Assembly (NCBI GenBank): GCA_903895845.1
Contig: CAITVK010000138.1
Location: 1 to 53,330, forward strand
Length of the DNA: 53,330 nucleotides
Reading direction: 5' to 3'
From: an uncultured Chitinophagaceae bacterium
GTDB taxonomy: Bacteria; Bacteroidota; Bacteroidia; Chitinophagales; Chitinophagaceae
Part shown: positions 1 to 53,330 of the stretch, piece by piece
Position numbering within the stretch: the first letter of the stretch is position 1
Layout of the letters: each line of letters starts with the position of its first letter
Position numbers and translations under genes: made by a program
The notes under the pieces: model-generated
Databases searched by the model: none
What the model was told of the DNA's origin: nothing
What the model saw: only the letters and a program-made list of their open reading frames with translations

Positions 1-74
1 ATATTTTCTTTAAGCTTGGTAACTCTAAGAACGTATGTATCTCTCTTTTAGCATGTGCCCTTACTTCTTTTAAA

Positions 75-961
75 GAACATTTTTAAACAGGCTCTAAAAG
101 GATTCTTATTGAAAATTGTATTGTTCTTATTTGCAATACAACTAAAGAAAATTAACTAGCAACTTGAATTAATTATTCCTTTTTTAAGCGTAGGAAAACG
201 TGGATTTAAATCGAAGGTATGCTTAGTAAGGGTTTTCTTGCTAGTACTGAAGCGTATGAAAACAGTTTGTCAGTGGCGGGAACTAAGCATAAAGGAGTAC
301 TTTTTAGAGGGGGAAGTCTGTTGGCAGACAATTTACTATTACTTTCATAAGTGGAGTATGGACTGTTCTTTCAAATTTGTATGGATCAACCTACTAAGGC
401 AGCATAAAGAACAACTTGATTTATCAAGTGTCCAATTGGATGGTAGCCACACCCCATGCAAAAGGGGCGGATTGGCTGTAGGTTACCAAGGAAGAAAGTC
501 CTGTAAGACCAGTAATAGTTTGTTTTTGTGTGATAACAGGGGGCAGATTCTGGCTGTGGCTAGCCCTCAAAGCGGGGAACACAATGATTTGTATAATCTT
601 CCAGCATTATTTACGGAGATGCTGGAATTGTTGACCGATGCCACGATAGACTACAATGGGATATTCTTGAATGCAGCTGCTGGTTTTGACTGCGAAGAAT
701 TAAAAGAGACCTGTTTGGAAAGAGGAATAGAACTGAATGTAAAACCTAATGCCAGAAACATCAAGAGCAAAAAGGTTCAGTATCGATACTTTGACGAAGA
801 ATTATACAAAAGGAGGAATAAGATTGAACATGCAAATGCTTGGATTGATTCCTTTAAAGCTTTAATAATCAGATATGAAAAAAGAATAGAAACTTGGTGG
901 GCATTACAATGGATGGCATTAATCACATTATTTGCTAGAAAATAAAAGTTCAAACAACTTC
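75..961 (+). mobile_element. Decayed IS5-family insertion sequence
   Basis: The right terminal repeat is visible at 946-961 (AAGTTCAAACAACTTC). Its reverse complement matches 15 of 16 bases of the left end of a second, partial copy at 38105. The left end here is less clear: 75-88 matches that left end at 11 of 14 bases, so the outer boundary is inferred. The element holds a single transposase frame and no passenger gene. Target-site duplications were not recognised. Confidence 0.65.
160..945 (+). pseudogene. IS5-family DDE transposase, inactivated
   Basis: The product resembles IS5-group transposases of Bacteroidota: LDGSHTP carries the first catalytic Asp, and the C-terminal YFDEELYKRRNKIEHANAWIDSFKAL carries the Glu region in pieces. 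The conserved N-terminal stretch (LIIPFLSVGKRGFKSKV) reads in frame from about 160, upstream of the first plausible start (TTG at 238), but a TAG at 157 closes it and no ATG is available. The second catalytic Asp, expected in NADAGFD, is Ala here (codon 676-678 GCT; residue 147 counted from the TTG). A single A-to-C change from GAT would explain it. I therefore call it a non-functional pseudogene. The comparison with the family motif is from memory, not from an alignment. Confidence 0.75.
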
Positions 962-1051
962 TTCTTTAAAAGAATAACGAAGAGGATTATCGAGAAAAAA
1001 AATATTTTCACTAAATAGTATGAAATCTCAAATTTAAACTTCATATTTGCA

Positions 1052-1070
1052 ATGTGTAAAAATTACACAT
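1052..1070. promoter_or_regulatory. Palindromic putative operator upstream of alpha-amylase
   Basis: The sequence is a perfect inverted repeat, TGTGTA-N5-TACACA, extended by A/T at the ends. It lies 28 bp before the amylase start and directly follows CATATTTG (1043-1050), which is one base away from the TAnnTTTG -7 element. A protein bound here would cover the transcription start. The same palindrome stands before the second alpha-amylase, at 52502-52520. Confidence 0.7.
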
Positions 1071-1098
1071 TAATAAAATTAAACAAATACAAGGCTGT

Positions 1099-4000
1099 AT
1101 GAAAAAATTACTTACCCCCTTTCTTTTGTTGGCAGTATGTTTCGCCAACGCACAGTTACTCAGTTGGACCCCTTCCTTTATTCAGGAGACTTCTATGCCA
1201 GTTACTATTACTGCCAATGCAGCCTATGGCAATCAGGGCCTGAAAGGACATAACCCTTTTGATGTTTTCATCCACATTGGTGTTATAACCAACCTAAGTA
1301 AGTCTTCTGCCGACTGGAAGTATGTGCGTGGGGTATGGCCATCAAAGTTTACGTGGGAACAAGCAACTCCAGGTAGCAACAACCAATGGACCTACAAAAT
1401 AGATAGTACCACCTCCCTAAGAAGCTATTTTGGAATTACCAATGCTAATGAGCACATTACCGCATTGGCATTGTTGTTTAGAAGTGGAGATGGCACTTTG
1501 AAATTAGCCAATACAGATGGTAGCGACATGTACATACCTGTATATACTAGTACTGAAAATGTCCGCATCGATGTACCATTGATGCAACCCTTATACACGC
1601 CTGCCCCAATTGCAGTTACAAGAAAAATTGGTGATAATGTTCCTATCGTTGCTCATGCAAGTATTACAGGTAGCAGCATGAATGTCTATTTTAATGGTAC
1701 GCTTATCTCTTCTACCACTGGAACTACAGATTCTACCGCTGCAACAATTACTGCATCTGGCACACAAACGATTATTGCCACAGCTACAAGTGGTGGTGTT
1801 ACAAGTAGCGATACTGTAAGCTTTTTCGTTGCACCGTCCAACAATGTAGCTGCTTTGCCAACAGGTGTTTCCGATGGCATCAATTATGAACCTGGTGATA
1901 CATCAGTAACATTGGTACTGTATGCTCCTAATAAAAAGAATATTGTGGTGGTTGGTGATTTCAGCGATTGGGTTCCTTCTTCCAATTATCTGATGAACGT
2001 AACACCAGATGGCAATAGATTCTGGCTACGTATAACAGGACTTACAAAAGGTACAGAATATGCTTACCAATACTTAATTGATGGCACTTTGCAAGTATCA
2101 GATTATAATTCTGAAAAAATACTAGACAAATATGTTGACCCATTGATTCCTGCTACAAGTTATCCAAACTTAAAAGCTTTTCCATCTAAGGCAGCAGGCT
2201 CATTAGTAAGCGTTTTACAAACAGGACAAACTCCTTACACCTGGCAAGTACCTAAATTTACCAGACCAGATCAGAAGAACCTGATTATCTACGAGCTTTT
2301 AGTAAGAGATTTTGTTGCTGCACAAAACTGGCAAACCTTGACAGATACACTTACATACTTAAAAAGATTAGGGGTAAATGCAATTGAAGTAATGCCTTTC
2401 TGCAACTTTGAAGGCTTTAGCAGTTGGGGTTATAATTCTAATTTCTTTCTTGCACCAGATAAAGTTTATGGAACATCAACTGCGCTCAAACAATTTGTAG
2501 ATGCATGTCATGCACAAGGTATTGCTGTTATCATGGATCTAGCAATGGCTGATGTTTCTGGCAGCTCTCCATTGGCAACAATGTACTGGAACTCTACCAA
2601 CAATACACCCGCTACCAACAATCCTTGGCTAAATGTAACATCCACTAATGGCTATACAGTAGGTAGTCAGTTCAATCACACTAGTCAAGCCACAATAGAT
2701 TTACGCAATAGAGTCTACAAGCGGTGGTTGATTGACTATAACCTCGATGGTTTTAGATTCGATTTGGCGGGTGCCTACACACAAGCTACTTTGGGTGACA
2801 GCTACGATCAGAGCCGTGTAAATACTTGGAACAACATCTATGCTTCTGTACAAAGTATTTCTCCGGGCAGTTACTGTATATTGGAAAGCTTTACTGCCGA
2901 CAACTCTACTTACGTAAACAGTGGCATGTTGGTATGGGGAGCAGGCAACCTGAACAGTAGCGTAACACAAGCTACAATGGGCTTTAACAGCAATTGGGAC
3001 TTTGTAAGTCAAGGTCTTTATACCAATCAAGGTTGTAATCAGGCTGGCTTAGTAGATTATCAAGAAAGCCATGACGAAACACTTACAGGTGACAGAAGGG
3101 TTATGTTTAAGAATGAGCAGTATGGAAATAGTTCTGGTTCTTACAATATCAAAGATATTCCAACTGGTTTAAAGCGTGCAGCAATGGCGGCCTCTTTCTG
3201 GGCTTTAATGCCTGGTCCTAAAATGATGTGGATGTTTGAAGAGCTAGGCTATGACTATTCTCCCAATGAATGTACAAATGGATTAACAGCAACTTGTAGT
3301 AACCTAGATCCGAAGCCTTTACCTTGGGGAAATATGTATCCAGATGCAAACAGACAAGCCCTATACACTGTATACAGTAAGCTTTTCAAAGTACGCAATG
3401 CTTACCCATCTACATTTTACAACGCTAACTCTACAACCTACAATACTTCTGGTGCCGTGAAGTTTATGAGCGTGTACAGTTCTGCATTTCAAGTAGTTGT
3501 CTATGGCAACTTCGATGTAGTTCAACAAACAGGAAGCGTTTCTTTCCCTAGCACTGGCACTTGGTACAATTTGTTTACGGGTGCTTCTATCAATGTTACC
3601 ACAACTAGTTACCAAAATGTAACATTGAGTCCGGGCGAATATTATGTGTATGTAAATCAAACAAATGTACTTCCTGTTTCTTGGGTTGACTTTACCGGAC
3701 GCTATGAGAATGGTGGAACAGTAGCTCTAAACTGGTCTACAACCAACGAAATGAGTAATGACCACTATGATATTGAACGTAGTAGTGATGGTAAAAACTT
3801 TACACACATTGGTTCTGTTACTGCTCAAAGGGGTGTGAGTGGCAAAGGTGACTATAACTTTACAGATGTTACCGCACCTGCCGGGAAAATCTATTATCGC
3901 ATCAAACAACTTGATGTTACTGGTAAGTATAGCTTCTCAAAGGTAATCTACGTTGAAACAGATGTCAAAACAAGCTTCTGCCGTACCTTCTATACAGGTA

Positions 4001-4212
4001 GCGGAGTAAAATTGATTGCTCAGATTGACATGAACAAGGTAAATGTTACATTACGTGACGCCTCTGGAAAACTTCTGACACAGCAAACAATCAACAACGT
4101 ATCTAATGGACAATCATTTGAGATACCTACAAGCACCTATGCGAAAGGGCTATATCTAGTAACTGTTTCTTCTGAAAAGTGCAATAGAACAGACAAAGTC
4201 GTAATCAGATAA
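1099..4212 (+). CDS. Secreted GH13 alpha-amylase with T9SS sorting domain
   Basis: This multidomain enzyme of 1037 aa should hydrolyse alpha-1,4 glucans outside the cell. A signal peptide ends near residue 19 (CFANAQ). An N-terminal beta domain (about 30-150) and an Ig-like segment (about 165-245) precede a CBM48-like domain (about 262-350, with VVVGDFSDWVP). The GH13 barrel runs from about 390 to 780. GFRFD supplies nucleophile D555, CILESF the acid/base E596, and ESHDE the third acid D659. A beta sandwich (about 860-950) and a type A T9SS sorting domain (about 955-1037, ending KVVIR) follow. Region I, normally DxVxNH, reads DLAMAD at 480-485, so the usual Asn-His is lost; substrate specificity may therefore differ. 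The gene stands alone between a palindromic operator and a strong terminator. Confidence 0.93.
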   Translation: MKKLLTPFLLLAVCFANAQLLSWTPSFIQETSMPVTITANAAYGNQGLKGHNPFDVFIHIGVITNLSKSSADWKYVRGVWPSKFTWEQATPGSNNQWTYKIDSTTSLRSYFGITNANEHITALALLFRSGDGTLKLANTDGSDMYIPVYTSTENVRIDVPLMQPLYTPAPIAVTRKIGDNVPIVAHASITGSSMNVYFNGTLISSTTGTTDSTAATITASGTQTIIATATSGGVTSSDTVSFFVAPSNNVAALPTGVSDGINYEPGDTSVTLVLYAPNKKNIVVVGDFSDWVPSSNYLMNVTPDGNRFWLRITGLTKGTEYAYQYLIDGTLQVSDYNSEKILDKYVDPLIPATSYPNLKAFPSKAAGSLVSVLQTGQTPYTWQVPKFTRPDQKNLIIYELLVRDFVAAQNWQTLTDTLTYLKRLGVNAIEVMPFCNFEGFSSWGYNSNFFLAPDKVYGTSTALKQFVDACHAQGIAVIMDLAMADVSGSSPLATMYWNSTNNTPATNNPWLNVTSTNGYTVGSQFNHTSQATIDLRNRVYKRWLIDYNLDGFRFDLAGAYTQATLGDSYDQSRVNTWNNIYASVQSISPGSYCILESFTADNSTYVNSGMLVWGAGNLNSSVTQATMGFNSNWDFVSQGLYTNQGCNQAGLVDYQESHDETLTGDRRVMFKNEQYGNSSGSYNIKDIPTGLKRAAMAASFWALMPGPKMMWMFEELGYDYSPNECTNGLTATCSNLDPKPLPWGNMYPDANRQALYTVYSKLFKVRNAYPSTFYNANSTTYNTSGAVKFMSVYSSAFQVVVYGNFDVVQQTGSVSFPSTGTWYNLFTGASINVTTTSYQNVTLSPGEYYVYVNQTNVLPVSWVDFTGRYENGGTVALNWSTTNEMSNDHYDIERSSDGKNFTHIGSVTAQRGVSGKGDYNFTDVTAPAGKIYYRIKQLDVTGKYSFSKVIYVETDVKTSFCRTFYTGSGVKLIAQIDMNKVNVTLRDASGKLLTQQTINNVSNGQSFEIPTSTYAKGLYLVTVSSEKCNRTDKVVIR

Positions 4213-4233
4213 CAAATATCTTTCTACAAAAAA

Positions 4234-4278
4234 AAAGAGGGTGAGAAGTAATCAAAACGATTATTTCTCACCCTCTTT
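4234..4278. terminator. Bidirectional hairpin terminator
   Basis: A stem of about 18 bp (AAGAGGGTGAGAA pairing with TTCTCACCCTCTT, extended inwards by TAATC/GATTA) has an A-run on the left and T-rich sequence on the right. It separates the convergent amylase and acetyltransferase genes and can serve both. Confidence 0.88.
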
Positions 4279-4323
4279 ACATTATTTAATTGTAAATTAT
4301 TTAAACGCATAATAGCTAGGAGA

Positions 4324-4785
4324 TTATATCCTTGGCTTTACCATTTCTATATGCTCAATACCATCTTCTAAATAAACTTCACTAGATTGTTCAAAGCCAA
4401 AACTTTCGTAGAACTTACGCAAGTAAAGCTGAGCTCCAATCTTTATGTCATCTTTACCAAATAGTTCATAACAAAGTTTGATAGACTCTTCCATCAAACC
4501 CTTGCCAGCCCCAACTCCTCTATATTTGGGGGAAGTAGCCACTCGCCCAATACTCATAAGCTTGTAGGCTGTATTCTTATCTAAAAGACGAGTAGAAGCT
4601 ACCAAATCATCGCCATTATATCCCATTAGGTGATACGCAACCTGGTCTTTGTTGTCCATGTCCAGAAATACACAATTCTGTTCCACCACAAAAACCTCAC
4701 TTCGCAACCGCAAAATAGCATATAACTGATAAGGAGTAAGTTCCTCGAAAGGTTTGCAGACCCAATCAAGTTTTAGCGCATTCAT
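4324..4785 (-). CDS. elaA: ElaA-like GNAT N-acetyltransferase
   Basis: At 153 aa it has the same length as E. coli ElaA. It carries the family hallmarks: LRSEVFVVEQNC near residues 27-38, then the acetyl-CoA loop IGRVATSPKYRGVGAGKGLM near 78-97 (the R/Q-x-x-G-x-G/A motif), and YESFGFEQSSEVYLEDGIEHIEM at the end. ElaA proteins are cytoplasmic acetyltransferases of poorly known substrate. The gene is monocistronic, 27 bp downstream of the glycosyltransferase gene on the same strand. Family assignment is secure; substrate unknown. Confidence 0.88.
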   Translation of the reverse strand: MNALKLDWVCKPFEELTPYQLYAILRLRSEVFVVEQNCVFLDMDNKDQVAYHLMGYNGDDLVASTRLLDKNTAYKLMSIGRVATSPKYRGVGAGKGLMEESIKLCYELFGKDDIKIGAQLYLRKFYESFGFEQSSEVYLEDGIEHIEMVKPRI

Positions 4786-4812
4786 ACTCTATAATTTTAT
4801 GATCCCCATTTA

Positions 4813-6492
4813 TTAGCGATAAGCGACCTTAACCACATAATGCTGCTTCAGTTCACTTTCCCGTGTTCTGTAGTTTATAAAGGTCCCTGTCAGTTCACTT
4901 GCATGGAAGAAATTAAACGCCCTAGGGATATTAGTACTAAAGCCAATCTTTTTTAAAGAGTCAAGGCCTTGCTTGTTAGTGTAAACTATTACAGGAGTTT
5001 GTTTTGCCCTTGATTTCAAGGTATCCAAATTACCAAAGAAAATAGCCTTTTTTGTGTAGAAAGTAAATGAATAAGAGTTTTCATTGAACATAGTTGCGCT
5101 CACTACATCTGGGAATTGATTATTTACATAAACAGCAGCTTTGCTACCTGCCTGATACTGCATTAATGAAGGATAAACACAGGTATTCAAGAACAGATAT
5201 ACACCGGTAGCGGCAACAAAACTCTTTCCAAATGCTTCTGATAAGGTATCTTTATTAAATAATAAAAGGCACGCTGTAGTTGTTGACGCGAACAATATGA
5301 TGGCAAGAAAGTAGTTTTCAGGGCGATAGAATATTAATAATAAGGCCATAATCAAAAGCATAGCAACAATCAAAACATATTGAACCCAACGGATAATTGT
5401 AACTACAACCGGCATTGAGACTTGTAAAAAGAATTGCGCAGTGATAATACTAAAAAATGGGAACAAAATGTTTAAGTAGTGGGGCAATTGAAATTTGGAC
5501 AATGAAAATACCAGGAACATGAGCCCTCCCCCACCCAATGTGATAAATTCATTTAATTTCGGAGCAACTTTGATACTCCACACTTTCCATCCAAAAGACA
5601 TATAAAACAACAGGCTCCAAGGTAGAAAAGCCCACAGTATGGTGTGAAGGTAAAAAAACTTATCCCCCTCTCCTTTTATCGGACCATTGTTAAAAAAACG
5701 TCCAAACTGGCTATCCCACCAAAAGAAGTGCACACCAGAAACCCCCGTTCTATTAAAAACAACCTTTTCTGGATGCAGGTCAAATTGTTGATACAAACAA
5801 TACAATTCAGGAAGTGTAAATACAAATATCAATAAGATAGCAATCAACCATTTAATACTGTAAAACTGATTCCATTCCTTCTTCAGTATCCATTCTATGA
5901 TGAATCCTCCCCCAATAGCAATTAATATAAAAGGACCTTTGGTCATCAGGGCGCAACCTGCATACAACGACGCAATCGCAATATCCTTAACCCATTTTTT
6001 TGTGACAGAAGCTAAATAATAGTGATAAACCGCCCCAATCAACAAACCAGTTAAATAAGGCTCTGCACGAACATCATTGTTGGATATAAACAAATGCGTA
6101 GCAGTTACATACATCAGCACACTCAATTGAGCAACAGATTTTCCATAAAATTTATTGGCAAAAAGAAAAGTGTAGACGGCTCCCATAGCCCAAAAAAGGA
6201 ATGCAGGAAGTTTGTAAGCAAACGTATTAATCCCAAATACTTTGTAACTAATTGCCGCCATCCAAAAGGGAAAATGAGGCTTATCGAGCCAATCTTGCCC
6301 TTGCACCTTTAAGTTAACAAAATCGTTTGTTTGGGCAATTGTCTTAGCAATACAAGCATATAGAGTTCCGTCAGAATCAAGGATGGTAATAAATAGTCCA
6401 GTCGCATTCACCAATATTCCAATACTGAGCAACAAATAGAACCATTTGTTTAACCATGCCCCAATAATATTTACATCTTTTCCCATTCTCAT
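4813..6492 (-). CDS. GT39/ArnT-like polytopic glycosyltransferase
   Basis: This membrane protein has about 12 hydrophobic segments. The first loop carries the acidic DSDGTLYACIA motif and then DWLDKPHFPFWM, the arrangement of dolichyl- or undecaprenyl-phosphate-sugar transferases (PMT/ArnT superfamily). It probably moves a sugar from a lipid carrier to an envelope acceptor. I start it at the ATG at 6492 (MRMGKDVN), with a second ATG at 6486; the frame extends to 6600 but that stretch is unlike a membrane N-terminus. No SD-like site separates the options. The acceptor cannot be told from sequence, and neighbouring genes do not help. Confidence 0.8.
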   Translation of the reverse strand: MRMGKDVNIIGAWLNKWFYLLLSIGILVNATGLFITILDSDGTLYACIAKTIAQTNDFVNLKVQGQDWLDKPHFPFWMAAISYKVFGINTFAYKLPAFLFWAMGAVYTFLFANKFYGKSVAQLSVLMYVTATHLFISNNDVRAEPYLTGLLIGAVYHYYLASVTKKWVKDIAIASLYAGCALMTKGPFILIAIGGGFIIEWILKKEWNQFYSIKWLIAILLIFVFTLPELYCLYQQFDLHPEKVVFNRTGVSGVHFFWWDSQFGRFFNNGPIKGEGDKFFYLHTILWAFLPWSLLFYMSFGWKVWSIKVAPKLNEFITLGGGGLMFLVFSLSKFQLPHYLNILFPFFSIITAQFFLQVSMPVVVTIIRWVQYVLIVAMLLIMALLLIFYRPENYFLAIILFASTTTACLLLFNKDTLSEAFGKSFVAATGVYLFLNTCVYPSLMQYQAGSKAAVYVNNQFPDVVSATMFNENSYSFTFYTKKAIFFGNLDTLKSRAKQTPVIVYTNKQGLDSLKKIGFSTNIPRAFNFFHASELTGTFINYRTRESELKQHYVVKVAYR

Positions 6493-6842
6493 TTTGTACA
6501 GTTGGATACTTACTTTATTATAAGGGACGAATGTAAGGCGAGGAGGCAAATAAGTAACGATAATGTTAATAAACCTTCTTTTCAAAAAACAATTAAACAA
6601 GAGAGAGAGGGGGTTTTATCAACTATCTCATCTTGTGAAAAAATTCCCTTTTAGATTCATTTTTAATTTAATCCAAGAGACCAAACCTGTCTACTTCTCC
6701 ATAAAAATGGCAACTCAAAGAACAGAATGGAACCCATTAGGATACTTAAACGCTTTTCCCCCACAATAGTAAGTTTTCCGTTAGATTTGGAAATAAAGCG
6801 CAAAAGTCAATATCTTTACGCACACCTTTAAATGAAAGACAA

Positions 6843-7265
6843 GTGATAAAAACAGTATTGTGCATTGAAGATGACTCCGTAACGCAGTTTCTTAACAAAA
6901 TAGAGTTAGAAGATGCAGGCTTCTGCGAAAAGATGGAAGAAGCGTGGAATGGTCAAGTTGCTTTAGACTATTTTGAGGTACTTTCAAAAGATGAAGATGG
7001 ATTATCGAAAGCCCCAGAAATAATATTGCTAGATTTGAATATGCCAGTAATGGACGGTTGGGAATTTTTAGAGATATTCCTTGCAAAATATCCTCAATTC
7101 GCCGAGAAAGCGAAGGTATTTGTAGTAACTTCAAGTATTAATCCAGCAGATAAAATACGATCTACAAACGAAGATTCAGTAAAAGGTTTCTTATCTAAGC
7201 CATTGGATGGTGCACAAATAGAAGTATTGAATCAATTTATTCAGTCAGGAATCAAGAAAATATAA
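6843..7265 (+). CDS. Single-domain response regulator (CheY-like)
   Basis: The 140-aa protein is a lone receiver domain. Acidic pair D10/D11 (IEDD), phospho-acceptor D64 (LLDLNMP), T96 (VVTSS) and K119 (SKP) are all in place, so it should be phosphorylatable. No output domain is attached, so it acts by protein contact or as a phosphorelay intermediate. Start is GTG at 6843, because the nearby ATG at 6832 is out of frame and stops after four codons. A near-consensus -7 element (TATCTTTA, about 6811-6818) lies upstream. No kinase is adjacent; the partner is unknown. Confidence 0.92.
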   Translation: MIKTVLCIEDDSVTQFLNKIELEDAGFCEKMEEAWNGQVALDYFEVLSKDEDGLSKAPEIILLDLNMPVMDGWEFLEIFLAKYPQFAEKAKVFVVTSSINPADKIRSTNEDSVKGFLSKPLDGAQIEVLNQFIQSGIKKI

Positions 7266-7421
7266 ATACTAACATTCATTTACATTAATGTACCCCTTAG
7301 AGTTTTACCAAGCCGATAGATTCAAATAAAATAGCTACATCCAGTCTATTATCGACAACACCCAACCTGATTTGTTTTGATTGAGCCCTTTATTTTCGTT
7401 TATAATCTTTACTTTTATTAG

Positions 7422-8582
7422 ATGCAGAAAGTATTATGGCTAGCAAGTTGGTATCCGAACAAATATGATCTTTATAACGGAGATTTTATTCAACGACATG
7501 CGATGGCAGTTGTTCCATTCTGCGGGTTAGATATTATCACCATACAATTTGTACCAACTGATTGGCAATCGGCATTAATTGTTTCTGAACATTTAAGAGT
7601 AAATTCTTTCCAAGAAATAATTATTTATCTCAGACAAAGCACTCTCCCTTTCCCATTCAACAAAATTGTAGATCAATACAGATACACATGGGCCTATAAA
7701 CAAGAAGTAAAAAAGTATTTGAGCAATACATCCCCTAATTTGATACATGTACATGTGCCAATAAAGTCTGGAATTATTGGCCTATGGCTTAAGAGGAAGT
7801 TGAGAATTCCACTTGTTGTGACTGAACATTGGGGTATTTACAACAACTACGCTCCTGATAAATATGTTGGGCGCAGCTTTTGGTTTAAGGCACTCACCAA
7901 ACGAATTATTGCCAACGCTGACACATTGTTACCTGTAAGTAAAAATCTGGGTGATTCAATAAACAGTCTTGTTACTAAGAAACCATTCACAGTAGTATAT
8001 AATGTAGTGGATACCCGTTTGTTTTATTACATACCAACCAATAACTCCCCTTTATTTTGGCTTTCACATGTGTCGATGATGAATCATCCTAAAAATCCAA
8101 AAGGATTATTGAGAGCATTCGCTGAAGCTGTTAATGAAAATAAACAATTGCGGTTGCGGATGATTGGACAAGCAAGCGATGAAATCATAAATTATGCCCA
8201 TGAACTGAGAATAGGTGAGTTTGTAATTTTTACAGGAATGTTACCTCAAAAAGAAGTTGCGCAGCTATTACAACAAAGCAACGCATTCTTACTTTTTAGC
8301 CACTATGAGAATATGCCTTGCGTAATTGCTGAAGCACTTTGTTGTGGCTTGCCAGTGATTTCATCGCATGTAGGTGGAATCAGCGAAATTATTGATACAG
8401 TAAATGGCATTTTAGTACCCGCCTCAGATGAAAGCGCTTGTACACATGCAATTTTGGAATTATGTACAAAACACGATCAATTTAACAATAGACTTATTGC
8501 TGAAAGAGCCTCAGCTATTTTTTCTTATGACACCATCGGGAGACAGATAATTGAGGTATATGAACAACAATCTCTACGCTAA
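7422..8582 (+). CDS. GT4-family glycosyltransferase
   Basis: The 386-aa protein has the two-Rossmann GT-B layout. The N-terminus VLWLASWYPNKYDLYNGDFIQRH is typical of polysaccharide GT4 enzymes. TEHWGIY (134-140) and LPVSKNL (170-176) belong to the acceptor domain. The donor site shows the E-x7-E motif in YENMPCVIAE (E296, E304), followed by CGLPVISSHVGGISEII. It is cytoplasmic or membrane-associated and retaining, probably building an exopolysaccharide, O-antigen or glycoconjugate. A TATTTTCG -7-like element lies about 25 bp upstream. It is not part of a visible polysaccharide cluster. Confidence 0.88.
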   Translation: MQKVLWLASWYPNKYDLYNGDFIQRHAMAVVPFCGLDIITIQFVPTDWQSALIVSEHLRVNSFQEIIIYLRQSTLPFPFNKIVDQYRYTWAYKQEVKKYLSNTSPNLIHVHVPIKSGIIGLWLKRKLRIPLVVTEHWGIYNNYAPDKYVGRSFWFKALTKRIIANADTLLPVSKNLGDSINSLVTKKPFTVVYNVVDTRLFYYIPTNNSPLFWLSHVSMMNHPKNPKGLLRAFAEAVNENKQLRLRMIGQASDEIINYAHELRIGEFVIFTGMLPQKEVAQLLQQSNAFLLFSHYENMPCVIAEALCCGLPVISSHVGGISEIIDTVNGILVPASDESACTHAILELCTKHDQFNNRLIAERASAIFSYDTIGRQIIEVYEQQSLR

Positions 8583-9048
8583 GTACAGCCAAGTAAACCA
8601 AACTACTTTACCCACTACATAAGATAATCATTTCATTATTGACTCATAGATTTTACATTCATAGCTCAAATATATACCCAACTAATCAAACTTAAAGATA
8701 CCACCAATAACCTTTTATTCATCTACAACGCATTTTCTAGAGCACCAATAAATATCTATCTCCTTTTTTCTTTTACCGAAAACCCTATTATTTTGCTATA
8801 CCAACCATGTCATTTTAATATTGAATTAATTTTTTAATATGTATAAAAATAAACATGTCACACTTAAATATTCAAAAAATATCAAGATAAACAAGATAAA
8901 ATTCGCTAAATACATTAATTATTTTAATTTTGTCTAAAATATTTGGCTCATATTTAGTTGCCACATATCTAGCAATTCTAAATAAGAATAGCTTAATCCT
9001 ATAAGAATAAGGACTTGGTACATTATTTTTTATCTTGAAAAATGAATT
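8583..9048. other. AT-rich intergenic region before glnK/amt
   Basis: No convincing gene is seen in these 466 bp. The longest small frame (8838, about 32 codons of Lys, Asn and Ile) looks like chance AT-rich sequence. It holds one exact TAnnTTTG element (8925-8932). No terminator hairpin for the GT4 gene was recognised. Confidence 0.6.
8925..8932 (+). promoter_or_regulatory. Putative -7 element of the P-II/amt operon
   Basis: TAATTTTG matches the Bacteroidota -7 consensus TAnnTTTG exactly, 116 bp before the P-II start. No clear -33 TTG stands at the usual distance, so this is tentative. It leaves a 5' leader of about 105 nt with no recognised riboswitch. Confidence 0.4.
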
Positions 9049-9411
9049 ATGAAAAAGATTGAAGCAATTGTCAGGACATCAAAGTTTGAAGATGTAAAGG
9101 CAGCATTGAAAGAAAGTGGTATCGACTTCTTCTCTTATTGGGAAGCGTCCGGTATTGGTAACGAACACTTGAGGAATCACCACAATTACCGTGGAACAGT
9201 TTATGATACCCAGTACATTCCCAGAATATTTATATCAATTGTATTGAAGGATATCAATGCAGAGAAAACAATTGCTTGTATAGAAAAGGCAGCCCACACC
9301 GGAGAAGTGGGGGACGGAATGATCTTTATGTACAATATAGAAGAATCTGTAAAAATAAGAACCGGAGAAAGAGGGGAAGCTTCTACAGCAGGCCCTAGCG
9401 ACAAACTGTAA
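9049..9411 (+). CDS. P-II family nitrogen regulatory protein
   Basis: At 120 aa this is a P-II trimer subunit. It begins MKKIEAIVRTSKFEDVKAAL, has a T-loop region with NYRGTVYDTQYIPR, and the B-loop GEVGDGMIFM. P-II proteins sense ATP/ADP and 2-oxoglutarate and plug ammonium channels. The T-loop differs from the E. coli GlnB form (RGAEYMVDFLPK), so uridylylation at the classical Tyr cannot be assumed. The gene lies 33 bp before the ammonium transporter, the standard glnK-amtB arrangement, which supports a channel-gating role. Confidence 0.93.
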   Translation: MKKIEAIVRTSKFEDVKAALKESGIDFFSYWEASGIGNEHLRNHHNYRGTVYDTQYIPRIFISIVLKDINAEKTIACIEKAAHTGEVGDGMIFMYNIEESVKIRTGERGEASTAGPSDKL

Positions 9412-9444
9412 CTACAATTATTAAACAAAAAAAACACTTAAAAA

Positions 9445-10998
9445 ATGATAGGCAAATTCAGAACTTTCTTATTGATAGCGATGCTTTCTTTAATCGCATT
9501 TACGACTACTGCACAGACAGCAACAACCAAAGCACCAGACCCAAGTGGCATAACAACTGGCACAACAGCAGACATCACTGCCGCCAAACCAGGTGCTCCT
9601 ACACCCACAGAAGTTACAGATCAGGTAGGCAAAAACAAAGTAGGTATCAACATGGTGTGGCTATTACTTACTGGCTTCTTGGTATTCTTTATGCAAGCAG
9701 GTTTTGCCTTGGTGGAAACAGGATTGACCAGAGCAAAAAATGTAGCCCACACAATGGCCATGAACTTATTTATTTATCCTGCTGGCGCACTCGGTTTCTT
9801 CGCATGTGGCTTTGCAATCATGTTTGGAGGAGTCGGCGCTTTGGGCACATTGGGGGGATATGACGGCTTGAATCAAGAGGTCTCAATCACACTATTTCAC
9901 CATTCGTTTGGCTTGTTTGGTACAAAAGGCTTCTTTATGCATGGCATCTATGATGTTGGCGTACTAGGATTTTTTGTATTTCAGATGGTTTTCATGGATG
10001 CTGCTGCTACCATTCCTACTGGCGCGATGGCAGAAAGATGGAAGTTTGCTTCTTTCGCTTTATCAGGATTCTTTGTTGGTGGATTGATATACCCCATCTT
10101 TGGTAACTGGGTATGGGGCGGTGGATGGTTGGCCCAATTGGGTACCAACTTTGGATTAGGACACGGAGACCTAGATTTTGCAGGCTCTTCCGTCGTGCAT
10201 CTTACAGGCGGTGTATTGGCTTTTGTTGGCGCAAAAATGATTGGACCAAGAATTGGAAAATACAATAAAGATGGTTCTGTGAATGCCATCCCGGGACACA
10301 ATATCCCTATGGCAGTGCTGGGCGCTTTGGTATTAGCCTTTGGTTGGTTTGGTTTCAACTCAGGATCCACTTTTGCTGGCACCGATTTAAGGTTCTCAGT
10401 CGTTGCATTCAATACGATGATTGCCTCTTGCGGTGGCACACTAACAGCTACTTTATGGATATGGTATGTGCGCGGTTCTAAGCCCGATGTAAGTATGATG
10501 TGTAATGGATTGCTGGCAGGACTTGTTGCCATCACAGCGCCTTGTGCATTTGTGTCTCCTTTGGGTGGTTTGATAATCGGTCTGATTTCAGGTATCATCG
10601 TAGTAGAAGTTACGTTGTTTGTAGAGAAAAAATTAAAAATAGACGATCCGGTAGGTGCTATTGCAGTACATGGCGCTAATGGTCTTTGGGGTGTGCTGGC
10701 ACTTGGTTTATTTGCAGATGGAACTTATGGTGATGGCTTGAATGGCGTAAAAGGAAATGTAAGAGGGTTATTTTATGGTGATGCTGGACAGTTTTGGGCA
10801 GAAGCAATTGGAGGGATAACCAACTTAGTATTTATTGGTGCTTGTGGATGGCTATTATTTACCTTACTAGACAAAATAGCAGGAAACAGGGTTTCTGCAG
10901 ATGTGGAACTATTTGGACTAGACCTACCCGAAATGGGTATCGATGGCTATTCGGGCATCAAGATGGATAAAAATTCTGAAACTCCTTTGTCAAGATAA
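9445..10998 (+). CDS. amt: Ammonium transporter (Amt family)
   Basis: The 517-aa protein has a cleavable signal peptide (to about residue 24, TTTAQ) and a Thr/Pro-rich linker to about residue 66. The 11-helix channel starts at MVWLLLTGFLVFFMQAGFALVE. The pore twin His are H252 (SSVVHLTGG) and H409 (AIAVHGANGLWG). It takes up ammonium across the inner membrane, gated by the upstream P-II protein. The periplasmic N-terminal extension is longer than in E. coli AmtB; its role is unknown. A strong terminator follows, so the operon is two genes. Confidence 0.96.
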   Translation: MIGKFRTFLLIAMLSLIAFTTTAQTATTKAPDPSGITTGTTADITAAKPGAPTPTEVTDQVGKNKVGINMVWLLLTGFLVFFMQAGFALVETGLTRAKNVAHTMAMNLFIYPAGALGFFACGFAIMFGGVGALGTLGGYDGLNQEVSITLFHHSFGLFGTKGFFMHGIYDVGVLGFFVFQMVFMDAAATIPTGAMAERWKFASFALSGFFVGGLIYPIFGNWVWGGGWLAQLGTNFGLGHGDLDFAGSSVVHLTGGVLAFVGAKMIGPRIGKYNKDGSVNAIPGHNIPMAVLGALVLAFGWFGFNSGSTFAGTDLRFSVVAFNTMIASCGGTLTATLWIWYVRGSKPDVSMMCNGLLAGLVAITAPCAFVSPLGGLIIGLISGIIVVEVTLFVEKKLKIDDPVGAIAVHGANGLWGVLALGLFADGTYGDGLNGVKGNVRGLFYGDAGQFWAEAIGGITNLVFIGACGWLLFTLLDKIAGNRVSADVELFGLDLPEMGIDGYSGIKMDKNSETPLSR

Positions 10999-11022
10999 AT
11001 ATTTTTTTTCTGTGTTAATACT

Positions 11023-11057
11023 AAAAGACTGTCTCAAACACCGAGACAGTCTTTTTT
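11023..11057 (+). terminator. Rho-independent terminator after amt
   Basis: A 13-bp stem (AAAAGACTGTCTC with GAGACAGTCTTTT) closes a 7-nt loop and is followed by a run of T. It ends the P-II/amt transcript. Confidence 0.92.
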
Positions 11058-11213
11058 ATTTGAGCATGAATCTCAACTACCTGATCGATTTTACCATTTA
11101 ACCGTTATCAAATTCATCTTTTATTTGAACATCCCCGCCGATAATTCGTTTAAAATGCCTTGCAAATGGGTGGCATCACATTTCCTTAACACTTTAATCT
11201 TATTTTAAGGTAT

Positions 11214-11221
11214 TATTTTCG
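11214..11221 (+). promoter_or_regulatory. -7-like element of the outer-membrane receptor gene
   Basis: TATTTTCG differs at one position from TAnnTTTG and is followed by C, as often in this genome. It lies about 117 bp before the chosen start at 11338, consistent with a long 5' leader. The ATG at 11254 would fall in that leader. Confidence 0.4.
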
Positions 11222-11337
11222 CCGACAAATTAAATAGCCTTCATCCGAAAGGCATGTTTAATAACCATTCATATAACTCTAACATTTTACAGCCGACTGA
11301 GCATCGGAGTTTTGACAATAATTACAAAAAGAAAGTT

Positions 11338-14031
11338 ATGCAGAGAATTTACTCGTTATTTATCGTAAGTTTTATCTTTTTCAGTGCTGCTGCACAATAT
11401 CCTGGTGGAGGCGGCACTTACAGCAAAGGGGGTGCAGCCAGCAGAGCCAATCTGAACATCGGTCACTTTTATGGTAAAATTGTTGACGACAAAAAGAAAG
11501 GGGTTGCTGGTGTTACGGTACAGCTTTTGGGAAGTAAATATGATACCGCTACCAAGCAGATAAAACAAAAGGTTGTAAAGACAGATATTACAGAAAACAA
11601 TGGTGACTTCGACCTAGATGGCATTTCGCTGATTGGCAGTTACAAATTAAAAATAACTTCTGTAGGATATAAGAAAATAGAAATGCCTGTAACCTTTGGT
11701 ATTCAAAGACCAGCACCTGGTACAACACCTGATTATCAAAAGATTGCCGCTATGGCCGACAAGGACTTAGGCAACATCAAAATAGAGACAGAAGCTGCCG
11801 ACCTTGGTAACGTAACAGTAACATCGGTGGCTAAGCCTGTGATGGAAGTTGGTTTGGATAGGAAAGTATTTAATGTAGACAAAAACCTTAGCAGCACTGG
11901 TCAGACAGCAACAGAAATCATGAAGAGTATCCCATCGGTAAGTGTAGATATTGATGGAAATGTGACCATGCGCAACGCCACCCCTACCATCTTTGTGGAT
12001 GGGCGCCCAACTACACTTACATTAGACGAAATACCATCTGACATCATAGATAAAGTAGAAATCATTACCAATCCATCTGCCAAATTTGATGCAAGTGGTG
12101 GTGGTGCAGGCATCCTGAATATCATTTTGAAAAAGAATAAAAAGAATGGCTACAATGGAAACATCAGGGCAGGTATCGACCAGAGAGGAAAGGTAAATGG
12201 TGGTGGCGATATCAACTATCGTCAGAATAAAATAAACTTTACTGGTAGTGTCAATTACAATCAAAGGAAATCCATCGCCAATACTTCCAACAATTCGGTG
12301 TACTACACTTCTCCCAACAGTACCAATGTAGATTATACCACTACAAGTACCAACGATGGACACATTGGTTTCTACAGAGCTGGTATCGACTACTTTGCAG
12401 ACATCAGAAATACTTTTAGCCTTGCAGGCAACTTTGCGCAAGGACAGTTCAACAACAGGACGCCTTCTGATATTGACACTTCCTACGCTCAATCTCTTTC
12501 ATCCTACACTTTTAGGAATTCTATTGGTCAAGGTAAGTTTCAGAATGTGGGCGGGCAGTTAAGCTACAAACACAACTTTACAAAAGATGGGGAGAACATT
12601 ACGGCCGATGCCAACTACAACGCTATCACCAATAGTAACTATACCGATATTAAATCCATTACATACAACCAGTTTGGAGGTACTCCAAAATATCCGTCAC
12701 CTTATCTGCAACAAAGTAATGGAAGTGGTTATAACCATTATTTCACCATTCAGAGTGATTATGAAAACCCAATTACAGATGACAAAAAGATAGAAGCGGG
12801 TGTGCGTGCTGCCATCAGGAACTTCAAGACAGAGAACTATCAGTATGCAGGGGATTCAACACAAAACCCTCTTCCCTTTAGCCCTAGTGCCAGCAGTTTA
12901 TATAAGTACACCGATGAGGTATTTGCGGCTTATGGCACCTACAGCTTCAGAATCAAAAAGCTAAGTTTACAGTTGGGCTTACGGGCAGAAAGCTCCAACT
13001 ACTTTGGCAATTTAGATTCTCTTCCGGGTCAGGTTGGCTTCAAGGATACCAGCTTCAAGGTTACTTATCCCATCAGCCTTTTTCCTAGTGTATATCTAAC
13101 GTATAAAGTAGATGACAATCAAAGTTTTCAGTTGAATTATTCCAGAAAAATAAATCGTCCCAACTTCTTTCAGATATTACCGGTTTATAACTTCTCCGAC
13201 CCTCAAAATCCATCTGTGGGCAATCCCAATCTTAAGCCCGAGTTTGCCAACAACCTCGAGTGGTCGTACAACAACAGTTACAACCGTACAGACAATTTTC
13301 TGGCAACAGCTTATCTTAAATATTCAACAAATCTCATCACTTCATACATCTACAAGGATGTAAATAAGGATCTGCAAGCTGGCGCATCAACAAGTGATAG
13401 TTTGTATTACACCAGTTACACCAATGCCAACTACTCCTATTCTTATGGGTTGGAGTTGACGGAGAAGATGACCGTGGTAAAATGGTGGGATGTATTATTG
13501 AACTTCAACCTGTTCGACTCTAAGTTGAGTACAGATATACCTAATCAAACTACCGTAAACAATAGCCTATTGAGTTGGTTTTCCAAAGTAAACACCACTT
13601 TTAAGTTTGGCAAAGGCCTTAGTTTGCAATTGTCATGGGAAAGCAGGTCTAAGCTAATTACCCCACAAAGCGGCGGTGGCAATGGCGGCGGCGGTAGAAG
13701 CAGTGGCATGTTTGGTGGCGGCCCACAAACATTGGCACAGGGCTACACATTACCACGCTATTGGGATGTGGATGCAGGCATCCGTAAAGACTGGACATTG
13801 AAAGGTGGAAAGGGCGCCTCCCTCACCCTATCTGTAAACGATATTTTCCGCACTGGCAACAAAACACAAGCTTACTCTACCTATTTCTCTCAATATGCAG
13901 AGCGCTACAGGGATCCGCAGTTATTCAGGCTCAACTTCTCTTACCGTTTTGGCAAGGTAGATGTAAGCTTGTTCAAACGCAAGAATACCAAGGCCGATCA
14001 GAGTGGTGCATTGGAAGGAATGGGTAACTAA
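11338..14031 (+). CDS. TonB-receptor-like outer-membrane beta-barrel protein
   Basis: I start at the ATG at 11338 because it opens a signal peptide (MQRIYSLFIVSFIFFSAAAQ); the frame reaches back to 11254 but that stretch is not signal-like. The mature part (897 aa in total) begins with a Gly-rich patch, then a carboxypeptidase-regulatory-like domain (HFYGKIVDDKKKGVAGVTVQLLG). A TonB-plug-like segment follows (TATEIMKSIPSVSVDIDGNV, IFVDGRPTTL), then a beta-barrel with many alternating aromatic strands. It matches the OMP_b-brl_3 receptor type, lacking a SusD partner next door. The substrate is unknown; the Gly-rich NGGGGRSSGMFGGG loop near the C-terminus is a surface-loop candidate. Confidence 0.9.
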   Translation: MQRIYSLFIVSFIFFSAAAQYPGGGGTYSKGGAASRANLNIGHFYGKIVDDKKKGVAGVTVQLLGSKYDTATKQIKQKVVKTDITENNGDFDLDGISLIGSYKLKITSVGYKKIEMPVTFGIQRPAPGTTPDYQKIAAMADKDLGNIKIETEAADLGNVTVTSVAKPVMEVGLDRKVFNVDKNLSSTGQTATEIMKSIPSVSVDIDGNVTMRNATPTIFVDGRPTTLTLDEIPSDIIDKVEIITNPSAKFDASGGGAGILNIILKKNKKNGYNGNIRAGIDQRGKVNGGGDINYRQNKINFTGSVNYNQRKSIANTSNNSVYYTSPNSTNVDYTTTSTNDGHIGFYRAGIDYFADIRNTFSLAGNFAQGQFNNRTPSDIDTSYAQSLSSYTFRNSIGQGKFQNVGGQLSYKHNFTKDGENITADANYNAITNSNYTDIKSITYNQFGGTPKYPSPYLQQSNGSGYNHYFTIQSDYENPITDDKKIEAGVRAAIRNFKTENYQYAGDSTQNPLPFSPSASSLYKYTDEVFAAYGTYSFRIKKLSLQLGLRAESSNYFGNLDSLPGQVGFKDTSFKVTYPISLFPSVYLTYKVDDNQSFQLNYSRKINRPNFFQILPVYNFSDPQNPSVGNPNLKPEFANNLEWSYNNSYNRTDNFLATAYLKYSTNLITSYIYKDVNKDLQAGASTSDSLYYTSYTNANYSYSYGLELTEKMTVVKWWDVLLNFNLFDSKLSTDIPNQTTVNNSLLSWFSKVNTTFKFGKGLSLQLSWESRSKLITPQSGGGNGGGGRSSGMFGGGPQTLAQGYTLPRYWDVDAGIRKDWTLKGGKGASLTLSVNDIFRTGNKTQAYSTYFSQYAERYRDPQLFRLNFSYRFGKVDVSLFKRKNTKADQSGALEGMGN

Positions 14032-14091
14032 TTGCGGTTCTACAGATACGGATATTTGCTATAGATTAGTTTTCAAACAACTTCACAAAAG

Positions 14092-14144
14092 AAAATCCAA
14101 CATTAGGCAGATCCCCTGAAGGAAATGTCTAATGTTGGATTTTG
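14092..14144. terminator. Bidirectional hairpin terminator
   Basis: The stem AAAATCCAACATTAG pairs with CTAATGTTGGATTTT around a loop of about 20 nt. A-run and T-run flanks allow use from both sides. It separates the convergent receptor and aldo/keto reductase genes. Confidence 0.88.
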
Positions 14145-14168
14145 CAATTTCTATTTAGACAGTAAACA

Positions 14169-15155
14169 CTACCAGAGATGTTTCACCTCCTGCTTGATGT
14201 ACTTTTCGTAAACTGACTGAATTTGTGCCAATTGTGTTTCCGTTAAATTGGGCAACGAAAGACAATGTAAATTGGATGCAACTTGTGCAGGAGTGGACGC
14301 GCCGGGGATAATGCAGCTAACCGCATCAAATTGCAATATCCATTTCAATGCCAATGGAGCGAGGTTGGGTTGATTGGGAAAGATAGCTTTGAGTGCTTCC
14401 ACCGCTTCCAGTCCTTTGTTATAATCTATTCCGGAAAAGGTTTCTCCTTTGTCAAAAGCCTCTCCATTGCGGTTAAAGTTCCGATGATCGCCAGCAGTAA
14501 AGGCAGAGTCTTTTGTAAACTTACCCGTCAACAATCCGCTTGCCAGAGGCACGCGTACAATTACCCCGATGTCTTTCTTCCGGGCTTGTTCAAAAAACAA
14601 TTCAGCAGGTCTTTGACGGAAGATATTAAAGATAATCTGTACGGTTGTTACATTGTCATATTCAATTCCTTTCAATGCTTCTTCTACCCGTTCCACACTG
14701 ATACCAAGATTCTGTATCTTACCTTCACTCTTTAATCTATCGAACAATTCAAATATCTCTGGGCGGTAATAAACATCTGTTGGCGGGCAATGCAGCTGTA
14801 TTAGATCGAGGGTTTCGAGTCCCATATTCTTGAGGCTGGCCTCTACAAACTTGCGCAATACCTCTGGCTGATACGCTTTGCTTACATGAGGGTTCAACTG
14901 TCTGCCACACTTGGTAGCCACATATATCTTCCCGCTACGGCTACGTACAAAATTGCCAACGGCTTTTTCGCTTTCACCATCAGAATATACATCGGCAGTA
15001 TCTATGAAGTTGACACCATTGTCTACCGCTTCGCCTAATATCCTATCTGCATTGGCATGACTAAAAGTATCACCCCATTTGCCCCCTACCTGCCAGGTGC
15101 CTAAACTGATTGCTGATACCTTATATCCTGTTTTACCTAATTTTCTGTATTCCAT
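14169..15155 (-). CDS. Aldo/keto reductase
   Basis: The 328-aa protein is an NADPH-dependent (beta/alpha)8 oxidoreductase of the IolS/YghZ-like branch. The catalytic tetrad is visible: D52 and Y57 (IDTADVYSDG), K82 (VATKCGR) and H122 (LIQLHCPP). The C-terminal cofactor segment IPGASTPAQVASNL is present. The physiological carbonyl substrate cannot be predicted. It lies 41 bp downstream of the helicase gene on the same strand, and could be co-transcribed with it. Confidence 0.93.
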   Translation of the reverse strand: MEYRKLGKTGYKVSAISLGTWQVGGKWGDTFSHANADRILGEAVDNGVNFIDTADVYSDGESEKAVGNFVRSRSGKIYVATKCGRQLNPHVSKAYQPEVLRKFVEASLKNMGLETLDLIQLHCPPTDVYYRPEIFELFDRLKSEGKIQNLGISVERVEEALKGIEYDNVTTVQIIFNIFRQRPAELFFEQARKKDIGVIVRVPLASGLLTGKFTKDSAFTAGDHRNFNRNGEAFDKGETFSGIDYNKGLEAVEALKAIFPNQPNLAPLALKWILQFDAVSCIIPGASTPAQVASNLHCLSLPNLTETQLAQIQSVYEKYIKQEVKHLW

Positions 15156-15196
15156 CCTTTTTAATGATTAATGATTAGACTATTACTCATTTAAAA

Positions 15197-16528
15197 CTAT
15201 TTCTTTCCACCTTTCTTTATCGGCTTGCCATACTTCTTCATCATTTTGTCCTTATGACTCACCTTCACATTTACCTTGCTATTCTTTGCAGACTTCTGAT
15301 GAAAAGCTGGCCCTACTGCTTCCTTCTTGGGTGGCTTTACCAGAAAAGTCTTCATCTTTATCTTAGGCTTTTCGTCTTCAGTCAACACATCGGATATCAA
15401 CAAATCATCAGGCAATAATGTTACTGGCACCTGATAGTTCATCAATTCCTCAATAGCAGCCAAAAACTCCATTTCCCTTTCGGTCGTAAAAGTAATAGAG
15501 ATCCCTTTTTTGTCTGCCCGGCCTGTTCTACCAATCCTGTGTATATAACTCTCGGGCACTTCGGGCGTATCAAAATTAATAACGTGCGTTACTTCGGATA
15601 TATCCAAACCACGTGCAATGATGTCTGTCGCAATCAGGAAGTTGCATTTTCCTTCCTGAAAAGCAATCACAGTATTCAAGCGATGATTCTGGTGTTTGTT
15701 GGAATGTATCACCCCTACCCTCTCTGGAAATTCTGCTTCCAGTTCCTGATACAATTCGTCCGCCAGCTTCTTTGTAGCCACAAATACCAATACTTTGGTC
15801 ATGGTTTCATCGCGGCTTAACAGTTGAAGCAACAGATTTACTTTGGTATAAAAGTTAGGGACATGATAAACATGCTGATCGATGTTGGCCAACGGCGTCC
15901 CTGTAGGCGCAGCCTCAATGGTAATAGGTGCATTAAAAAAGGTATGAATCAACTCTTCCACTTCCTCAATCATGGTAGCCGAGAATAACAAGTTCTGGCG
16001 TTTCTGTGGTAAGGCATCCAATATGTTTTTAAGCTGTGTCCGAAAGCCCAGATTCAGCATTTCATCCACTTCATCTACTACCAACCGCTTTAGATTCTTT
16101 GTTTTGAAGGAGGCATCATAAATCAAATCAATCAACCTGCCCGGTGTGCCTACCAATATATCCACACCGTCTTCTACTGCCAGTTTTTGTGTATTGATGT
16201 TTACGCCACCGTACACTCCTACCACTCGCAGACTTGTGTAGCCGCTGAGCAATCTGACAGTATCTACTACCTGTACCACCAGTTCCCTTGTGGGTACGAT
16301 AATTAATATCTGTGGATTTTTATCCTTGGTAAAGTTCCAAAGCCTGAGGCAAGGCAACAGATACGCCAAGGTTTTTCCTGTTCCCGTTTGGGCGATGCCG
16401 CACATATCACGACCCGACATAATTACCGGAAAGGCTTTGTGCTGAATAGTAGTGGGGTGGGTATAGCCCAAGTCGGTCAATGCCTTACGAAGCGGGGTAT
16501 TTAAATTTAAATCATCAAAAGTTATCAT
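15197..16528 (-). CDS. DEAD-box-type ATP-dependent RNA helicase
   Basis: The 443-aa protein has the helicase core in order: Q-motif region (F4 to TTIQ), motif I AQTGTGKT (46-53), Ia PTRELV, Ib TPGR, motif II at 152-155, motif III SAT (183-185), and motif VI HRIGRTGR near residue 325. Motif II reads DEVD where most family members have DEAD; D and E, which bind Mg-ATP, are kept. The Lys-rich C-terminal tail (from about 390) is an RNA-binding extension as in RhlE/CsdA-type proteins. Role: RNA unwinding in ribosome assembly or mRNA decay. A -7 element lies about 31 bp upstream. Confidence 0.95.
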   Translation of the reverse strand: MITFDDLNLNTPLRKALTDLGYTHPTTIQHKAFPVIMSGRDMCGIAQTGTGKTLAYLLPCLRLWNFTKDKNPQILIIVPTRELVVQVVDTVRLLSGYTSLRVVGVYGGVNINTQKLAVEDGVDILVGTPGRLIDLIYDASFKTKNLKRLVVDEVDEMLNLGFRTQLKNILDALPQKRQNLLFSATMIEEVEELIHTFFNAPITIEAAPTGTPLANIDQHVYHVPNFYTKVNLLLQLLSRDETMTKVLVFVATKKLADELYQELEAEFPERVGVIHSNKHQNHRLNTVIAFQEGKCNFLIATDIIARGLDISEVTHVINFDTPEVPESYIHRIGRTGRADKKGISITFTTEREMEFLAAIEELMNYQVPVTLLPDDLLISDVLTEDEKPKIKMKTFLVKPPKKEAVGPAFHQKSAKNSKVNVKVSHKDKMMKKYGKPIKKGGKK

Positions 16529-16558
16529 TGTATATACCCTTTATGGTTGAAAACGAAG

Positions 16559-16566
16559 CAAATGTA
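16559..16566 (-). promoter_or_regulatory. -7 element of the helicase gene
   Basis: On the minus strand TACATTTG matches TAnnTTTG exactly and is followed by C. It lies about 31 bp before the ATG at 16528. Confidence 0.65.
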
Positions 16567-16584
16567 CCTGATAGGAAGTTATAA

Positions 16585-17292
16585 CTAGTGCCCATCTATC
16601 AATTTGGCTATTGCAAATGCTGCACCTGCTGCTGCTGCACCAATCAGCATAACTTTCAGCCCGCCAATCAATGGATTAACGCCTGTGAGTTTACTTTTAA
16701 AATATCCAAAGATGAAAAGGCAGACAAGGGTAACGCAGACCGAAACTTTTAAAGCCCCAAAAGCATCTGGCACAAAGAAATAGGGACTCAGCGGCACCAA
16801 TCCACCAAAAATGTACGAGACACCAATGTTAAAGGCACTCTTTCTGGCTCGCTTGGGGTCTGGTTCATCAAGTCCCAATTCGTGTTTCATCATAAAGTCC
16901 GCCCACTTATGTTTGTCTCTCGCTATTTCTTCCACTGCTTGCTCTTGTAATTGTTTACTAAAGCCCCATTTACCAAAAATGTCCCTTATCTCTTGTTTCT
17001 CAACTTCTGTTTTATTTTCTATTTCGTCATATTCCCTTGCCAGTTCGCTACTGTAATGGTCTTGTTCTGTTTTACCCGCCAGATAACCGCCCAAACCCAT
17101 TGCAATGGATCCGGCAGCTATTTCGGCAATACCGGCAACCGTAATGAGGGTGGTATTACTGACCGCCCCACTCAAGCCGGCAGCCAAAGCAAAAGGAACA
17201 GTAAGACCATCGCTCATGCCAATGACAATATCTGTTAATAAATCGGAACTCTTTAAGTGCTTTTCGTTGTGGTGAAGATGAGAATCGTGCAT
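16585..17292 (-). CDS. VIT/CCC1-family membrane protein
   Basis: I start at the ATG at 17292 (MHDSHLHHNEKHLKSSDLL) rather than the longer frame to 17382, because an exact -7 element lies 5 bp upstream of it. The 235-aa product has TM segments around DIVIGMSDGLTVPFALAAGL and AEIAAGSIAMGLGGYLAGKTE, then a charged cytoplasmic helical insert (about 85-140), then three more TM segments. This is the layout of vacuolar iron transporter/CCC1 proteins, which export Fe(II) or Mn(II) from the cytoplasm. The His-rich N-terminus fits metal contact. Metal specificity is not decided by sequence. Confidence 0.88.
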   Translation of the reverse strand: MHDSHLHHNEKHLKSSDLLTDIVIGMSDGLTVPFALAAGLSGAVSNTTLITVAGIAEIAAGSIAMGLGGYLAGKTEQDHYSSELAREYDEIENKTEVEKQEIRDIFGKWGFSKQLQEQAVEEIARDKHKWADFMMKHELGLDEPDPKRARKSAFNIGVSYIFGGLVPLSPYFFVPDAFGALKVSVCVTLVCLFIFGYFKSKLTGVNPLIGGLKVMLIGAAAAGAAFAIAKLIDGH

Positions 17293-17296
17293 AGGG

Positions 17297-17304
17297 CAAA
17301 GATA
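17297..17304 (-). promoter_or_regulatory. -7 element of the VIT-family gene
   Basis: TATCTTTG on the minus strand matches TAnnTTTG exactly, 5 bp before the ATG at 17292. Transcription would start at or next to the start codon, predicting a leaderless or nearly leaderless mRNA, and it decides the start choice. Confidence 0.65.
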
Positions 17305-17430
17305 ATGGTCAATAATGAGTAGACTACGCTCGAAATTAATTCTCATGCAAAAGCAGTTTAAGGCAGGCTCCTTTTTTAGCAAAGCTGGCTTCTAGCACCA
17401 ACCCATTCTCACTGGGCAAGAGTAAAACCT

Positions 17431-17645
17431 CCATTCCCTCACTTGGTTCCGTCATTTCCTCACTTGGTTCTGTCGTTCCCTGCTTGGTTCCAGCATTCCC
17501 TCGCTTGGGTCTAGCATTCCCTTGCTTGGTTCCAGCATTCCCTTGCTTGGTTCCAGCGTTCCCTTGCTTGGTTCTAGCATTTCCTTGCTTGGTTCCAACG
17601 CTCACTCGTGCAAGGGAACGACAGAACCAAGCAAGGAAATGACAC
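17431..17645. repeat. 21-bp tandem array A with inverted end copy
   Basis: The core CTTGGTT recurs at 17442, 17463, 17483, 17504, 17525, 17546, 17567 and 17588, steps of 21 bp with one of 20. The unit is close to CTTGCTTGGTTCCAGCATTCC. The segment 17614-17643 is an inverted copy of 17451-17480 (28 of 30 bases), so the whole array could fold as a long stem. It lies between the 5' end of the VIT gene and the 3' end of a small membrane-protein gene. The 7-codon open frame through it is a by-product of the period. Confidence 0.95.
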
Positions 17646-17727
17646 TTTTGCGGCCAATTTGAATGATTATGAGTGAGTAAACAGCAAACGAGATACCACC
17701 AAACCTTTATATAGTAAGGGTTTCAGC

Positions 17728-17760
17728 AAGGAAGGCTTCGATTTAAGCGAAACCTTCCTT
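17728..17760. repeat. Short inverted repeat, possible weak terminator
   Basis: AAGGAAGG-c-TTCG pairs with CGAA-a-CCTTCCTT around a 7-nt loop, 50 bp beyond the 3' end of the minus-strand gene at 17810. There is no strong T-run on either strand, so terminator activity is uncertain. Confidence 0.5.
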
Positions 17761-17809
17761 TGGCAAGAGTATATTGCTAGTTACTGATTTTTGAAGAGGA
17801 GGTGATTTA

Positions 17810-18199
17810 TCAATAGAAATAAGCTAATACTCCTATCGGCATAGCCAAGCTTAATGTCATAAAAAGGAAGTAAAATATTCTATCAACATCAAGACCATCA
17901 CTACCTAAAGACATACTCTTAGGCGGGTTTTTAGGATCGCGTTTCTTTATTTTATGGAAGGTGATCAACATGATTCTCAAAAGAGATAATGAAAACAACG
18001 GGCAAAGTAGAAATAGATATAAATCAGGCTTGGCTGTTGATGATGGTTTATGTAATACCAAACCAGCAATTCCAAATATTAATGCTACTATGAAAAAGGG
18101 GGGAACGAATCTTTGGTCAAAGTGAATTTTTGGAAAGAATAAAAAAGAAAATGGTACAATCATGAGCCCAACTAAAAAGCAATAACCTTCAAAGTCCAT
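17810..18199 (-). CDS. Hypothetical four-helix membrane protein
   Basis: The product (129 aa from the ATG at 18199, MDFEGYCFLVG; the frame reaches 18244 but those residues are polar and AT-rich) has four hydrophobic segments: about 5-22, 32-47, 58-80 and 105-125. A charged loop (HKIKKRDPKNPPKSMSLGSDG) precedes the last helix. I do not recognise a domain or catalytic motif. It follows uvrB by 59 bp on the same strand and may be read from the same message. Its 3' end faces array A. Confidence 0.6.
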   Translation of the reverse strand: MDFEGYCFLVGLMIVPFSFLFFPKIHFDQRFVPPFFIVALIFGIAGLVLHKPSSTAKPDLYLFLLCPLFSLSLLRIMLITFHKIKKRDPKNPPKSMSLGSDGLDVDRIFYFLFMTLSLAMPIGVLAYFY

Positions 18200-18258
18200 C
18201 GTCTTAAATTTAATTTGTAATGAAACAAAATTATTAATTTTCAATTATCCATTATCAA

Positions 18259-20295
18259 TTACCTCATCCCCTCCAACTCCTTTTGCAACCTAAACATCTC
18301 ATCCCTTAGTGTGGCGGCTTCCATAAAGTTTAGGTCTTTGGCGGCACGTTCCATCAGCTTCTTGGTTTGGGCAATTGCCTTTTCCATCTGTGGTATGGTC
18401 TTGTAGCTCACCTGTTCTTCGGCGGCCGTGTTCAGTTGTGCATCGCCCATTATTGCATACGGTTTGCTATCATCAAAGCCCTTAATGTCCAACACCGAAG
18501 TCTGTTTCATTATCTGGTCTATCGATTTGTTTACCGTGGCAGGCGTAATGTTGTGTTGAATATTGTAGGCAATCTGTTTCTCTCGGCGGCGGTTGGTTTC
18601 GTCAATGGTGCGTTGCATACTCATCGTCATCTTATCGGCATAGAATATAACTTTGCCATCCACGTTCCTCGCCGCACGTCCTGCCGTTTGTGTCAGAGAG
18701 CGTTCATTACGCAGAAAACCTTCCTTATCTGCATCCAGTATTGCCACCAAAGCCACTTCGGGTAAGTCCAATCCTTCTCTCAATAAGTTTACACCCACCA
18801 AAACATTGATATCCCCCAAACGTAAGGAACGCAATATCTCAATCCTTTCCAGTGTATCTACATCGCTGTGAATGTATTTCGATTTAATGTTTATCCGCCC
18901 TAAGTATTTGTCCATCTCCTCCGCCATCCTTTTAGTAAGGGTGGTTACTAGCACACGGTCGCCTTTTTTCACTGTTTTGTCAATCTCGTCTAATAGGTCA
19001 TCTATCTGATTTACCGAAGGGCGAACTTCTATGGGTGGCTCCAATAATCCAGTAGGTCTTACCACTTGTTCTACTACCACACCGCCTGTTTGTTGCAATT
19101 CATATTCACCAGGAGTAGCACTCACAAAGATGGTTTGCCCTATCAGATTCTCAAATTCATTAAAGTTCAGCGGACGGTTATCCATTGCACTCGGTAGGCG
19201 GAAACCATAATCTACCAACACCATCTTACGACTTCTGTCGCCGCCATACATCCCCGAAAGTTGCGGTATGGTCTGGTGACTTTCATCTATCAGACAAATA
19301 AAATCCTTTGGAAAATAATCCAACAAACAGAAAGGACGAGTACCCGGTTCGCGCCTATCGAAGAAGCGAGAATAGTTTTCTATGCCCGAGCAATAGCCCA
19401 ATTCTCTAATCATTTCCAAATCATATTCCACCCTTTCCTTCACCCGTTGCGCCTCTTCCTTCTTACCCACTTGTTTAAAGTATTCCACTTGTGCCATCAT
19501 CTCATCCTGAATCTCATTCATCACCTGCACCATAATATCCTTTGGAGCGAGATATAGATTTGCAGGAAAAATAGCCGCATTCTCCAAAACCCCAATTCGT
19601 TTGCTAGTCTCTTTTTCCAGGCTTTCAATCTCTTCAATTTCATCCCCAAAGAAGGTAACACGATAGGCGATATCCAGATAAGGCAGGTTAATATCAACCG
19701 TATCACCCTTTACCCTAAACGTTCCCCTGCCAAATTCTCCCTGACTACGTTGATACAAACTATTCACCAATGCGTGCAAGAATCCTTGCCTAGAAATAAC
19801 TTGTCCCTTATGAATCCGTACCACGCCATTAGCAAACTCGGTGGGGTTTCCCATACCATAAATGCAACTAACGCTCGCCACCACCACAATATCACGGCGA
19901 CCACTTAGTAGTTCGCTAGTGGCTTGAAGGCGTAGTTTATCTAATTCTTCATTGATGCTTAAATCCTTTTCTATATAGGTATTGCTCACAGGCATGTAAG
20001 CCTCGGGCTGGTAGTAGTCGTAATAACTTACAAAATACCCCACCGCATTATCTGGAAAGAACTGCTTGAACTCGCCATACAATTGCGCCACCAAGGTTTT
20101 GTTGTGTGTAAGCACGAGGGTGGGACGTTGCGTTGCGGCAATAATATTTGCCATGGTAAAGGTTTTTCCACTACCCGTTACCCCCAATAAAGTCTGGAAT
20201 CTTTCTCCCTCTTCTATGCCTCTCACTAATTGTTTGATGGCGGTAGGCTGATCGCCCGAAGGCTCGTAAGGTGCGTATAATTGAAAGGTCGACAT
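18259..20295 (-). CDS. uvrB: UvrABC excinuclease subunit B
   Basis: At 678 aa it is full length. It holds Walker A GVTGSGKT (38-45), the beta-hairpin YFVSYYDYYQPEAYMP (near 92-107) that inserts into damaged DNA, IYGMGNP, DESHQTIPQ (helicase motif II type), NLLREGLDLPEV and QTAGRAARN (motif VI), and a C-terminal UVR coiled coil (MEKAIAQTKKLMERAAKDLNF) that contacts UvrC. It loads onto lesions from UvrA and positions UvrC during nucleotide excision repair. uvrA and uvrC are not in the window. An exact -7 element ends 4 bp before the ATG. Confidence 0.98.
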   Translation of the reverse strand: MSTFQLYAPYEPSGDQPTAIKQLVRGIEEGERFQTLLGVTGSGKTFTMANIIAATQRPTLVLTHNKTLVAQLYGEFKQFFPDNAVGYFVSYYDYYQPEAYMPVSNTYIEKDLSINEELDKLRLQATSELLSGRRDIVVVASVSCIYGMGNPTEFANGVVRIHKGQVISRQGFLHALVNSLYQRSQGEFGRGTFRVKGDTVDINLPYLDIAYRVTFFGDEIEEIESLEKETSKRIGVLENAAIFPANLYLAPKDIMVQVMNEIQDEMMAQVEYFKQVGKKEEAQRVKERVEYDLEMIRELGYCSGIENYSRFFDRREPGTRPFCLLDYFPKDFICLIDESHQTIPQLSGMYGGDRSRKMVLVDYGFRLPSAMDNRPLNFNEFENLIGQTIFVSATPGEYELQQTGGVVVEQVVRPTGLLEPPIEVRPSVNQIDDLLDEIDKTVKKGDRVLVTTLTKRMAEEMDKYLGRINIKSKYIHSDVDTLERIEILRSLRLGDINVLVGVNLLREGLDLPEVALVAILDADKEGFLRNERSLTQTAGRAARNVDGKVIFYADKMTMSMQRTIDETNRRREKQIAYNIQHNITPATVNKSIDQIMKQTSVLDIKGFDDSKPYAIMGDAQLNTAAEEQVSYKTIPQMEKAIAQTKKLMERAAKDLNFMEAATLRDEMFRLQKELEGMR

Positions 20296-20299
20296 GAAG

Positions 20300-20307
20300 C
20301 AAATTTA
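20300..20307 (-). promoter_or_regulatory. -7 element of uvrB
   Basis: TAAATTTG on the minus strand matches TAnnTTTG exactly and is followed by C. Only 4 bp separate it from the uvrB ATG, so the transcript should be leaderless or nearly so. Confidence 0.65.
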
Positions 20308-20372
20308 GTTAGGAGATATGAGTTATTAATATTAGTTGGAAATGATTTGTGTTGCCAGTCAGGAAGTATTTT

Positions 20373-21272
20373 CTACACTGCCAAAATGGTATTTATCTTT
20401 TCGCTTATCTCATTATTAAGGCTTCTTGAAACAGGAATCAATTCATCGGTGCCATCCAGATGTAGTTTATAACCAGTGGCATTCCCAGAAATGTGGCGGA
20501 TATAATTCAGGTTAACCAGATAACTCCTATGGCAGCGGTAGAAATTATCGAAAGCGCCCAACTTTTCTTCAGCCCCCTTCAACGTTCCTCTTACCAACAC
20601 ATTCTTCAACACCTGATTTTCTGTATAAAATACCCTGATATAATTGTCTGCTGCAACAATATACATCACCGCAGATGGGTTAATCGGCACATCGCCACTA
20701 CTTGTATCTTCTCCAAAAAAGATTAGTTTGTTGTTTACTTGTTCTTCTACAAGAATCTCATGGGGCTCAGCTATGGACAGCTTTGCTTCTAGCACTTGTG
20801 CATTGGCAGAATACGTTTTTAGCAATCGATATTGCCTGATAAAAACAAATATCAAACTAGGAAAAGTACCAACAACAACTGTTTGAAGTAACCATCTTAC
20901 GAAAATAGACCAGGTAAGTGGTTGTTTGCAAACAAAGTGATCGGTCAGGCTATTAAGTGTTCCAATAAAAAACAATATCCACATCTGCATGGCAACTTCG
21001 GCACCTACAGTCCATCTTTCTTCCAAAATACTGTTTCTCCGATTGATGAGTTTGAATATTACGAGATTCAGATTTACTCCTAAGAAAGTAACCATTGCAA
21101 AAATGAAAGCATTGCGAATGATTACTGCCATTGAAAAGTTATCCAACCCAAATGGGCGCAGCATTACCAAAACAAAAAACACACTTATTCCAGCTACTGA
21201 CGCAGCTTTTATGTTCGGCAAATCGAACTGTACCAGATTACTGGGATAAGGTTGCTTTAGTATTTTGAACAT
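20373..21272 (-). CDS. Membrane-anchored LytTR-domain regulator
   Basis: The 299-aa protein has four TM helices in its first half (about 25-45, 50-75, 92-110, 125-145), a short linker, and a C-terminal LytTR DNA-binding domain (about 195-295: VMYIVAADNYIRVFY, VRGTLKGAEEKL, FYRCHRSYLVNLNYI). LytTR proteins bind direct repeats upstream of target promoters. There is no receiver domain, so the signal must reach the DNA-binding part through the membrane domain, a pattern common in Bacteroidota. It is downstream of the acyltransferase gene by 41 bp on the same strand; its targets are unknown. Confidence 0.9.
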   Translation of the reverse strand: MFKILKQPYPSNLVQFDLPNIKAASVAGISVFFVLVMLRPFGLDNFSMAVIIRNAFIFAMVTFLGVNLNLVIFKLINRRNSILEERWTVGAEVAMQMWILFFIGTLNSLTDHFVCKQPLTWSIFVRWLLQTVVVGTFPSLIFVFIRQYRLLKTYSANAQVLEAKLSIAEPHEILVEEQVNNKLIFFGEDTSSGDVPINPSAVMYIVAADNYIRVFYTENQVLKNVLVRGTLKGAEEKLGAFDNFYRCHRSYLVNLNYIRHISGNATGYKLHLDGTDELIPVSRSLNNEISEKINTILAV

Positions 21273-21313
21273 ATTGTTTGTAATTCCGGTTGCTAAATTA
21301 TTGGTTTTATGGA

Positions 21314-22198
21314 TTAAGATAGTGTCATCTCTTTAAACTTCTCTGCATCATATTTGTGTTTCCAACGCTTGTGCGTCCACAAATAATTGGAAGGACGTAG
21401 CCTTATCTGCCCTTCCAGAAAATCTCTGTAAGCAATTGTAATTGCTCCTTTGGGCAATGTTTTAGGCTCGGTGGTGTATAGACTAAACTCCGATTGATAA
21501 TATCCGCGCTTTATCCGATAGGTGGTTGCAAACACAATGGCGGTATCTTTTGCAACTGCCATCCGCTCCAAACCTGTAACAAAGGGTGCCATTCTTCCAA
21601 AAAAAGAAATCCAATAGGCATTTTCCAAATTGCTAGAGTTTTGGTCGCCACCCAAAGCCAATGCATATCGTCCCTTGGAATATTTAAAAAATTCCCTGTT
21701 GAAGTTTGCAACAGAAACCATCCCTGTCCCAAATCTTGAACGCATATTATACATAATCTTACCAAAAATGGGACTAGTCAAAGGCTGATAGACCCCAACA
21801 AAGGGATAAACAAGGTTGGCGGCATAAGCCAGATTCAAGTATTCCCAGTTAAAGAAATGCCCACCATGCAATTGAACGTTTTTTCCAGTAGCATACAAAT
21901 CATCTAACAACTCGTAGTTGCATTTAAAACGCTTATTCAGTTCCTCTTTGGTGATAGAAAGCAACTTGATTGTCTCCAGAAACGTATCAAAGAGTTGCTG
22001 GTACATGTCTTTTGCAATAGCTATTCGCTCCTGTTCTGTCTTTTCCGGAAAAGCCGTCAAGAGGTTATTCATCACCACTTCTTTTCTATACCCTACAAGA
22101 TGATATAAGATGAAATAAAAGAAATCGCTCAGCCTATAAATAATAAACCAAGGCAATAACGAAATCAAGTATAGAGTGTAATAAACGATATAATACAT
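21314..22198 (-). CDS. LpxL/HtrB-type lipid A acyltransferase
   Basis: The 294-aa protein has an N-terminal membrane anchor (residues 1-35) and the HX4E active-site motif H114-FFNW-E119. It should transfer a secondary acyl chain to lipid A or a related acceptor on the cytoplasmic face of the inner membrane. The near-consensus CACTTTTG lies just upstream of the ATG. It is distinguished from glycerol-phosphate acyltransferases by the N-terminal anchor and length. The next gene upstream on the same strand is an MsbA-like exporter (133 bp away), which makes lipid A modification plus export a reasonable inference. Confidence 0.88.
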   Translation of the reverse strand: MYYIVYYTLYLISLLPWFIIYRLSDFFYFILYHLVGYRKEVVMNNLLTAFPEKTEQERIAIAKDMYQQLFDTFLETIKLLSITKEELNKRFKCNYELLDDLYATGKNVQLHGGHFFNWEYLNLAYAANLVYPFVGVYQPLTSPIFGKIMYNMRSRFGTGMVSVANFNREFFKYSKGRYALALGGDQNSSNLENAYWISFFGRMAPFVTGLERMAVAKDTAIVFATTYRIKRGYYQSEFSLYTTEPKTLPKGAITIAYRDFLEGQIRLRPSNYLWTHKRWKHKYDAEKFKEMTLS

Positions 22199-22331
22199 CG
22201 GGCAAAAGTGTGAAGCAAATATATTGTTGAGCAGTTATAAGTAAATTCAAATTGAAGAAATAACTACTTGGGACGAAAACCTACCGTTTTCTATACTACC
22301 CTTATATCTATGAGGACTACCTAAAAGGTTT

Positions 22332-24116
22332 TTATACCAACACCGCCTTCCGTTCTCCTATCTGTTGACGCCACATAGCATAGTATAATCCTTTTTCGGC
22401 CAGCAATTCATTGTGACTACCCGTTTCAACAATTTGACCTTTCTCAAGTACATATATTCTCTCGGCGTGCATAATGGTACTTAATCTGTGTGCAATCATC
22501 ACCGTTATCTGGTTCTTTTCGTCAGAAATAGCCCTGATTGTATTGGATATAGCTTCTTCCGTAATTGAATCAAGCGCAGAAGTTGCTTCATCAAAGATTA
22601 AAAGATGTGGCTTTCTGATTAATGCCCTTGCAATGGACAGACGTTGTTTTTCGCCCCCACTCAACTTCAGACCACCTTCGCCAATCATTGTATCCAATCC
22701 TTTTTCAGCTCTTTTCAATAAATTTTCGCAGCTTGCTTTGTGCAACGCATCATACAAATCAGCTTCTGATGCATTAGGTGCTGCAAACAACAAATTCTCC
22801 TTAATGGTTCCGCTAAACAACTGTGTGTCTTGCGTTACAAAGCCAATTTGCCCTCGCAATTCGTCAAAATCAATATCATTTCCTTGGTTGCCATTGTAAT
22901 AAATGCGTCCCTCTTCTGGTCTGTATAATCCCACCAACAACTTTACCAACGTACTTTTACCAGCCCCACTTGGTCCCACAAAAGCAATTGTTTCTCCTTG
23001 TTCTACGCTAAAACTAATGTTCTCCAACGCCTTGTATTTGGCAGTTGTATGTTGGAAAGAGATATTCTCAAACTCCAGTGTCTTTATCTCACCTACTTCC
23101 AGTGGTGTATTGGGTTTGGGATCAACAGGCTTTTTCATCAACCTATCAAAATTATTGATAGAGGTTTCAGCTTCGCGATAAGAAGTGATGATACTGCCCA
23201 ACTCCTGCAATGGCCCAAAGATAAAGAAGCTATAAAACTGCATGGATATGAGCTGACCAGTAGTCAACTTACCTCCAAACACCAGATAAGAAAGGATGAA
23301 AAGGATGACAGCACGAAGAAAATGTACCGTTGTCCCTTGTAAAAAGGAGATACTGCGAACCCGCTTTACTTTAGACAATTCAAGTCCCAGAATCTTGTAT
23401 GTATTTATATTCAAGCGTTTAACCTCTTGTTGCGTTAATCCCAAACTTTTAATCAGTTCAATATTTCTCAAACTTTCTGTTGTGCTACCAGCCAAAGCTG
23501 CAGTTTCTCGAACGATATTGCCCTGAATAGCTTTAATCTTCTTACTCAATGCCCCAACCAAGAAGGCAAGTATCAGAATACCAACAAAATAAACCAGGAT
23601 CAAACTCCAATGTACACGCACCGTTACAATCATCAGAAAAATGATTCCCACTACGATTGGGAAAAGTAGATTAATGAAATAACCAATAAACTGGGAGCAA
23701 TCCTGCCTTACTTTTTGAAGAATAGACAAGGTTTCACCACTGCGCTGATCTGCAAAGTCGTGATAAGGTAAGCGCATGGAATGTTGCAACCCATCGGTAA
23801 ATACCTTAGCACCAAACTTCTGCACCACCACATTCACCACATAATCCTGAAAGGATTTTGCAATTCTAGAAACCATAGCCACGCCGATAGACATCCCCAT
23901 CAGCAAGGCCATGTGGCGTAGAAACGGATGCAAATCAATGGTTTGACTAATTATTAATCCTTTTTTGCTTACGACACCAGAGGTGTTGAGATAGTCGATT
24001 ATCTTACCAAAGATGGTGGGATCTAGCAATGAAAAAACCTGATTAATAGCAGCAAGAACCATTGCTAGGGCAAGCTGCCAGCGGTAAGGGGATAGATACT
24101 TAATTAATATTTGCAT
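22332..24116 (-). CDS. ABC exporter, fused permease/ATPase (MsbA-like)
   Basis: The 594-aa half-transporter has six TM helices in its first 310 residues and a complete ATPase: Walker A GPSGAGKST (381-389), Q-loop VTQD, signature LSGGE (485-489), Walker B with catalytic Glu LLIFDE (505-510), D-loop SALD and H-loop IAHRLS near 545. It should work as a homodimer, exporting lipid or drug-like substrates. Its position next to the lipid A acyltransferase favours lipid transport, but substrate cannot be proved. Compare the second exporter in this window (35988-37862), which has an altered Walker B. Confidence 0.93.
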   Translation of the reverse strand: MQILIKYLSPYRWQLALAMVLAAINQVFSLLDPTIFGKIIDYLNTSGVVSKKGLIISQTIDLHPFLRHMALLMGMSIGVAMVSRIAKSFQDYVVNVVVQKFGAKVFTDGLQHSMRLPYHDFADQRSGETLSILQKVRQDCSQFIGYFINLLFPIVVGIIFLMIVTVRVHWSLILVYFVGILILAFLVGALSKKIKAIQGNIVRETAALAGSTTESLRNIELIKSLGLTQQEVKRLNINTYKILGLELSKVKRVRSISFLQGTTVHFLRAVILFILSYLVFGGKLTTGQLISMQFYSFFIFGPLQELGSIITSYREAETSINNFDRLMKKPVDPKPNTPLEVGEIKTLEFENISFQHTTAKYKALENISFSVEQGETIAFVGPSGAGKSTLVKLLVGLYRPEEGRIYYNGNQGNDIDFDELRGQIGFVTQDTQLFSGTIKENLLFAAPNASEADLYDALHKASCENLLKRAEKGLDTMIGEGGLKLSGGEKQRLSIARALIRKPHLLIFDEATSALDSITEEAISNTIRAISDEKNQITVMIAHRLSTIMHAERIYVLEKGQIVETGSHNELLAEKGLYYAMWRQQIGERKAVLV

Positions 24117-24245
24117 GAAATTATTTTAGGTTGCACTAATGAAATGCAATAATGAGGTATTTATATCAAATACACAAACTATTGGTGTTTAAACGCACAA
24201 TGCTACTGAAAAGTTTTGAGAGAGAATTTGCTTTAAAATATAATT

Positions 24246-25451
24246 CTAAAATACTTCACCAAGATTTACGAAGAATCCCCTGGAGCCGTTCTCTCCGAAA
24301 CCATAGTCTACACATAGGTTTGCACCAGAGAACTTATTTAGTTTCATCCTAAGACCTACACCATAGCCAGGTGCAATAGAATTGAATTGTTTGGATATTT
24401 CACCAGAAAATTTTTCGGCATTTGCAAAGACAACGCCTCCAAAGAGTCCATTGCGAGAGATGCGATACCTGTATTCGGTTTCAAAATAATACATGTTATC
24501 TCCCCTGAAACGACCTTGGATATACCCGCGTCCACTGTTGTATTGATCATCCCAACCTGTACTGGGCAATAATAAATAGGGAGGAGCACCACCAGTAGTA
24601 AGCCAGTTCAAACTCCAAAAGGCAAACACGTTGTGAGAGTTTTTTGGGAAAGTAAGATATTCACGTATATCCAGCAACAAAGATTGCCAGTTGGTTTGAC
24701 TACCCATAAAAGTAAAGCTAGGCCTGTAAACAATATTGGCATAAGTACCCTTGGATGGATTCAATTGGTTTAAGCGATTATCGTAAAGCACTTTAAATGC
24801 AAGCCCTGAAGCAATCTCCTTGGTACCAACTGTATTATTAAATCGAAGAGCAGTCCTTTTTTTCAAGGTATCGATAGCATAGATGTCCCAAAATTTATCA
24901 AAATAAAACCCAAGACCTAGATATAAATCTTTATTGACAGCCCTTAGAACGGTTTCATGTAATTTCAATCCTGAAAAGTTAATAGTCACGCCTTTATTTG
25001 GATCAGTCCTCCCCCCCAAACCATAAATATCAGATGGATATTGAATAAACCTATTATCAGAAACAATATTGTATTTATTATCCTTTGTCCAGATATCAGC
25101 CTGCAAAGGGACTATACTTTGATTGTATTGTGAATAAGTAAAACTTGTCGTAATACTGGAAAGCTTGGTATCAGGATTTTTATCAGTTTTATAAGCCAAG
25201 TTTGCACTTACAATTCCTGCGAAACCAGTTTGAAGGGTATAACCAAGTGCTGGAACAAATGAGAATTGATATTTTTTGCTGGATTGCTCTTCAACAGAAA
25301 CAACTTTACCTTTTTTCCTAAAAACATCTTTAAGGTCGCGTTCTTTAGAACTATCGAACTTATTAACTACCGTATTGAAGTCTGTTTGAGCAGTTAACAT
25401 AGAGAAACTACTAGCGGATAGTAAAAAGAAAAGAAAGCATTTTAAATTCAT
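24246..25451 (-). CDS. Omp85/surface-antigen-like outer-membrane protein
   Basis: I start at the ATG at 25451 because it opens a signal peptide (MNLKCFLFFLLSASSFSMLTAQ); the frame extends to 25532 with a non-signal sequence. The 401-aa product has no POTRA repeats. A short periplasmic lead with a charged KERDLKDVFRKKGKVVSVEE stretch precedes about 16 amphipathic strands with the features of BamA/TamA-like surface antigen barrels (LRFNNTVGTKEIASGLAFKVLYDNR, RGYIQGRFRGDN), and it ends in an aromatic residue (GEVF), typical for barrel insertion. Its precise function is unknown. Confidence 0.8.
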   Translation of the reverse strand: MNLKCFLFFLLSASSFSMLTAQTDFNTVVNKFDSSKERDLKDVFRKKGKVVSVEEQSSKKYQFSFVPALGYTLQTGFAGIVSANLAYKTDKNPDTKLSSITTSFTYSQYNQSIVPLQADIWTKDNKYNIVSDNRFIQYPSDIYGLGGRTDPNKGVTINFSGLKLHETVLRAVNKDLYLGLGFYFDKFWDIYAIDTLKKRTALRFNNTVGTKEIASGLAFKVLYDNRLNQLNPSKGTYANIVYRPSFTFMGSQTNWQSLLLDIREYLTFPKNSHNVFAFWSLNWLTTGGAPPYLLLPSTGWDDQYNSGRGYIQGRFRGDNMYYFETEYRYRISRNGLFGGVVFANAEKFSGEISKQFNSIAPGYGVGLRMKLNKFSGANLCVDYGFGENGSRGFFVNLGEVF

Positions 25452-25587
25452 TTGCTTTTTTTGAGTGAAAAAAAAAGACGCATAAAAAACTTTTTTGTTG
25501 CCCGAAGAAATGTGAAACTTTATATAAAGCATCTTTTAAAGCTTATTTGCAATAAAAATGCCGAAAGAATGTTATTCTGTAAAATAA

Positions 25588-25619
25588 AATAGGCCGACTA
25601 ACACTTTAGCCGGCCTATT
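25588..25619. terminator. Hairpin terminator after the T9SS protein gene
   Basis: AATAGGCCG-GCTAA pairs with TTAG-T-CGGCCTATT around a 4-nt loop, followed on the minus strand by T-rich sequence. It lies 29 bp past the stop of the gene at 25648. Confidence 0.85.
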
Positions 25620-25647
25620 CATGCAATTACTTATCAAAATATTATCG

Positions 25648-26829
25648 TTATTCTACAACCACTTTACTACTGTAGATAGATTGTTTTGCAGCATTTGTAA
25701 CCTTTATGAAATAGACACCCGCACCAACGCTCTTGAACAAATTAATCTTAGATAGTGAGTTCGCGTTTAAAGAACTTTCATAAACAGTCTTTCCTTTAAC
25801 ATCAGTTACCTGCAACACAAATTTATCTGTTGCAGCACCGCCAACTTGCACTTGGAAAGTTTTTCCAACTGCAGGGTTAGGATAAACACTCACCTTAGCA
25901 CTTGTTGCTGCCAAAGCTGGTGATGTAACTTTAGACTGATACAACAAATTTGCACTAGCAAGATCCGAGGCATTATAAACGCCAGTTCCTGTTTTCACAG
26001 AACCAGTTACAGTCAAAGAAGCAAAATCGACTTTAAAATAACTTGCTGTATAGATAGCACTACTCAAAATTAAATCCCCGTCTTCGTTTACAGCGGCACC
26101 ATTTGTAGTAAACCCTTCAGGCAAGCCTTTTATTGCACCAACATAATCTGCTACCAAAGTTTGTGTATTTACTTTATACACTGCATTGTGCATATTTACA
26201 ACGTACAAATTACCTAAAGCATCACCAACCATATCACCACCCCAGCTGGTAATTGTATTGTGTATTGAGTTTGACCCACTATTTGCACCATCAATCAAAC
26301 GCCCCAGATTGGTTACAACTGGTTTATTGTCAGTAGTAAATCGTATTAAATGTTCTGCATCATTTGACAGGGCATAACCAGCTCCATCTGCACCAAAAGT
26401 CATACGGGTAATGATGTTTGCCTCTGATTTAAACTTGTCTCCTGTATTGAAAGCTGCATCTTCGTTACTTACAACTGTTAATCCCCCCTCATTTAAATCA
26501 ACATAATTCAATGTATTTCCACGCATGTTGGTATAATACAATCTGTTAGTTTTTGCATCATAGGCAGTAGCTGCAATCGCAGTAAAAGCAGGCTCAAGAG
26601 TTGGTGCCACATTTCTGTTTACAAGAGACTGGTAGCTAAGAGGTTGCTTAGCAGAAGGCGTGTAGATTGTTGATTTCAAAGAGCCATCTACACTGTTTAC
26701 TTCCCTGAAAGCATTCCAATTCAAATTTCCTTGTACATCACCAGTTACTGCAAAGATTTTTGCACTTTGCGCATTAACATTCACTGAAAGTGCTATTAAA
26801 GCACTAAGAGGTAAAAATAGTTTCTTCAT
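25648..26829 (-). CDS. Secreted beta-propeller-like protein with T9SS tail
   Basis: The 393-aa protein has a signal peptide (to about 20, VNVNAQ), then repeated short blade-like segments (AATAYDAKTNRLYYTNM, MTFGADGAGYALSNDAEHLIRF, GDALGNLYVVNMHNAVYKVN) that suggest a beta-propeller. The last 75 residues form a type A T9SS sorting domain (VSVYPNPAVGKTFQV ... SSKVVVE), so it is carried across the outer membrane and probably anchored to the surface. No catalytic motif is seen; function is unknown. It is monocistronic, divergent from the histidine kinase. Confidence 0.82.
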   Translation of the reverse strand: MKKLFLPLSALIALSVNVNAQSAKIFAVTGDVQGNLNWNAFREVNSVDGSLKSTIYTPSAKQPLSYQSLVNRNVAPTLEPAFTAIAATAYDAKTNRLYYTNMRGNTLNYVDLNEGGLTVVSNEDAAFNTGDKFKSEANIITRMTFGADGAGYALSNDAEHLIRFTTDNKPVVTNLGRLIDGANSGSNSIHNTITSWGGDMVGDALGNLYVVNMHNAVYKVNTQTLVADYVGAIKGLPEGFTTNGAAVNEDGDLILSSAIYTASYFKVDFASLTVTGSVKTGTGVYNASDLASANLLYQSKVTSPALAATSAKVSVYPNPAVGKTFQVQVGGAATDKFVLQVTDVKGKTVYESSLNANSLSKINLFKSVGAGVYFIKVTNAAKQSIYSSKVVVE

Positions 26830-27120
26830 AATTTGACAATTTAAATTTGCTGCGTAAAAATAAGGGGGTTTTATTTAATTTGAACTAATAGCATTTTTAA
26901 TTTTTGGAAATTATTAATAAAACACTCTTTTGTTGGTAGAAAAAAGAAAAACTACTTTTAACCTTGCTAATGATAAATGAGTACGCTTTATTCACAATAT
27001 CAACTCTAAGACATTCCATTTGCTGACATAATGCCAGATCAGAACCTGATATAGGTCATAAATATTCTGATTACTCACATCCTAACTTCGTTTCTTTTTA
27101 AATCTGAACATTTAACCTCA

Positions 27121-30100
27121 GTGAAAAACATTGCGACTACAGAAATAAATAGACTGGGGACAATTGTCTCGCTTGTGAGTGAAACACCTTTTTTTTGGAA
27201 AAGTTTGTTGCCACCTGTAGGCACCAAGCTTTTTTCCTTTAAAGACAAAGACATAAATATACACATTAAAGAAGCCATAAACAAGGTCTTGACTACAGGG
27301 TTCCCAACTTCATTTACGACTATACTAGAGGAACATCAATTGCATGTCTCTTTAATAAAACATGCAATAAACTCAATCTATGTCTGTTGGGAAATGAATC
27401 CACAATATGACCTAATTAATTCATCAACGCCAAACATATCGAAGCTAGATTCCCCGAAACAAAACAATTTAGCAGCCCCCCACCTCAATACAACTGATTC
27501 TACATTAAGAAGGTTTTCAGATAATCTACCGCTTGTAGTCTTTGAGATATACTTATTCCCAAATGGAAAATTCAAACTAGGCTTTGTAAATAAAGAGATG
27601 GAAGCCTTTCTGCCTGGTCAGAGTACTGATGCAGTAAATGCCGACAACAGCCTGTTGTTTGTAGATGTACATCCCGATGACCGACAAAAGTTGATGGATT
27701 CCATTTCAACAGTAGCCGTAGCAACTTTAAATGTTTGGGAAATCGAATACCGACTCTTAGTAAATGGAGAAACAAAATGGATACGTGGATATGGAAGACC
27801 CGAAACAAAAGAAGGCTATATTGCTGTATGCACTTATCTTCAAGATATAACAAAAGAAATAACCGACAAAGAGAACCTATTGCAGGAAAGAACTTTACTG
27901 CGTACCCTAATAGACAATCTCCCTGTATCTATATTTGTAAAGGATGAGAAGGGGAGGAAGATAGTTGCCAACAAACTTGATGTCGAGTATATGGGCCTTA
28001 AATCCGAAAAAGAAGCACTTGGCAAAACTGATAAAGAAATATTTGCAAATAACAGAGGGGGCGGTGGCTATTTGCAAGATTTGAGAATTATAAAAACAGG
28101 TATTGCTGTAATAGATGAAGAAGGCGAAATATTGAATAATAACGGGAACAAAAGAGACATTCTGGTTTCTAAGATACCATTAAAAAACGAGAAAGGAGAA
28201 GTAACAGGGCTAATTGGCATTTGCAGGGATACTACGAGCATTAAGAAACTGGAGGAGCGGCTTGAGATAATAGATTATGCCAACAGAAATTCTAATGTCT
28301 CAATATATCTTGTAAAAAATGATGCTACATTTTACGACGTCAATGAATGGGGTTACCAGTCACTTGGTTATACCAAAGACGAAATAATGACCAAGAGTTT
28401 ACACGACATAAACCCATTTTATTCAGCTGATCGATGGGCTACTCATTGGAATAATTTAAAAGGAGATACAGGAGGCATTTTCTTAGGGAAACACAAAAAA
28501 AAAGATGGCACATTGATCGATGTAGAGATAAATCTAAAAACATTCTGCTACAAAGGTCAAGAATTCCATTGCTCCTATGTAACTGACATCACTCAAAAGA
28601 AAAAACAGGAATACCAGCTCAAACTGGTAGAACATTCATTTAGAACTGCAAAATTGCCAATGTATTTCTTGAGAAGGGATGGTAGCATTTATGATTACAA
28701 TGAAGCTTTCACCCATGCACTTGGATACAGCAAAAAGGAATTTGACAAACTTTCAATTTTTAATATAACAACAAGACATACTCCTGATAGCTGGAGAAAA
28801 CGTTGGGATGAAATCAAAGCAGGTGAAATAGCTCCAATAAGAACTCGATTAAAAAAGAAAGACAATACCTTAATTGATGTAGATATCAGTGCCAATTTTT
28901 TTGTGTATGAAGGCACAGAACTAACCTTTACATCTTTTATAGATGTTACAGAAAAAATGAAACTAGAGAACAGACTCAACCTAATCGACTTTGCTTTCAG
29001 GAACACATCTACTCCAATGAATTTCTTTAAAGAAAATGGCACATTATATGACTTCAACAATGCTTCATGCGCCACATTGGGATACACTAGAAGCGAGTTT
29101 CAAAAAATCATTGTCACAGACATCAATCCCTTATTCAATCTGGAAAAATGGAATGAAAGATGGAAGGATATAAAAGCCGAGGGGGGCAAGCCATTCTACA
29201 CTAAATTAAAGAAAAAGGATGGCAGTTTGCTTGACATCGAGGTAAGGGCAAACATTATACAATATGGCAATATCGAGATTAACTGTGCTACTTACATTGA
29301 CATTACAGAAAAGAAAAAGTTAGAAGAAAAGCTTAGGATAGTAGACTATGCATTTAGAAATGCAAGTACGGCCAACCATTTTCTGCACAAAGATGGAAGT
29401 GTATTTGACTTTAACAATGCAGCCTGTAGATTATTAGGTTATAGTAAAGAAGAATACAAAAGCCTGACTTTGTTTGACATTTCGTTAAGGCATAATACAG
29501 AAAGCTGGAAAGAAAGGTGGCAGGAACTGAAAAACAATGGGACTACTTCTTATACCACAAAACTAAGAAGGAAAGATAATACGATTGTAGAGGTAGAAGT
29601 AAGAGCCGATATATTCGATTATGATGGCATGGAACTAAGCTTCACTTCGATGCTTGACATAACAGATAAGAAGAAAAAAGAAGAAGAACTAAAAAGAAGT
29701 CACGAACGATATGAGAATGCAACGATTGCCACTTCAGAAGTAGTATGGGAATGGGACTTGTTGGAGGATAGCAACTATTTTTCAAAAAACTTCACCGAAA
29801 TGTTCGGGCATCCCATAAATGGTCTTCAATTTGGAACAGAAAATATTTGGCGAAGTAATCTCCATCCCGAAGACAAAGAAAGGGTTCTAGCCTATGAAGC
29901 TGCAGTTACAAGAGGAATGAAAGACAAGTGGCAAGTAGAATATCGGCTAAAGAAAGCAAATGGAGACTATGCATTCGTACTAGATAAAGGCTTTAGTGTG
30001 AAAGATGATTCAGGGAATGTGGTCAGACTTGTCGGTGCAATGAGAGACATCACAACCAAGATGGAAGAAGAAGAAAGGCTGCAATTATTAGAGAAAGTAG

Positions 30101-31167
30101 TTACTGAAACCTCTCAGTCAGTTGTGATTGCGGTTGCAATAGATGGAAACGATACACCAATTATTTATGCCAATGCCTCTTTCACAAGAATTACTGGTTA
30201 TACCATAGAAGAAGTTATTGGGAAAAACCCCCGGTTTCTACACAAAGACAGAGATGTAAGAAATGATGAAGGGCGTAATATTATGAGAAATGCAATCAGA
30301 AATTATATCCCTTGGAAAGTAGAAATAATCAACACAAAAAAGAATGGCGAACACTATTGGGCTGAGGTATCAGGATTCCCGGTATACGATGCAAACAAGG
30401 GTAAATATTCGCATTGGGTAGCAATACAAACAGATATTACAGGAAGGAAACACTCAGAAGAAGAAAAAGAACACCTTGTTAAAGAATTGGTAGAAAATAA
30501 TAAAGAGCTAAAGCACTTTGGTTATATAACAACACACAATTTAAGAGCTCCATTAACCAATTTAGTCTCTATCTGCAATTTAATCGATTCAGGAAAAATT
30601 GATGATCCTCGTACCAAACAGCTAATCAACGGGTTCAAACATTCCACAATGCTTTTGAATGAAACCCTGAATGATTTAATTAAAGTATTATTCATAAAAG
30701 AAAATACCAATCTGATTCGGGAAGAATTATTTTTTAAAGATGTCTTAGATAAAGTAAAAAACTCCATCTCAAGCCTGCTGTTAAAGAATGCTGTAAAAAT
30801 AGAAATTGATTTTGCTACTTGTAAATCAGTCAATTTTATTTATGTCTATCTAGAAAGTATTTTTCTAAATCTAATGACGAATGCCATCAAATACTCCCAT
30901 CCATCCAGACATCCAGTAATCAAAATAAAAACTACCAGAGAACCCGATGGAAATGTTCAACTTTCCTTCACAGACAATGGAATGGGAATGAATTTGGAGA
31001 GGGTAAGAAATCGGATATTTGGATTATATCAACGTTTTCATAACAATCCCGACAGCAAAGGAATTGGATTGTATTTGGTTCATTCACAAATTACCGCACT
31101 CGGAGGCTCCATCGATGTAGATAGTGAGGAAAACATTGGAACTACTTTTACAATACACTTTAAATAA
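27121..31167 (+). CDS. Soluble histidine kinase with eight PAS domains
   Basis: The 1348-aa protein starts at GTG 27121 and has no TM segment, so it is a cytoplasmic sensor. After an N-terminal region come eight PAS/PAC modules: about 125-245, 255-380, then four closely similar units beginning near residues 385, 504, 623 and 742 (119 aa each), one near 861-985, and one near 990-1110 that resembles LOV-type PAS but has Pro in the Cys position (GKNPRFLHKDRD). HisKA has H1139 in THNLRAPL. HATPase shows an N-box near 1250, DNGMGM near 1285 and GIGLYLV near 1315. A TAACTTCG -7-like site lies at 27083. No cognate regulator is adjacent. Confidence 0.93.
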   Translation: MKNIATTEINRLGTIVSLVSETPFFWKSLLPPVGTKLFSFKDKDINIHIKEAINKVLTTGFPTSFTTILEEHQLHVSLIKHAINSIYVCWEMNPQYDLINSSTPNISKLDSPKQNNLAAPHLNTTDSTLRRFSDNLPLVVFEIYLFPNGKFKLGFVNKEMEAFLPGQSTDAVNADNSLLFVDVHPDDRQKLMDSISTVAVATLNVWEIEYRLLVNGETKWIRGYGRPETKEGYIAVCTYLQDITKEITDKENLLQERTLLRTLIDNLPVSIFVKDEKGRKIVANKLDVEYMGLKSEKEALGKTDKEIFANNRGGGGYLQDLRIIKTGIAVIDEEGEILNNNGNKRDILVSKIPLKNEKGEVTGLIGICRDTTSIKKLEERLEIIDYANRNSNVSIYLVKNDATFYDVNEWGYQSLGYTKDEIMTKSLHDINPFYSADRWATHWNNLKGDTGGIFLGKHKKKDGTLIDVEINLKTFCYKGQEFHCSYVTDITQKKKQEYQLKLVEHSFRTAKLPMYFLRRDGSIYDYNEAFTHALGYSKKEFDKLSIFNITTRHTPDSWRKRWDEIKAGEIAPIRTRLKKKDNTLIDVDISANFFVYEGTELTFTSFIDVTEKMKLENRLNLIDFAFRNTSTPMNFFKENGTLYDFNNASCATLGYTRSEFQKIIVTDINPLFNLEKWNERWKDIKAEGGKPFYTKLKKKDGSLLDIEVRANIIQYGNIEINCATYIDITEKKKLEEKLRIVDYAFRNASTANHFLHKDGSVFDFNNAACRLLGYSKEEYKSLTLFDISLRHNTESWKERWQELKNNGTTSYTTKLRRKDNTIVEVEVRADIFDYDGMELSFTSMLDITDKKKKEEELKRSHERYENATIATSEVVWEWDLLEDSNYFSKNFTEMFGHPINGLQFGTENIWRSNLHPEDKERVLAYEAAVTRGMKDKWQVEYRLKKANGDYAFVLDKGFSVKDDSGNVVRLVGAMRDITTKMEEEERLQLLEKVVTETSQSVVIAVAIDGNDTPIIYANASFTRITGYTIEEVIGKNPRFLHKDRDVRNDEGRNIMRNAIRNYIPWKVEIINTKKNGEHYWAEVSGFPVYDANKGKYSHWVAIQTDITGRKHSEEEKEHLVKELVENNKELKHFGYITTHNLRAPLTNLVSICNLIDSGKIDDPRTKQLINGFKHSTMLLNETLNDLIKVLFIKENTNLIREELFFKDVLDKVKNSISSLLLKNAVKIEIDFATCKSVNFIYVYLESIFLNLMTNAIKYSHPSRHPVIKIKTTREPDGNVQLSFTDNGMGMNLERVRNRIFGLYQRFHNNPDSKGIGLYLVHSQITALGGSIDVDSEENIGTTFTIHFK

Positions 31168-31185
31168 GCCATAGGGTTGCCATAC

Positions 31186-32406
31186 TTACTTGTTTGCAAC
31201 TGCTTTTGCCGCAATCCAACCTGTTGTCCAAGCATTTTGAAAGTTAAATCCACCTGTTACCCCGTCAATATCTATTATCTCCCCTGCAAAAAATAGGTTT
31301 TTGACCTTTCTGCTTTCCATTGTATTGGGGTCAATCTCACTAAGTTTTATTCCCCCACAGGTTACAAATTCCTCTTTGAATGTGGTCTTTCCTGTGACAG
31401 CAAAAGACTGAGAAGTGAGGATAGCAATCAATTTATTTTGGTTTGCTGCTGGCAATTCAGACCATCTCCACTCTTCTTTTATACCACAAGAGGCTAGAAA
31501 ATATTGCCACAACCTACTTGGCAATCCAAATGGGTTTTTATTACCTATTTTCAAAGCAGCATTTTCATTTCGCCTTTGTGTCCATTCTGCCCGAAGTTCA
31601 GTTTCAGTAATATGCCCTAACCAGTTAACAGTTACATCAAATTTATATTCTCTGTTAGCCAACTCTCTGGCTGCCCATGCAGAAAGTTTTAAAACAGCAG
31701 GGCCGCTCAAACCCCAATGAGTTATCAACAACGGACCATTTGTTTGTACTTTACTACCTGCAAGCTTCACAGTTGCATTTGGAACACTCAAACCCATTAA
31801 CTGAGTGATAGGATTCTTAGGCATATTGAATGTAAAAAGAGAAGGCACAGGCGTTTCTATTGTATGTCCGAGTTGTTGTAACCAGTCGAATTTGGCCAGC
31901 GTATTATATCCTCCAGCAGCAACGCATAGATAGTTGGCAGTGTAGGTTTTACTTCCTGCAACTACTTCCCATGATTCTTCTTTTGGGTTTATCGAAACAA
32001 CATCCACACCCGTATGCACTTTTACGTTGTACCTAGAGGCTTCTTTCAGTAAGCAATCTATTACGGTTTGGGAGTCATTGGTAATGGGAAACATCCTTCC
32101 GTCAGATTCTGTTTTCAATGCTACTCCCCTTTCTTCAAACCAGCTGATGGTGTTGTTTGTATTAAACCAATGAAATGCCTTTTTAAGAAAGTTTTGTCCT
32201 CTGGGATAATACTTTATCAAGTCTTCAATCTCAAAGCAAGCATGGGTAACATTGCAACGACCTCCCCCACTCACCTTTACCTTACTCAATAGTTTTTGCT
32301 GTTTTTCCAACAATATCACCGTTAAAGATGCATCCATCCTTGCAGCATTCACAGCACAAAAAAAGCCCGATGCACCACCTCCTATTACTATTAATGTTTT
32401 TGCCAT
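31186..32406 (-). CDS. HI0933/YhiN-family flavoprotein (FAD oxidoreductase)
   Basis: The 406-aa protein starts with an FAD dinucleotide fold, IGGGASGFFCAVNAA (8-22), and has the family signatures KVKVSGGGRCNVTHA (near 45-59) and the C-terminal GEIIDIDGVTGGFNFQNAWTTGW. Members are annotated as aminoacetone oxidase family FAD-binding enzymes or BaiN/RdsA-like reductases. The substrate is not established for most members. It converges on the histidine kinase gene with an 18-bp gap and no hairpin between. Confidence 0.92.
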   Translation of the reverse strand: MAKTLIVIGGGASGFFCAVNAARMDASLTVILLEKQQKLLSKVKVSGGGRCNVTHACFEIEDLIKYYPRGQNFLKKAFHWFNTNNTISWFEERGVALKTESDGRMFPITNDSQTVIDCLLKEASRYNVKVHTGVDVVSINPKEESWEVVAGSKTYTANYLCVAAGGYNTLAKFDWLQQLGHTIETPVPSLFTFNMPKNPITQLMGLSVPNATVKLAGSKVQTNGPLLITHWGLSGPAVLKLSAWAARELANREYKFDVTVNWLGHITETELRAEWTQRRNENAALKIGNKNPFGLPSRLWQYFLASCGIKEEWRWSELPAANQNKLIAILTSQSFAVTGKTTFKEEFVTCGGIKLSEIDPNTMESRKVKNLFFAGEIIDIDGVTGGFNFQNAWTTGWIAAKAVANK

Positions 32407-32459
32407 TCAATCAGTTTGCAGCATTCATACAACCTATCTATAAAAATATATAACTAAAT

Positions 32460-33416
32460 TTAGTCTTCTTCTTCATCGCACCATTCTTGGCTACAGGCAA
32501 TAGATTCTATCTCGAATGTAGAATGGTGGACATTCAAATGCTCCAGTGTATGTTTTATACTATGTTTTGCCTTTTCAAATACTGTAATATCACTATTTTG
32601 TACAACAACATGTGCGGTAAGTGCATTTTCACTACTACTCAATGCCCAGATATGAATGTGATGAATGCTAAATACCTCATCATATTCAAGTATTGCTTCT
32701 TGCACTCTTTTTATGTCCACATTCCTCGGAACACCGTCAAGTGCCAGGCGGATACTATCCGTAAGCAACTGCCAGGTACTAGTCAAAATCATGATAGCAA
32801 TTACAAAACTCACCACTGTATCAATCCAAAACCACTGGGTAAAATAGATGACTACTCCCGTAAGAACTACCCCAAAAGACACGAGAGTATCACTTAACAA
32901 ATGAAGATAAGCCCCCTTCACGTTGATGTCTTTTTCTTTGTCTTTGAAGAAATAGAACGCAGAAATACCATTGACAAATATGCCCATAAAAGCCACTACA
33001 GATACAAGCACACCTGGAATATGTACTGGATTTTTTAATCTTACCACCCCTTCCCATACAATAGCGCCTGTAACAAACAACAATAAAATAGCATTTATAA
33101 GCGAGTTGAGGATGGTTGCACGCTTGAAACCGTAGGTATATTTATTGGTGGCTTTTGCCTTTGAAGCCTTGAAAGCAAACATTGACAACAAAAGACTAAA
33201 TACATCGGTTGCATTGTGGCCAGCATCAGACAAAAGTGCCAAAGAAGAGGAAGACCAACCAACTACTACCTCGGCAGTAACAAAAGCTGTGTTGAGGATA
33301 ATTCCTACTACAAATGCCTTATTTAAATTGGTAATCTCATGATGATGATGGTGATGCCCAACCTCTGCTTCATGATGTGCATGATTTTCATCCGATTGAT
33401 TATGATTATGTCCCAT
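32460..33416 (-). CDS. Cation diffusion facilitator (zinc/cadmium efflux)
   Basis: The 318-aa protein has a His-rich N-terminus (HNHN, HAHHE, HHHHHH) and six TM helices. The metal site is formed by H67/D71 (SDAGHNATD) and H172/D176 (LHLLSDT), two HxxxD pairs, the ZitB/CzcD pattern for Zn, Cd or Co. The cytoplasmic C-terminal domain carries HIHIWALSSSENALTAHVVV and ends with a Cys/Asp/Glu-rich tail (CSQEWCDEEED). It exports divalent metal from the cytoplasm in exchange for protons. It is monocistronic. The tail may bind metal and tune activity; that is inference. Confidence 0.95.
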   Translation of the reverse strand: MGHNHNQSDENHAHHEAEVGHHHHHHEITNLNKAFVVGIILNTAFVTAEVVVGWSSSSLALLSDAGHNATDVFSLLLSMFAFKASKAKATNKYTYGFKRATILNSLINAILLLFVTGAIVWEGVVRLKNPVHIPGVLVSVVAFMGIFVNGISAFYFFKDKEKDINVKGAYLHLLSDTLVSFGVVLTGVVIYFTQWFWIDTVVSFVIAIMILTSTWQLLTDSIRLALDGVPRNVDIKRVQEAILEYDEVFSIHHIHIWALSSSENALTAHVVVQNSDITVFEKAKHSIKHTLEHLNVHHSTFEIESIACSQEWCDEEED

Positions 33417-33581
33417 TGTGAAGTTATTGTATATCCGTTAAAGCTTATTCAAGTACCAATTGTTGCTTATTAATTCAAATATATAATTCTATTGATTCCC
33501 AAATGATAAAAAGTAACAAAATAGACGCTTTCTTTTAAACAGAGGTTGAAAACAGTTATTTTTTGACTCTTTTGATCTTGC

Positions 33582-33770
33582 AGTATTTCTCTCACTGTCA
33601 ACCGGATTTCTCTCACGGTATGAAATCAAGCATCCACTGCTAGCGGGATTTGCAATATTGTTTGAAGTAAATCTCTTACGGTTATCCGGATTTCTCTCAC
33701 TGGTTGCAGTTAACCCCTTGCGGATAGAAGTAAACCAGAAACTGATAGAAAGTAAAGAGTAGAAACGATT
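33582..33770. repeat. 21-bp tandem array B, degenerate
   Basis: ATTTCTCTCAC or decayed versions start at 33585, 33606, 33648, 33669, 33690, 33711 and 33732. Every gap is 21 bp or a multiple (one slot, near 33627, is unrecognisable). The unit is close to ATTTCTCTCACGGTTATCCGG. Units differ greatly, yet the phase is exact. It lies between the 5' end of the CDF gene and the 3' end of the hypothetical gene at 33857. Confidence 0.85.
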
Positions 33771-33856
33771 GGTTCTATGCTTAAAAATGATTTTGTTAGT
33801 AAAAGAGAAGTTCTGAATTAAAGGCTAAGAAATATAATTTAGGATTTCATATAACA

Positions 33857-34219
33857 TCAATAAACTTCCATTCCACTCTCGTTTTGTTGTTTCAATGACC
33901 AGTCGCCGGTCATTTTTATTTCCAACCAAAGATTACCACTCTTCCGAAAGAAGTTTGTTTTTAGTCCGAAGTTTTCAGCAAACTTCTGAGCTATCTGCTT
34001 GATGGAATTGTTTTCATTAATACTGATAACGCCCTCGGGGCTATCTTTTATGATATCTCCTAGTTTTAGTTGTCCAATAGGCGTATTCCTTCTGAAACCA
34101 GTTGAGGTAGAAGTAGCAATGGGGTCTAACTTAAAATCTATTTTAAGATAGGGGAAGGCATTATTAAATTCCTTCTTTATATCGTCAATTAATCTATCTT
34201 TCGAAATAATAATCTTCAT
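33857..34219 (-). CDS. Hypothetical 120-aa cytoplasmic protein
   Basis: I do not recognise a family. The 120-aa product is soluble, with no signal peptide. A basic N-terminus (MKIIISKDRLIDDIKKEFNNAF) is followed by a Ser/Thr-rich turn (ATSTSTGFRR), IGQLKLGDIIKDSPEGVISIN, then a helix (SIKQIAQKFAENFGL) and a beta end (NLWLEIKMTGDWSLKQ). Charged and hydrophobic residues are spaced as in a real folded domain. It is monocistronic, with array B beyond its 3' end and the hemN promoter region behind it. Confidence 0.6.
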   Translation of the reverse strand: MKIIISKDRLIDDIKKEFNNAFPYLKIDFKLDPIATSTSTGFRRNTPIGQLKLGDIIKDSPEGVISINENNSIKQIAQKFAENFGLKTNFFRKSGNLWLEIKMTGDWSLKQQNESGMEVY

Positions 34220-34360
34220 TGCTTGTGTTCTTCTTGTTTAAGGGGGATTCATAATAATCCTTTCCAAAGTCAAAATTGTGCTTTTGAGGTAAAATAAAAA
34301 CTGACTTTAATCATTTCGACAAAATACTTTACAAGATTTGTAGGTAATTGATGAAAATCA

Positions 34361-34375
34361 TGTCAAGGTTTGACA
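34361..34375. promoter_or_regulatory. Palindrome upstream of hemN, possible operator
   Basis: TGTCAA-GGT-TTGACA is a perfect 6-3-6 inverted repeat, 16 bp before the ATG at 34392. It resembles, loosely, half-sites used by CRP/FNR-type regulators, which would fit an oxygen-dependent gene, but the 3-bp spacer is not the classical FNR spacing. Confidence 0.45.
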
Positions 34376-34391
34376 AGCGTTTGGTTGTCCG

Positions 34392-35795
34392 ATGACCACC
34401 GCTACTACTTTTGGCCTCTCAAGACATACTATGCCTAATTACAACACACTGATAGAAAAGTACAACAAATCGGTCCCCCGCTACACGAGTTATCCTACCG
34501 TTCCTTTTTGGAAAGACTGGGAAGACAACCTTCAATGGAAGGATACTTTTAGTGAAACAATAAACATTGACGAGGACTACGAGAAGGGATTGAGTATCTA
34601 CATACACCTCCCCTTTTGCGAATCGCTGTGTACCTACTGTGCCTGTAACAAGCGTATTACGACCAACCATTCGGTTGAAGAAAAATACATTGATGCGGTA
34701 CTGCAAGAATGGGGAATGTACAAGAACCTGATGCAAAAAGCGCCCATCATCCAGTCAATACACTTGGGAGGTGGAACACCTACCTTTTTTTCGCCAGAAA
34801 ACTTAACCAAACTTATTAACGGCATTCTTGAAGGCGCAAGCATTGCCCCCAATCATGCATTCAGTATAGAAGGGCATCCAAACAATACAACAGAAGCGCA
34901 CCTGCAAACTTTATATAACCTAGGATTCAGACGCATCAGTTTTGGTGTTCAAGATACAGACCCTGTTGTACAAAAGGCCATCAACCGGATACAGCCAACT
35001 GAGAATGTACGCCGTGCCACCGAAGCGGCTCGTAGGATTGGCTTTGAATCTGTTAACTTCGATTTGATATATGGTCTCCCCTTTCAAACCATCGAGGGAA
35101 TGCAAAACACCATCAGAGAAGCTATTGAAATTCAACCAGATCGTGTTGCTTTTTATAGCTATGCACACGTGCCTTGGAAACAAAAAGTGCAACGTTTGTT
35201 TGATGAAAACGATTTGCCTAGTGCCGAATTGAAAACAAAACTTTATGCCATTGGAAAGAAGATGTTTGCAGATGCAGGCTATACTGATATTGGCATGGAC
35301 CATTTTTCGCTACCTACAGATGAACTGTATTTTGCACGAATGAATGGTTCGCTTCACCGCAACTTTATGGGTTATACCGACACCAATTGTGCTGCCCTGA
35401 TTGGATTGGGCGTTTCTGCCATCAGTGATATTGGTGTTGCTTATGCGCAGAACCACAAGGAACTGGAAAACTATTATCGCAGTATAGGAGCGGGCGAATT
35501 ACCTACCATAAAAGGGTGTTTTCTGGATGAGGCAGACCTCATTTTCAAAAAGTATATACTCCAAACAATTTGTCAGGGACGAACCACTTTCATGGAAGAA
35601 TATAAGTACTTATTAAGTGATTATTCGTTACCGCTCTTGCAAGACATGGAGGCGGACAACCTGCTACACTTTACCGATGACGGCATTGAGGTTACTAAAC
35701 TAGGTTTTCACTTTGTTAGAAATATATGCAAAGCCTTTGACATCAAATGGCTTACCGATGAAACCAATCATGTTGGATTTAGTAAAGCGGTTTAG
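34392..35795 (+). CDS. hemN: Oxygen-independent coproporphyrinogen III oxidase
   Basis: The 467-aa radical-SAM enzyme decarboxylates coproporphyrinogen III to protoporphyrinogen IX in anaerobic haem synthesis. The 4Fe-4S motif is C76-ESL-C80-TY-C83, followed by C85 as in true HemN. KSVPRYTSYPT near 26-36 and LGGGTPTF are HemN signatures, and the C-terminal HemN domain is complete. Two starts are possible: ATG 34392 (used) or ATG 34431 (MPNYNTL), the second closer to the E. coli N-terminus. Monocistronic. The upstream palindrome may link it to redox state. Confidence 0.96.
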   Translation: MTTATTFGLSRHTMPNYNTLIEKYNKSVPRYTSYPTVPFWKDWEDNLQWKDTFSETINIDEDYEKGLSIYIHLPFCESLCTYCACNKRITTNHSVEEKYIDAVLQEWGMYKNLMQKAPIIQSIHLGGGTPTFFSPENLTKLINGILEGASIAPNHAFSIEGHPNNTTEAHLQTLYNLGFRRISFGVQDTDPVVQKAINRIQPTENVRRATEAARRIGFESVNFDLIYGLPFQTIEGMQNTIREAIEIQPDRVAFYSYAHVPWKQKVQRLFDENDLPSAELKTKLYAIGKKMFADAGYTDIGMDHFSLPTDELYFARMNGSLHRNFMGYTDTNCAALIGLGVSAISDIGVAYAQNHKELENYYRSIGAGELPTIKGCFLDEADLIFKKYILQTICQGRTTFMEEYKYLLSDYSLPLLQDMEADNLLHFTDDGIEVTKLGFHFVRNICKAFDIKWLTDETNHVGFSKAV

Positions 35796-35871
35796 GTAGT
35801 AAACGATAATGTATCAGGCGCATGTTTGTACCGTATGTTGGTAGGAAATGAGACGATTTTTTCAGGTTTAG

Positions 35872-35990
35872 ATACTTCTCTCCAACATAAATACCTTTTT
35901 TTCTCAGAGAAGATACCTTTATTCAAAAAGAAGATACCTTTTCTCTCAGATAAGGTATCTTTATTCAAAAAGAAGTAACCTTTTCTCCTA
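35872..35990. repeat. 21-bp tandem array C
   Basis: ATACCTTTT-type cores occur at 35872, 35891, 35913, 35934, 35955 and 35976, with steps of 19, 22, 21, 21 and 21. The unit is close to ATACCTTTATTCAAAAAGAAG. The array fills the gap between convergent hemN and an ABC exporter gene, and the last unit runs over the ABC stop codon at 35988. Confidence 0.88.
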
Positions 35991-37862
35991 AATTGCTACA
36001 AAGATTGTTTCCTGAGGTTCATCTCTCGTAAGTTGCAGACGATACAGCTCGGCATAATAGCCTTCTTTCCCCATCAATTCTTCGTGCGTACCTTCTTCCA
36101 CAATCGCACCTTCCTCAATCACCACAATCTTATCAAATCTAAAAGTAGAAAAGATCCGATGGGTGATGATGATTGCAGTCTTCTGTTCGAGGTATTGGTA
36201 GAAATTATTGATAATTGTACTTTCAGTCTTTGCATCCACCGCACTAAGGCAGTCATCAAACACCACAATCTCAGGATTTTTTATCAGGCTACGAGCGATA
36301 GAAATACGCTGTTTCTGTCCGCCACTCAAGGTCACACCACGCTCCCCAATCATGGTTTCATATCCCTTATCAAAGCCTAGTATTTCCTGATGAATGCTCG
36401 CAAACCTTGCAGCCTCTTCTATTTTCTCTTGCGATGGTTTATTGGCCAATCCAAAACCAATATTATTAGAAACAGAATCACTAAATAAGAAAACATCTTG
36501 TGGCACATAGCTGATTCCGTTCCTCAATTTGCTTAGGGAAATATTGGCAATATCATTATTCCCAATAGAAATACTACCCTGATCGGGATTGTAGAAATGC
36601 AATAACAATTGCGCCAGCGTAGACTTGCCGCTTCCTGTCTTTCCAATTATCAAAACCTTCTGTCCTTCCTTAATAGTCAGGTTGAAATTACTGATGGCCT
36701 TAATGCCCGTGTGGGCGTAAGTGAAAGAAACATTATTGAAAACAATATCACCCTTTAGAGCATCTAGTTGTACCGCTTTTGAACTATCTACTATGGCAGA
36801 CTTGGTATCCAGAAACTCATTCAAACGCTTTTGAGAGGCAGCCCCACGTTGAATCATACTTGCCGTCCAGCCAAGCGCCATCACGGGAAAAGTGAGTAGG
36901 TTTACATAGATTACAAACTCGGTAATAGTACCTGCACTAACGGCTGGAGAATGACCAGAAACGTGGTACCACCCTCCTATTGCAATCGTCAACAAGGTAC
37001 TGATACCAATCAACAAAGCCATTGAAGGAAAATAGACAGCCTCCACCTTTGCGAGACTGATTGCATTCTTTTTATACAGGTTACTATTGTCATTAAAGAA
37101 CCCCATCATAGCCTTCTCCTGAACAAAAGATTTAATAACCCTGATGCCCGAGTAACTTTCTTGGGCAGTAGTGGTCAATCCTGACAGCAAAGCCTGAATG
37201 CGCTCACTTTTTTTATTGATGATGGTATTTACCGAATAGATGGTAATCGTTAGTATGGGTAATGGCGCCAATACATAAAGTGTCAACTCCACATTCTCCT
37301 TCAGCATAAAATAGACACTGAAGCTAATAGTTGCAGTCAGGTTTATTACATACATCACGGCAGGTCCGGTATACATTCTCACTTTACTTATATCCTCAGA
37401 AATACGATTCATCAGATCACCAGTACTATGCACTTTATAAAAGCCCGCATCCAGTTGCTGATAGTGTTGATAGACTTCATTCTTCTGGTCGTATTCAATA
37501 TGCCGGCTCATTACAATGATAGTCTGCCGCATCAAGAACATAAAGAAGCCCCCCAACAAAGCCAATACCAATAAGGTGATGCCGCTAAAGACAATCATTC
37601 TGCCAAAAGAGATGTTGCCATCCTCCACCCAAACAATCAGTTGTTTCACCAATACATCGTAGTTAGCGTTTCGTGGAGCGTGTTTGGCAATGGGCAATCC
37701 ATTCTGCATTTTGATAGCTTGGGTCACCTTATCAACCACATAGCCAGACACCTGAGGAGCCAGGATTCTGAAATAGTTGGAAAGTATAATAAATAAGATG
37801 CCCAACCCAAAGCGAGTTCTGTATTTCCAGAAGTATTTATTGATTGCTGCTAGGTGTTTCAA
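35988..37862 (-). CDS. ABC exporter with altered Walker B
   Basis: The 624-aa fused permease/ATPase has six TM helices in the first 340 residues and an extended first loop (about 50-80). Walker A is GKTGSGKS (407-414), the signature LSGGQ (512-516), and the H-loop is ITHR (H568). The catalytic Glu after Walker B is Asp: VVFDDCLSAVD, D537. In ABC exporters this often marks one half of a heterodimer with one weak ATP site, as in MdlA-type subunits. The start is TTG at 37862, with an exact -7 element 15 bp upstream. No partner half is adjacent, though another exporter sits at 22332. Confidence 0.9.
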   Translation of the reverse strand: MKHLAAINKYFWKYRTRFGLGILFIILSNYFRILAPQVSGYVVDKVTQAIKMQNGLPIAKHAPRNANYDVLVKQLIVWVEDGNISFGRMIVFSGITLLVLALLGGFFMFLMRQTIIVMSRHIEYDQKNEVYQHYQQLDAGFYKVHSTGDLMNRISEDISKVRMYTGPAVMYVINLTATISFSVYFMLKENVELTLYVLAPLPILTITIYSVNTIINKKSERIQALLSGLTTTAQESYSGIRVIKSFVQEKAMMGFFNDNSNLYKKNAISLAKVEAVYFPSMALLIGISTLLTIAIGGWYHVSGHSPAVSAGTITEFVIYVNLLTFPVMALGWTASMIQRGAASQKRLNEFLDTKSAIVDSSKAVQLDALKGDIVFNNVSFTYAHTGIKAISNFNLTIKEGQKVLIIGKTGSGKSTLAQLLLHFYNPDQGSISIGNNDIANISLSKLRNGISYVPQDVFLFSDSVSNNIGFGLANKPSQEKIEEAARFASIHQEILGFDKGYETMIGERGVTLSGGQKQRISIARSLIKNPEIVVFDDCLSAVDAKTESTIINNFYQYLEQKTAIIITHRIFSTFRFDKIVVIEEGAIVEEGTHEELMGKEGYYAELYRLQLTRDEPQETIFVAI

Positions 37863-37876
37863 ATTGTATATTTTGG

Positions 37877-37884
37877 CAAATGTA
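37877..37884 (-). promoter_or_regulatory. -7 element of the ABC exporter gene
   Basis: TACATTTG on the minus strand is an exact TAnnTTTG match followed by C, 15 bp upstream of the TTG start. Confidence 0.6.
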
Positions 37885-37942
37885 ATAGAACTGATATTAA
37901 TTTTATTTGGCTATTAACTTCCATACCCTTTATTTTGCACCC

Positions 37943-38030
<88 letters not shown>

Positions 38031-38036
38031 AAAACT

Positions 38037-38071
38037 AAAAAACGCCGCAATTATATTATTGCGGCGTTTTT
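38037..38071 (+). terminator. Rho-independent terminator after tRNA-Ser
   Basis: AAAACGCCGCAA pairs with TTGCGGCGTTTTT around an 8-nt loop, with a T-run, 7 bp after the tRNA end. Confidence 0.92.
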
Positions 38072-38104
38072 GTTTGTCTGAGGAGGTAATCAAAATTTAG
38101 AACC

Positions 38105-38330
38105 GAAGTTGTTTAAACTTCTTTATGTAATAAAACTGATTCCAACAGTTAATGATTTTGGCTAAAAAAACAAAAAAGTGGGAATCATCAAAGAAGATAA
38201 AGACCGTCATTTAATTATTCTTTTTTTAGGTGTAAGAAAACGGGGCTTTGAGTAGAAGGCATGTTTGGCAAAAGTTTTCTTACTAGTGCCTAAGCGTATT
38301 AAAACAGCTTGTCAGTGGCGGTTGAGAGGA
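38105..38330 (+). mobile_element. 5' fragment of the same IS5-family element
   Basis: The left terminal repeat GAAGTTGTTTAAACTTC (38105-38121) is followed by sequence parallel to 75-279 of the first copy. Translated, 38215-38330 gives about 39 residues close to the start of the transposase (LIIxFLxVxKRGF ... KTxCQWR), with one in-frame TAG. Similarity stops sharply after CAGTGGCGG, where unrelated sequence begins. Only the left quarter of the IS is left. Confidence 0.85.
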
Positions 38331-38335
38331 GGAAT

Positions 38336-38424
38336 TGGATGAGATAAAGGCGTATTACGAAGGATTTACAACGGAGAGAAGCCCAATAGAACTGATTAAT
38401 TATCACGAGAAGTACCCGGTGTAA
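38336..38424 (+). pseudogene. Truncated 3' end of an unidentified gene
   Basis: Directly after the IS fragment, a frame of 28 sense codons runs to TAA at 38422, reading EEELDEIKAYYEG then FTTERSPIELINYHEKYPV. Composition and codon use look coding, but there is no start and a stop lies just upstream. It is most simply the tail of a gene cut by insertion or deletion at the IS. I do not recognise the parent protein. Array D starts 4 bp after its stop codon. Confidence 0.5.
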
Positions 38425-38428
38425 CGCG

Positions 38429-38638
38429 TTTATATACTTCCGTCCAACATTTATATCTCTTTTCCCAACTTTTATATATAAATCTCTGGCTTTTATATAT
38501 CTCCATCCAAGATTTATATCTATTTTCTCAACTTTTATATATAAATCTCCAGCTTTTATATATGTTTTCCGAACATTTATATATGTTTTTCCAACTTTTA
38601 TATATAAATGTGAAACTTTTAGGTATTAATATATGAGG
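38429..38638. repeat. 21-bp tandem array D
   Basis: TTTATAT starts at 38429, 38450, 38471, 38492, 38513, 38534, 38555, 38576 and 38597, with a last variant at 38618: every step is exactly 21 bp over ten units. The unit is close to TTTATATATAAATCTCCAACT. The array fills the space between the truncated gene tail and the 3' end of the rfaE2-like gene. Confidence 0.96.
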
Positions 38639-38657
38639 AAGGCTTTTTGATTGATTT

Positions 38658-39152
38658 CTACCCCAGCCTTCTTATCTTTTCGATGATACCTGTCGTAGAA
38701 AAGCCTTGCACTATCGGATTGATAACAACCCTTCCGCCATTAGCCATTACTTCTTTTGCACCCACAATCTGTTCTATGGTATAGTCGCCACCTTTCACTA
38801 AAACATCGGGCAGAATAGTGGAAATCAGGTTTAATGGCGTATCTTCTTCAAATATTACAACGGCATCCACTATTGCCAAACTAGCCAACAATAATGCCCT
38901 GCTTTGTTCATTATTAATTGGGCGCTCCTCTCCTTTCAATCTTTTGGTACTAGCATCGCTATTTACCCCAACAATCAATAAATCGGCCTCTCTAGCCGCT
39001 TGAGATAACGAAAATATATGTCCTTCGTGCAGGATATCGAAACAACCATTGGTAAAAGAAATGGTCTGACCTTTCAAACGCCATCCATTTACCGCCGACA
39101 TCAAAGTTGGAAGGGTATATATCTTAGTTGCTATTGCATCAATTTGTTTCAT
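38658..39152 (-). CDS. rfaE2: Heptose 1-phosphate adenylyltransferase (RfaE2-type)
   Basis: The 164-aa nucleotidyltransferase matches the C-terminal half of HldE and stand-alone RfaE2. It holds GCFDILHEGH (H42-x-x-H45), GVNSDASTKRLKG, RPINNEQSRALLLASLAIVDAVVIFEEDTP and the STT loop near the end (GFSTTGIIEKI). It forms ADP-D-glycero-beta-D-manno-heptose for LPS core. The kinase half (RfaE1) is not in the window. Its start overlaps the end of the flippase-like gene by 14 bp, so the two are translationally linked. Confidence 0.93.
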   Translation of the reverse strand: MKQIDAIATKIYTLPTLMSAVNGWRLKGQTISFTNGCFDILHEGHIFSLSQAAREADLLIVGVNSDASTKRLKGEERPINNEQSRALLLASLAIVDAVVIFEEDTPLNLISTILPDVLVKGGDYTIEQIVGAKEVMANGGRVVINPIVQGFSTTGIIEKIRRLG

Positions 39153-40155
39153 CTGTAAGTGTTTTTTTATTGTACCAAGGAAGTAATCCCAAACATATAG
39201 AACCTACTATTACTACTATCAGAAATTGAGCGAACCATTGCAAAGTACCATTGGCATATCCAATTTCAAAAGGAATATCATTCTTCTCCAATACTTTGGC
39301 TAGGAAAAAAGCATAAGCACCGATGCCCCCCGGCGTTACAATCATACCAATACTAGCAAATGCAAGGGCAGACAAAGCAGCACCTAATCCAAGGCCAGAA
39401 GTTCCCTGCGTAGCATATAATCCCACCCAGGTTCCTGCAACATACAAACCCCAGATGCCAACAGTACAAGCAAGGAATCTGGTTTTTTGTTTTAAATACC
39501 TAATTGCAGACAGTCCTTCCCAGATACCTTTTAGTATTTTTTCGATTGCTATAACAATTGTAAGGTGTGCAAACTGCTTGAAGAAAGCTTTGATTACCAA
39601 GATGAGGACACCCAGAATTGCGATGATAATGGCTACTTTAGTCCAGGAGAAAGTGCCGTTTTTATTGGCAAACAACTCAAGAACCAATTGTTTACCATAT
39701 TCCCCAATTACCTCATATTGCGACACAAAAGCCAGAATAAAAACAATACCCAAACACACCACATCTACCGCACGCTCTACTACTATGGTACCTACCAATT
39801 TTTCGGCAGGCACTTTTTCATATTTTGCCAACAAAGTACATTTCAAAACCTCACCCAAGCGTGGAACAGCCAGATTAGCGAGATAGCCAATCATTACCGC
39901 AAAGAAAGTATTGGCGAGCCGAGGTTTATATCCCATTGGCAGCATTAATGTATTCCAACGGATGGCTCTAAGGAGATGACTGGTAGAAAGGATTACAAAA
40001 ACAGGTATTAACAACCAAAAGTTAGATGTTACGAGTGCTCTCTTAAATTCAGCCCATTTATTGTCCGGAATCTGATGCAAACTCCACCATACCAAGAAAA
40101 TACCTATCCCAAAAAAGAGGATATACTTTATGCTATTGGCTATTTTCTTGTTCAT
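39139..40155 (-). CDS. Flippase-like membrane protein (LPG-synthase TM family)
   Basis: The 338-aa protein has about eight TM helices and the family motifs SHLLRAIRWNTLMLPMG (near 58-74), GYLANLAVPRLGEVLKCTLLAKYE (near 90-113), VVERAVDVVCLG, and the C-terminal PGGIGAYAFFLAKVL. It lacks the soluble synthase domain of MprF, so it is a UPF0104-type flippase domain only. Being in a message with a heptose nucleotidyltransferase suggests an envelope-lipid role, which is inference. 46 bp separate it from panD upstream. Confidence 0.85.
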   Translation of the reverse strand: MNKKIANSIKYILFFGIGIFLVWWSLHQIPDNKWAEFKRALVTSNFWLLIPVFVILSTSHLLRAIRWNTLMLPMGYKPRLANTFFAVMIGYLANLAVPRLGEVLKCTLLAKYEKVPAEKLVGTIVVERAVDVVCLGIVFILAFVSQYEVIGEYGKQLVLELFANKNGTFSWTKVAIIIAILGVLILVIKAFFKQFAHLTIVIAIEKILKGIWEGLSAIRYLKQKTRFLACTVGIWGLYVAGTWVGLYATQGTSGLGLGAALSALAFASIGMIVTPGGIGAYAFFLAKVLEKNDIPFEIGYANGTLQWFAQFLIVVIVGSICLGLLPWYNKKTLTDETN

Positions 40156-40201
40156 TATGACAATTTAGTTGTTGAAGGCGGCAAGTTACTAACCTATCGT
40201 T

Positions 40202-40546
40202 TTATAATTTATTCCCTTCTTTAGGAAAAACAATTGTGGGTTTAAATGTTTTAGCAGCTTCAAAGTCCATTTGTGCGTACGAAATAATGACTACCACATC
40301 TCCCACTGCACCTTTCCGTGCTGCGGGACCATTGAGGCAAATAACGCCACTACCTCTCTTCCCTTTGATAATATATGTTTCAATCCGCTCGCCATTGTTG
40401 GCATTCACCACTTGTATCTTCTCGTTCTCAATTAAATTAGCGGCTTCCATCAGTCCTTCATCAATTGTGAGGCTGCCCACATAGTTCAAATTCGCTTCTG
40501 TAATCACTGCCCTGTGAATCTTCGATTTCAGTATCTCTATCTGCAT
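40202..40546 (-). CDS. panD: Aspartate 1-decarboxylase
   Basis: Counted from the ATG at 40546 the product has 114 aa and the self-cleavage site is G24-S25 (YVGSLT), the same numbering as E. coli PanD; the longer frame (start 40555) would shift it by three and overlaps the -7 element. The S25-derived pyruvoyl group decarboxylates aspartate to beta-alanine for pantothenate. Y-site and [29 protein letters not shown] are conserved. It lies 43 bp after panC, its pathway partner, and has its own promoter element. Confidence 0.97.
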
Positions 40547-40552
40547 ACGTCG

Positions 40553-40560
40553 CAAAAGTA
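40553..40560 (-). promoter_or_regulatory. -7 element directly before panD
   Basis: TACTTTTG on the minus strand is an exact match followed by C. The ATG at 40546 is 6 bp further on, so a transcript from here would begin at about the start codon. This supports 40546 as the start. Confidence 0.65.
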
Positions 40561-40589
40561 AGGAGAGAAAGTGTTAAGGATTTCCTTTG

Positions 40590-41435
40590 TCAGGAAATAA
40601 CCATGTTATCTATCAGTCTAACCCCCTCAATAAAGGCAGCTACCAACACCACTGTCGAAGTAGTTGGGGTATAATCTGTAATCGTTTCAAGGCTCGCTGC
40701 ATCGCATATCTCTACATAATCAACGGCGCTGAATCCCTGTTGAAGTAATGAAGTTTCTACCTGATTTTTCAAATCTACCAAAGGCAACCGGGCAATATTT
40801 TCTTTAATAAACAATAAAGAATTATAAATAGCAATCGCTGCAACTTTCCCGCTGTCAGACAAGCGTATGTTTCTGCTACTCATGGCTAGCCCACTATTTT
40901 CCCTGAGTGTAGGGCAAACGATAAGCTGTGTATTATAATTTTTTAGTTGAATTAGTTTTTGAAGCACCATACATTGCTGATAATCTTTCTGTCCCAGATA
41001 AATGGCGCTAGGCTGAATGATACTTAGCAATCTGTCTACCACCTGACACACTCCCTGAAAGTGTCCCGGTCTATATTTACCTTCCAGCACGGTTTCCAGA
41101 GATCCTAGATTATAATGAGCTAAACTATTTTTATCTGGATAAATTTCTTCTACAGAAGGAAGAAACAAAACATCGCATCCCACGCTTTCAAGTGCGGCAA
41201 TATCAGCTTCGATGGTTGTAGGATATTTCTCAAAGTCCGCTTTATCATTAAACTGTGTTGGGTTCACAAAAATGCTACAAACCGTCAGTTGGTTTTGTTT
41301 CTTGCTCATTTCAAGCAAAGAGATATGTCCATTGTGCAAAGCTCCCATGGTGGGTACAAATCCAATTTGTGCATTTAATTTTCGACAATTTTCAAGGGAT
41401 AAGGAAATATCAATAACTTTTTTATATATAATCAT
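40590..41435 (-). CDS. panC: Pantothenate synthetase
   Basis: The 281-aa protein condenses pantoate and beta-alanine with ATP. It holds VPTMGALHNGHISLL (27-41, the HIGH-like site), FVNPTQFN, LPSVEEIYP, GHFQGVCQVVDRLLSIIQP, GQKDYQQC, and MSSRNIRLS (the KMSKS-like region). Length is normal. It heads the minus-strand group panC-panD-flippase-rfaE2, and is divergent from the starch-synthase-like gene across 106 bp. panB is not in the window. Confidence 0.97.
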   Translation of the reverse strand: MIIYKKVIDISLSLENCRKLNAQIGFVPTMGALHNGHISLLEMSKKQNQLTVCSIFVNPTQFNDKADFEKYPTTIEADIAALESVGCDVLFLPSVEEIYPDKNSLAHYNLGSLETVLEGKYRPGHFQGVCQVVDRLLSIIQPSAIYLGQKDYQQCMVLQKLIQLKNYNTQLIVCPTLRENSGLAMSSRNIRLSDSGKVAAIAIYNSLLFIKENIARLPLVDLKNQVETSLLQQGFSAVDYVEICDAASLETITDYTPTTSTVVLVAAFIEGVRLIDNMVIS

Positions 41436-41489
41436 TCCGTTTGTTTTGCTTATTAATATCAGTAATAACTAACTAGACCCTTTTTTATG

Positions 41490-41497
41490 TAACTTTG
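41490..41497 (+). promoter_or_regulatory. -7 element of the starch-synthase-like gene
   Basis: TAACTTTG matches TAnnTTTG exactly, followed by CC, 44 bp before the start at 41542. No good -33 TTG was found. Confidence 0.55.
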
Positions 41498-41541
41498 CCG
41501 ACTTATTTTCAGGCTACCCATAAAAAAGTACGACTTAATAG

Positions 41542-42354
41542 ATGTCAAAGAAAAGAATTTTATTCATAGCCACAGAAATGTCGCCTTATTTAGAGCTAAC
41601 GGAGTTCTCTGAAATTGTAAACAGATTGGCTATCAAAAGCAATGAGACCGGATTGGAGGTTCGTTGCATTATGCCACGTTTTGGAGTTATCAATGAACGT
41701 AGGCACAGGCTGCACGAAGTTGTACGACTATCTGGTATCAACATATCTGTAGACAACGACGATTATCCCTTACAGATAAAAGTTGCTTCGTTGCCGAATG
41801 CAAGATTACAGGTTTATTTCCTAGAGAACGAAGATTTCTTTAAGAGAAAACAAATCTTTCATGATGATGAAGAGAAGTGGTTTGATGATAATGGCTTGAG
41901 GGCCATCTTCTTCTGCAAGGGTGCATTGGAAACTGTAAAGAAATTTGGATGGGCACCTGATGTTATACATTGTAGTGGCTGGATGAGTAGCCTAGCTCCT
42001 GTTTATATCAGAACAGCTTACAAAAGAGAACCTGTCTTTGGAAACAGTAAAATTGTTTTTACAATTGGCGAAAATACTTTTGAAGATAAATTTCCAGCAG
42101 ATTTCATCAAGAAAGCGTTGATTAATGCCAATATCAAAGAAAAAGATCTGGAACCATTTAAAGAGCTTAACAATACAGCGCTTTACAGAGGCGGAGCAAC
42201 TTATGCTGACGCGATTACTTTTGGTGCCGAAGAACCCAACAGTGTTTTGGTATCTGAATTTGCAAAAGCTAAAGGAAAAAGAATCGTAAACTTCAAGGGG
42301 TGGGATACAGACTTATCAGAATATCTGGAGTTGTACAACGAACTTGCAATCTAA
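41542..42354 (+). CDS. Glycogen/starch synthase catalytic N-domain protein
   Basis: The 270-aa protein resembles only the N-terminal Rossmann domain of GT5 glycogen synthases: RILFIATEMSPYLELTEFSEIVN (5-27, where KxGGL is expected), EVRCIMPRFGVI, YFLENEDFF, CKGALETVKKFGWAPDVIHCSGWMSSL. The C-terminal ADP-glucose-binding domain and its E-x7-E motif are absent, and the gene ends cleanly with a normal stop, so this is not an obvious truncation. Short proteins of this type occur in Bacteroidota next to panC, as here. On its own it is unlikely to be a full glucosyltransferase; the role is open. Confidence 0.8.
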   Translation: MSKKRILFIATEMSPYLELTEFSEIVNRLAIKSNETGLEVRCIMPRFGVINERRHRLHEVVRLSGINISVDNDDYPLQIKVASLPNARLQVYFLENEDFFKRKQIFHDDEEKWFDDNGLRAIFFCKGALETVKKFGWAPDVIHCSGWMSSLAPVYIRTAYKREPVFGNSKIVFTIGENTFEDKFPADFIKKALINANIKEKDLEPFKELNNTALYRGGATYADAITFGAEEPNSVLVSEFAKAKGKRIVNFKGWDTDLSEYLELYNELAI

Positions 42355-42406
42355 CTTTATAAATTCAATAGCATTTTATTTGAAGCCTACTATATAGGTG
42401 TGCTAT

Positions 42407-42414
42407 TATATTTG
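42407..42414 (+). promoter_or_regulatory. -7 element of metK
   Basis: TATATTTG, followed by C, matches TAnnTTTG exactly, 22 bp before the metK start. TTTG at 42379-42382 may be the -33 element, with a somewhat long gap of 24 bp. The short leader leaves no room for a SAM riboswitch. Confidence 0.65.
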
Positions 42415-42436
42415 CGGACATAAAAAAAGATAACAG

Positions 42437-43687
42437 ATGCCTTATTTATTTACATCGGAGAGTGTATCCGAGGGACACCCAGACAAAGTTGCTGACCAGA
42501 TATCAGACGCTTTAATTGACAACTTCTTAGCATTCGACCCCGAGTCGAAGGTGGCTTGCGAAACATTGGTTACTACAGGACAAGTAATTTTGGCAGGAGA
42601 GGTAAAGAGTAAATCTTATTTGGATGTTCAGGAAATTGCGCGTGGCGTAATCCGTAAAATCGGTTACACCAAGAGCGAATATATGTTTGAAGCTAACAGT
42701 TGTGGTATCCTATCTGCAATACATGAGCAGAGTGCAGACATCAATCAAGGTGTTGACAAAGCAAATAAAGAAGACCAAGGCGCTGGTGACCAAGGTATGA
42801 TGTTTGGCTATGCAACAAATGAAACCGATGACTATATGCCTCTGGCGCTTGACTTGGCCCACAAAGTATTGATTGAACTAGCTGCATTGCGCAGAGAAAA
42901 TACTGAAATCAAGTACTTGCGTCCAGATGCAAAGAGTCAGGTTACTTTAGAGTATGATGACAATAACAAACCAGTTAGAATAGATGCTATTGTGGTATCT
43001 ACACAACACGACGACTTTGATTCGGAAGAAACAATGCTTGCTAAAATCAAGGAAGACATCATCAAAATATTGATTCCTCGTGTAAAAGTTAAGTATAGCA
43101 AGTTTGCACACTTATTTAATGATGACATCAAGTATCACATCAATCCTACTGGTAAGTTTGTTATTGGTGGCCCACATGGCGATACAGGTTTAACTGGCCG
43201 TAAAATTATCGTTGACACTTATGGTGGAAAGGGTGCACACGGTGGTGGCGCTTTTAGTGGAAAAGATCCGAGTAAAGTAGATAGAAGTGCTGCTTATGCA
43301 ACAAGACATATTGCCAAGAACTTAGTAGCAGCAGGTGTTGCCGAAGAAGTATTGGTACAAGTATCTTATGCAATTGGTGTTGCAAAACCAATGGGTATCT
43401 ACATTAATACTTATGGTACATCTAAGGTTGGCAAGACAGATGGTGAGATTGCAAAGATTGTAGAATCTATTTTTGATATGCGCCCCTACTTTATTGAGCA
43501 ACGTTTGAAATTGCGCAACCCTATCTACAGCGAAACTGCTGCTTATGGTCACATGGGTCGTAAGAATGAAGTGGTAACCAAAGAATTCAAAGATCCACAA
43601 GGTGTTGTTACTACAAAGGAAGTAGAATTGTTTACATGGGAGAAGCTAGACTTTGTTCCTGCGGTTAAGCAAGCTTTCGGATTGTAA
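42437..43687 (+). CDS. metK: S-adenosylmethionine synthetase
   Basis: The 416-aa enzyme makes S-adenosylmethionine from methionine and ATP in the cytoplasm. Signatures: [18 protein letters not shown] (near 10-27), the hexapeptide [33 protein letters not shown], and the P-loop-like [22 protein letters not shown]. Length is close to that of the family (about 380-400) with an extended region around the first insert. Monocistronic, with its own promoter and terminator. Confidence 0.98.
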
Positions 43688-43711
43688 TTTACCAATAAAT
43701 ATAGTCATTAT

Positions 43712-43747
43712 AAAAGGCAGCTAGGTTTTAGCTGCCTTTTTTTTTTG
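43712..43747 (+). terminator. Rho-independent terminator after metK
   Basis: AAAAGGCAGCTA pairs with TAGCTGCCTTTT around a short loop (GGTTT), followed by ten or more T. Confidence 0.93.
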
Positions 43748-43939
43748 CTGTAACGAATACTAAGGGAACTTCCGCCATTACCTGGCCCACCAATGCCCGG
43801 ATCATCAGCCGGGTTTGTGCGTTTACACTTGTGTTTATGCAAAAGCTTATTGCCAGAACTCAGGCTATTGCACCGATTGTTTTTGAAAACAATTAATACT
43901 TTAATATCAATTGAACGATTTTATCTCATTAACACCCCC

Positions 43940-44228
43940 CTTTTACTGACCTCAGTAAGTCTTTTACTGACCTCAGTAAGACCTGTAGTTTACCCAGTAA
44001 CTCTTTTACTGACCTCAGTAAGACCTGTACTTTACTCAGTAAGTCTTTTACTGACCTCAGTAAGACCTGTACTTTACCCAGTAACTCTTTTACTGACCTC
44101 AGTAAGACCTGTACTTTACTCAGTAAGTCTTTTACTGACCTCAGTAAGACCTGTACTTTACCCAGTAACTCTTGTACTGACCTCAGTAAGACCTGTACTT
44201 TGGTCAGTAACTCTTGTACTGACCTAGT
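43940..44228. repeat. 21-bp tandem array E with 42-bp higher order
   Basis: CAGTAA starts at 43953, 43974, 43995, 44016, 44037, 44058, 44079, 44100, 44121, 44142, 44163, 44184 and 44205: thirteen units, all exactly 21 bp apart. Units alternate between two forms (TTACTGACCTCAGTAAG and CTGTACTTTACCCAGTAAC types), giving a 42-bp super-unit. TTACTGA-CC-TCAGTAA within one form is a perfect palindrome. It lies between the 3' ends of metK and the small gene at 44368. An open frame across it (43793-44227) is an effect of the period. Confidence 0.97.
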
Positions 44229-44367
44229 TTAAAGCCCTTTTTAAGTAATCTATACCACCATCATCTACACAAAGAACTCTTCATTATTTAATCAAAAGCC
44301 TTACCAACAAGCACTTTGAGGGTTTCTTCTCCTAAAAAACCAAGGATGCTGCCACACTTAAACACTA

Positions 44368-44667
44368 CTAAATATGGTATTTGCCATTGCTCCGTGTAGT
44401 TCTTGAAGGAGATTCTAGTCGCTGTTGAGCAGTATTGACCAATTCTAAATGTTTGCCTGTAAAAACGAGTGGTTCTTCTTTTTTCTTAATCAAACTAATA
44501 CCTCGCACACCAATCCTTGCCTGTTGGTATGTAAGATTTGAAAATGCATGTGCATCCAGTCGAATAAGTGGAACACTATCACTCGATTGAGAGAACAGGG
44601 GTGTTGAAAATATCAAACAAACTATAGTATTCAGTAGCCAATTTAAATTTTCTAGATTCATTCCCAT
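44368..44667 (-). CDS. Hypothetical small secreted protein
   Basis: I start at ATG 44667 (a second ATG is at 44661), since it opens a signal peptide (MGMNLENLNWLLNTIVCLIFSTPLFSQ). The mature part is about 72 aa (SSDSVPLIRLDAHAFSNLTYQQARIG then VRGISLIKKKEEPLVFTGKH), basic and without Cys or known motif. The frame reaches 44718 but those residues are not signal-like. No family recognised. It could be periplasmic or exported. Confidence is limited by its size and lack of homologue knowledge. Confidence 0.5.
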   Translation of the reverse strand: MGMNLENLNWLLNTIVCLIFSTPLFSQSSDSVPLIRLDAHAFSNLTYQQARIGVRGISLIKKKEEPLVFTGKHLELVNTAQQRLESPSRTTRSNGKYHI

Positions 44668-44993
44668 GCTTTTTAATGTTAGAAATTTTATTGTATTCTG
44701 AAACAACTTCCAATCCAATTCAGACTCTCCTACATTGACTCAGGGTTGTATTTTGCGATTTTTTCATGTTAATACATCTTAATAACCGATTAAAGTTTGA
44801 AACGGGTATAGTAGCCGCAGTTATTAGTCTTGAGTAAAACAGATTAATTAATTCTTATGAAAAAGGATCATAAATAAAAATTAAATACCTAACTTTATCT
44901 TCGTCTATGATTTACACTTTTGTAGCCGAAATCATTTGCTGATGGGAATCAATTTTATTGTCTAAATAAGTTTAACAAGCTCAATATAAGTTT

Positions 44994-45479
44994 ATGGCTA
45001 TCAGGATTTTTATTACAGGAGGTACTTTTGATAAGGAATACAATGAGTTGAATGGTCAATTGTACTTTAAAGATACACATCTGCATGAGATGCTGAAACT
45101 TGGTCGTTGCAGAGTGGAGGTAGATATCAGAACATTGATGATGATTGATAGCCTTGAAATGAGTGATGCCGATAGAACACTGATTGTGCAACAATGCATT
45201 AAAGCAGACGAAGACCGGATTGTAATTACACACGGTACCGATACCATGGTAGAAACGGCAATTGTACTGGCAAAAGCAAGCATCAACAAAACCATTGTCA
45301 TTACAGGCGCTATGATTCCTTATAAGTTTGGTAGCAGCGACGGTCTCTTTAATCTTGGAAGTGCTTTGGCCTTTGTACAAACGCTTCCACATGGGGTTTA
45401 CATAGCAATGAATGGAAAATATTTCAATTGGGATAATGTGAGGAAGAATCGCGCCACCGCGCAGTTTGAGGAGTTATAG
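44994..45479 (+). CDS. Asparaginase N-domain protein
   Basis: The 161-aa protein covers only the N-terminal domain of L-asparaginases. It has the first Thr motif FITGGTFDK (T11) and the second THGTDTM (T82-D83), followed by ITGAMIPYKFGSSDG. The catalytic Lys of classical enzymes (K162 in E. coli AsnB-type) has no clear equivalent: that position reads about Q-T-L. The C-terminal domain that completes the active site is absent, yet the frame ends normally. It may be a distinct amidohydrolase or a binding protein. A TATCTTCG -7-like site lies about 95 bp upstream. Confidence 0.8.
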   Translation: MAIRIFITGGTFDKEYNELNGQLYFKDTHLHEMLKLGRCRVEVDIRTLMMIDSLEMSDADRTLIVQQCIKADEDRIVITHGTDTMVETAIVLAKASINKTIVITGAMIPYKFGSSDGLFNLGSALAFVQTLPHGVYIAMNGKYFNWDNVRKNRATAQFEEL

Positions 45480-45530
45480 TTTGAATATGCAACGGTCTTG
45501 CCTGCTCATTTTTAATTAAGCGCTAAGGTT

Positions 45531-46175
45531 TTAAACTAGTTGTTCCAGCAAATGAATAAACTGTTCCCGCATAATCATCTTGGCACCAAGGCTTTCCAGG
45601 TGTTCGGTATAAACCTGACAATCTATCAATAGTACACCCTCTGCTTTTAGCTGTTCCACATACTTGATGAAGGCATATTTACTAGCATTGCTCTTATGGC
45701 TAAACATGCTCTCCCCAAAAAAGAGCCCGCCCAAGCGTACACCGTACAAGCCACCCACCAATTCGCCATCACTCCATGCTTCTGCACTATGGGCATAGCC
45801 AAGTTGATGCAAATTGCAGTAGGCATCTACCACTTCATTCTTTATCCATGTGCCGTCCTGCCCCTTTCTTTCCTTCGCTTTACAATTGTTTATTACGGCA
45901 GTAAAGTCCTGGTTGATGGTGAATTCAAAAGCCTCCCTTTTCAACAAAGTCTTCATGCTTTTGCTCACAATCAACTCGTCGGGCAGTAAGACAAAGCGGG
46001 GATTGGGACACCACCATAACGGCACATCGCCATCGTACCAAGGGAATATTCCCTTCTGATAGGCTAGTAATAATCTTTCGGTGCTTAGGTCGCCGCCCAT
46101 TGCCAATAGTCCGTCCTCCAGTGCCTCCTCAACGGGTGGAAACCAAATTTTTTCATTTAATAAGTGCAAGGGCAT
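45531..46175 (-). CDS. aat: Leucyl/phenylalanyl-tRNA--protein transferase
   Basis: I start at ATG 46175 (MPLHLLNEKIWFPPVEEAL), where family members begin; the frame runs to 46283 with unrelated basic sequence overlapping clpS. The 214-aa product shows FPPVEEAL, GLLAMGGDLS, AYQKGIFPWYDGD-PLWWCPNPR and GGLYGVRLGGLFFGESMFS, all Aat signatures. It adds Leu or Phe to proteins with N-terminal Lys or Arg, marking them for ClpS-ClpAP degradation. It lies 47 bp after clpS in one transcript, the expected N-degron pair. Confidence 0.96.
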   Translation of the reverse strand: MPLHLLNEKIWFPPVEEALEDGLLAMGGDLSTERLLLAYQKGIFPWYDGDVPLWWCPNPRFVLLPDELIVSKSMKTLLKREAFEFTINQDFTAVINNCKAKERKGQDGTWIKNEVVDAYCNLHQLGYAHSAEAWSDGELVGGLYGVRLGGLFFGESMFSHKSNASKYAFIKYVEQLKAEGVLLIDCQVYTEHLESLGAKMIMREQFIHLLEQLV

Positions 46176-46222
46176 AAGCAGATTGGGGATTATTTGTCTA
46201 TATGACCTAGCACGAGCAGGTT

Positions 46223-46531
46223 TTATTGTCTTACGTTTTGTTCGATGGTCGCACTGATGCCACGTTCGGTAATGGCATCGCACATAGGCTTCAAGGTATC
46301 ATAAGCGCCTTCTTTAACGGCATATTTACCATTGTAATGAATGATGAAAGCACATTGCTCGGCTTGCTCTTCTGTATGGCCACATACTTCCATCAGGGTT
46401 GTAATTACCCATTCAAATGAATTTACATCATCATTCCAGACTATTATACAAAAGCTATGTGCGCGCTCTGTCATCACATCGGAGTCCTCTTGTTCCCAAG
46501 GCTTTGTCGAAAAAAAAGGGTTGTATGCCAT
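46223..46531 (-). CDS. clpS: ClpS adaptor of the N-degron pathway
   Basis: The 102-aa protein has a flexible N-terminus, then the ClpS fold: CIIVWNDDVNSFEWVITTLMEVCGHTEEQAEQCAFIIHYNGKYAVKEG. The ND-D and the H in the helix bind the N-terminal residue of substrates. It delivers proteins with N-terminal Leu, Phe, Trp or Tyr to ClpA. First gene of the clpS-aat pair, with an exact -33/-7 promoter upstream. ClpA and ClpP are not in the window. Confidence 0.96.
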   Translation of the reverse strand: MAYNPFFSTKPWEQEDSDVMTERAHSFCIIVWNDDVNSFEWVITTLMEVCGHTEEQAEQCAFIIHYNGKYAVKEGAYDTLKPMCDAITERGISATIEQNVRQ

Positions 46532-46555
46532 ACTGTAATGATAATATTATTGCTG

Positions 46556-46584
46556 CAAAAGTAAAAAGTAATTGTAAAATACAA
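46556..46584 (-). promoter_or_regulatory. Promoter of clpS-aat
   Basis: On the minus strand TTG (46584-46582) is followed after 18 bp by TACTTTTG (46563-46556), an exact TAnnTTTG with the right -33 spacing, and C. The ATG is 25 bp downstream. Confidence 0.75.
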
Positions 46585-46754
46585 TGCAACGGCAGTAAGT
46601 TTTAATAGAAGCTTATTCAGGCAGATGTTTTCAGACTAGTAGAACAGTGTTTTTATTGCACTTAAATATTCATTTAGATAAAGTTTCAATAATCGCCTGA
46701 ATGTTTTTTATGGTAATGTAGGATTAGTAACAAGTTTAATAAACTCCTTTACGC

Positions 46755-46762
46755 TACTTTTG
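46755..46762 (+). promoter_or_regulatory. -7 element of the cytochrome c maturation genes
   Basis: TACTTTTG is an exact match, 53 bp before the CcmC-like gene at 46815. TTTA near 46734 may be a weak -33. Confidence 0.6.
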
Positions 46763-46814
46763 TCCCTTGTAAATTGAAACGATTGTTCTTTTGTTTATTC
46801 TAAAATAAAATTGG

Positions 46815-47486
46815 ATGTTGCGAGCTTATTGGTGGAAGATATTATGTTTTGTGTTGGTGATGTATGTTTGTATTTTCGGTTTTTATGTAGAAGTTCCCAG
46901 GATGGATGACAGGATGCAGCAAACAATCCGTAACTTCTTTTTTCATGTGCCAATGTGGTTTGGCATGATGATATTGCTCACCGTATCCTTGGTATATGCC
47001 ATCAAATATCTTGGCAATCCAACCCCCAAAAACGACTTTTATGCTACTTCGTATGCAGCTACAGGCACTCTCTTTGGCTTTGTAGGCATTGTTACTGGAG
47101 CCGTTTGGGCAAACTATCAATGGGGGCAGCCTTGGAACAACGACCCCAAGCAAATTGGTGCAGCCGTTGCCTTGCTTATTTATCTTGCTTATTTTGTTTT
47201 GCGCGGAAGTCTCAATGATGAAGAGAAGCGGGCAAGGATAAGTGCCGTGTACAACATATTCGCCTTCTTTATGCTTTTCCCCACTTTATGGATATTGCCA
47301 AGGCTTACAGAGTCATTACACCCCGGCGGACAAGGTAGTGCTGGCAACCCCGGCATCAATGGAAAAGACCTCGACTGGAGGCTACGGATTGTCTTTTATC
47401 CGGCTGTTATCGGCTGGACTTTACTCGGTGTATGGATAACAACTTTGAAAATTAGGTTACAAATTTTAATTGAAAAGCACTCTTAA
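46815..47486 (+). CDS. CcmC/CcsA-like haem-handling membrane protein
   Basis: The 223-aa protein has six TM helices, with haem-ligand candidates H44 (FFFHVPMWFG) and H168 (TESLHPGG), and the tryptophan-rich WWD-type segment WANYQWGQPWNNDP (97-110) between them. This is the CcmC arrangement for haem delivery to CcmE in cytochrome c maturation system I. It is shorter than CcsA of system II. The next gene is CcmD-like, which supports CcmC. ccmE and ccmF are not seen here. I leave the symbol open between ccmC and ccsA usage. Confidence 0.9.
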   Translation: MLRAYWWKILCFVLVMYVCIFGFYVEVPRMDDRMQQTIRNFFFHVPMWFGMMILLTVSLVYAIKYLGNPTPKNDFYATSYAATGTLFGFVGIVTGAVWANYQWGQPWNNDPKQIGAAVALLIYLAYFVLRGSLNDEEKRARISAVYNIFAFFMLFPTLWILPRLTESLHPGGQGSAGNPGINGKDLDWRLRIVFYPAVIGWTLLGVWITTLKIRLQILIEKHS

Positions 47487-47487
47487 T

Positions 47488-47718
47488 ATGAATACAATGA
47501 AAAAGATTATCGCAGCGATTGTTTTTGCCTTTTTAAGCGTTTATACCAACGCACAAACTTCAGTAGGTACGCCACCTGTCACCACCGACCTGATGCGTAG
47601 TAACGGGAAAATTCTGGTAGTAGTAGCCGTGATAGTCATCATTATGATTGGTTTCTTTGGCTACTTGATCAGTGTAGACAAGAAGCTGACTAAGCTGGAA
47701 AAAGAAGGGATCAAATAG
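47488..47718 (+). CDS. CcmD-like small membrane protein
   Basis: The 76-aa protein starts at ATG 47488, 1 bp after the upstream stop; a second ATG lies at 47497 and a TTG at 47470. A signal peptide (to about VYTNAQ) precedes a short segment and a TM helix (ILVVVAVIVIIMIGFFGYLI), with a charged tail (SVDKKLTKLEKEGIK). This is the CcmD layout: a small anchor that stabilises CcmC and CcmE interaction. Assignment leans on position and topology because CcmD sequences are weakly conserved. Confidence 0.7.
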   Translation: MNTMKKIIAAIVFAFLSVYTNAQTSVGTPPVTTDLMRSNGKILVVVAVIVIIMIGFFGYLISVDKKLTKLEKEGIK

Positions 47719-47760
47719 AACAATGATCGCTCATAATTCATAACTCATAACTAAAAAAGT

Positions 47761-49167
47761 ATGTACAGTTTTTTTGAGAGTGTAGAAAAGAGTTTTGACA
47801 AAGCCTCCGCATATACCAAGTGGGACAAAGGGCTTCTGGAACAGATTAAAGCCTGTAATAGCATCTATAGTATGCGTTTTCCGGTGAAGATGGACGATGG
47901 TAGAATTGAGGTGATTGAAGCGTACAGGGTACAACACTCTCAGCACAAAACACCGTGTAAAGGTGGGATAAGATTTAGTAATGAAGTGAATCAGGATGAA
48001 GTGATGGCGCTTGCCAGCTTGATGACCTATAAATGTGCTATTGTAAATGTGCCTTTTGGCGGTGCGAAGGGGGGCATTAAGATTAATCCTAGAAAACATA
48101 GTACCTACGAACTGGAAAAGATAACAAGAAGATATACTGCAGAATTAGTTAAAAAGAATTTTATTGGTCCAGGCATTGATGTTCCTGCGCCTGATTATGG
48201 TACTGGTGAGCGTGAAATGGCGTGGATTGTAGATACATATTCATCCTTGAAACCTGGTGAAATTGATGCGGCAGGTTGTGTTACAGGGAAGCCAATATCG
48301 CAAGGTGGTGTTCATGGACGCAAAGAAGCTACTGGCTTAGGCGTTTTCTTCGGCGTGCGTGAAGTGTGTAATATGCCTGAAGTAATGGCTAAGTTGGGAC
48401 TTACTACTGGCATTGTAGGTAAGAAAGTAGTGGTGCAAGGCTTGGGTAATGTGGGGTATCACTGCGCTAAGTTTTTTAGGGAGAATGGGGCGATAGTCAT
48501 TGCAATAGCTGAGTACGAAGGGGCTGTTTACAGTGAGAATGGCATTAATGAAGAAGAATTATTTCAGCATAGAAAAGCAACTGGCTCTGTAAAGGACTTT
48601 GCTGGAAGTACGTTTATTGCCAAAAGCGCAGAGGCCTTGGAATTGGATTGCGACATATTGATTCCAGCAGCTTTGGAAAATGTAATTGATGGCAACAATG
48701 CGCCACGTATCAAAGCAAAGATTATCGGGGAAGCCGCAAATGGTCCTCTTACGCCTGAGGCTGATGAGGTATTTATTAATAAGGGGGTGCTGGTAATACC
48801 AGATATGTACCTGAACGCAGGTGGTGTGACTGTTTCTTATTTTGAATGGTTGAAGAACCTGAGCCACGTGCGTTATGGTCGTTTGGAAAAGCGTTTTACA
48901 GAGAGTATGAACCATCATATTCTTACCGAAATAGAAACACTCACAGGAAAGAAAGCAAGTGTAAAAGCACGCAACTTGATAGAACATGGGGCCGATGAAA
49001 TTGACCTGGTACACAGTGGACTAGAGGAAACAATGATTAGCGCTACTCAGGAAATAATGGAAATATGGTTGAGTAATCCAGCAATTCCAGATATGCGTAC
49101 TGCGGCTTATGTATGTGCTATTGATAAAGTAGGCATCAGTTATACCGAATTAGGTATTTTCCCATAA
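47761..49167 (+). CDS. Glutamate dehydrogenase (Glu/Leu/Phe/Val family)
   Basis: The 468-aa enzyme interconverts glutamate and 2-oxoglutarate plus ammonia. It has HKTPCKGGIRFSNEVN (62-77), the catalytic Lys region VPFGGAKGG with K103, PAPDYGTGEREMAWI, and the coenzyme fold VVQGLGNVGYHCAKFF near 222. It is of the length of catabolic hexameric enzymes (about 430-470), and NAD versus NADP is not decided. It follows the CcmD-like gene by 42 bp on the same strand and may be in the same transcript; functionally they are unrelated. It is ended by a bidirectional hairpin. Confidence 0.94.
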   Translation: MYSFFESVEKSFDKASAYTKWDKGLLEQIKACNSIYSMRFPVKMDDGRIEVIEAYRVQHSQHKTPCKGGIRFSNEVNQDEVMALASLMTYKCAIVNVPFGGAKGGIKINPRKHSTYELEKITRRYTAELVKKNFIGPGIDVPAPDYGTGEREMAWIVDTYSSLKPGEIDAAGCVTGKPISQGGVHGRKEATGLGVFFGVREVCNMPEVMAKLGLTTGIVGKKVVVQGLGNVGYHCAKFFRENGAIVIAIAEYEGAVYSENGINEEELFQHRKATGSVKDFAGSTFIAKSAEALELDCDILIPAALENVIDGNNAPRIKAKIIGEAANGPLTPEADEVFINKGVLVIPDMYLNAGGVTVSYFEWLKNLSHVRYGRLEKRFTESMNHHILTEIETLTGKKASVKARNLIEHGADEIDLVHSGLEETMISATQEIMEIWLSNPAIPDMRTAAYVCAIDKVGISYTELGIFP

Positions 49168-49191
49168 GAATTTGAGAGGTTGATTAATAGG

Positions 49192-49225
49192 AGGGGTTTG
49201 AACTTTTGTTCAACCCCTTTTTTTA
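49192..49225. terminator. Bidirectional hairpin terminator
   Basis: AGGGGTTtGAAC pairs with GTTC-AACCCCT around TTTT, followed by a T-run. It lies between the convergent glutamate dehydrogenase and lactonase-like genes. Confidence 0.9.
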
Positions 49226-49247
49226 TGCAACAGGCTTGCCCTGAACT

Positions 49248-50375
49248 TTAATTTGCAGGAATAATTTTCAAACAAACAGGACTACCCACTTCAATTGTAT
49301 TATCTATCCGACTCAATAAACCTGTTTGCTTATTTCTTTTAAAGATGGTGATATTGTCTGACTTCTGATGCCCTATCAATAGGTAAGAACCAGTAGGATC
49401 AATGGTAAAGTTGCGCGGCATCACACCTCCCGTGGGCTGCATAGCTATAAAAGTAAGCTTGCCATCTGCCTTGTTTAAACTGTAAGTGGCAATTGTATTG
49501 TAGGCACCTCTGTTTGTAGCATAGAGGAACTTTCCGTCTGGCGATAAATGGATATCTGCACTTGCTCTAGTTGTGCTTCCGTTGTCTGTTGTATCTATAA
49601 TAGCGGTTTGTAACTTCTGTAACTGTTCCTTATCAACAGAAAAAGCATCTATATTACCGCTCAACTCATTTATAGTATATAGAAACTTTCCATCAGGGCT
49701 AAATGTAAGGTGTCTCGGACCATTGCCGGGCGTGCTGTAGGTAACAGAGTCTTTAGTTGGTGTTAGCGGATTGGTAGCAGATGCATCAAAAGCGTATCTG
49801 TTAATTTTATCTGTTCCTAAATCTGTTGTAAACAAATATTTTTCATCCAGAGATAATACTGCGGTGTGCACATGCGGTTCTTTTTGTCGCTGTGGATTGA
49901 TACTGCTCCCTGTGTGCTGATAAAACTGGCGGACAGCATCAATGCTTCCATCCTTTTTGATGGGCAATACAGATAAGCTTCCACTCCCATAGTTGGCCAT
50001 AAACAACCACTTATTGGTTTTATCTACCGTAATGTAACAAGCACCAATGCCATTGTTTGGTTGTTTGTTGATGAAGGACAACGTTCCTGTTCTTTTATCA
50101 AAATGATAGGCTGCCGCCTCGCTGCTTGTATTATTTCTGTTGTCCTCAATGGCATAAACAAAGGATTCATCTTTACTGATGGCAAGGTAGGATGGGTTAT
50201 TGGCCTTAATCTGACTGATGAGTGCCGTTTTGCCATTGGTAGCGTCAAAATTATACACGTATATCCCCTCGCTTTTGCCGTTAGTGTACGTTCCAACCAA
50301 TAAATAATAGCGCTGCTGCTGGCTGAAAGAAACCGTAAAAATTAAACAGCATAAACATAAAAACAGGAGTCGCAT
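49248..50375 (-). CDS. Lactonase-family seven-bladed beta-propeller
   Basis: The 375-aa protein has a signal peptide (to about TVSFSQ) and the Pgl/YbhE fold: LLVGTYTNGKSEGIYVY at the start, and repeats of the form SPDGKFLYxxN (LTFSPDGKFLYTINELSG, HLSPDGKFLYATNRGAYN). YbhE-type relatives are 6-phosphogluconolactonases, but a secreted copy cannot act on a cytoplasmic intermediate; the periplasmic substrate is probably another sugar lactone. Monocistronic or linked with the next gene upstream (30 bp away). Confidence 0.88.
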   Translation of the reverse strand: MRLLFLCLCCLIFTVSFSQQQRYYLLVGTYTNGKSEGIYVYNFDATNGKTALISQIKANNPSYLAISKDESFVYAIEDNRNNTSSEAAAYHFDKRTGTLSFINKQPNNGIGACYITVDKTNKWLFMANYGSGSLSVLPIKKDGSIDAVRQFYQHTGSSINPQRQKEPHVHTAVLSLDEKYLFTTDLGTDKINRYAFDASATNPLTPTKDSVTYSTPGNGPRHLTFSPDGKFLYTINELSGNIDAFSVDKEQLQKLQTAIIDTTDNGSTTRASADIHLSPDGKFLYATNRGAYNTIATYSLNKADGKLTFIAMQPTGGVMPRNFTIDPTGSYLLIGHQKSDNITIFKRNKQTGLLSRIDNTIEVGSPVCLKIIPAN

Positions 50376-50405
50376 AAATCAAATTTTGATGGGAAAAGAA
50401 GGTTA

Positions 50406-50927
50406 TTATTTATACGGTCTATAAATTGTAAAACTTCCGCGTAGGATGTTTGATAAGTCCAATTCACTTAATCCCACCTTTCTGCCAAAGTCGCTTGTGT
50501 TCTGATGCGCAATAATGTACTGTCCTTTTCCTTGCACTTCATAGATTACAGCTGTGTGATGCTCCAGATTCGACATGATTGTCATGTTCCCAATTACTTT
50601 CTTAATCTCAACGCCTTCAAATTGTATGATGTCGCCCGGATAAATGCTGTCTCTTCTATAATCCACTACTTTGCCATATCTATACTCTTTGTCCCAGATT
50701 GCCCCCGATTCATTCAGTGGCTGTGCTGCCAGATCCCAACATTCTCCCCTGCCAACCTTCTGTTTTAAATGTGCAGATACAAATGAGACTATCTGCTGAT
50801 TGAGTTGTGGGATACTATCACTATTTATAGTTTTATTTAATTGATTATCATTTATATTCAGTCTATTATTTGAAAAAGAGAATAAAATAAATTGACTAAG
50901 TAAAATGCCTATCCAAGCTGCTTTCAT
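50406..50927 (-). CDS. Secreted cysteine-protease-fold protein (BBC1/AIM3-like)
   Basis: The 173-aa protein has a signal-like N-terminus (to about 20) and a domain with GRGECWDLAAQPLN (C63), SIYPGDIIQFEGVEI, NLEHHTAVIYEV (H124) and YIIAHQN (H141/N143). The C-H-N order and spacing resemble CHAP/NlpC-P60-like cysteine peptidase folds and, more closely, the BBC1/AIM3 cysteine-proteinase-fold family. It could cut peptide or peptidoglycan in the periplasm, or be a non-enzymatic member. It lies upstream of the lactonase-like gene by 30 bp. Confidence 0.65.
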   Translation of the reverse strand: MKAAWIGILLSQFILFSFSNNRLNINDNQLNKTINSDSIPQLNQQIVSFVSAHLKQKVGRGECWDLAAQPLNESGAIWDKEYRYGKVVDYRRDSIYPGDIIQFEGVEIKKVIGNMTIMSNLEHHTAVIYEVQGKGQYIIAHQNTSDFGRKVGLSELDLSNILRGSFTIYRPYK

Positions 50928-50997
50928 TGATTTAATTTGGCAATGAAAGTAATTGGAATTGAGTAATAGAAAATATTTTTAGCGAATACTTAACCAC

Positions 50998-51078
50998 AAA
51001 GCCCACAAGTACATACAGAAAGAACGTTTAGTATATTCGATACCAAGCATAATTCCGGGTAGTTTACTTGTGGGCTTT
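50998..51078. terminator. Long-loop inverted repeat, likely terminator
   Basis: AAAGCCCACAAGTA (50998-51011) and TACTTGTGGGCTTT (51065-51078) are perfect 14-bp inverted arms with 53 bp between. It lies just past the stop of the second amylase gene. The T-run sits at the right arm, so on the plus strand it is a terminator, and the minus strand has a shorter one. The loop is unusually long. Confidence 0.6.
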
Positions 51079-51091
51079 TTTAGTTGCTGTT

Positions 51092-52468
51092 TTACGGCAA
51101 ATAACTATAAACCTTATAGTCCCAAGGCTTCAAATCAAACTGTTGCCCATCTGATATTGTTTCTGCTTTATTACTGAAAATTTCAGTTGCCTTTCCTGAT
51201 AGGGTATGGTTGGAGAGGGTTGCGGTAACTGCATCCTTACTCAGGTTCAATACCACCAGCACTTTTGCCCCATTATTTTCACGGGTGTAGGCAAAAACCT
51301 TATCGTCGGCACTACTTTTTATCTTGTTGTAGCTGGCGTTAGCTGCCAATGCTTCATTGTTTTTTCTAAGTGTCAGCAATTTGGAATAGAAGCCCGCACG
51401 TGCATATTTTCCAAAAGGAATGGTGTTTTTATAAAAGAAACTGATGCTATCCAGATAAGGTTCTTCCTGACTGCTATAAATCAATGGTAAAGAGCGTTTC
51501 ATTGTTTGTGTCAGCACTGCAAATGGCGCATGTGTTATTCCCGGCATCGTTCCATAATCCGATTTATTCCAGCTGTTCTCGTCGTGGTTACTGGTAAAGT
51601 ACATCCGCAACGCATTACTTTGGAAATCGTTGTCCACTTTGTTAATGATGCTATCTAGGGCAGTCGCTTTCACGTTTCCCTTCACTATGTCTTTCATCAC
51701 ATTCAACTCCGGCCAGGTATAAGTAGCATCAAATCCGGCTTCATGAATCCAGGGTTCCGATGCTTCAGCCAACATAAACAGGCTTCTCCCTTTGCGAAGT
51801 GTGGCAATACATTTAGACCAGAAGTCTTTGGGTACTTCAAACGCCACATCGCAGCGGAAGCCGTCAATATGGCTTGTTGTAAGCCAGAATTCCATATCAG
51901 CAGTCATGCTATCACGTAGTTCCTTGTTGTTATAATTCAATTTGCGGGCATCTGTCCAGTCAAAAGGAGACACAGCTTTGTGTGTAATACTGTCACGCAC
52001 ATAGAAGTTGGGATGGGTAGTAAGCCAGTAGTGATCGGCGGCTGTATGGTTTGCCACCCAATCGATAATTACCTTAAAGCCCATTTCGTGGCATTGTTTT
52101 ACCAGTTTGTTCCAGTCTTCCATGGTACCGAACTCCGGATTAATGGCTTTGTAGTTGCGTACGGCATAATAGCTACCCAATGCGCCTTTTCTGTCCAAAA
52201 CACCAATTGGGTTTATCGGCATGAACCATAATGTCTGCACACCCATTTTTTTCAGTCGTGGCAAGTGTTTGGCGAAGGCATTAAAGGTTCCTTCGGGGGT
52301 ATATTGGCGCACATTCACTTCATAGATATTGCCTTGCATAATCCATGCAGGATGCCCGTCAATAGTGGCAGTGTTGGCAATAACTTTGGCAGATTGCTGG
52401 GCATTTGCCACAGAATGAAGGAGCGAAATCGTGAATAATGCGAGGATTATTAATCTTTTCATTTGCAT
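51092..52468 (-). CDS. Secreted GH13 alpha-amylase
   Basis: The 458-aa enzyme has a signal peptide (to about VANAQ; MKRLI at residue 3 is a possible start). The barrel shows region I DWVANH (136-141), nucleophile D207 in GFRCDVAF, acid/base E235 in MLAEAS and D296 in SNHDEN, all four regions intact. No T9SS domain or extra binding module is present, so it is probably periplasmic and acts on maltodextrins that the large surface amylase (1099-4212) releases. The shared upstream palindrome supports joint control. A long-loop hairpin follows. Confidence 0.95.
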   Translation of the reverse strand: MQMKRLIILALFTISLLHSVANAQQSAKVIANTATIDGHPAWIMQGNIYEVNVRQYTPEGTFNAFAKHLPRLKKMGVQTLWFMPINPIGVLDRKGALGSYYAVRNYKAINPEFGTMEDWNKLVKQCHEMGFKVIIDWVANHTAADHYWLTTHPNFYVRDSITHKAVSPFDWTDARKLNYNNKELRDSMTADMEFWLTTSHIDGFRCDVAFEVPKDFWSKCIATLRKGRSLFMLAEASEPWIHEAGFDATYTWPELNVMKDIVKGNVKATALDSIINKVDNDFQSNALRMYFTSNHDENSWNKSDYGTMPGITHAPFAVLTQTMKRSLPLIYSSQEEPYLDSISFFYKNTIPFGKYARAGFYSKLLTLRKNNEALAANASYNKIKSSADDKVFAYTRENNGAKVLVVLNLSKDAVTATLSNHTLSGKATEIFSNKAETISDGQQFDLKPWDYKVYSYLP

Positions 52469-52501
52469 AACAATTGTTTTAGGCGGTAAATATCTGATTT
52501 A

Positions 52502-52520
52502 TTGTGTAAAAAATACACAT
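52502..52520. promoter_or_regulatory. Palindromic putative operator upstream of second amylase
   Basis: TGTGTA-AAAAA-TACACA (52503-52519) is a perfect 6-5-6 inverted repeat, about 35 bp before the amylase start. On the gene strand it is preceded by TATAATG, a weak -7. Arms and spacer length are identical to the site at 1053-1069. Confidence 0.7.
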
Positions 52521-52647
52521 TATAGAAAGATTTTTTTCTGTGCCTTAGAATGTATGCTTTGTTTTCGCCCAAAGACTTAAAGGCTCACAGTGGTACAAAA
52601 GAAAGTGATGTGTTCTTTTGTTTTGTGTATGGTTTAAAGATTGGCAT

Positions 52648-52758
52648 TTAGCGTTTTTTATTGAAGTAAAATAATAATTTGAATTCTTTCTTTAGTTTTT
52701 GTGCAGATAAAGTTCCTGTTAAGAGTAAAAAGCAGATTAATGATAAAAACTTAGTCAT
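52648..52758 (-). CDS. Possible small secreted cationic peptide
   Basis: A 36-codon frame encodes a near-perfect signal peptide (MTKFLSLICFLLLTGTLSAQ) and then a 16-residue tail (KLKKEFKLLFYFNKKR, net charge about +6, amphipathic). An exact TAnnTTTG element lies 71 bp upstream. It could be a cationic secreted peptide, or the 5' fragment of a decayed secreted protein gene. The signal peptide is the strong part; function is inferred. Confidence 0.45.
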   Translation of the reverse strand: MTKFLSLICFLLLTGTLSAQKLKKEFKLLFYFNKKR

Positions 52759-52828
52759 ATAGTATTTAGTTTAAGTAGCGTTCTTTGCTTATATCAATCA
52801 ATAAAACGTGGGTCATTAATGATTTTGA

Positions 52829-52836
52829 CAAATATA
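52829..52836 (-). promoter_or_regulatory. -7 element of the small peptide gene
   Basis: TATATTTG on the minus strand is an exact match to TAnnTTTG, 71 bp before the ATG at 52758. No clear -33. Confidence 0.5.
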
Positions 52837-53008
52837 GATTTTCTGCTTATACAGGAGATGATAAATAATACTGCCTGCCGCCAATGTACCCTCTCGCACA
52901 TGTATTCCGTAGAATGTTATAACATATTATTCTAACCCGTTTGTAAAAAAGAAAAAGGAGGCTTACCTAGCTAGTCGCTCGCTACAATCTAACAGGGCCA
53001 GAGCACGC

Positions 53009-53330
53009 GTTTGATTTTTCTTAAATTGGATTTGATTGTTCTTAAATTGAATTTGATTTGTCCTAGATTGAATTTGATTTGTCTTAAATTGAATTTGATT
53101 TGTCTTAAATTGAATTTGATTGTTCTTAGATTGCATTTGATTTGTCTTAAATTGAATTTGATTGTTCTTAGATTGAATTTGATTTGTCTTAAATTGAATT
53201 TGATTTGTCTTAGATTGAATTTGATTTGTCTTAGATTGTGTATGACACGTCCTAAATTGTGTATTACAAGTGTTTTATCTTGTATTACACGCCTTAAACC
53301 TTGTATTACAAATGTTTTATCTTGTATTAC
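53009..53330. repeat. 21-bp tandem array F, running off the window
   Basis: TTTGATT starts at 53010, 53031, 53052, 53073, 53094, 53115, 53136, 53157, 53178, 53199 and 53220, each step exactly 21 bp. The series continues as TGTATGAC/TGTATTAC variants at about 53241, 53262, 53283, 53304 and 53325. The unit is close to TTTGATTTGTCTTAAATTGAA, drifting to a second form at the right end. The array continues past the window. The stretch 52837-53008 before it has no recognised gene. Confidence 0.97.

What the first reader, a model, noticed from the sequence alone, without database searches (positions are those of the whole stretch)
17431..53330. Six intergenic arrays with unrelated units but one fixed 21-bp period
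Arrays at 17.4, 33.6, 35.9, 38.4, 43.9 and 53.0 kb have no common sequence, yet all repeat at 21 bp; four (B, D, E, F) hold the phase without a visible slip over up to 15 units. 21 bp is two turns of B-DNA, so each unit presents the same face of the helix. A fixed period with free sequence suggests selection on geometry (array-binding protein, supercoiling or curvature, nucleoid structure) or a dedicated mechanism that creates 21-bp duplications. I do not recognise a described family.
Basis: seen in the sequence. Interest (0 to 1): 0.95.

Follow-up and report, generated by a model that had tools for sequence, protein, structure and literature searches.

The report
Genome-wide 21-bp palindromic intergenic DNA arrays
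A bacterium of the Chitinophagaceae group carries an estimated 250 short DNA arrays between its genes that mostly share no sequence but nearly all repeat every two turns of the double helix, as if something in the cell reads the spacing and not the letters.

Summary
All six window arrays beat every shuffle (0 of 200 each). In 843,755 sampled bases of this genome, 54 of 61 strong intergenic tandem arrays repeat at 21n (47) or near-21 (7) bp, extrapolating to about 257 per genome. Five of six congeners sampled separately have 21n arrays; six other genera show none in 400 kb. Taibaiella lutea, a named strain, has 21-, 41-, 43- and 44-bp arrays (5 of 9 strong ones). So the constant is about two or four helical turns, not exactly 21.

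New features: units tend to be self-complementary (38 of 72 arrays against 6 of 32 control repeats), equally on both strands and regardless of transcription direction. Positions are not conserved between species beyond chance. Array families recur at loci with unrelated flanks (11 of 13 pairs). Arrays decayed beyond TRF detection but still phased appear mainly at 21 bp. Curvature, RNA and coding readings found no support.

Best reading: DNA-level rows of twofold-symmetric sites on one helix face, bound by an unidentified protein and spread by recombination. Binding is inferred, not shown. No described family fits.

The parts
17432..17597 (.). Array A: 8 units of 21 bp (CATTCCCTTGCTTGGTTCCAG), with inverted unit pieces up to about 17655
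   Evidence: same family at L194:17594 (own genome) and L134:11083 (G004)
33579..33752 (.). Array B: about 8 decayed units, 21 bp, in phase
   Evidence: 0 of 200 shuffles; highest 21-bp coherence among 341 segments cleared of TRF arrays
35891..35987 (.). Array C: 42-bp unit made of two related 21-bp halves with AAGGTAYCTT-type palindrome, between convergent genes
   Evidence: longer version (about 200 bp) at the same place in G001, none found in G010
38429..38609 (.). Array D: 63-bp higher-order repeat of three 21-bp units, AT-rich
   Evidence: copy at L254:15281 (93% over 180 bp) with homologous flanks, so a segmental duplication
43940..44225 (.). Array E: 42-bp unit (CAGTAA...TTACTG inverted arms), about 13 half-units, downstream of metK
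   Evidence: not found downstream of metK in the 10 other genus loci that reach past the gene, one of them by only 275 bp; relative at L253:1283
53010..53330 (.). Array F: 21-bp units, 15 in view, cut by the contig end
   Evidence: family shared with L190:14482 and with the ends of contigs C22 and C25

Best explanation
The arrays are double-stranded DNA elements: rows of typically 8-9 quasi-palindromic sites, one every two helical turns, so that successive dyads lie on one face of the helix. The most likely working is that a twofold-symmetric DNA-binding protein (or a set of paralogues with different sequence preferences) assembles side by side on them into an ordered nucleoprotein patch, as centromere-binding and iteron-binding proteins do on their repeats. 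Unit number would change by unequal recombination in steps of 21, 42 or 63 bp, whole arrays would now and then be copied to another intergenic site, and spacing would be kept while letters drift. Shown: fixed period, intergenic location, dyad symmetry on both strands in about half of the arrays, no dependence on transcription direction, no positional conservation beyond chance, array-only homology between loci. Inferred: protein binding, cooperative assembly, the recombination and copying steps, selection on spacing, and a role in nucleoid organisation or site marking.
For: Period: 54 of 61 strong intergenic arrays in 843,755 bases. Dyad symmetry: 38 of 72 arrays at p<0.05 against 6 of 32 other tandem repeats (Fisher p=0.0009; the controls held one Taibaiella 44-bp array, and without it 6 of 31, p=0.0013). 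Foldback energy against column shuffles: mean z -2.1 and -2.2 on the two strands, against about -0.1 (9 genic) and -0.5 (23 intergenic) for control repeats. No sense/antisense difference: 21 of 38 tandem-context arrays, mean -0.05. Spacing kept in decayed arrays: 4 segments above 0.35 at period 21, none at the other 15 periods tested. Substitutions per indel 9.2 in arrays against 3.9 in orthologous intergenic DNA (rough). Near-21 variants stay at about two or four turns. Lengths cluster at 160-210 bp. GC 0.368 against 0.292 in other non-genic DNA. Array families at unrelated loci: 11 of 13 same-genome pairs have no flank homology.
Against: No common sequence motif was found across arrays beyond an A preference at two offsets, and 34 of 72 arrays show no significant dyad. 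No candidate protein was identified; HU/IHF-family copies (PF00216) do not track array content: 2 in G000 and 4 in G012, which had no 21n arrays in 132 kb. Arrays are not kept at orthologous sites: 2 of 14 against 7 of 41. Phase retention in decayed arrays is partly ascertainment, since arrays with indels would be missed, and one of the four segments lies next to a called array (L264). The indel comparison uses a gap-prone alignment and a small reference (146 substitutions, 37 gaps).
Confidence: 0.45

Rival explanations
1. Functionless bacterial satellite DNA: some replication or recombination process duplicates DNA in two-turn steps and copies arrays between loci. The palindromes are a by-product, for example of hairpin-driven template switching, and nothing binds the arrays.
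For: Higher-order repeats of 42, 63, 84 and 126 bp; array-only homology between loci (window F and L190 87% over 262 bp; L124 and L191 87% over 235 bp; no flank homology in 11 of 13 pairs); presence varies between close species; no positional conservation; inverted unit pieces in A-family arrays.
Against: Lengths cluster at 8-9 units with few arrays of 5-6; B, decayed to about 46% adjacent-unit identity, and other segments stay in phase; GC above intergenic background; no known process makes 21-bp steps in free sequence (own knowledge).
Confidence: 0.32
2. Arrays of RNA hairpins: transcribed 3'-end or small-RNA elements with one hairpin per 21 nt.
For: Several units read as arm 6, loop 4, arm 6, spacer 5, one with a TTCG loop (L137:16830); foldback z about -2. 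In the first test 15 of 24 tandem-context arrays, and 6 of the 7 with the largest raw strand difference (about 20 kcal/mol or more), favoured the sense strand.
Against: With strand-matched shuffles the sense-minus-antisense difference vanishes (mean -0.05; 21 of 38; 8 of 13 among the large ones). Arrays are not kept out of divergent gaps: 9 of 31 own arrays against 32 of 114 gaps, and 6 of 13 genus arrays against 26 of 130. No Rfam match at the window arrays.
Confidence: 0.1
3. Intrinsically curved DNA, selected as a bend or supercoil-pinning element.
For: Two-turn period; some arrays (D, L116) are AT-rich with phased A/T runs.
Against: Wedge-model curvature is no higher than in column shuffles: mean percentile 0.55, 7 of 71 above 0.95 and 5 below 0.05 (parameters from memory). 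Several arrays are GC-rich.
Confidence: 0.06
4. Remnants of coding repeats (heptad coiled coils are 21 bp per heptad).
For: 21 is a multiple of 3; E and F are inside mechanical ORFs; mean number of open frames is slightly above column shuffles (1.81 against 1.56).
Against: Arrays with any open frame are no more frequent than in column shuffles: 45 of 64 against 48.1 expected. Periods 41, 43 and 44 break the frame. Dyad symmetry is not expected of coding repeats (own knowledge; 2 of 9 genic control repeats had it).
Confidence: 0.02

Closest known systems
Plasmid centromeres and iterons (ParR-parC, omega-parS, Rep iterons)
   Same: Rows of repeats bound by a dimeric protein that assembles along them; parS sites of 7, 9 and 10 iterons on pSM19035; ParR dimers bind one parC iteron each and form a superhelix (passages of PMC5016525 seen). 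Spacing of one or two helical turns is recalled.
   Different: A plasmid centromere is one or a few loci beside its par genes; here there are an estimated 257 chromosomal arrays in many sequence families, with no neighbour gene family recurring at more than 6 of 84 arrays
REP/BIME elements of enterobacteria (recalled)
   Same: Short palindromic intergenic units in rows, hundreds per genome, variable unit number
   Different: BIMEs share one sequence family tied to RAYT transposases; here sequences differ, and only 2 Y1_Tnp matches exist in the genome, not tracking arrays
Borg tandem repeats
   Same: Many independently arisen arrays with different units, examples of 18-21 nt, rapid turnover (passages of PMC9879509 seen)
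   Different: Borg units are perfect, of various lengths, 43-65% inside ORFs and A-rich; here units are diverged, fixed at about two turns, intergenic and often self-complementary
TAACTGA-type heptamer repeats of Beggiatoaceae, Cyanobacteria and some Bacteroidetes
   Same: Mostly intergenic direct repeats spread over the genome (passages of PMC4679880 seen)
   Different: One 7-bp sequence; the 7/14-bp arrays of this genome are a separate class and were left out of the counts

Membership tests
REP/BIME | one shared palindromic consensus across loci | tested here: not met
   54 own arrays in 40 families, 28 single
REP/BIME | linked RAYT/Y1 transposase | tested here: not met
   2 Y1_Tnp matches in G000, 3 in G012, which had no 21n arrays in 132 kb
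Plasmid centromere or iteron | repeats spaced by whole helical turns | tested here: met
   periods 21, 41, 42, 43, 44
Plasmid centromere or iteron | neighbouring par or rep gene | tested here: inconclusive
   Of 10 window neighbours, 7 have Pfam matches, none of them par or rep; 3 small ORFs have none, nor any PHROGs match or above-cut-off NCBIfam match. Among 288 flanking ORFs of 84 arrays the largest recurring cluster has 6 members, not identified. No par or rep family was searched directly.
Plasmid centromere or iteron | bound by a cognate protein | not testable with these tools
   needs binding data
Borg tandem repeats | perfect units, about half in ORFs | tested here: not met
   divergence from consensus 0.118 over 73 arrays; in own genome 47 of 47 strong 21n arrays are intergenic, ORFs made mostly of array not counted as genes; 3 genic ones in congeners
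TAACTGA/STRR heptamers | 7-bp unit of fixed sequence | tested here: not met
   lag-21 or 42 peaks and unit sequences
CRISPR | constant repeats separated by unique spacers | tested here: not met
   units are contiguous, with no unique spacer between them
Structured RNA | strand-specific structure or known RNA family | tested here: not met
   no strand bias over 38 tandem-context arrays; Rfam finds only a tRNA in the window

The most novel reading that the evidence does not exclude
A chromosome-wide system of some 250 sequence-free, two-turn-spaced palindromic arrays that a dedicated oligomerising protein recognises by geometry (dyad spacing and face of the helix) more than by letters, forming nucleoprotein patches along the chromosome, with an associated activity that seeds and copies arrays. 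A second, possibly independent version with units of about 41-44 bp is in Taibaiella.
Probability: 0.25. Interest if true: 0.95.

Novelty: categorically new. Interest (0 to 1): 0.82.

Why it matters
Repeat families in bacteria are usually defined by a sequence. Here the constant is a length of about two helical turns, with frequent dyad symmetry, while the sequence is free, over 1.2% of the bases sampled (10,218 of 843,755). If a protein reads this, it would be a geometry-based DNA mark and a new layer of chromosome organisation. If nothing reads it, there is a mutational process with a two-turn step that the searches made here did not find described. The presence of such arrays in a named strain, Taibaiella lutea KVB11, makes both readings directly testable.

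Tried and rejected
RNA hairpins: raw strand asymmetries (F against L190) looked convincing but vanished against strand-matched column shuffles. The GT-versus-AC mismatch count was discarded because one consensus mismatch is counted once per unit.

Positional conservation: shared neighbours suggested that arrays of unrelated sequence sit at the same genes in different species; the controlled count showed no excess (2 of 14 against 7 of 41).

RAYT link, HU/IHF expansion, curvature, coding, recurrent flanking gene: no support. Phage, plasmid or viral origin: no match for three unit patterns in viral contigs, array E in plasmids or array A in phages; only these were tried.

Copying of array D to L254, and of L200 to L249, as evidence of array mobility: rejected, since the flanks are homologous too.

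The first indel count (array part) was invalid, because local self-alignment found the trivial match; it was replaced.

Literature: ten searches of open-access papers found no description of 21-bp sequence-free arrays. Three of them asked for narrow four-term combinations and returned nothing, and for only 20 of 1,666 and 25 of 288 papers were listed. PMC9426551 (passages seen) mentions intergenic tandem repeats in Planctomycetota. PMC4060949 (passages seen) surveys repeats in prokaryotes without such a class in the passages seen. Subscription papers and preprints were not searched.
Full report
What was checked. The window is a whole contig (C138) of a 4.01-Mb, 138-contig genome whose closest named relatives by UvrB are titled Chitinophagaceae or Bacteroidota bins. 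TRF on the window finds A, C, D, E and F at 21, 42 or 63 bp and nothing else at score 50 or more. B is found only by lag identity. All six exceed 200 of 200 dinucleotide shuffles at any period 8-60.

Genome-wide spectrum. I read 61 stretches, 843,755 bases, of the same genome (window). With TRF score 80 or more, 61 intergenic arrays were found: 47 with a 21n period, 7 near 21 (TRF periods 20, 22, 41, 43, 62, 64 or 65), 4 heptamer (7/14 bp) arrays and 3 others; 2 more lie in genes. Heptamer arrays were left out of the later counts. The extrapolation is about 257 arrays (54/843,755 x 4,012,082). The 54 arrays make up 10,218 bases, 1.2% of what was read, median length 189 bp. Among 73 arrays of at least 100 bp in this genome and its genus, the 16-27 peak is 21 in 51, 22 in 2, 20 in 1 and none in 19; the 36-48 peak is 42 in 59, 41 in 7, 43 in 1, 38 in 1 and none in 5. 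Lengths pile up at 160-210 bp, with a second group near 280 bp.

Relatives. Same genus, 21n intergenic arrays: G004 9 in 146 kb, G006 4 in 131 kb, G003 3 in 22 kb, G007 2 in 140 kb, G011 9 in 180 kb, G012 0 in 132 kb, and 0 (but one 41-bp array) in 39 kb pooled from four further species. Six other genera of the family: 0 intergenic in 400 kb, one genic. Of 78 named loci (1.40 Mb, chosen around uvrB), 2 intergenic 21n arrays of mixed period (L062 96 bp, L085 45 bp), 2 genic ones and 2 near-21 arrays were found. One near-21 array, in L091, belongs to Taibaiella lutea KVB11, a named strain, and is what led me there. Including it, 182,031 bases of that genome gave 9 strong intergenic arrays, of which 5 have periods 44/22, 41, 41, 21 and 43. 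The other four were a 130-bp, a 113-bp, a mixed 8-35-bp and a 14-bp array. A second copy of the L091 array lies about 840 kb away at 75% identity. So the phenomenon is patchy in the family, and the constant is about two or four helical turns.

Symmetry. For each array of 120 bp or more I compared the self-complementarity of its periodic profile with column permutations that keep the repeat. In growing, nested sets it was significant at 0.05 in 18 of 27 (arrays of 84 bp or more), 30 of 48 and 38 of 72. Among 32 other tandem repeats from the same data it was significant in 6 (Fisher p=0.0009; leaving out the Taibaiella array among the controls, p=0.0013). Foldback energy against column shuffles averaged z -2.1 and -2.2 on the two strands, and about -0.1 (genic) and -0.5 (intergenic) in controls. 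Examples: AAACACTAGTGTTT+7 (L193), TTTACTGTACAGTAAA+5 (L236), TTTCTATCAGTAGAAA+5 (L124), CTGTTCACGTGAACAG in a 41-bp unit (L184). In Taibaiella, dyad p was below 0.05 in 3 of 6 arrays tested, two of the six being one family; foldback there was strong on both strands in only one, L282. There is no common letter motif beyond an A preference about 2 and 6 bases from the axis.

DNA or RNA. With strand-matched shuffles, sense folds better in 21 of 38 tandem-context arrays, mean difference -0.05. Own arrays lie in divergent, tandem and convergent gaps 9, 19 and 3 times, against 32, 72 and 10 of the gaps of 200 bp or more; divergent against the rest, p=1.0. In the genus the counts are 6, 6 and 1 against 26, 87 and 17, a lean to divergent gaps (p=0.02; pooled p=0.08) that speaks against 3'-end RNA and could hint at a link with promoters. 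Rfam gives only a tRNA in the window. The symmetry is therefore best read as a property of double-stranded DNA.

Evolution. Arrays are not found at orthologous sites beyond chance (2 of 14 against 7 of 41; small numbers). Array E was not found downstream of metK in the 10 other genus loci that reach past the gene. Array C has a longer, diverged counterpart in G001 and none in G010. Families recur within a genome: of 13 same-genome pairs compared with the arrays masked, 11 had no flank homology, among them F and L190 (F has only one flank), L124 and L191, and L125 and L256; D and L254, and L200 and L249, share flanks and are duplications of a larger segment. Substitutions per indel were 9.2 in arrays and 3.9 in orthologous intergenic DNA (rough, gap-prone alignment, small reference). 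After removal of TRF arrays of score 40 or more, six-unit coherence above 0.35 occurs at period 21 in 4 of 341 segments and at none of 15 other periods from 15 to 30; above 0.28 it is 10 at 21 against 5 at all other periods together. In 157 control segments none exceeded 0.35 and none exceeded 0.28 at period 21. This is partly ascertainment, because only phased arrays can be seen that way.

Mechanism. Two readings remain. In the first, a protein or set of proteins with twofold symmetry occupies rows of sites on one helix face; the palindromes, the two-turn step, the 8-9-unit mode, the indel deficit and the higher GC (0.368 against 0.292) favour it. In the second, the arrays are satellites made by a process with a two-turn step; the turnover, higher-order repeats and array-only homology favour it. 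They are compatible with each other. No protein was identified: HU/IHF and Y1 transposase counts do not track arrays, and the largest recurring neighbour cluster has 6 members among 288 ORFs.

Known families. REP/BIME, CRISPR, heptamer repeats, Borg repeats and structured RNAs each fail a tested defining feature (see the membership table). Plasmid centromeres and iterons are the closest in geometry (PMC5016525, passages) but differ in number and in sequence variety; their gene neighbourhood was only partly tested. Ten literature searches found no description (limits under Tried and rejected). I therefore rate the kind as new, with function open.

Caveats. Gene calls are mechanical ORFs. Only 21% of this genome was read. 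At least three contigs of this genome break inside arrays. The wedge parameters were recalled.

Noticed in passing
L120:1732-1799, L126:10302-10390, L127:8821-8890, L125:11335-11365, L129:9755-9786: A separate class of 7/14/21-bp heptamer arrays (TAAGTCG, ACTTATG, TGAGATA-like), several within a few bases of a mechanical ORF end; similar heptamer arrays occur in other Chitinophagaceae (L058, L059, L068).
   Followed up: partly
window 38326-38825 and L254:15178-16055: Segmental duplication that includes array D and sequence on both sides of it, at about 88% identity.
   Followed up: partly
window 53010-53330, L261:7255-7345 (end of C22), L264:21-309 (start of C25): Three contig ends share one array family, so the assembly probably broke at this repeat.
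   Followed up: no
window 17810-18244, 33857-34219, 44368-44718: Three small ORFs (144, 120, 116 aa) next to arrays A, B and E have no match above cut-off in Pfam, PHROGs or NCBIfam; candidates to look at, or not genes.
   Followed up: partly
L273:7610-7857 (G011): 56-bp intergenic tandem repeat with very strong foldback (z -9.5 and -8.0), outside the 21-bp class.
   Followed up: no
G012 (L143, L144, L150, L232-L235): A congener with no 21n arrays in 132 kb but with 9-bp and heptamer arrays; a natural comparison for finding the gene behind the 21-bp arrays.
   Followed up: partly
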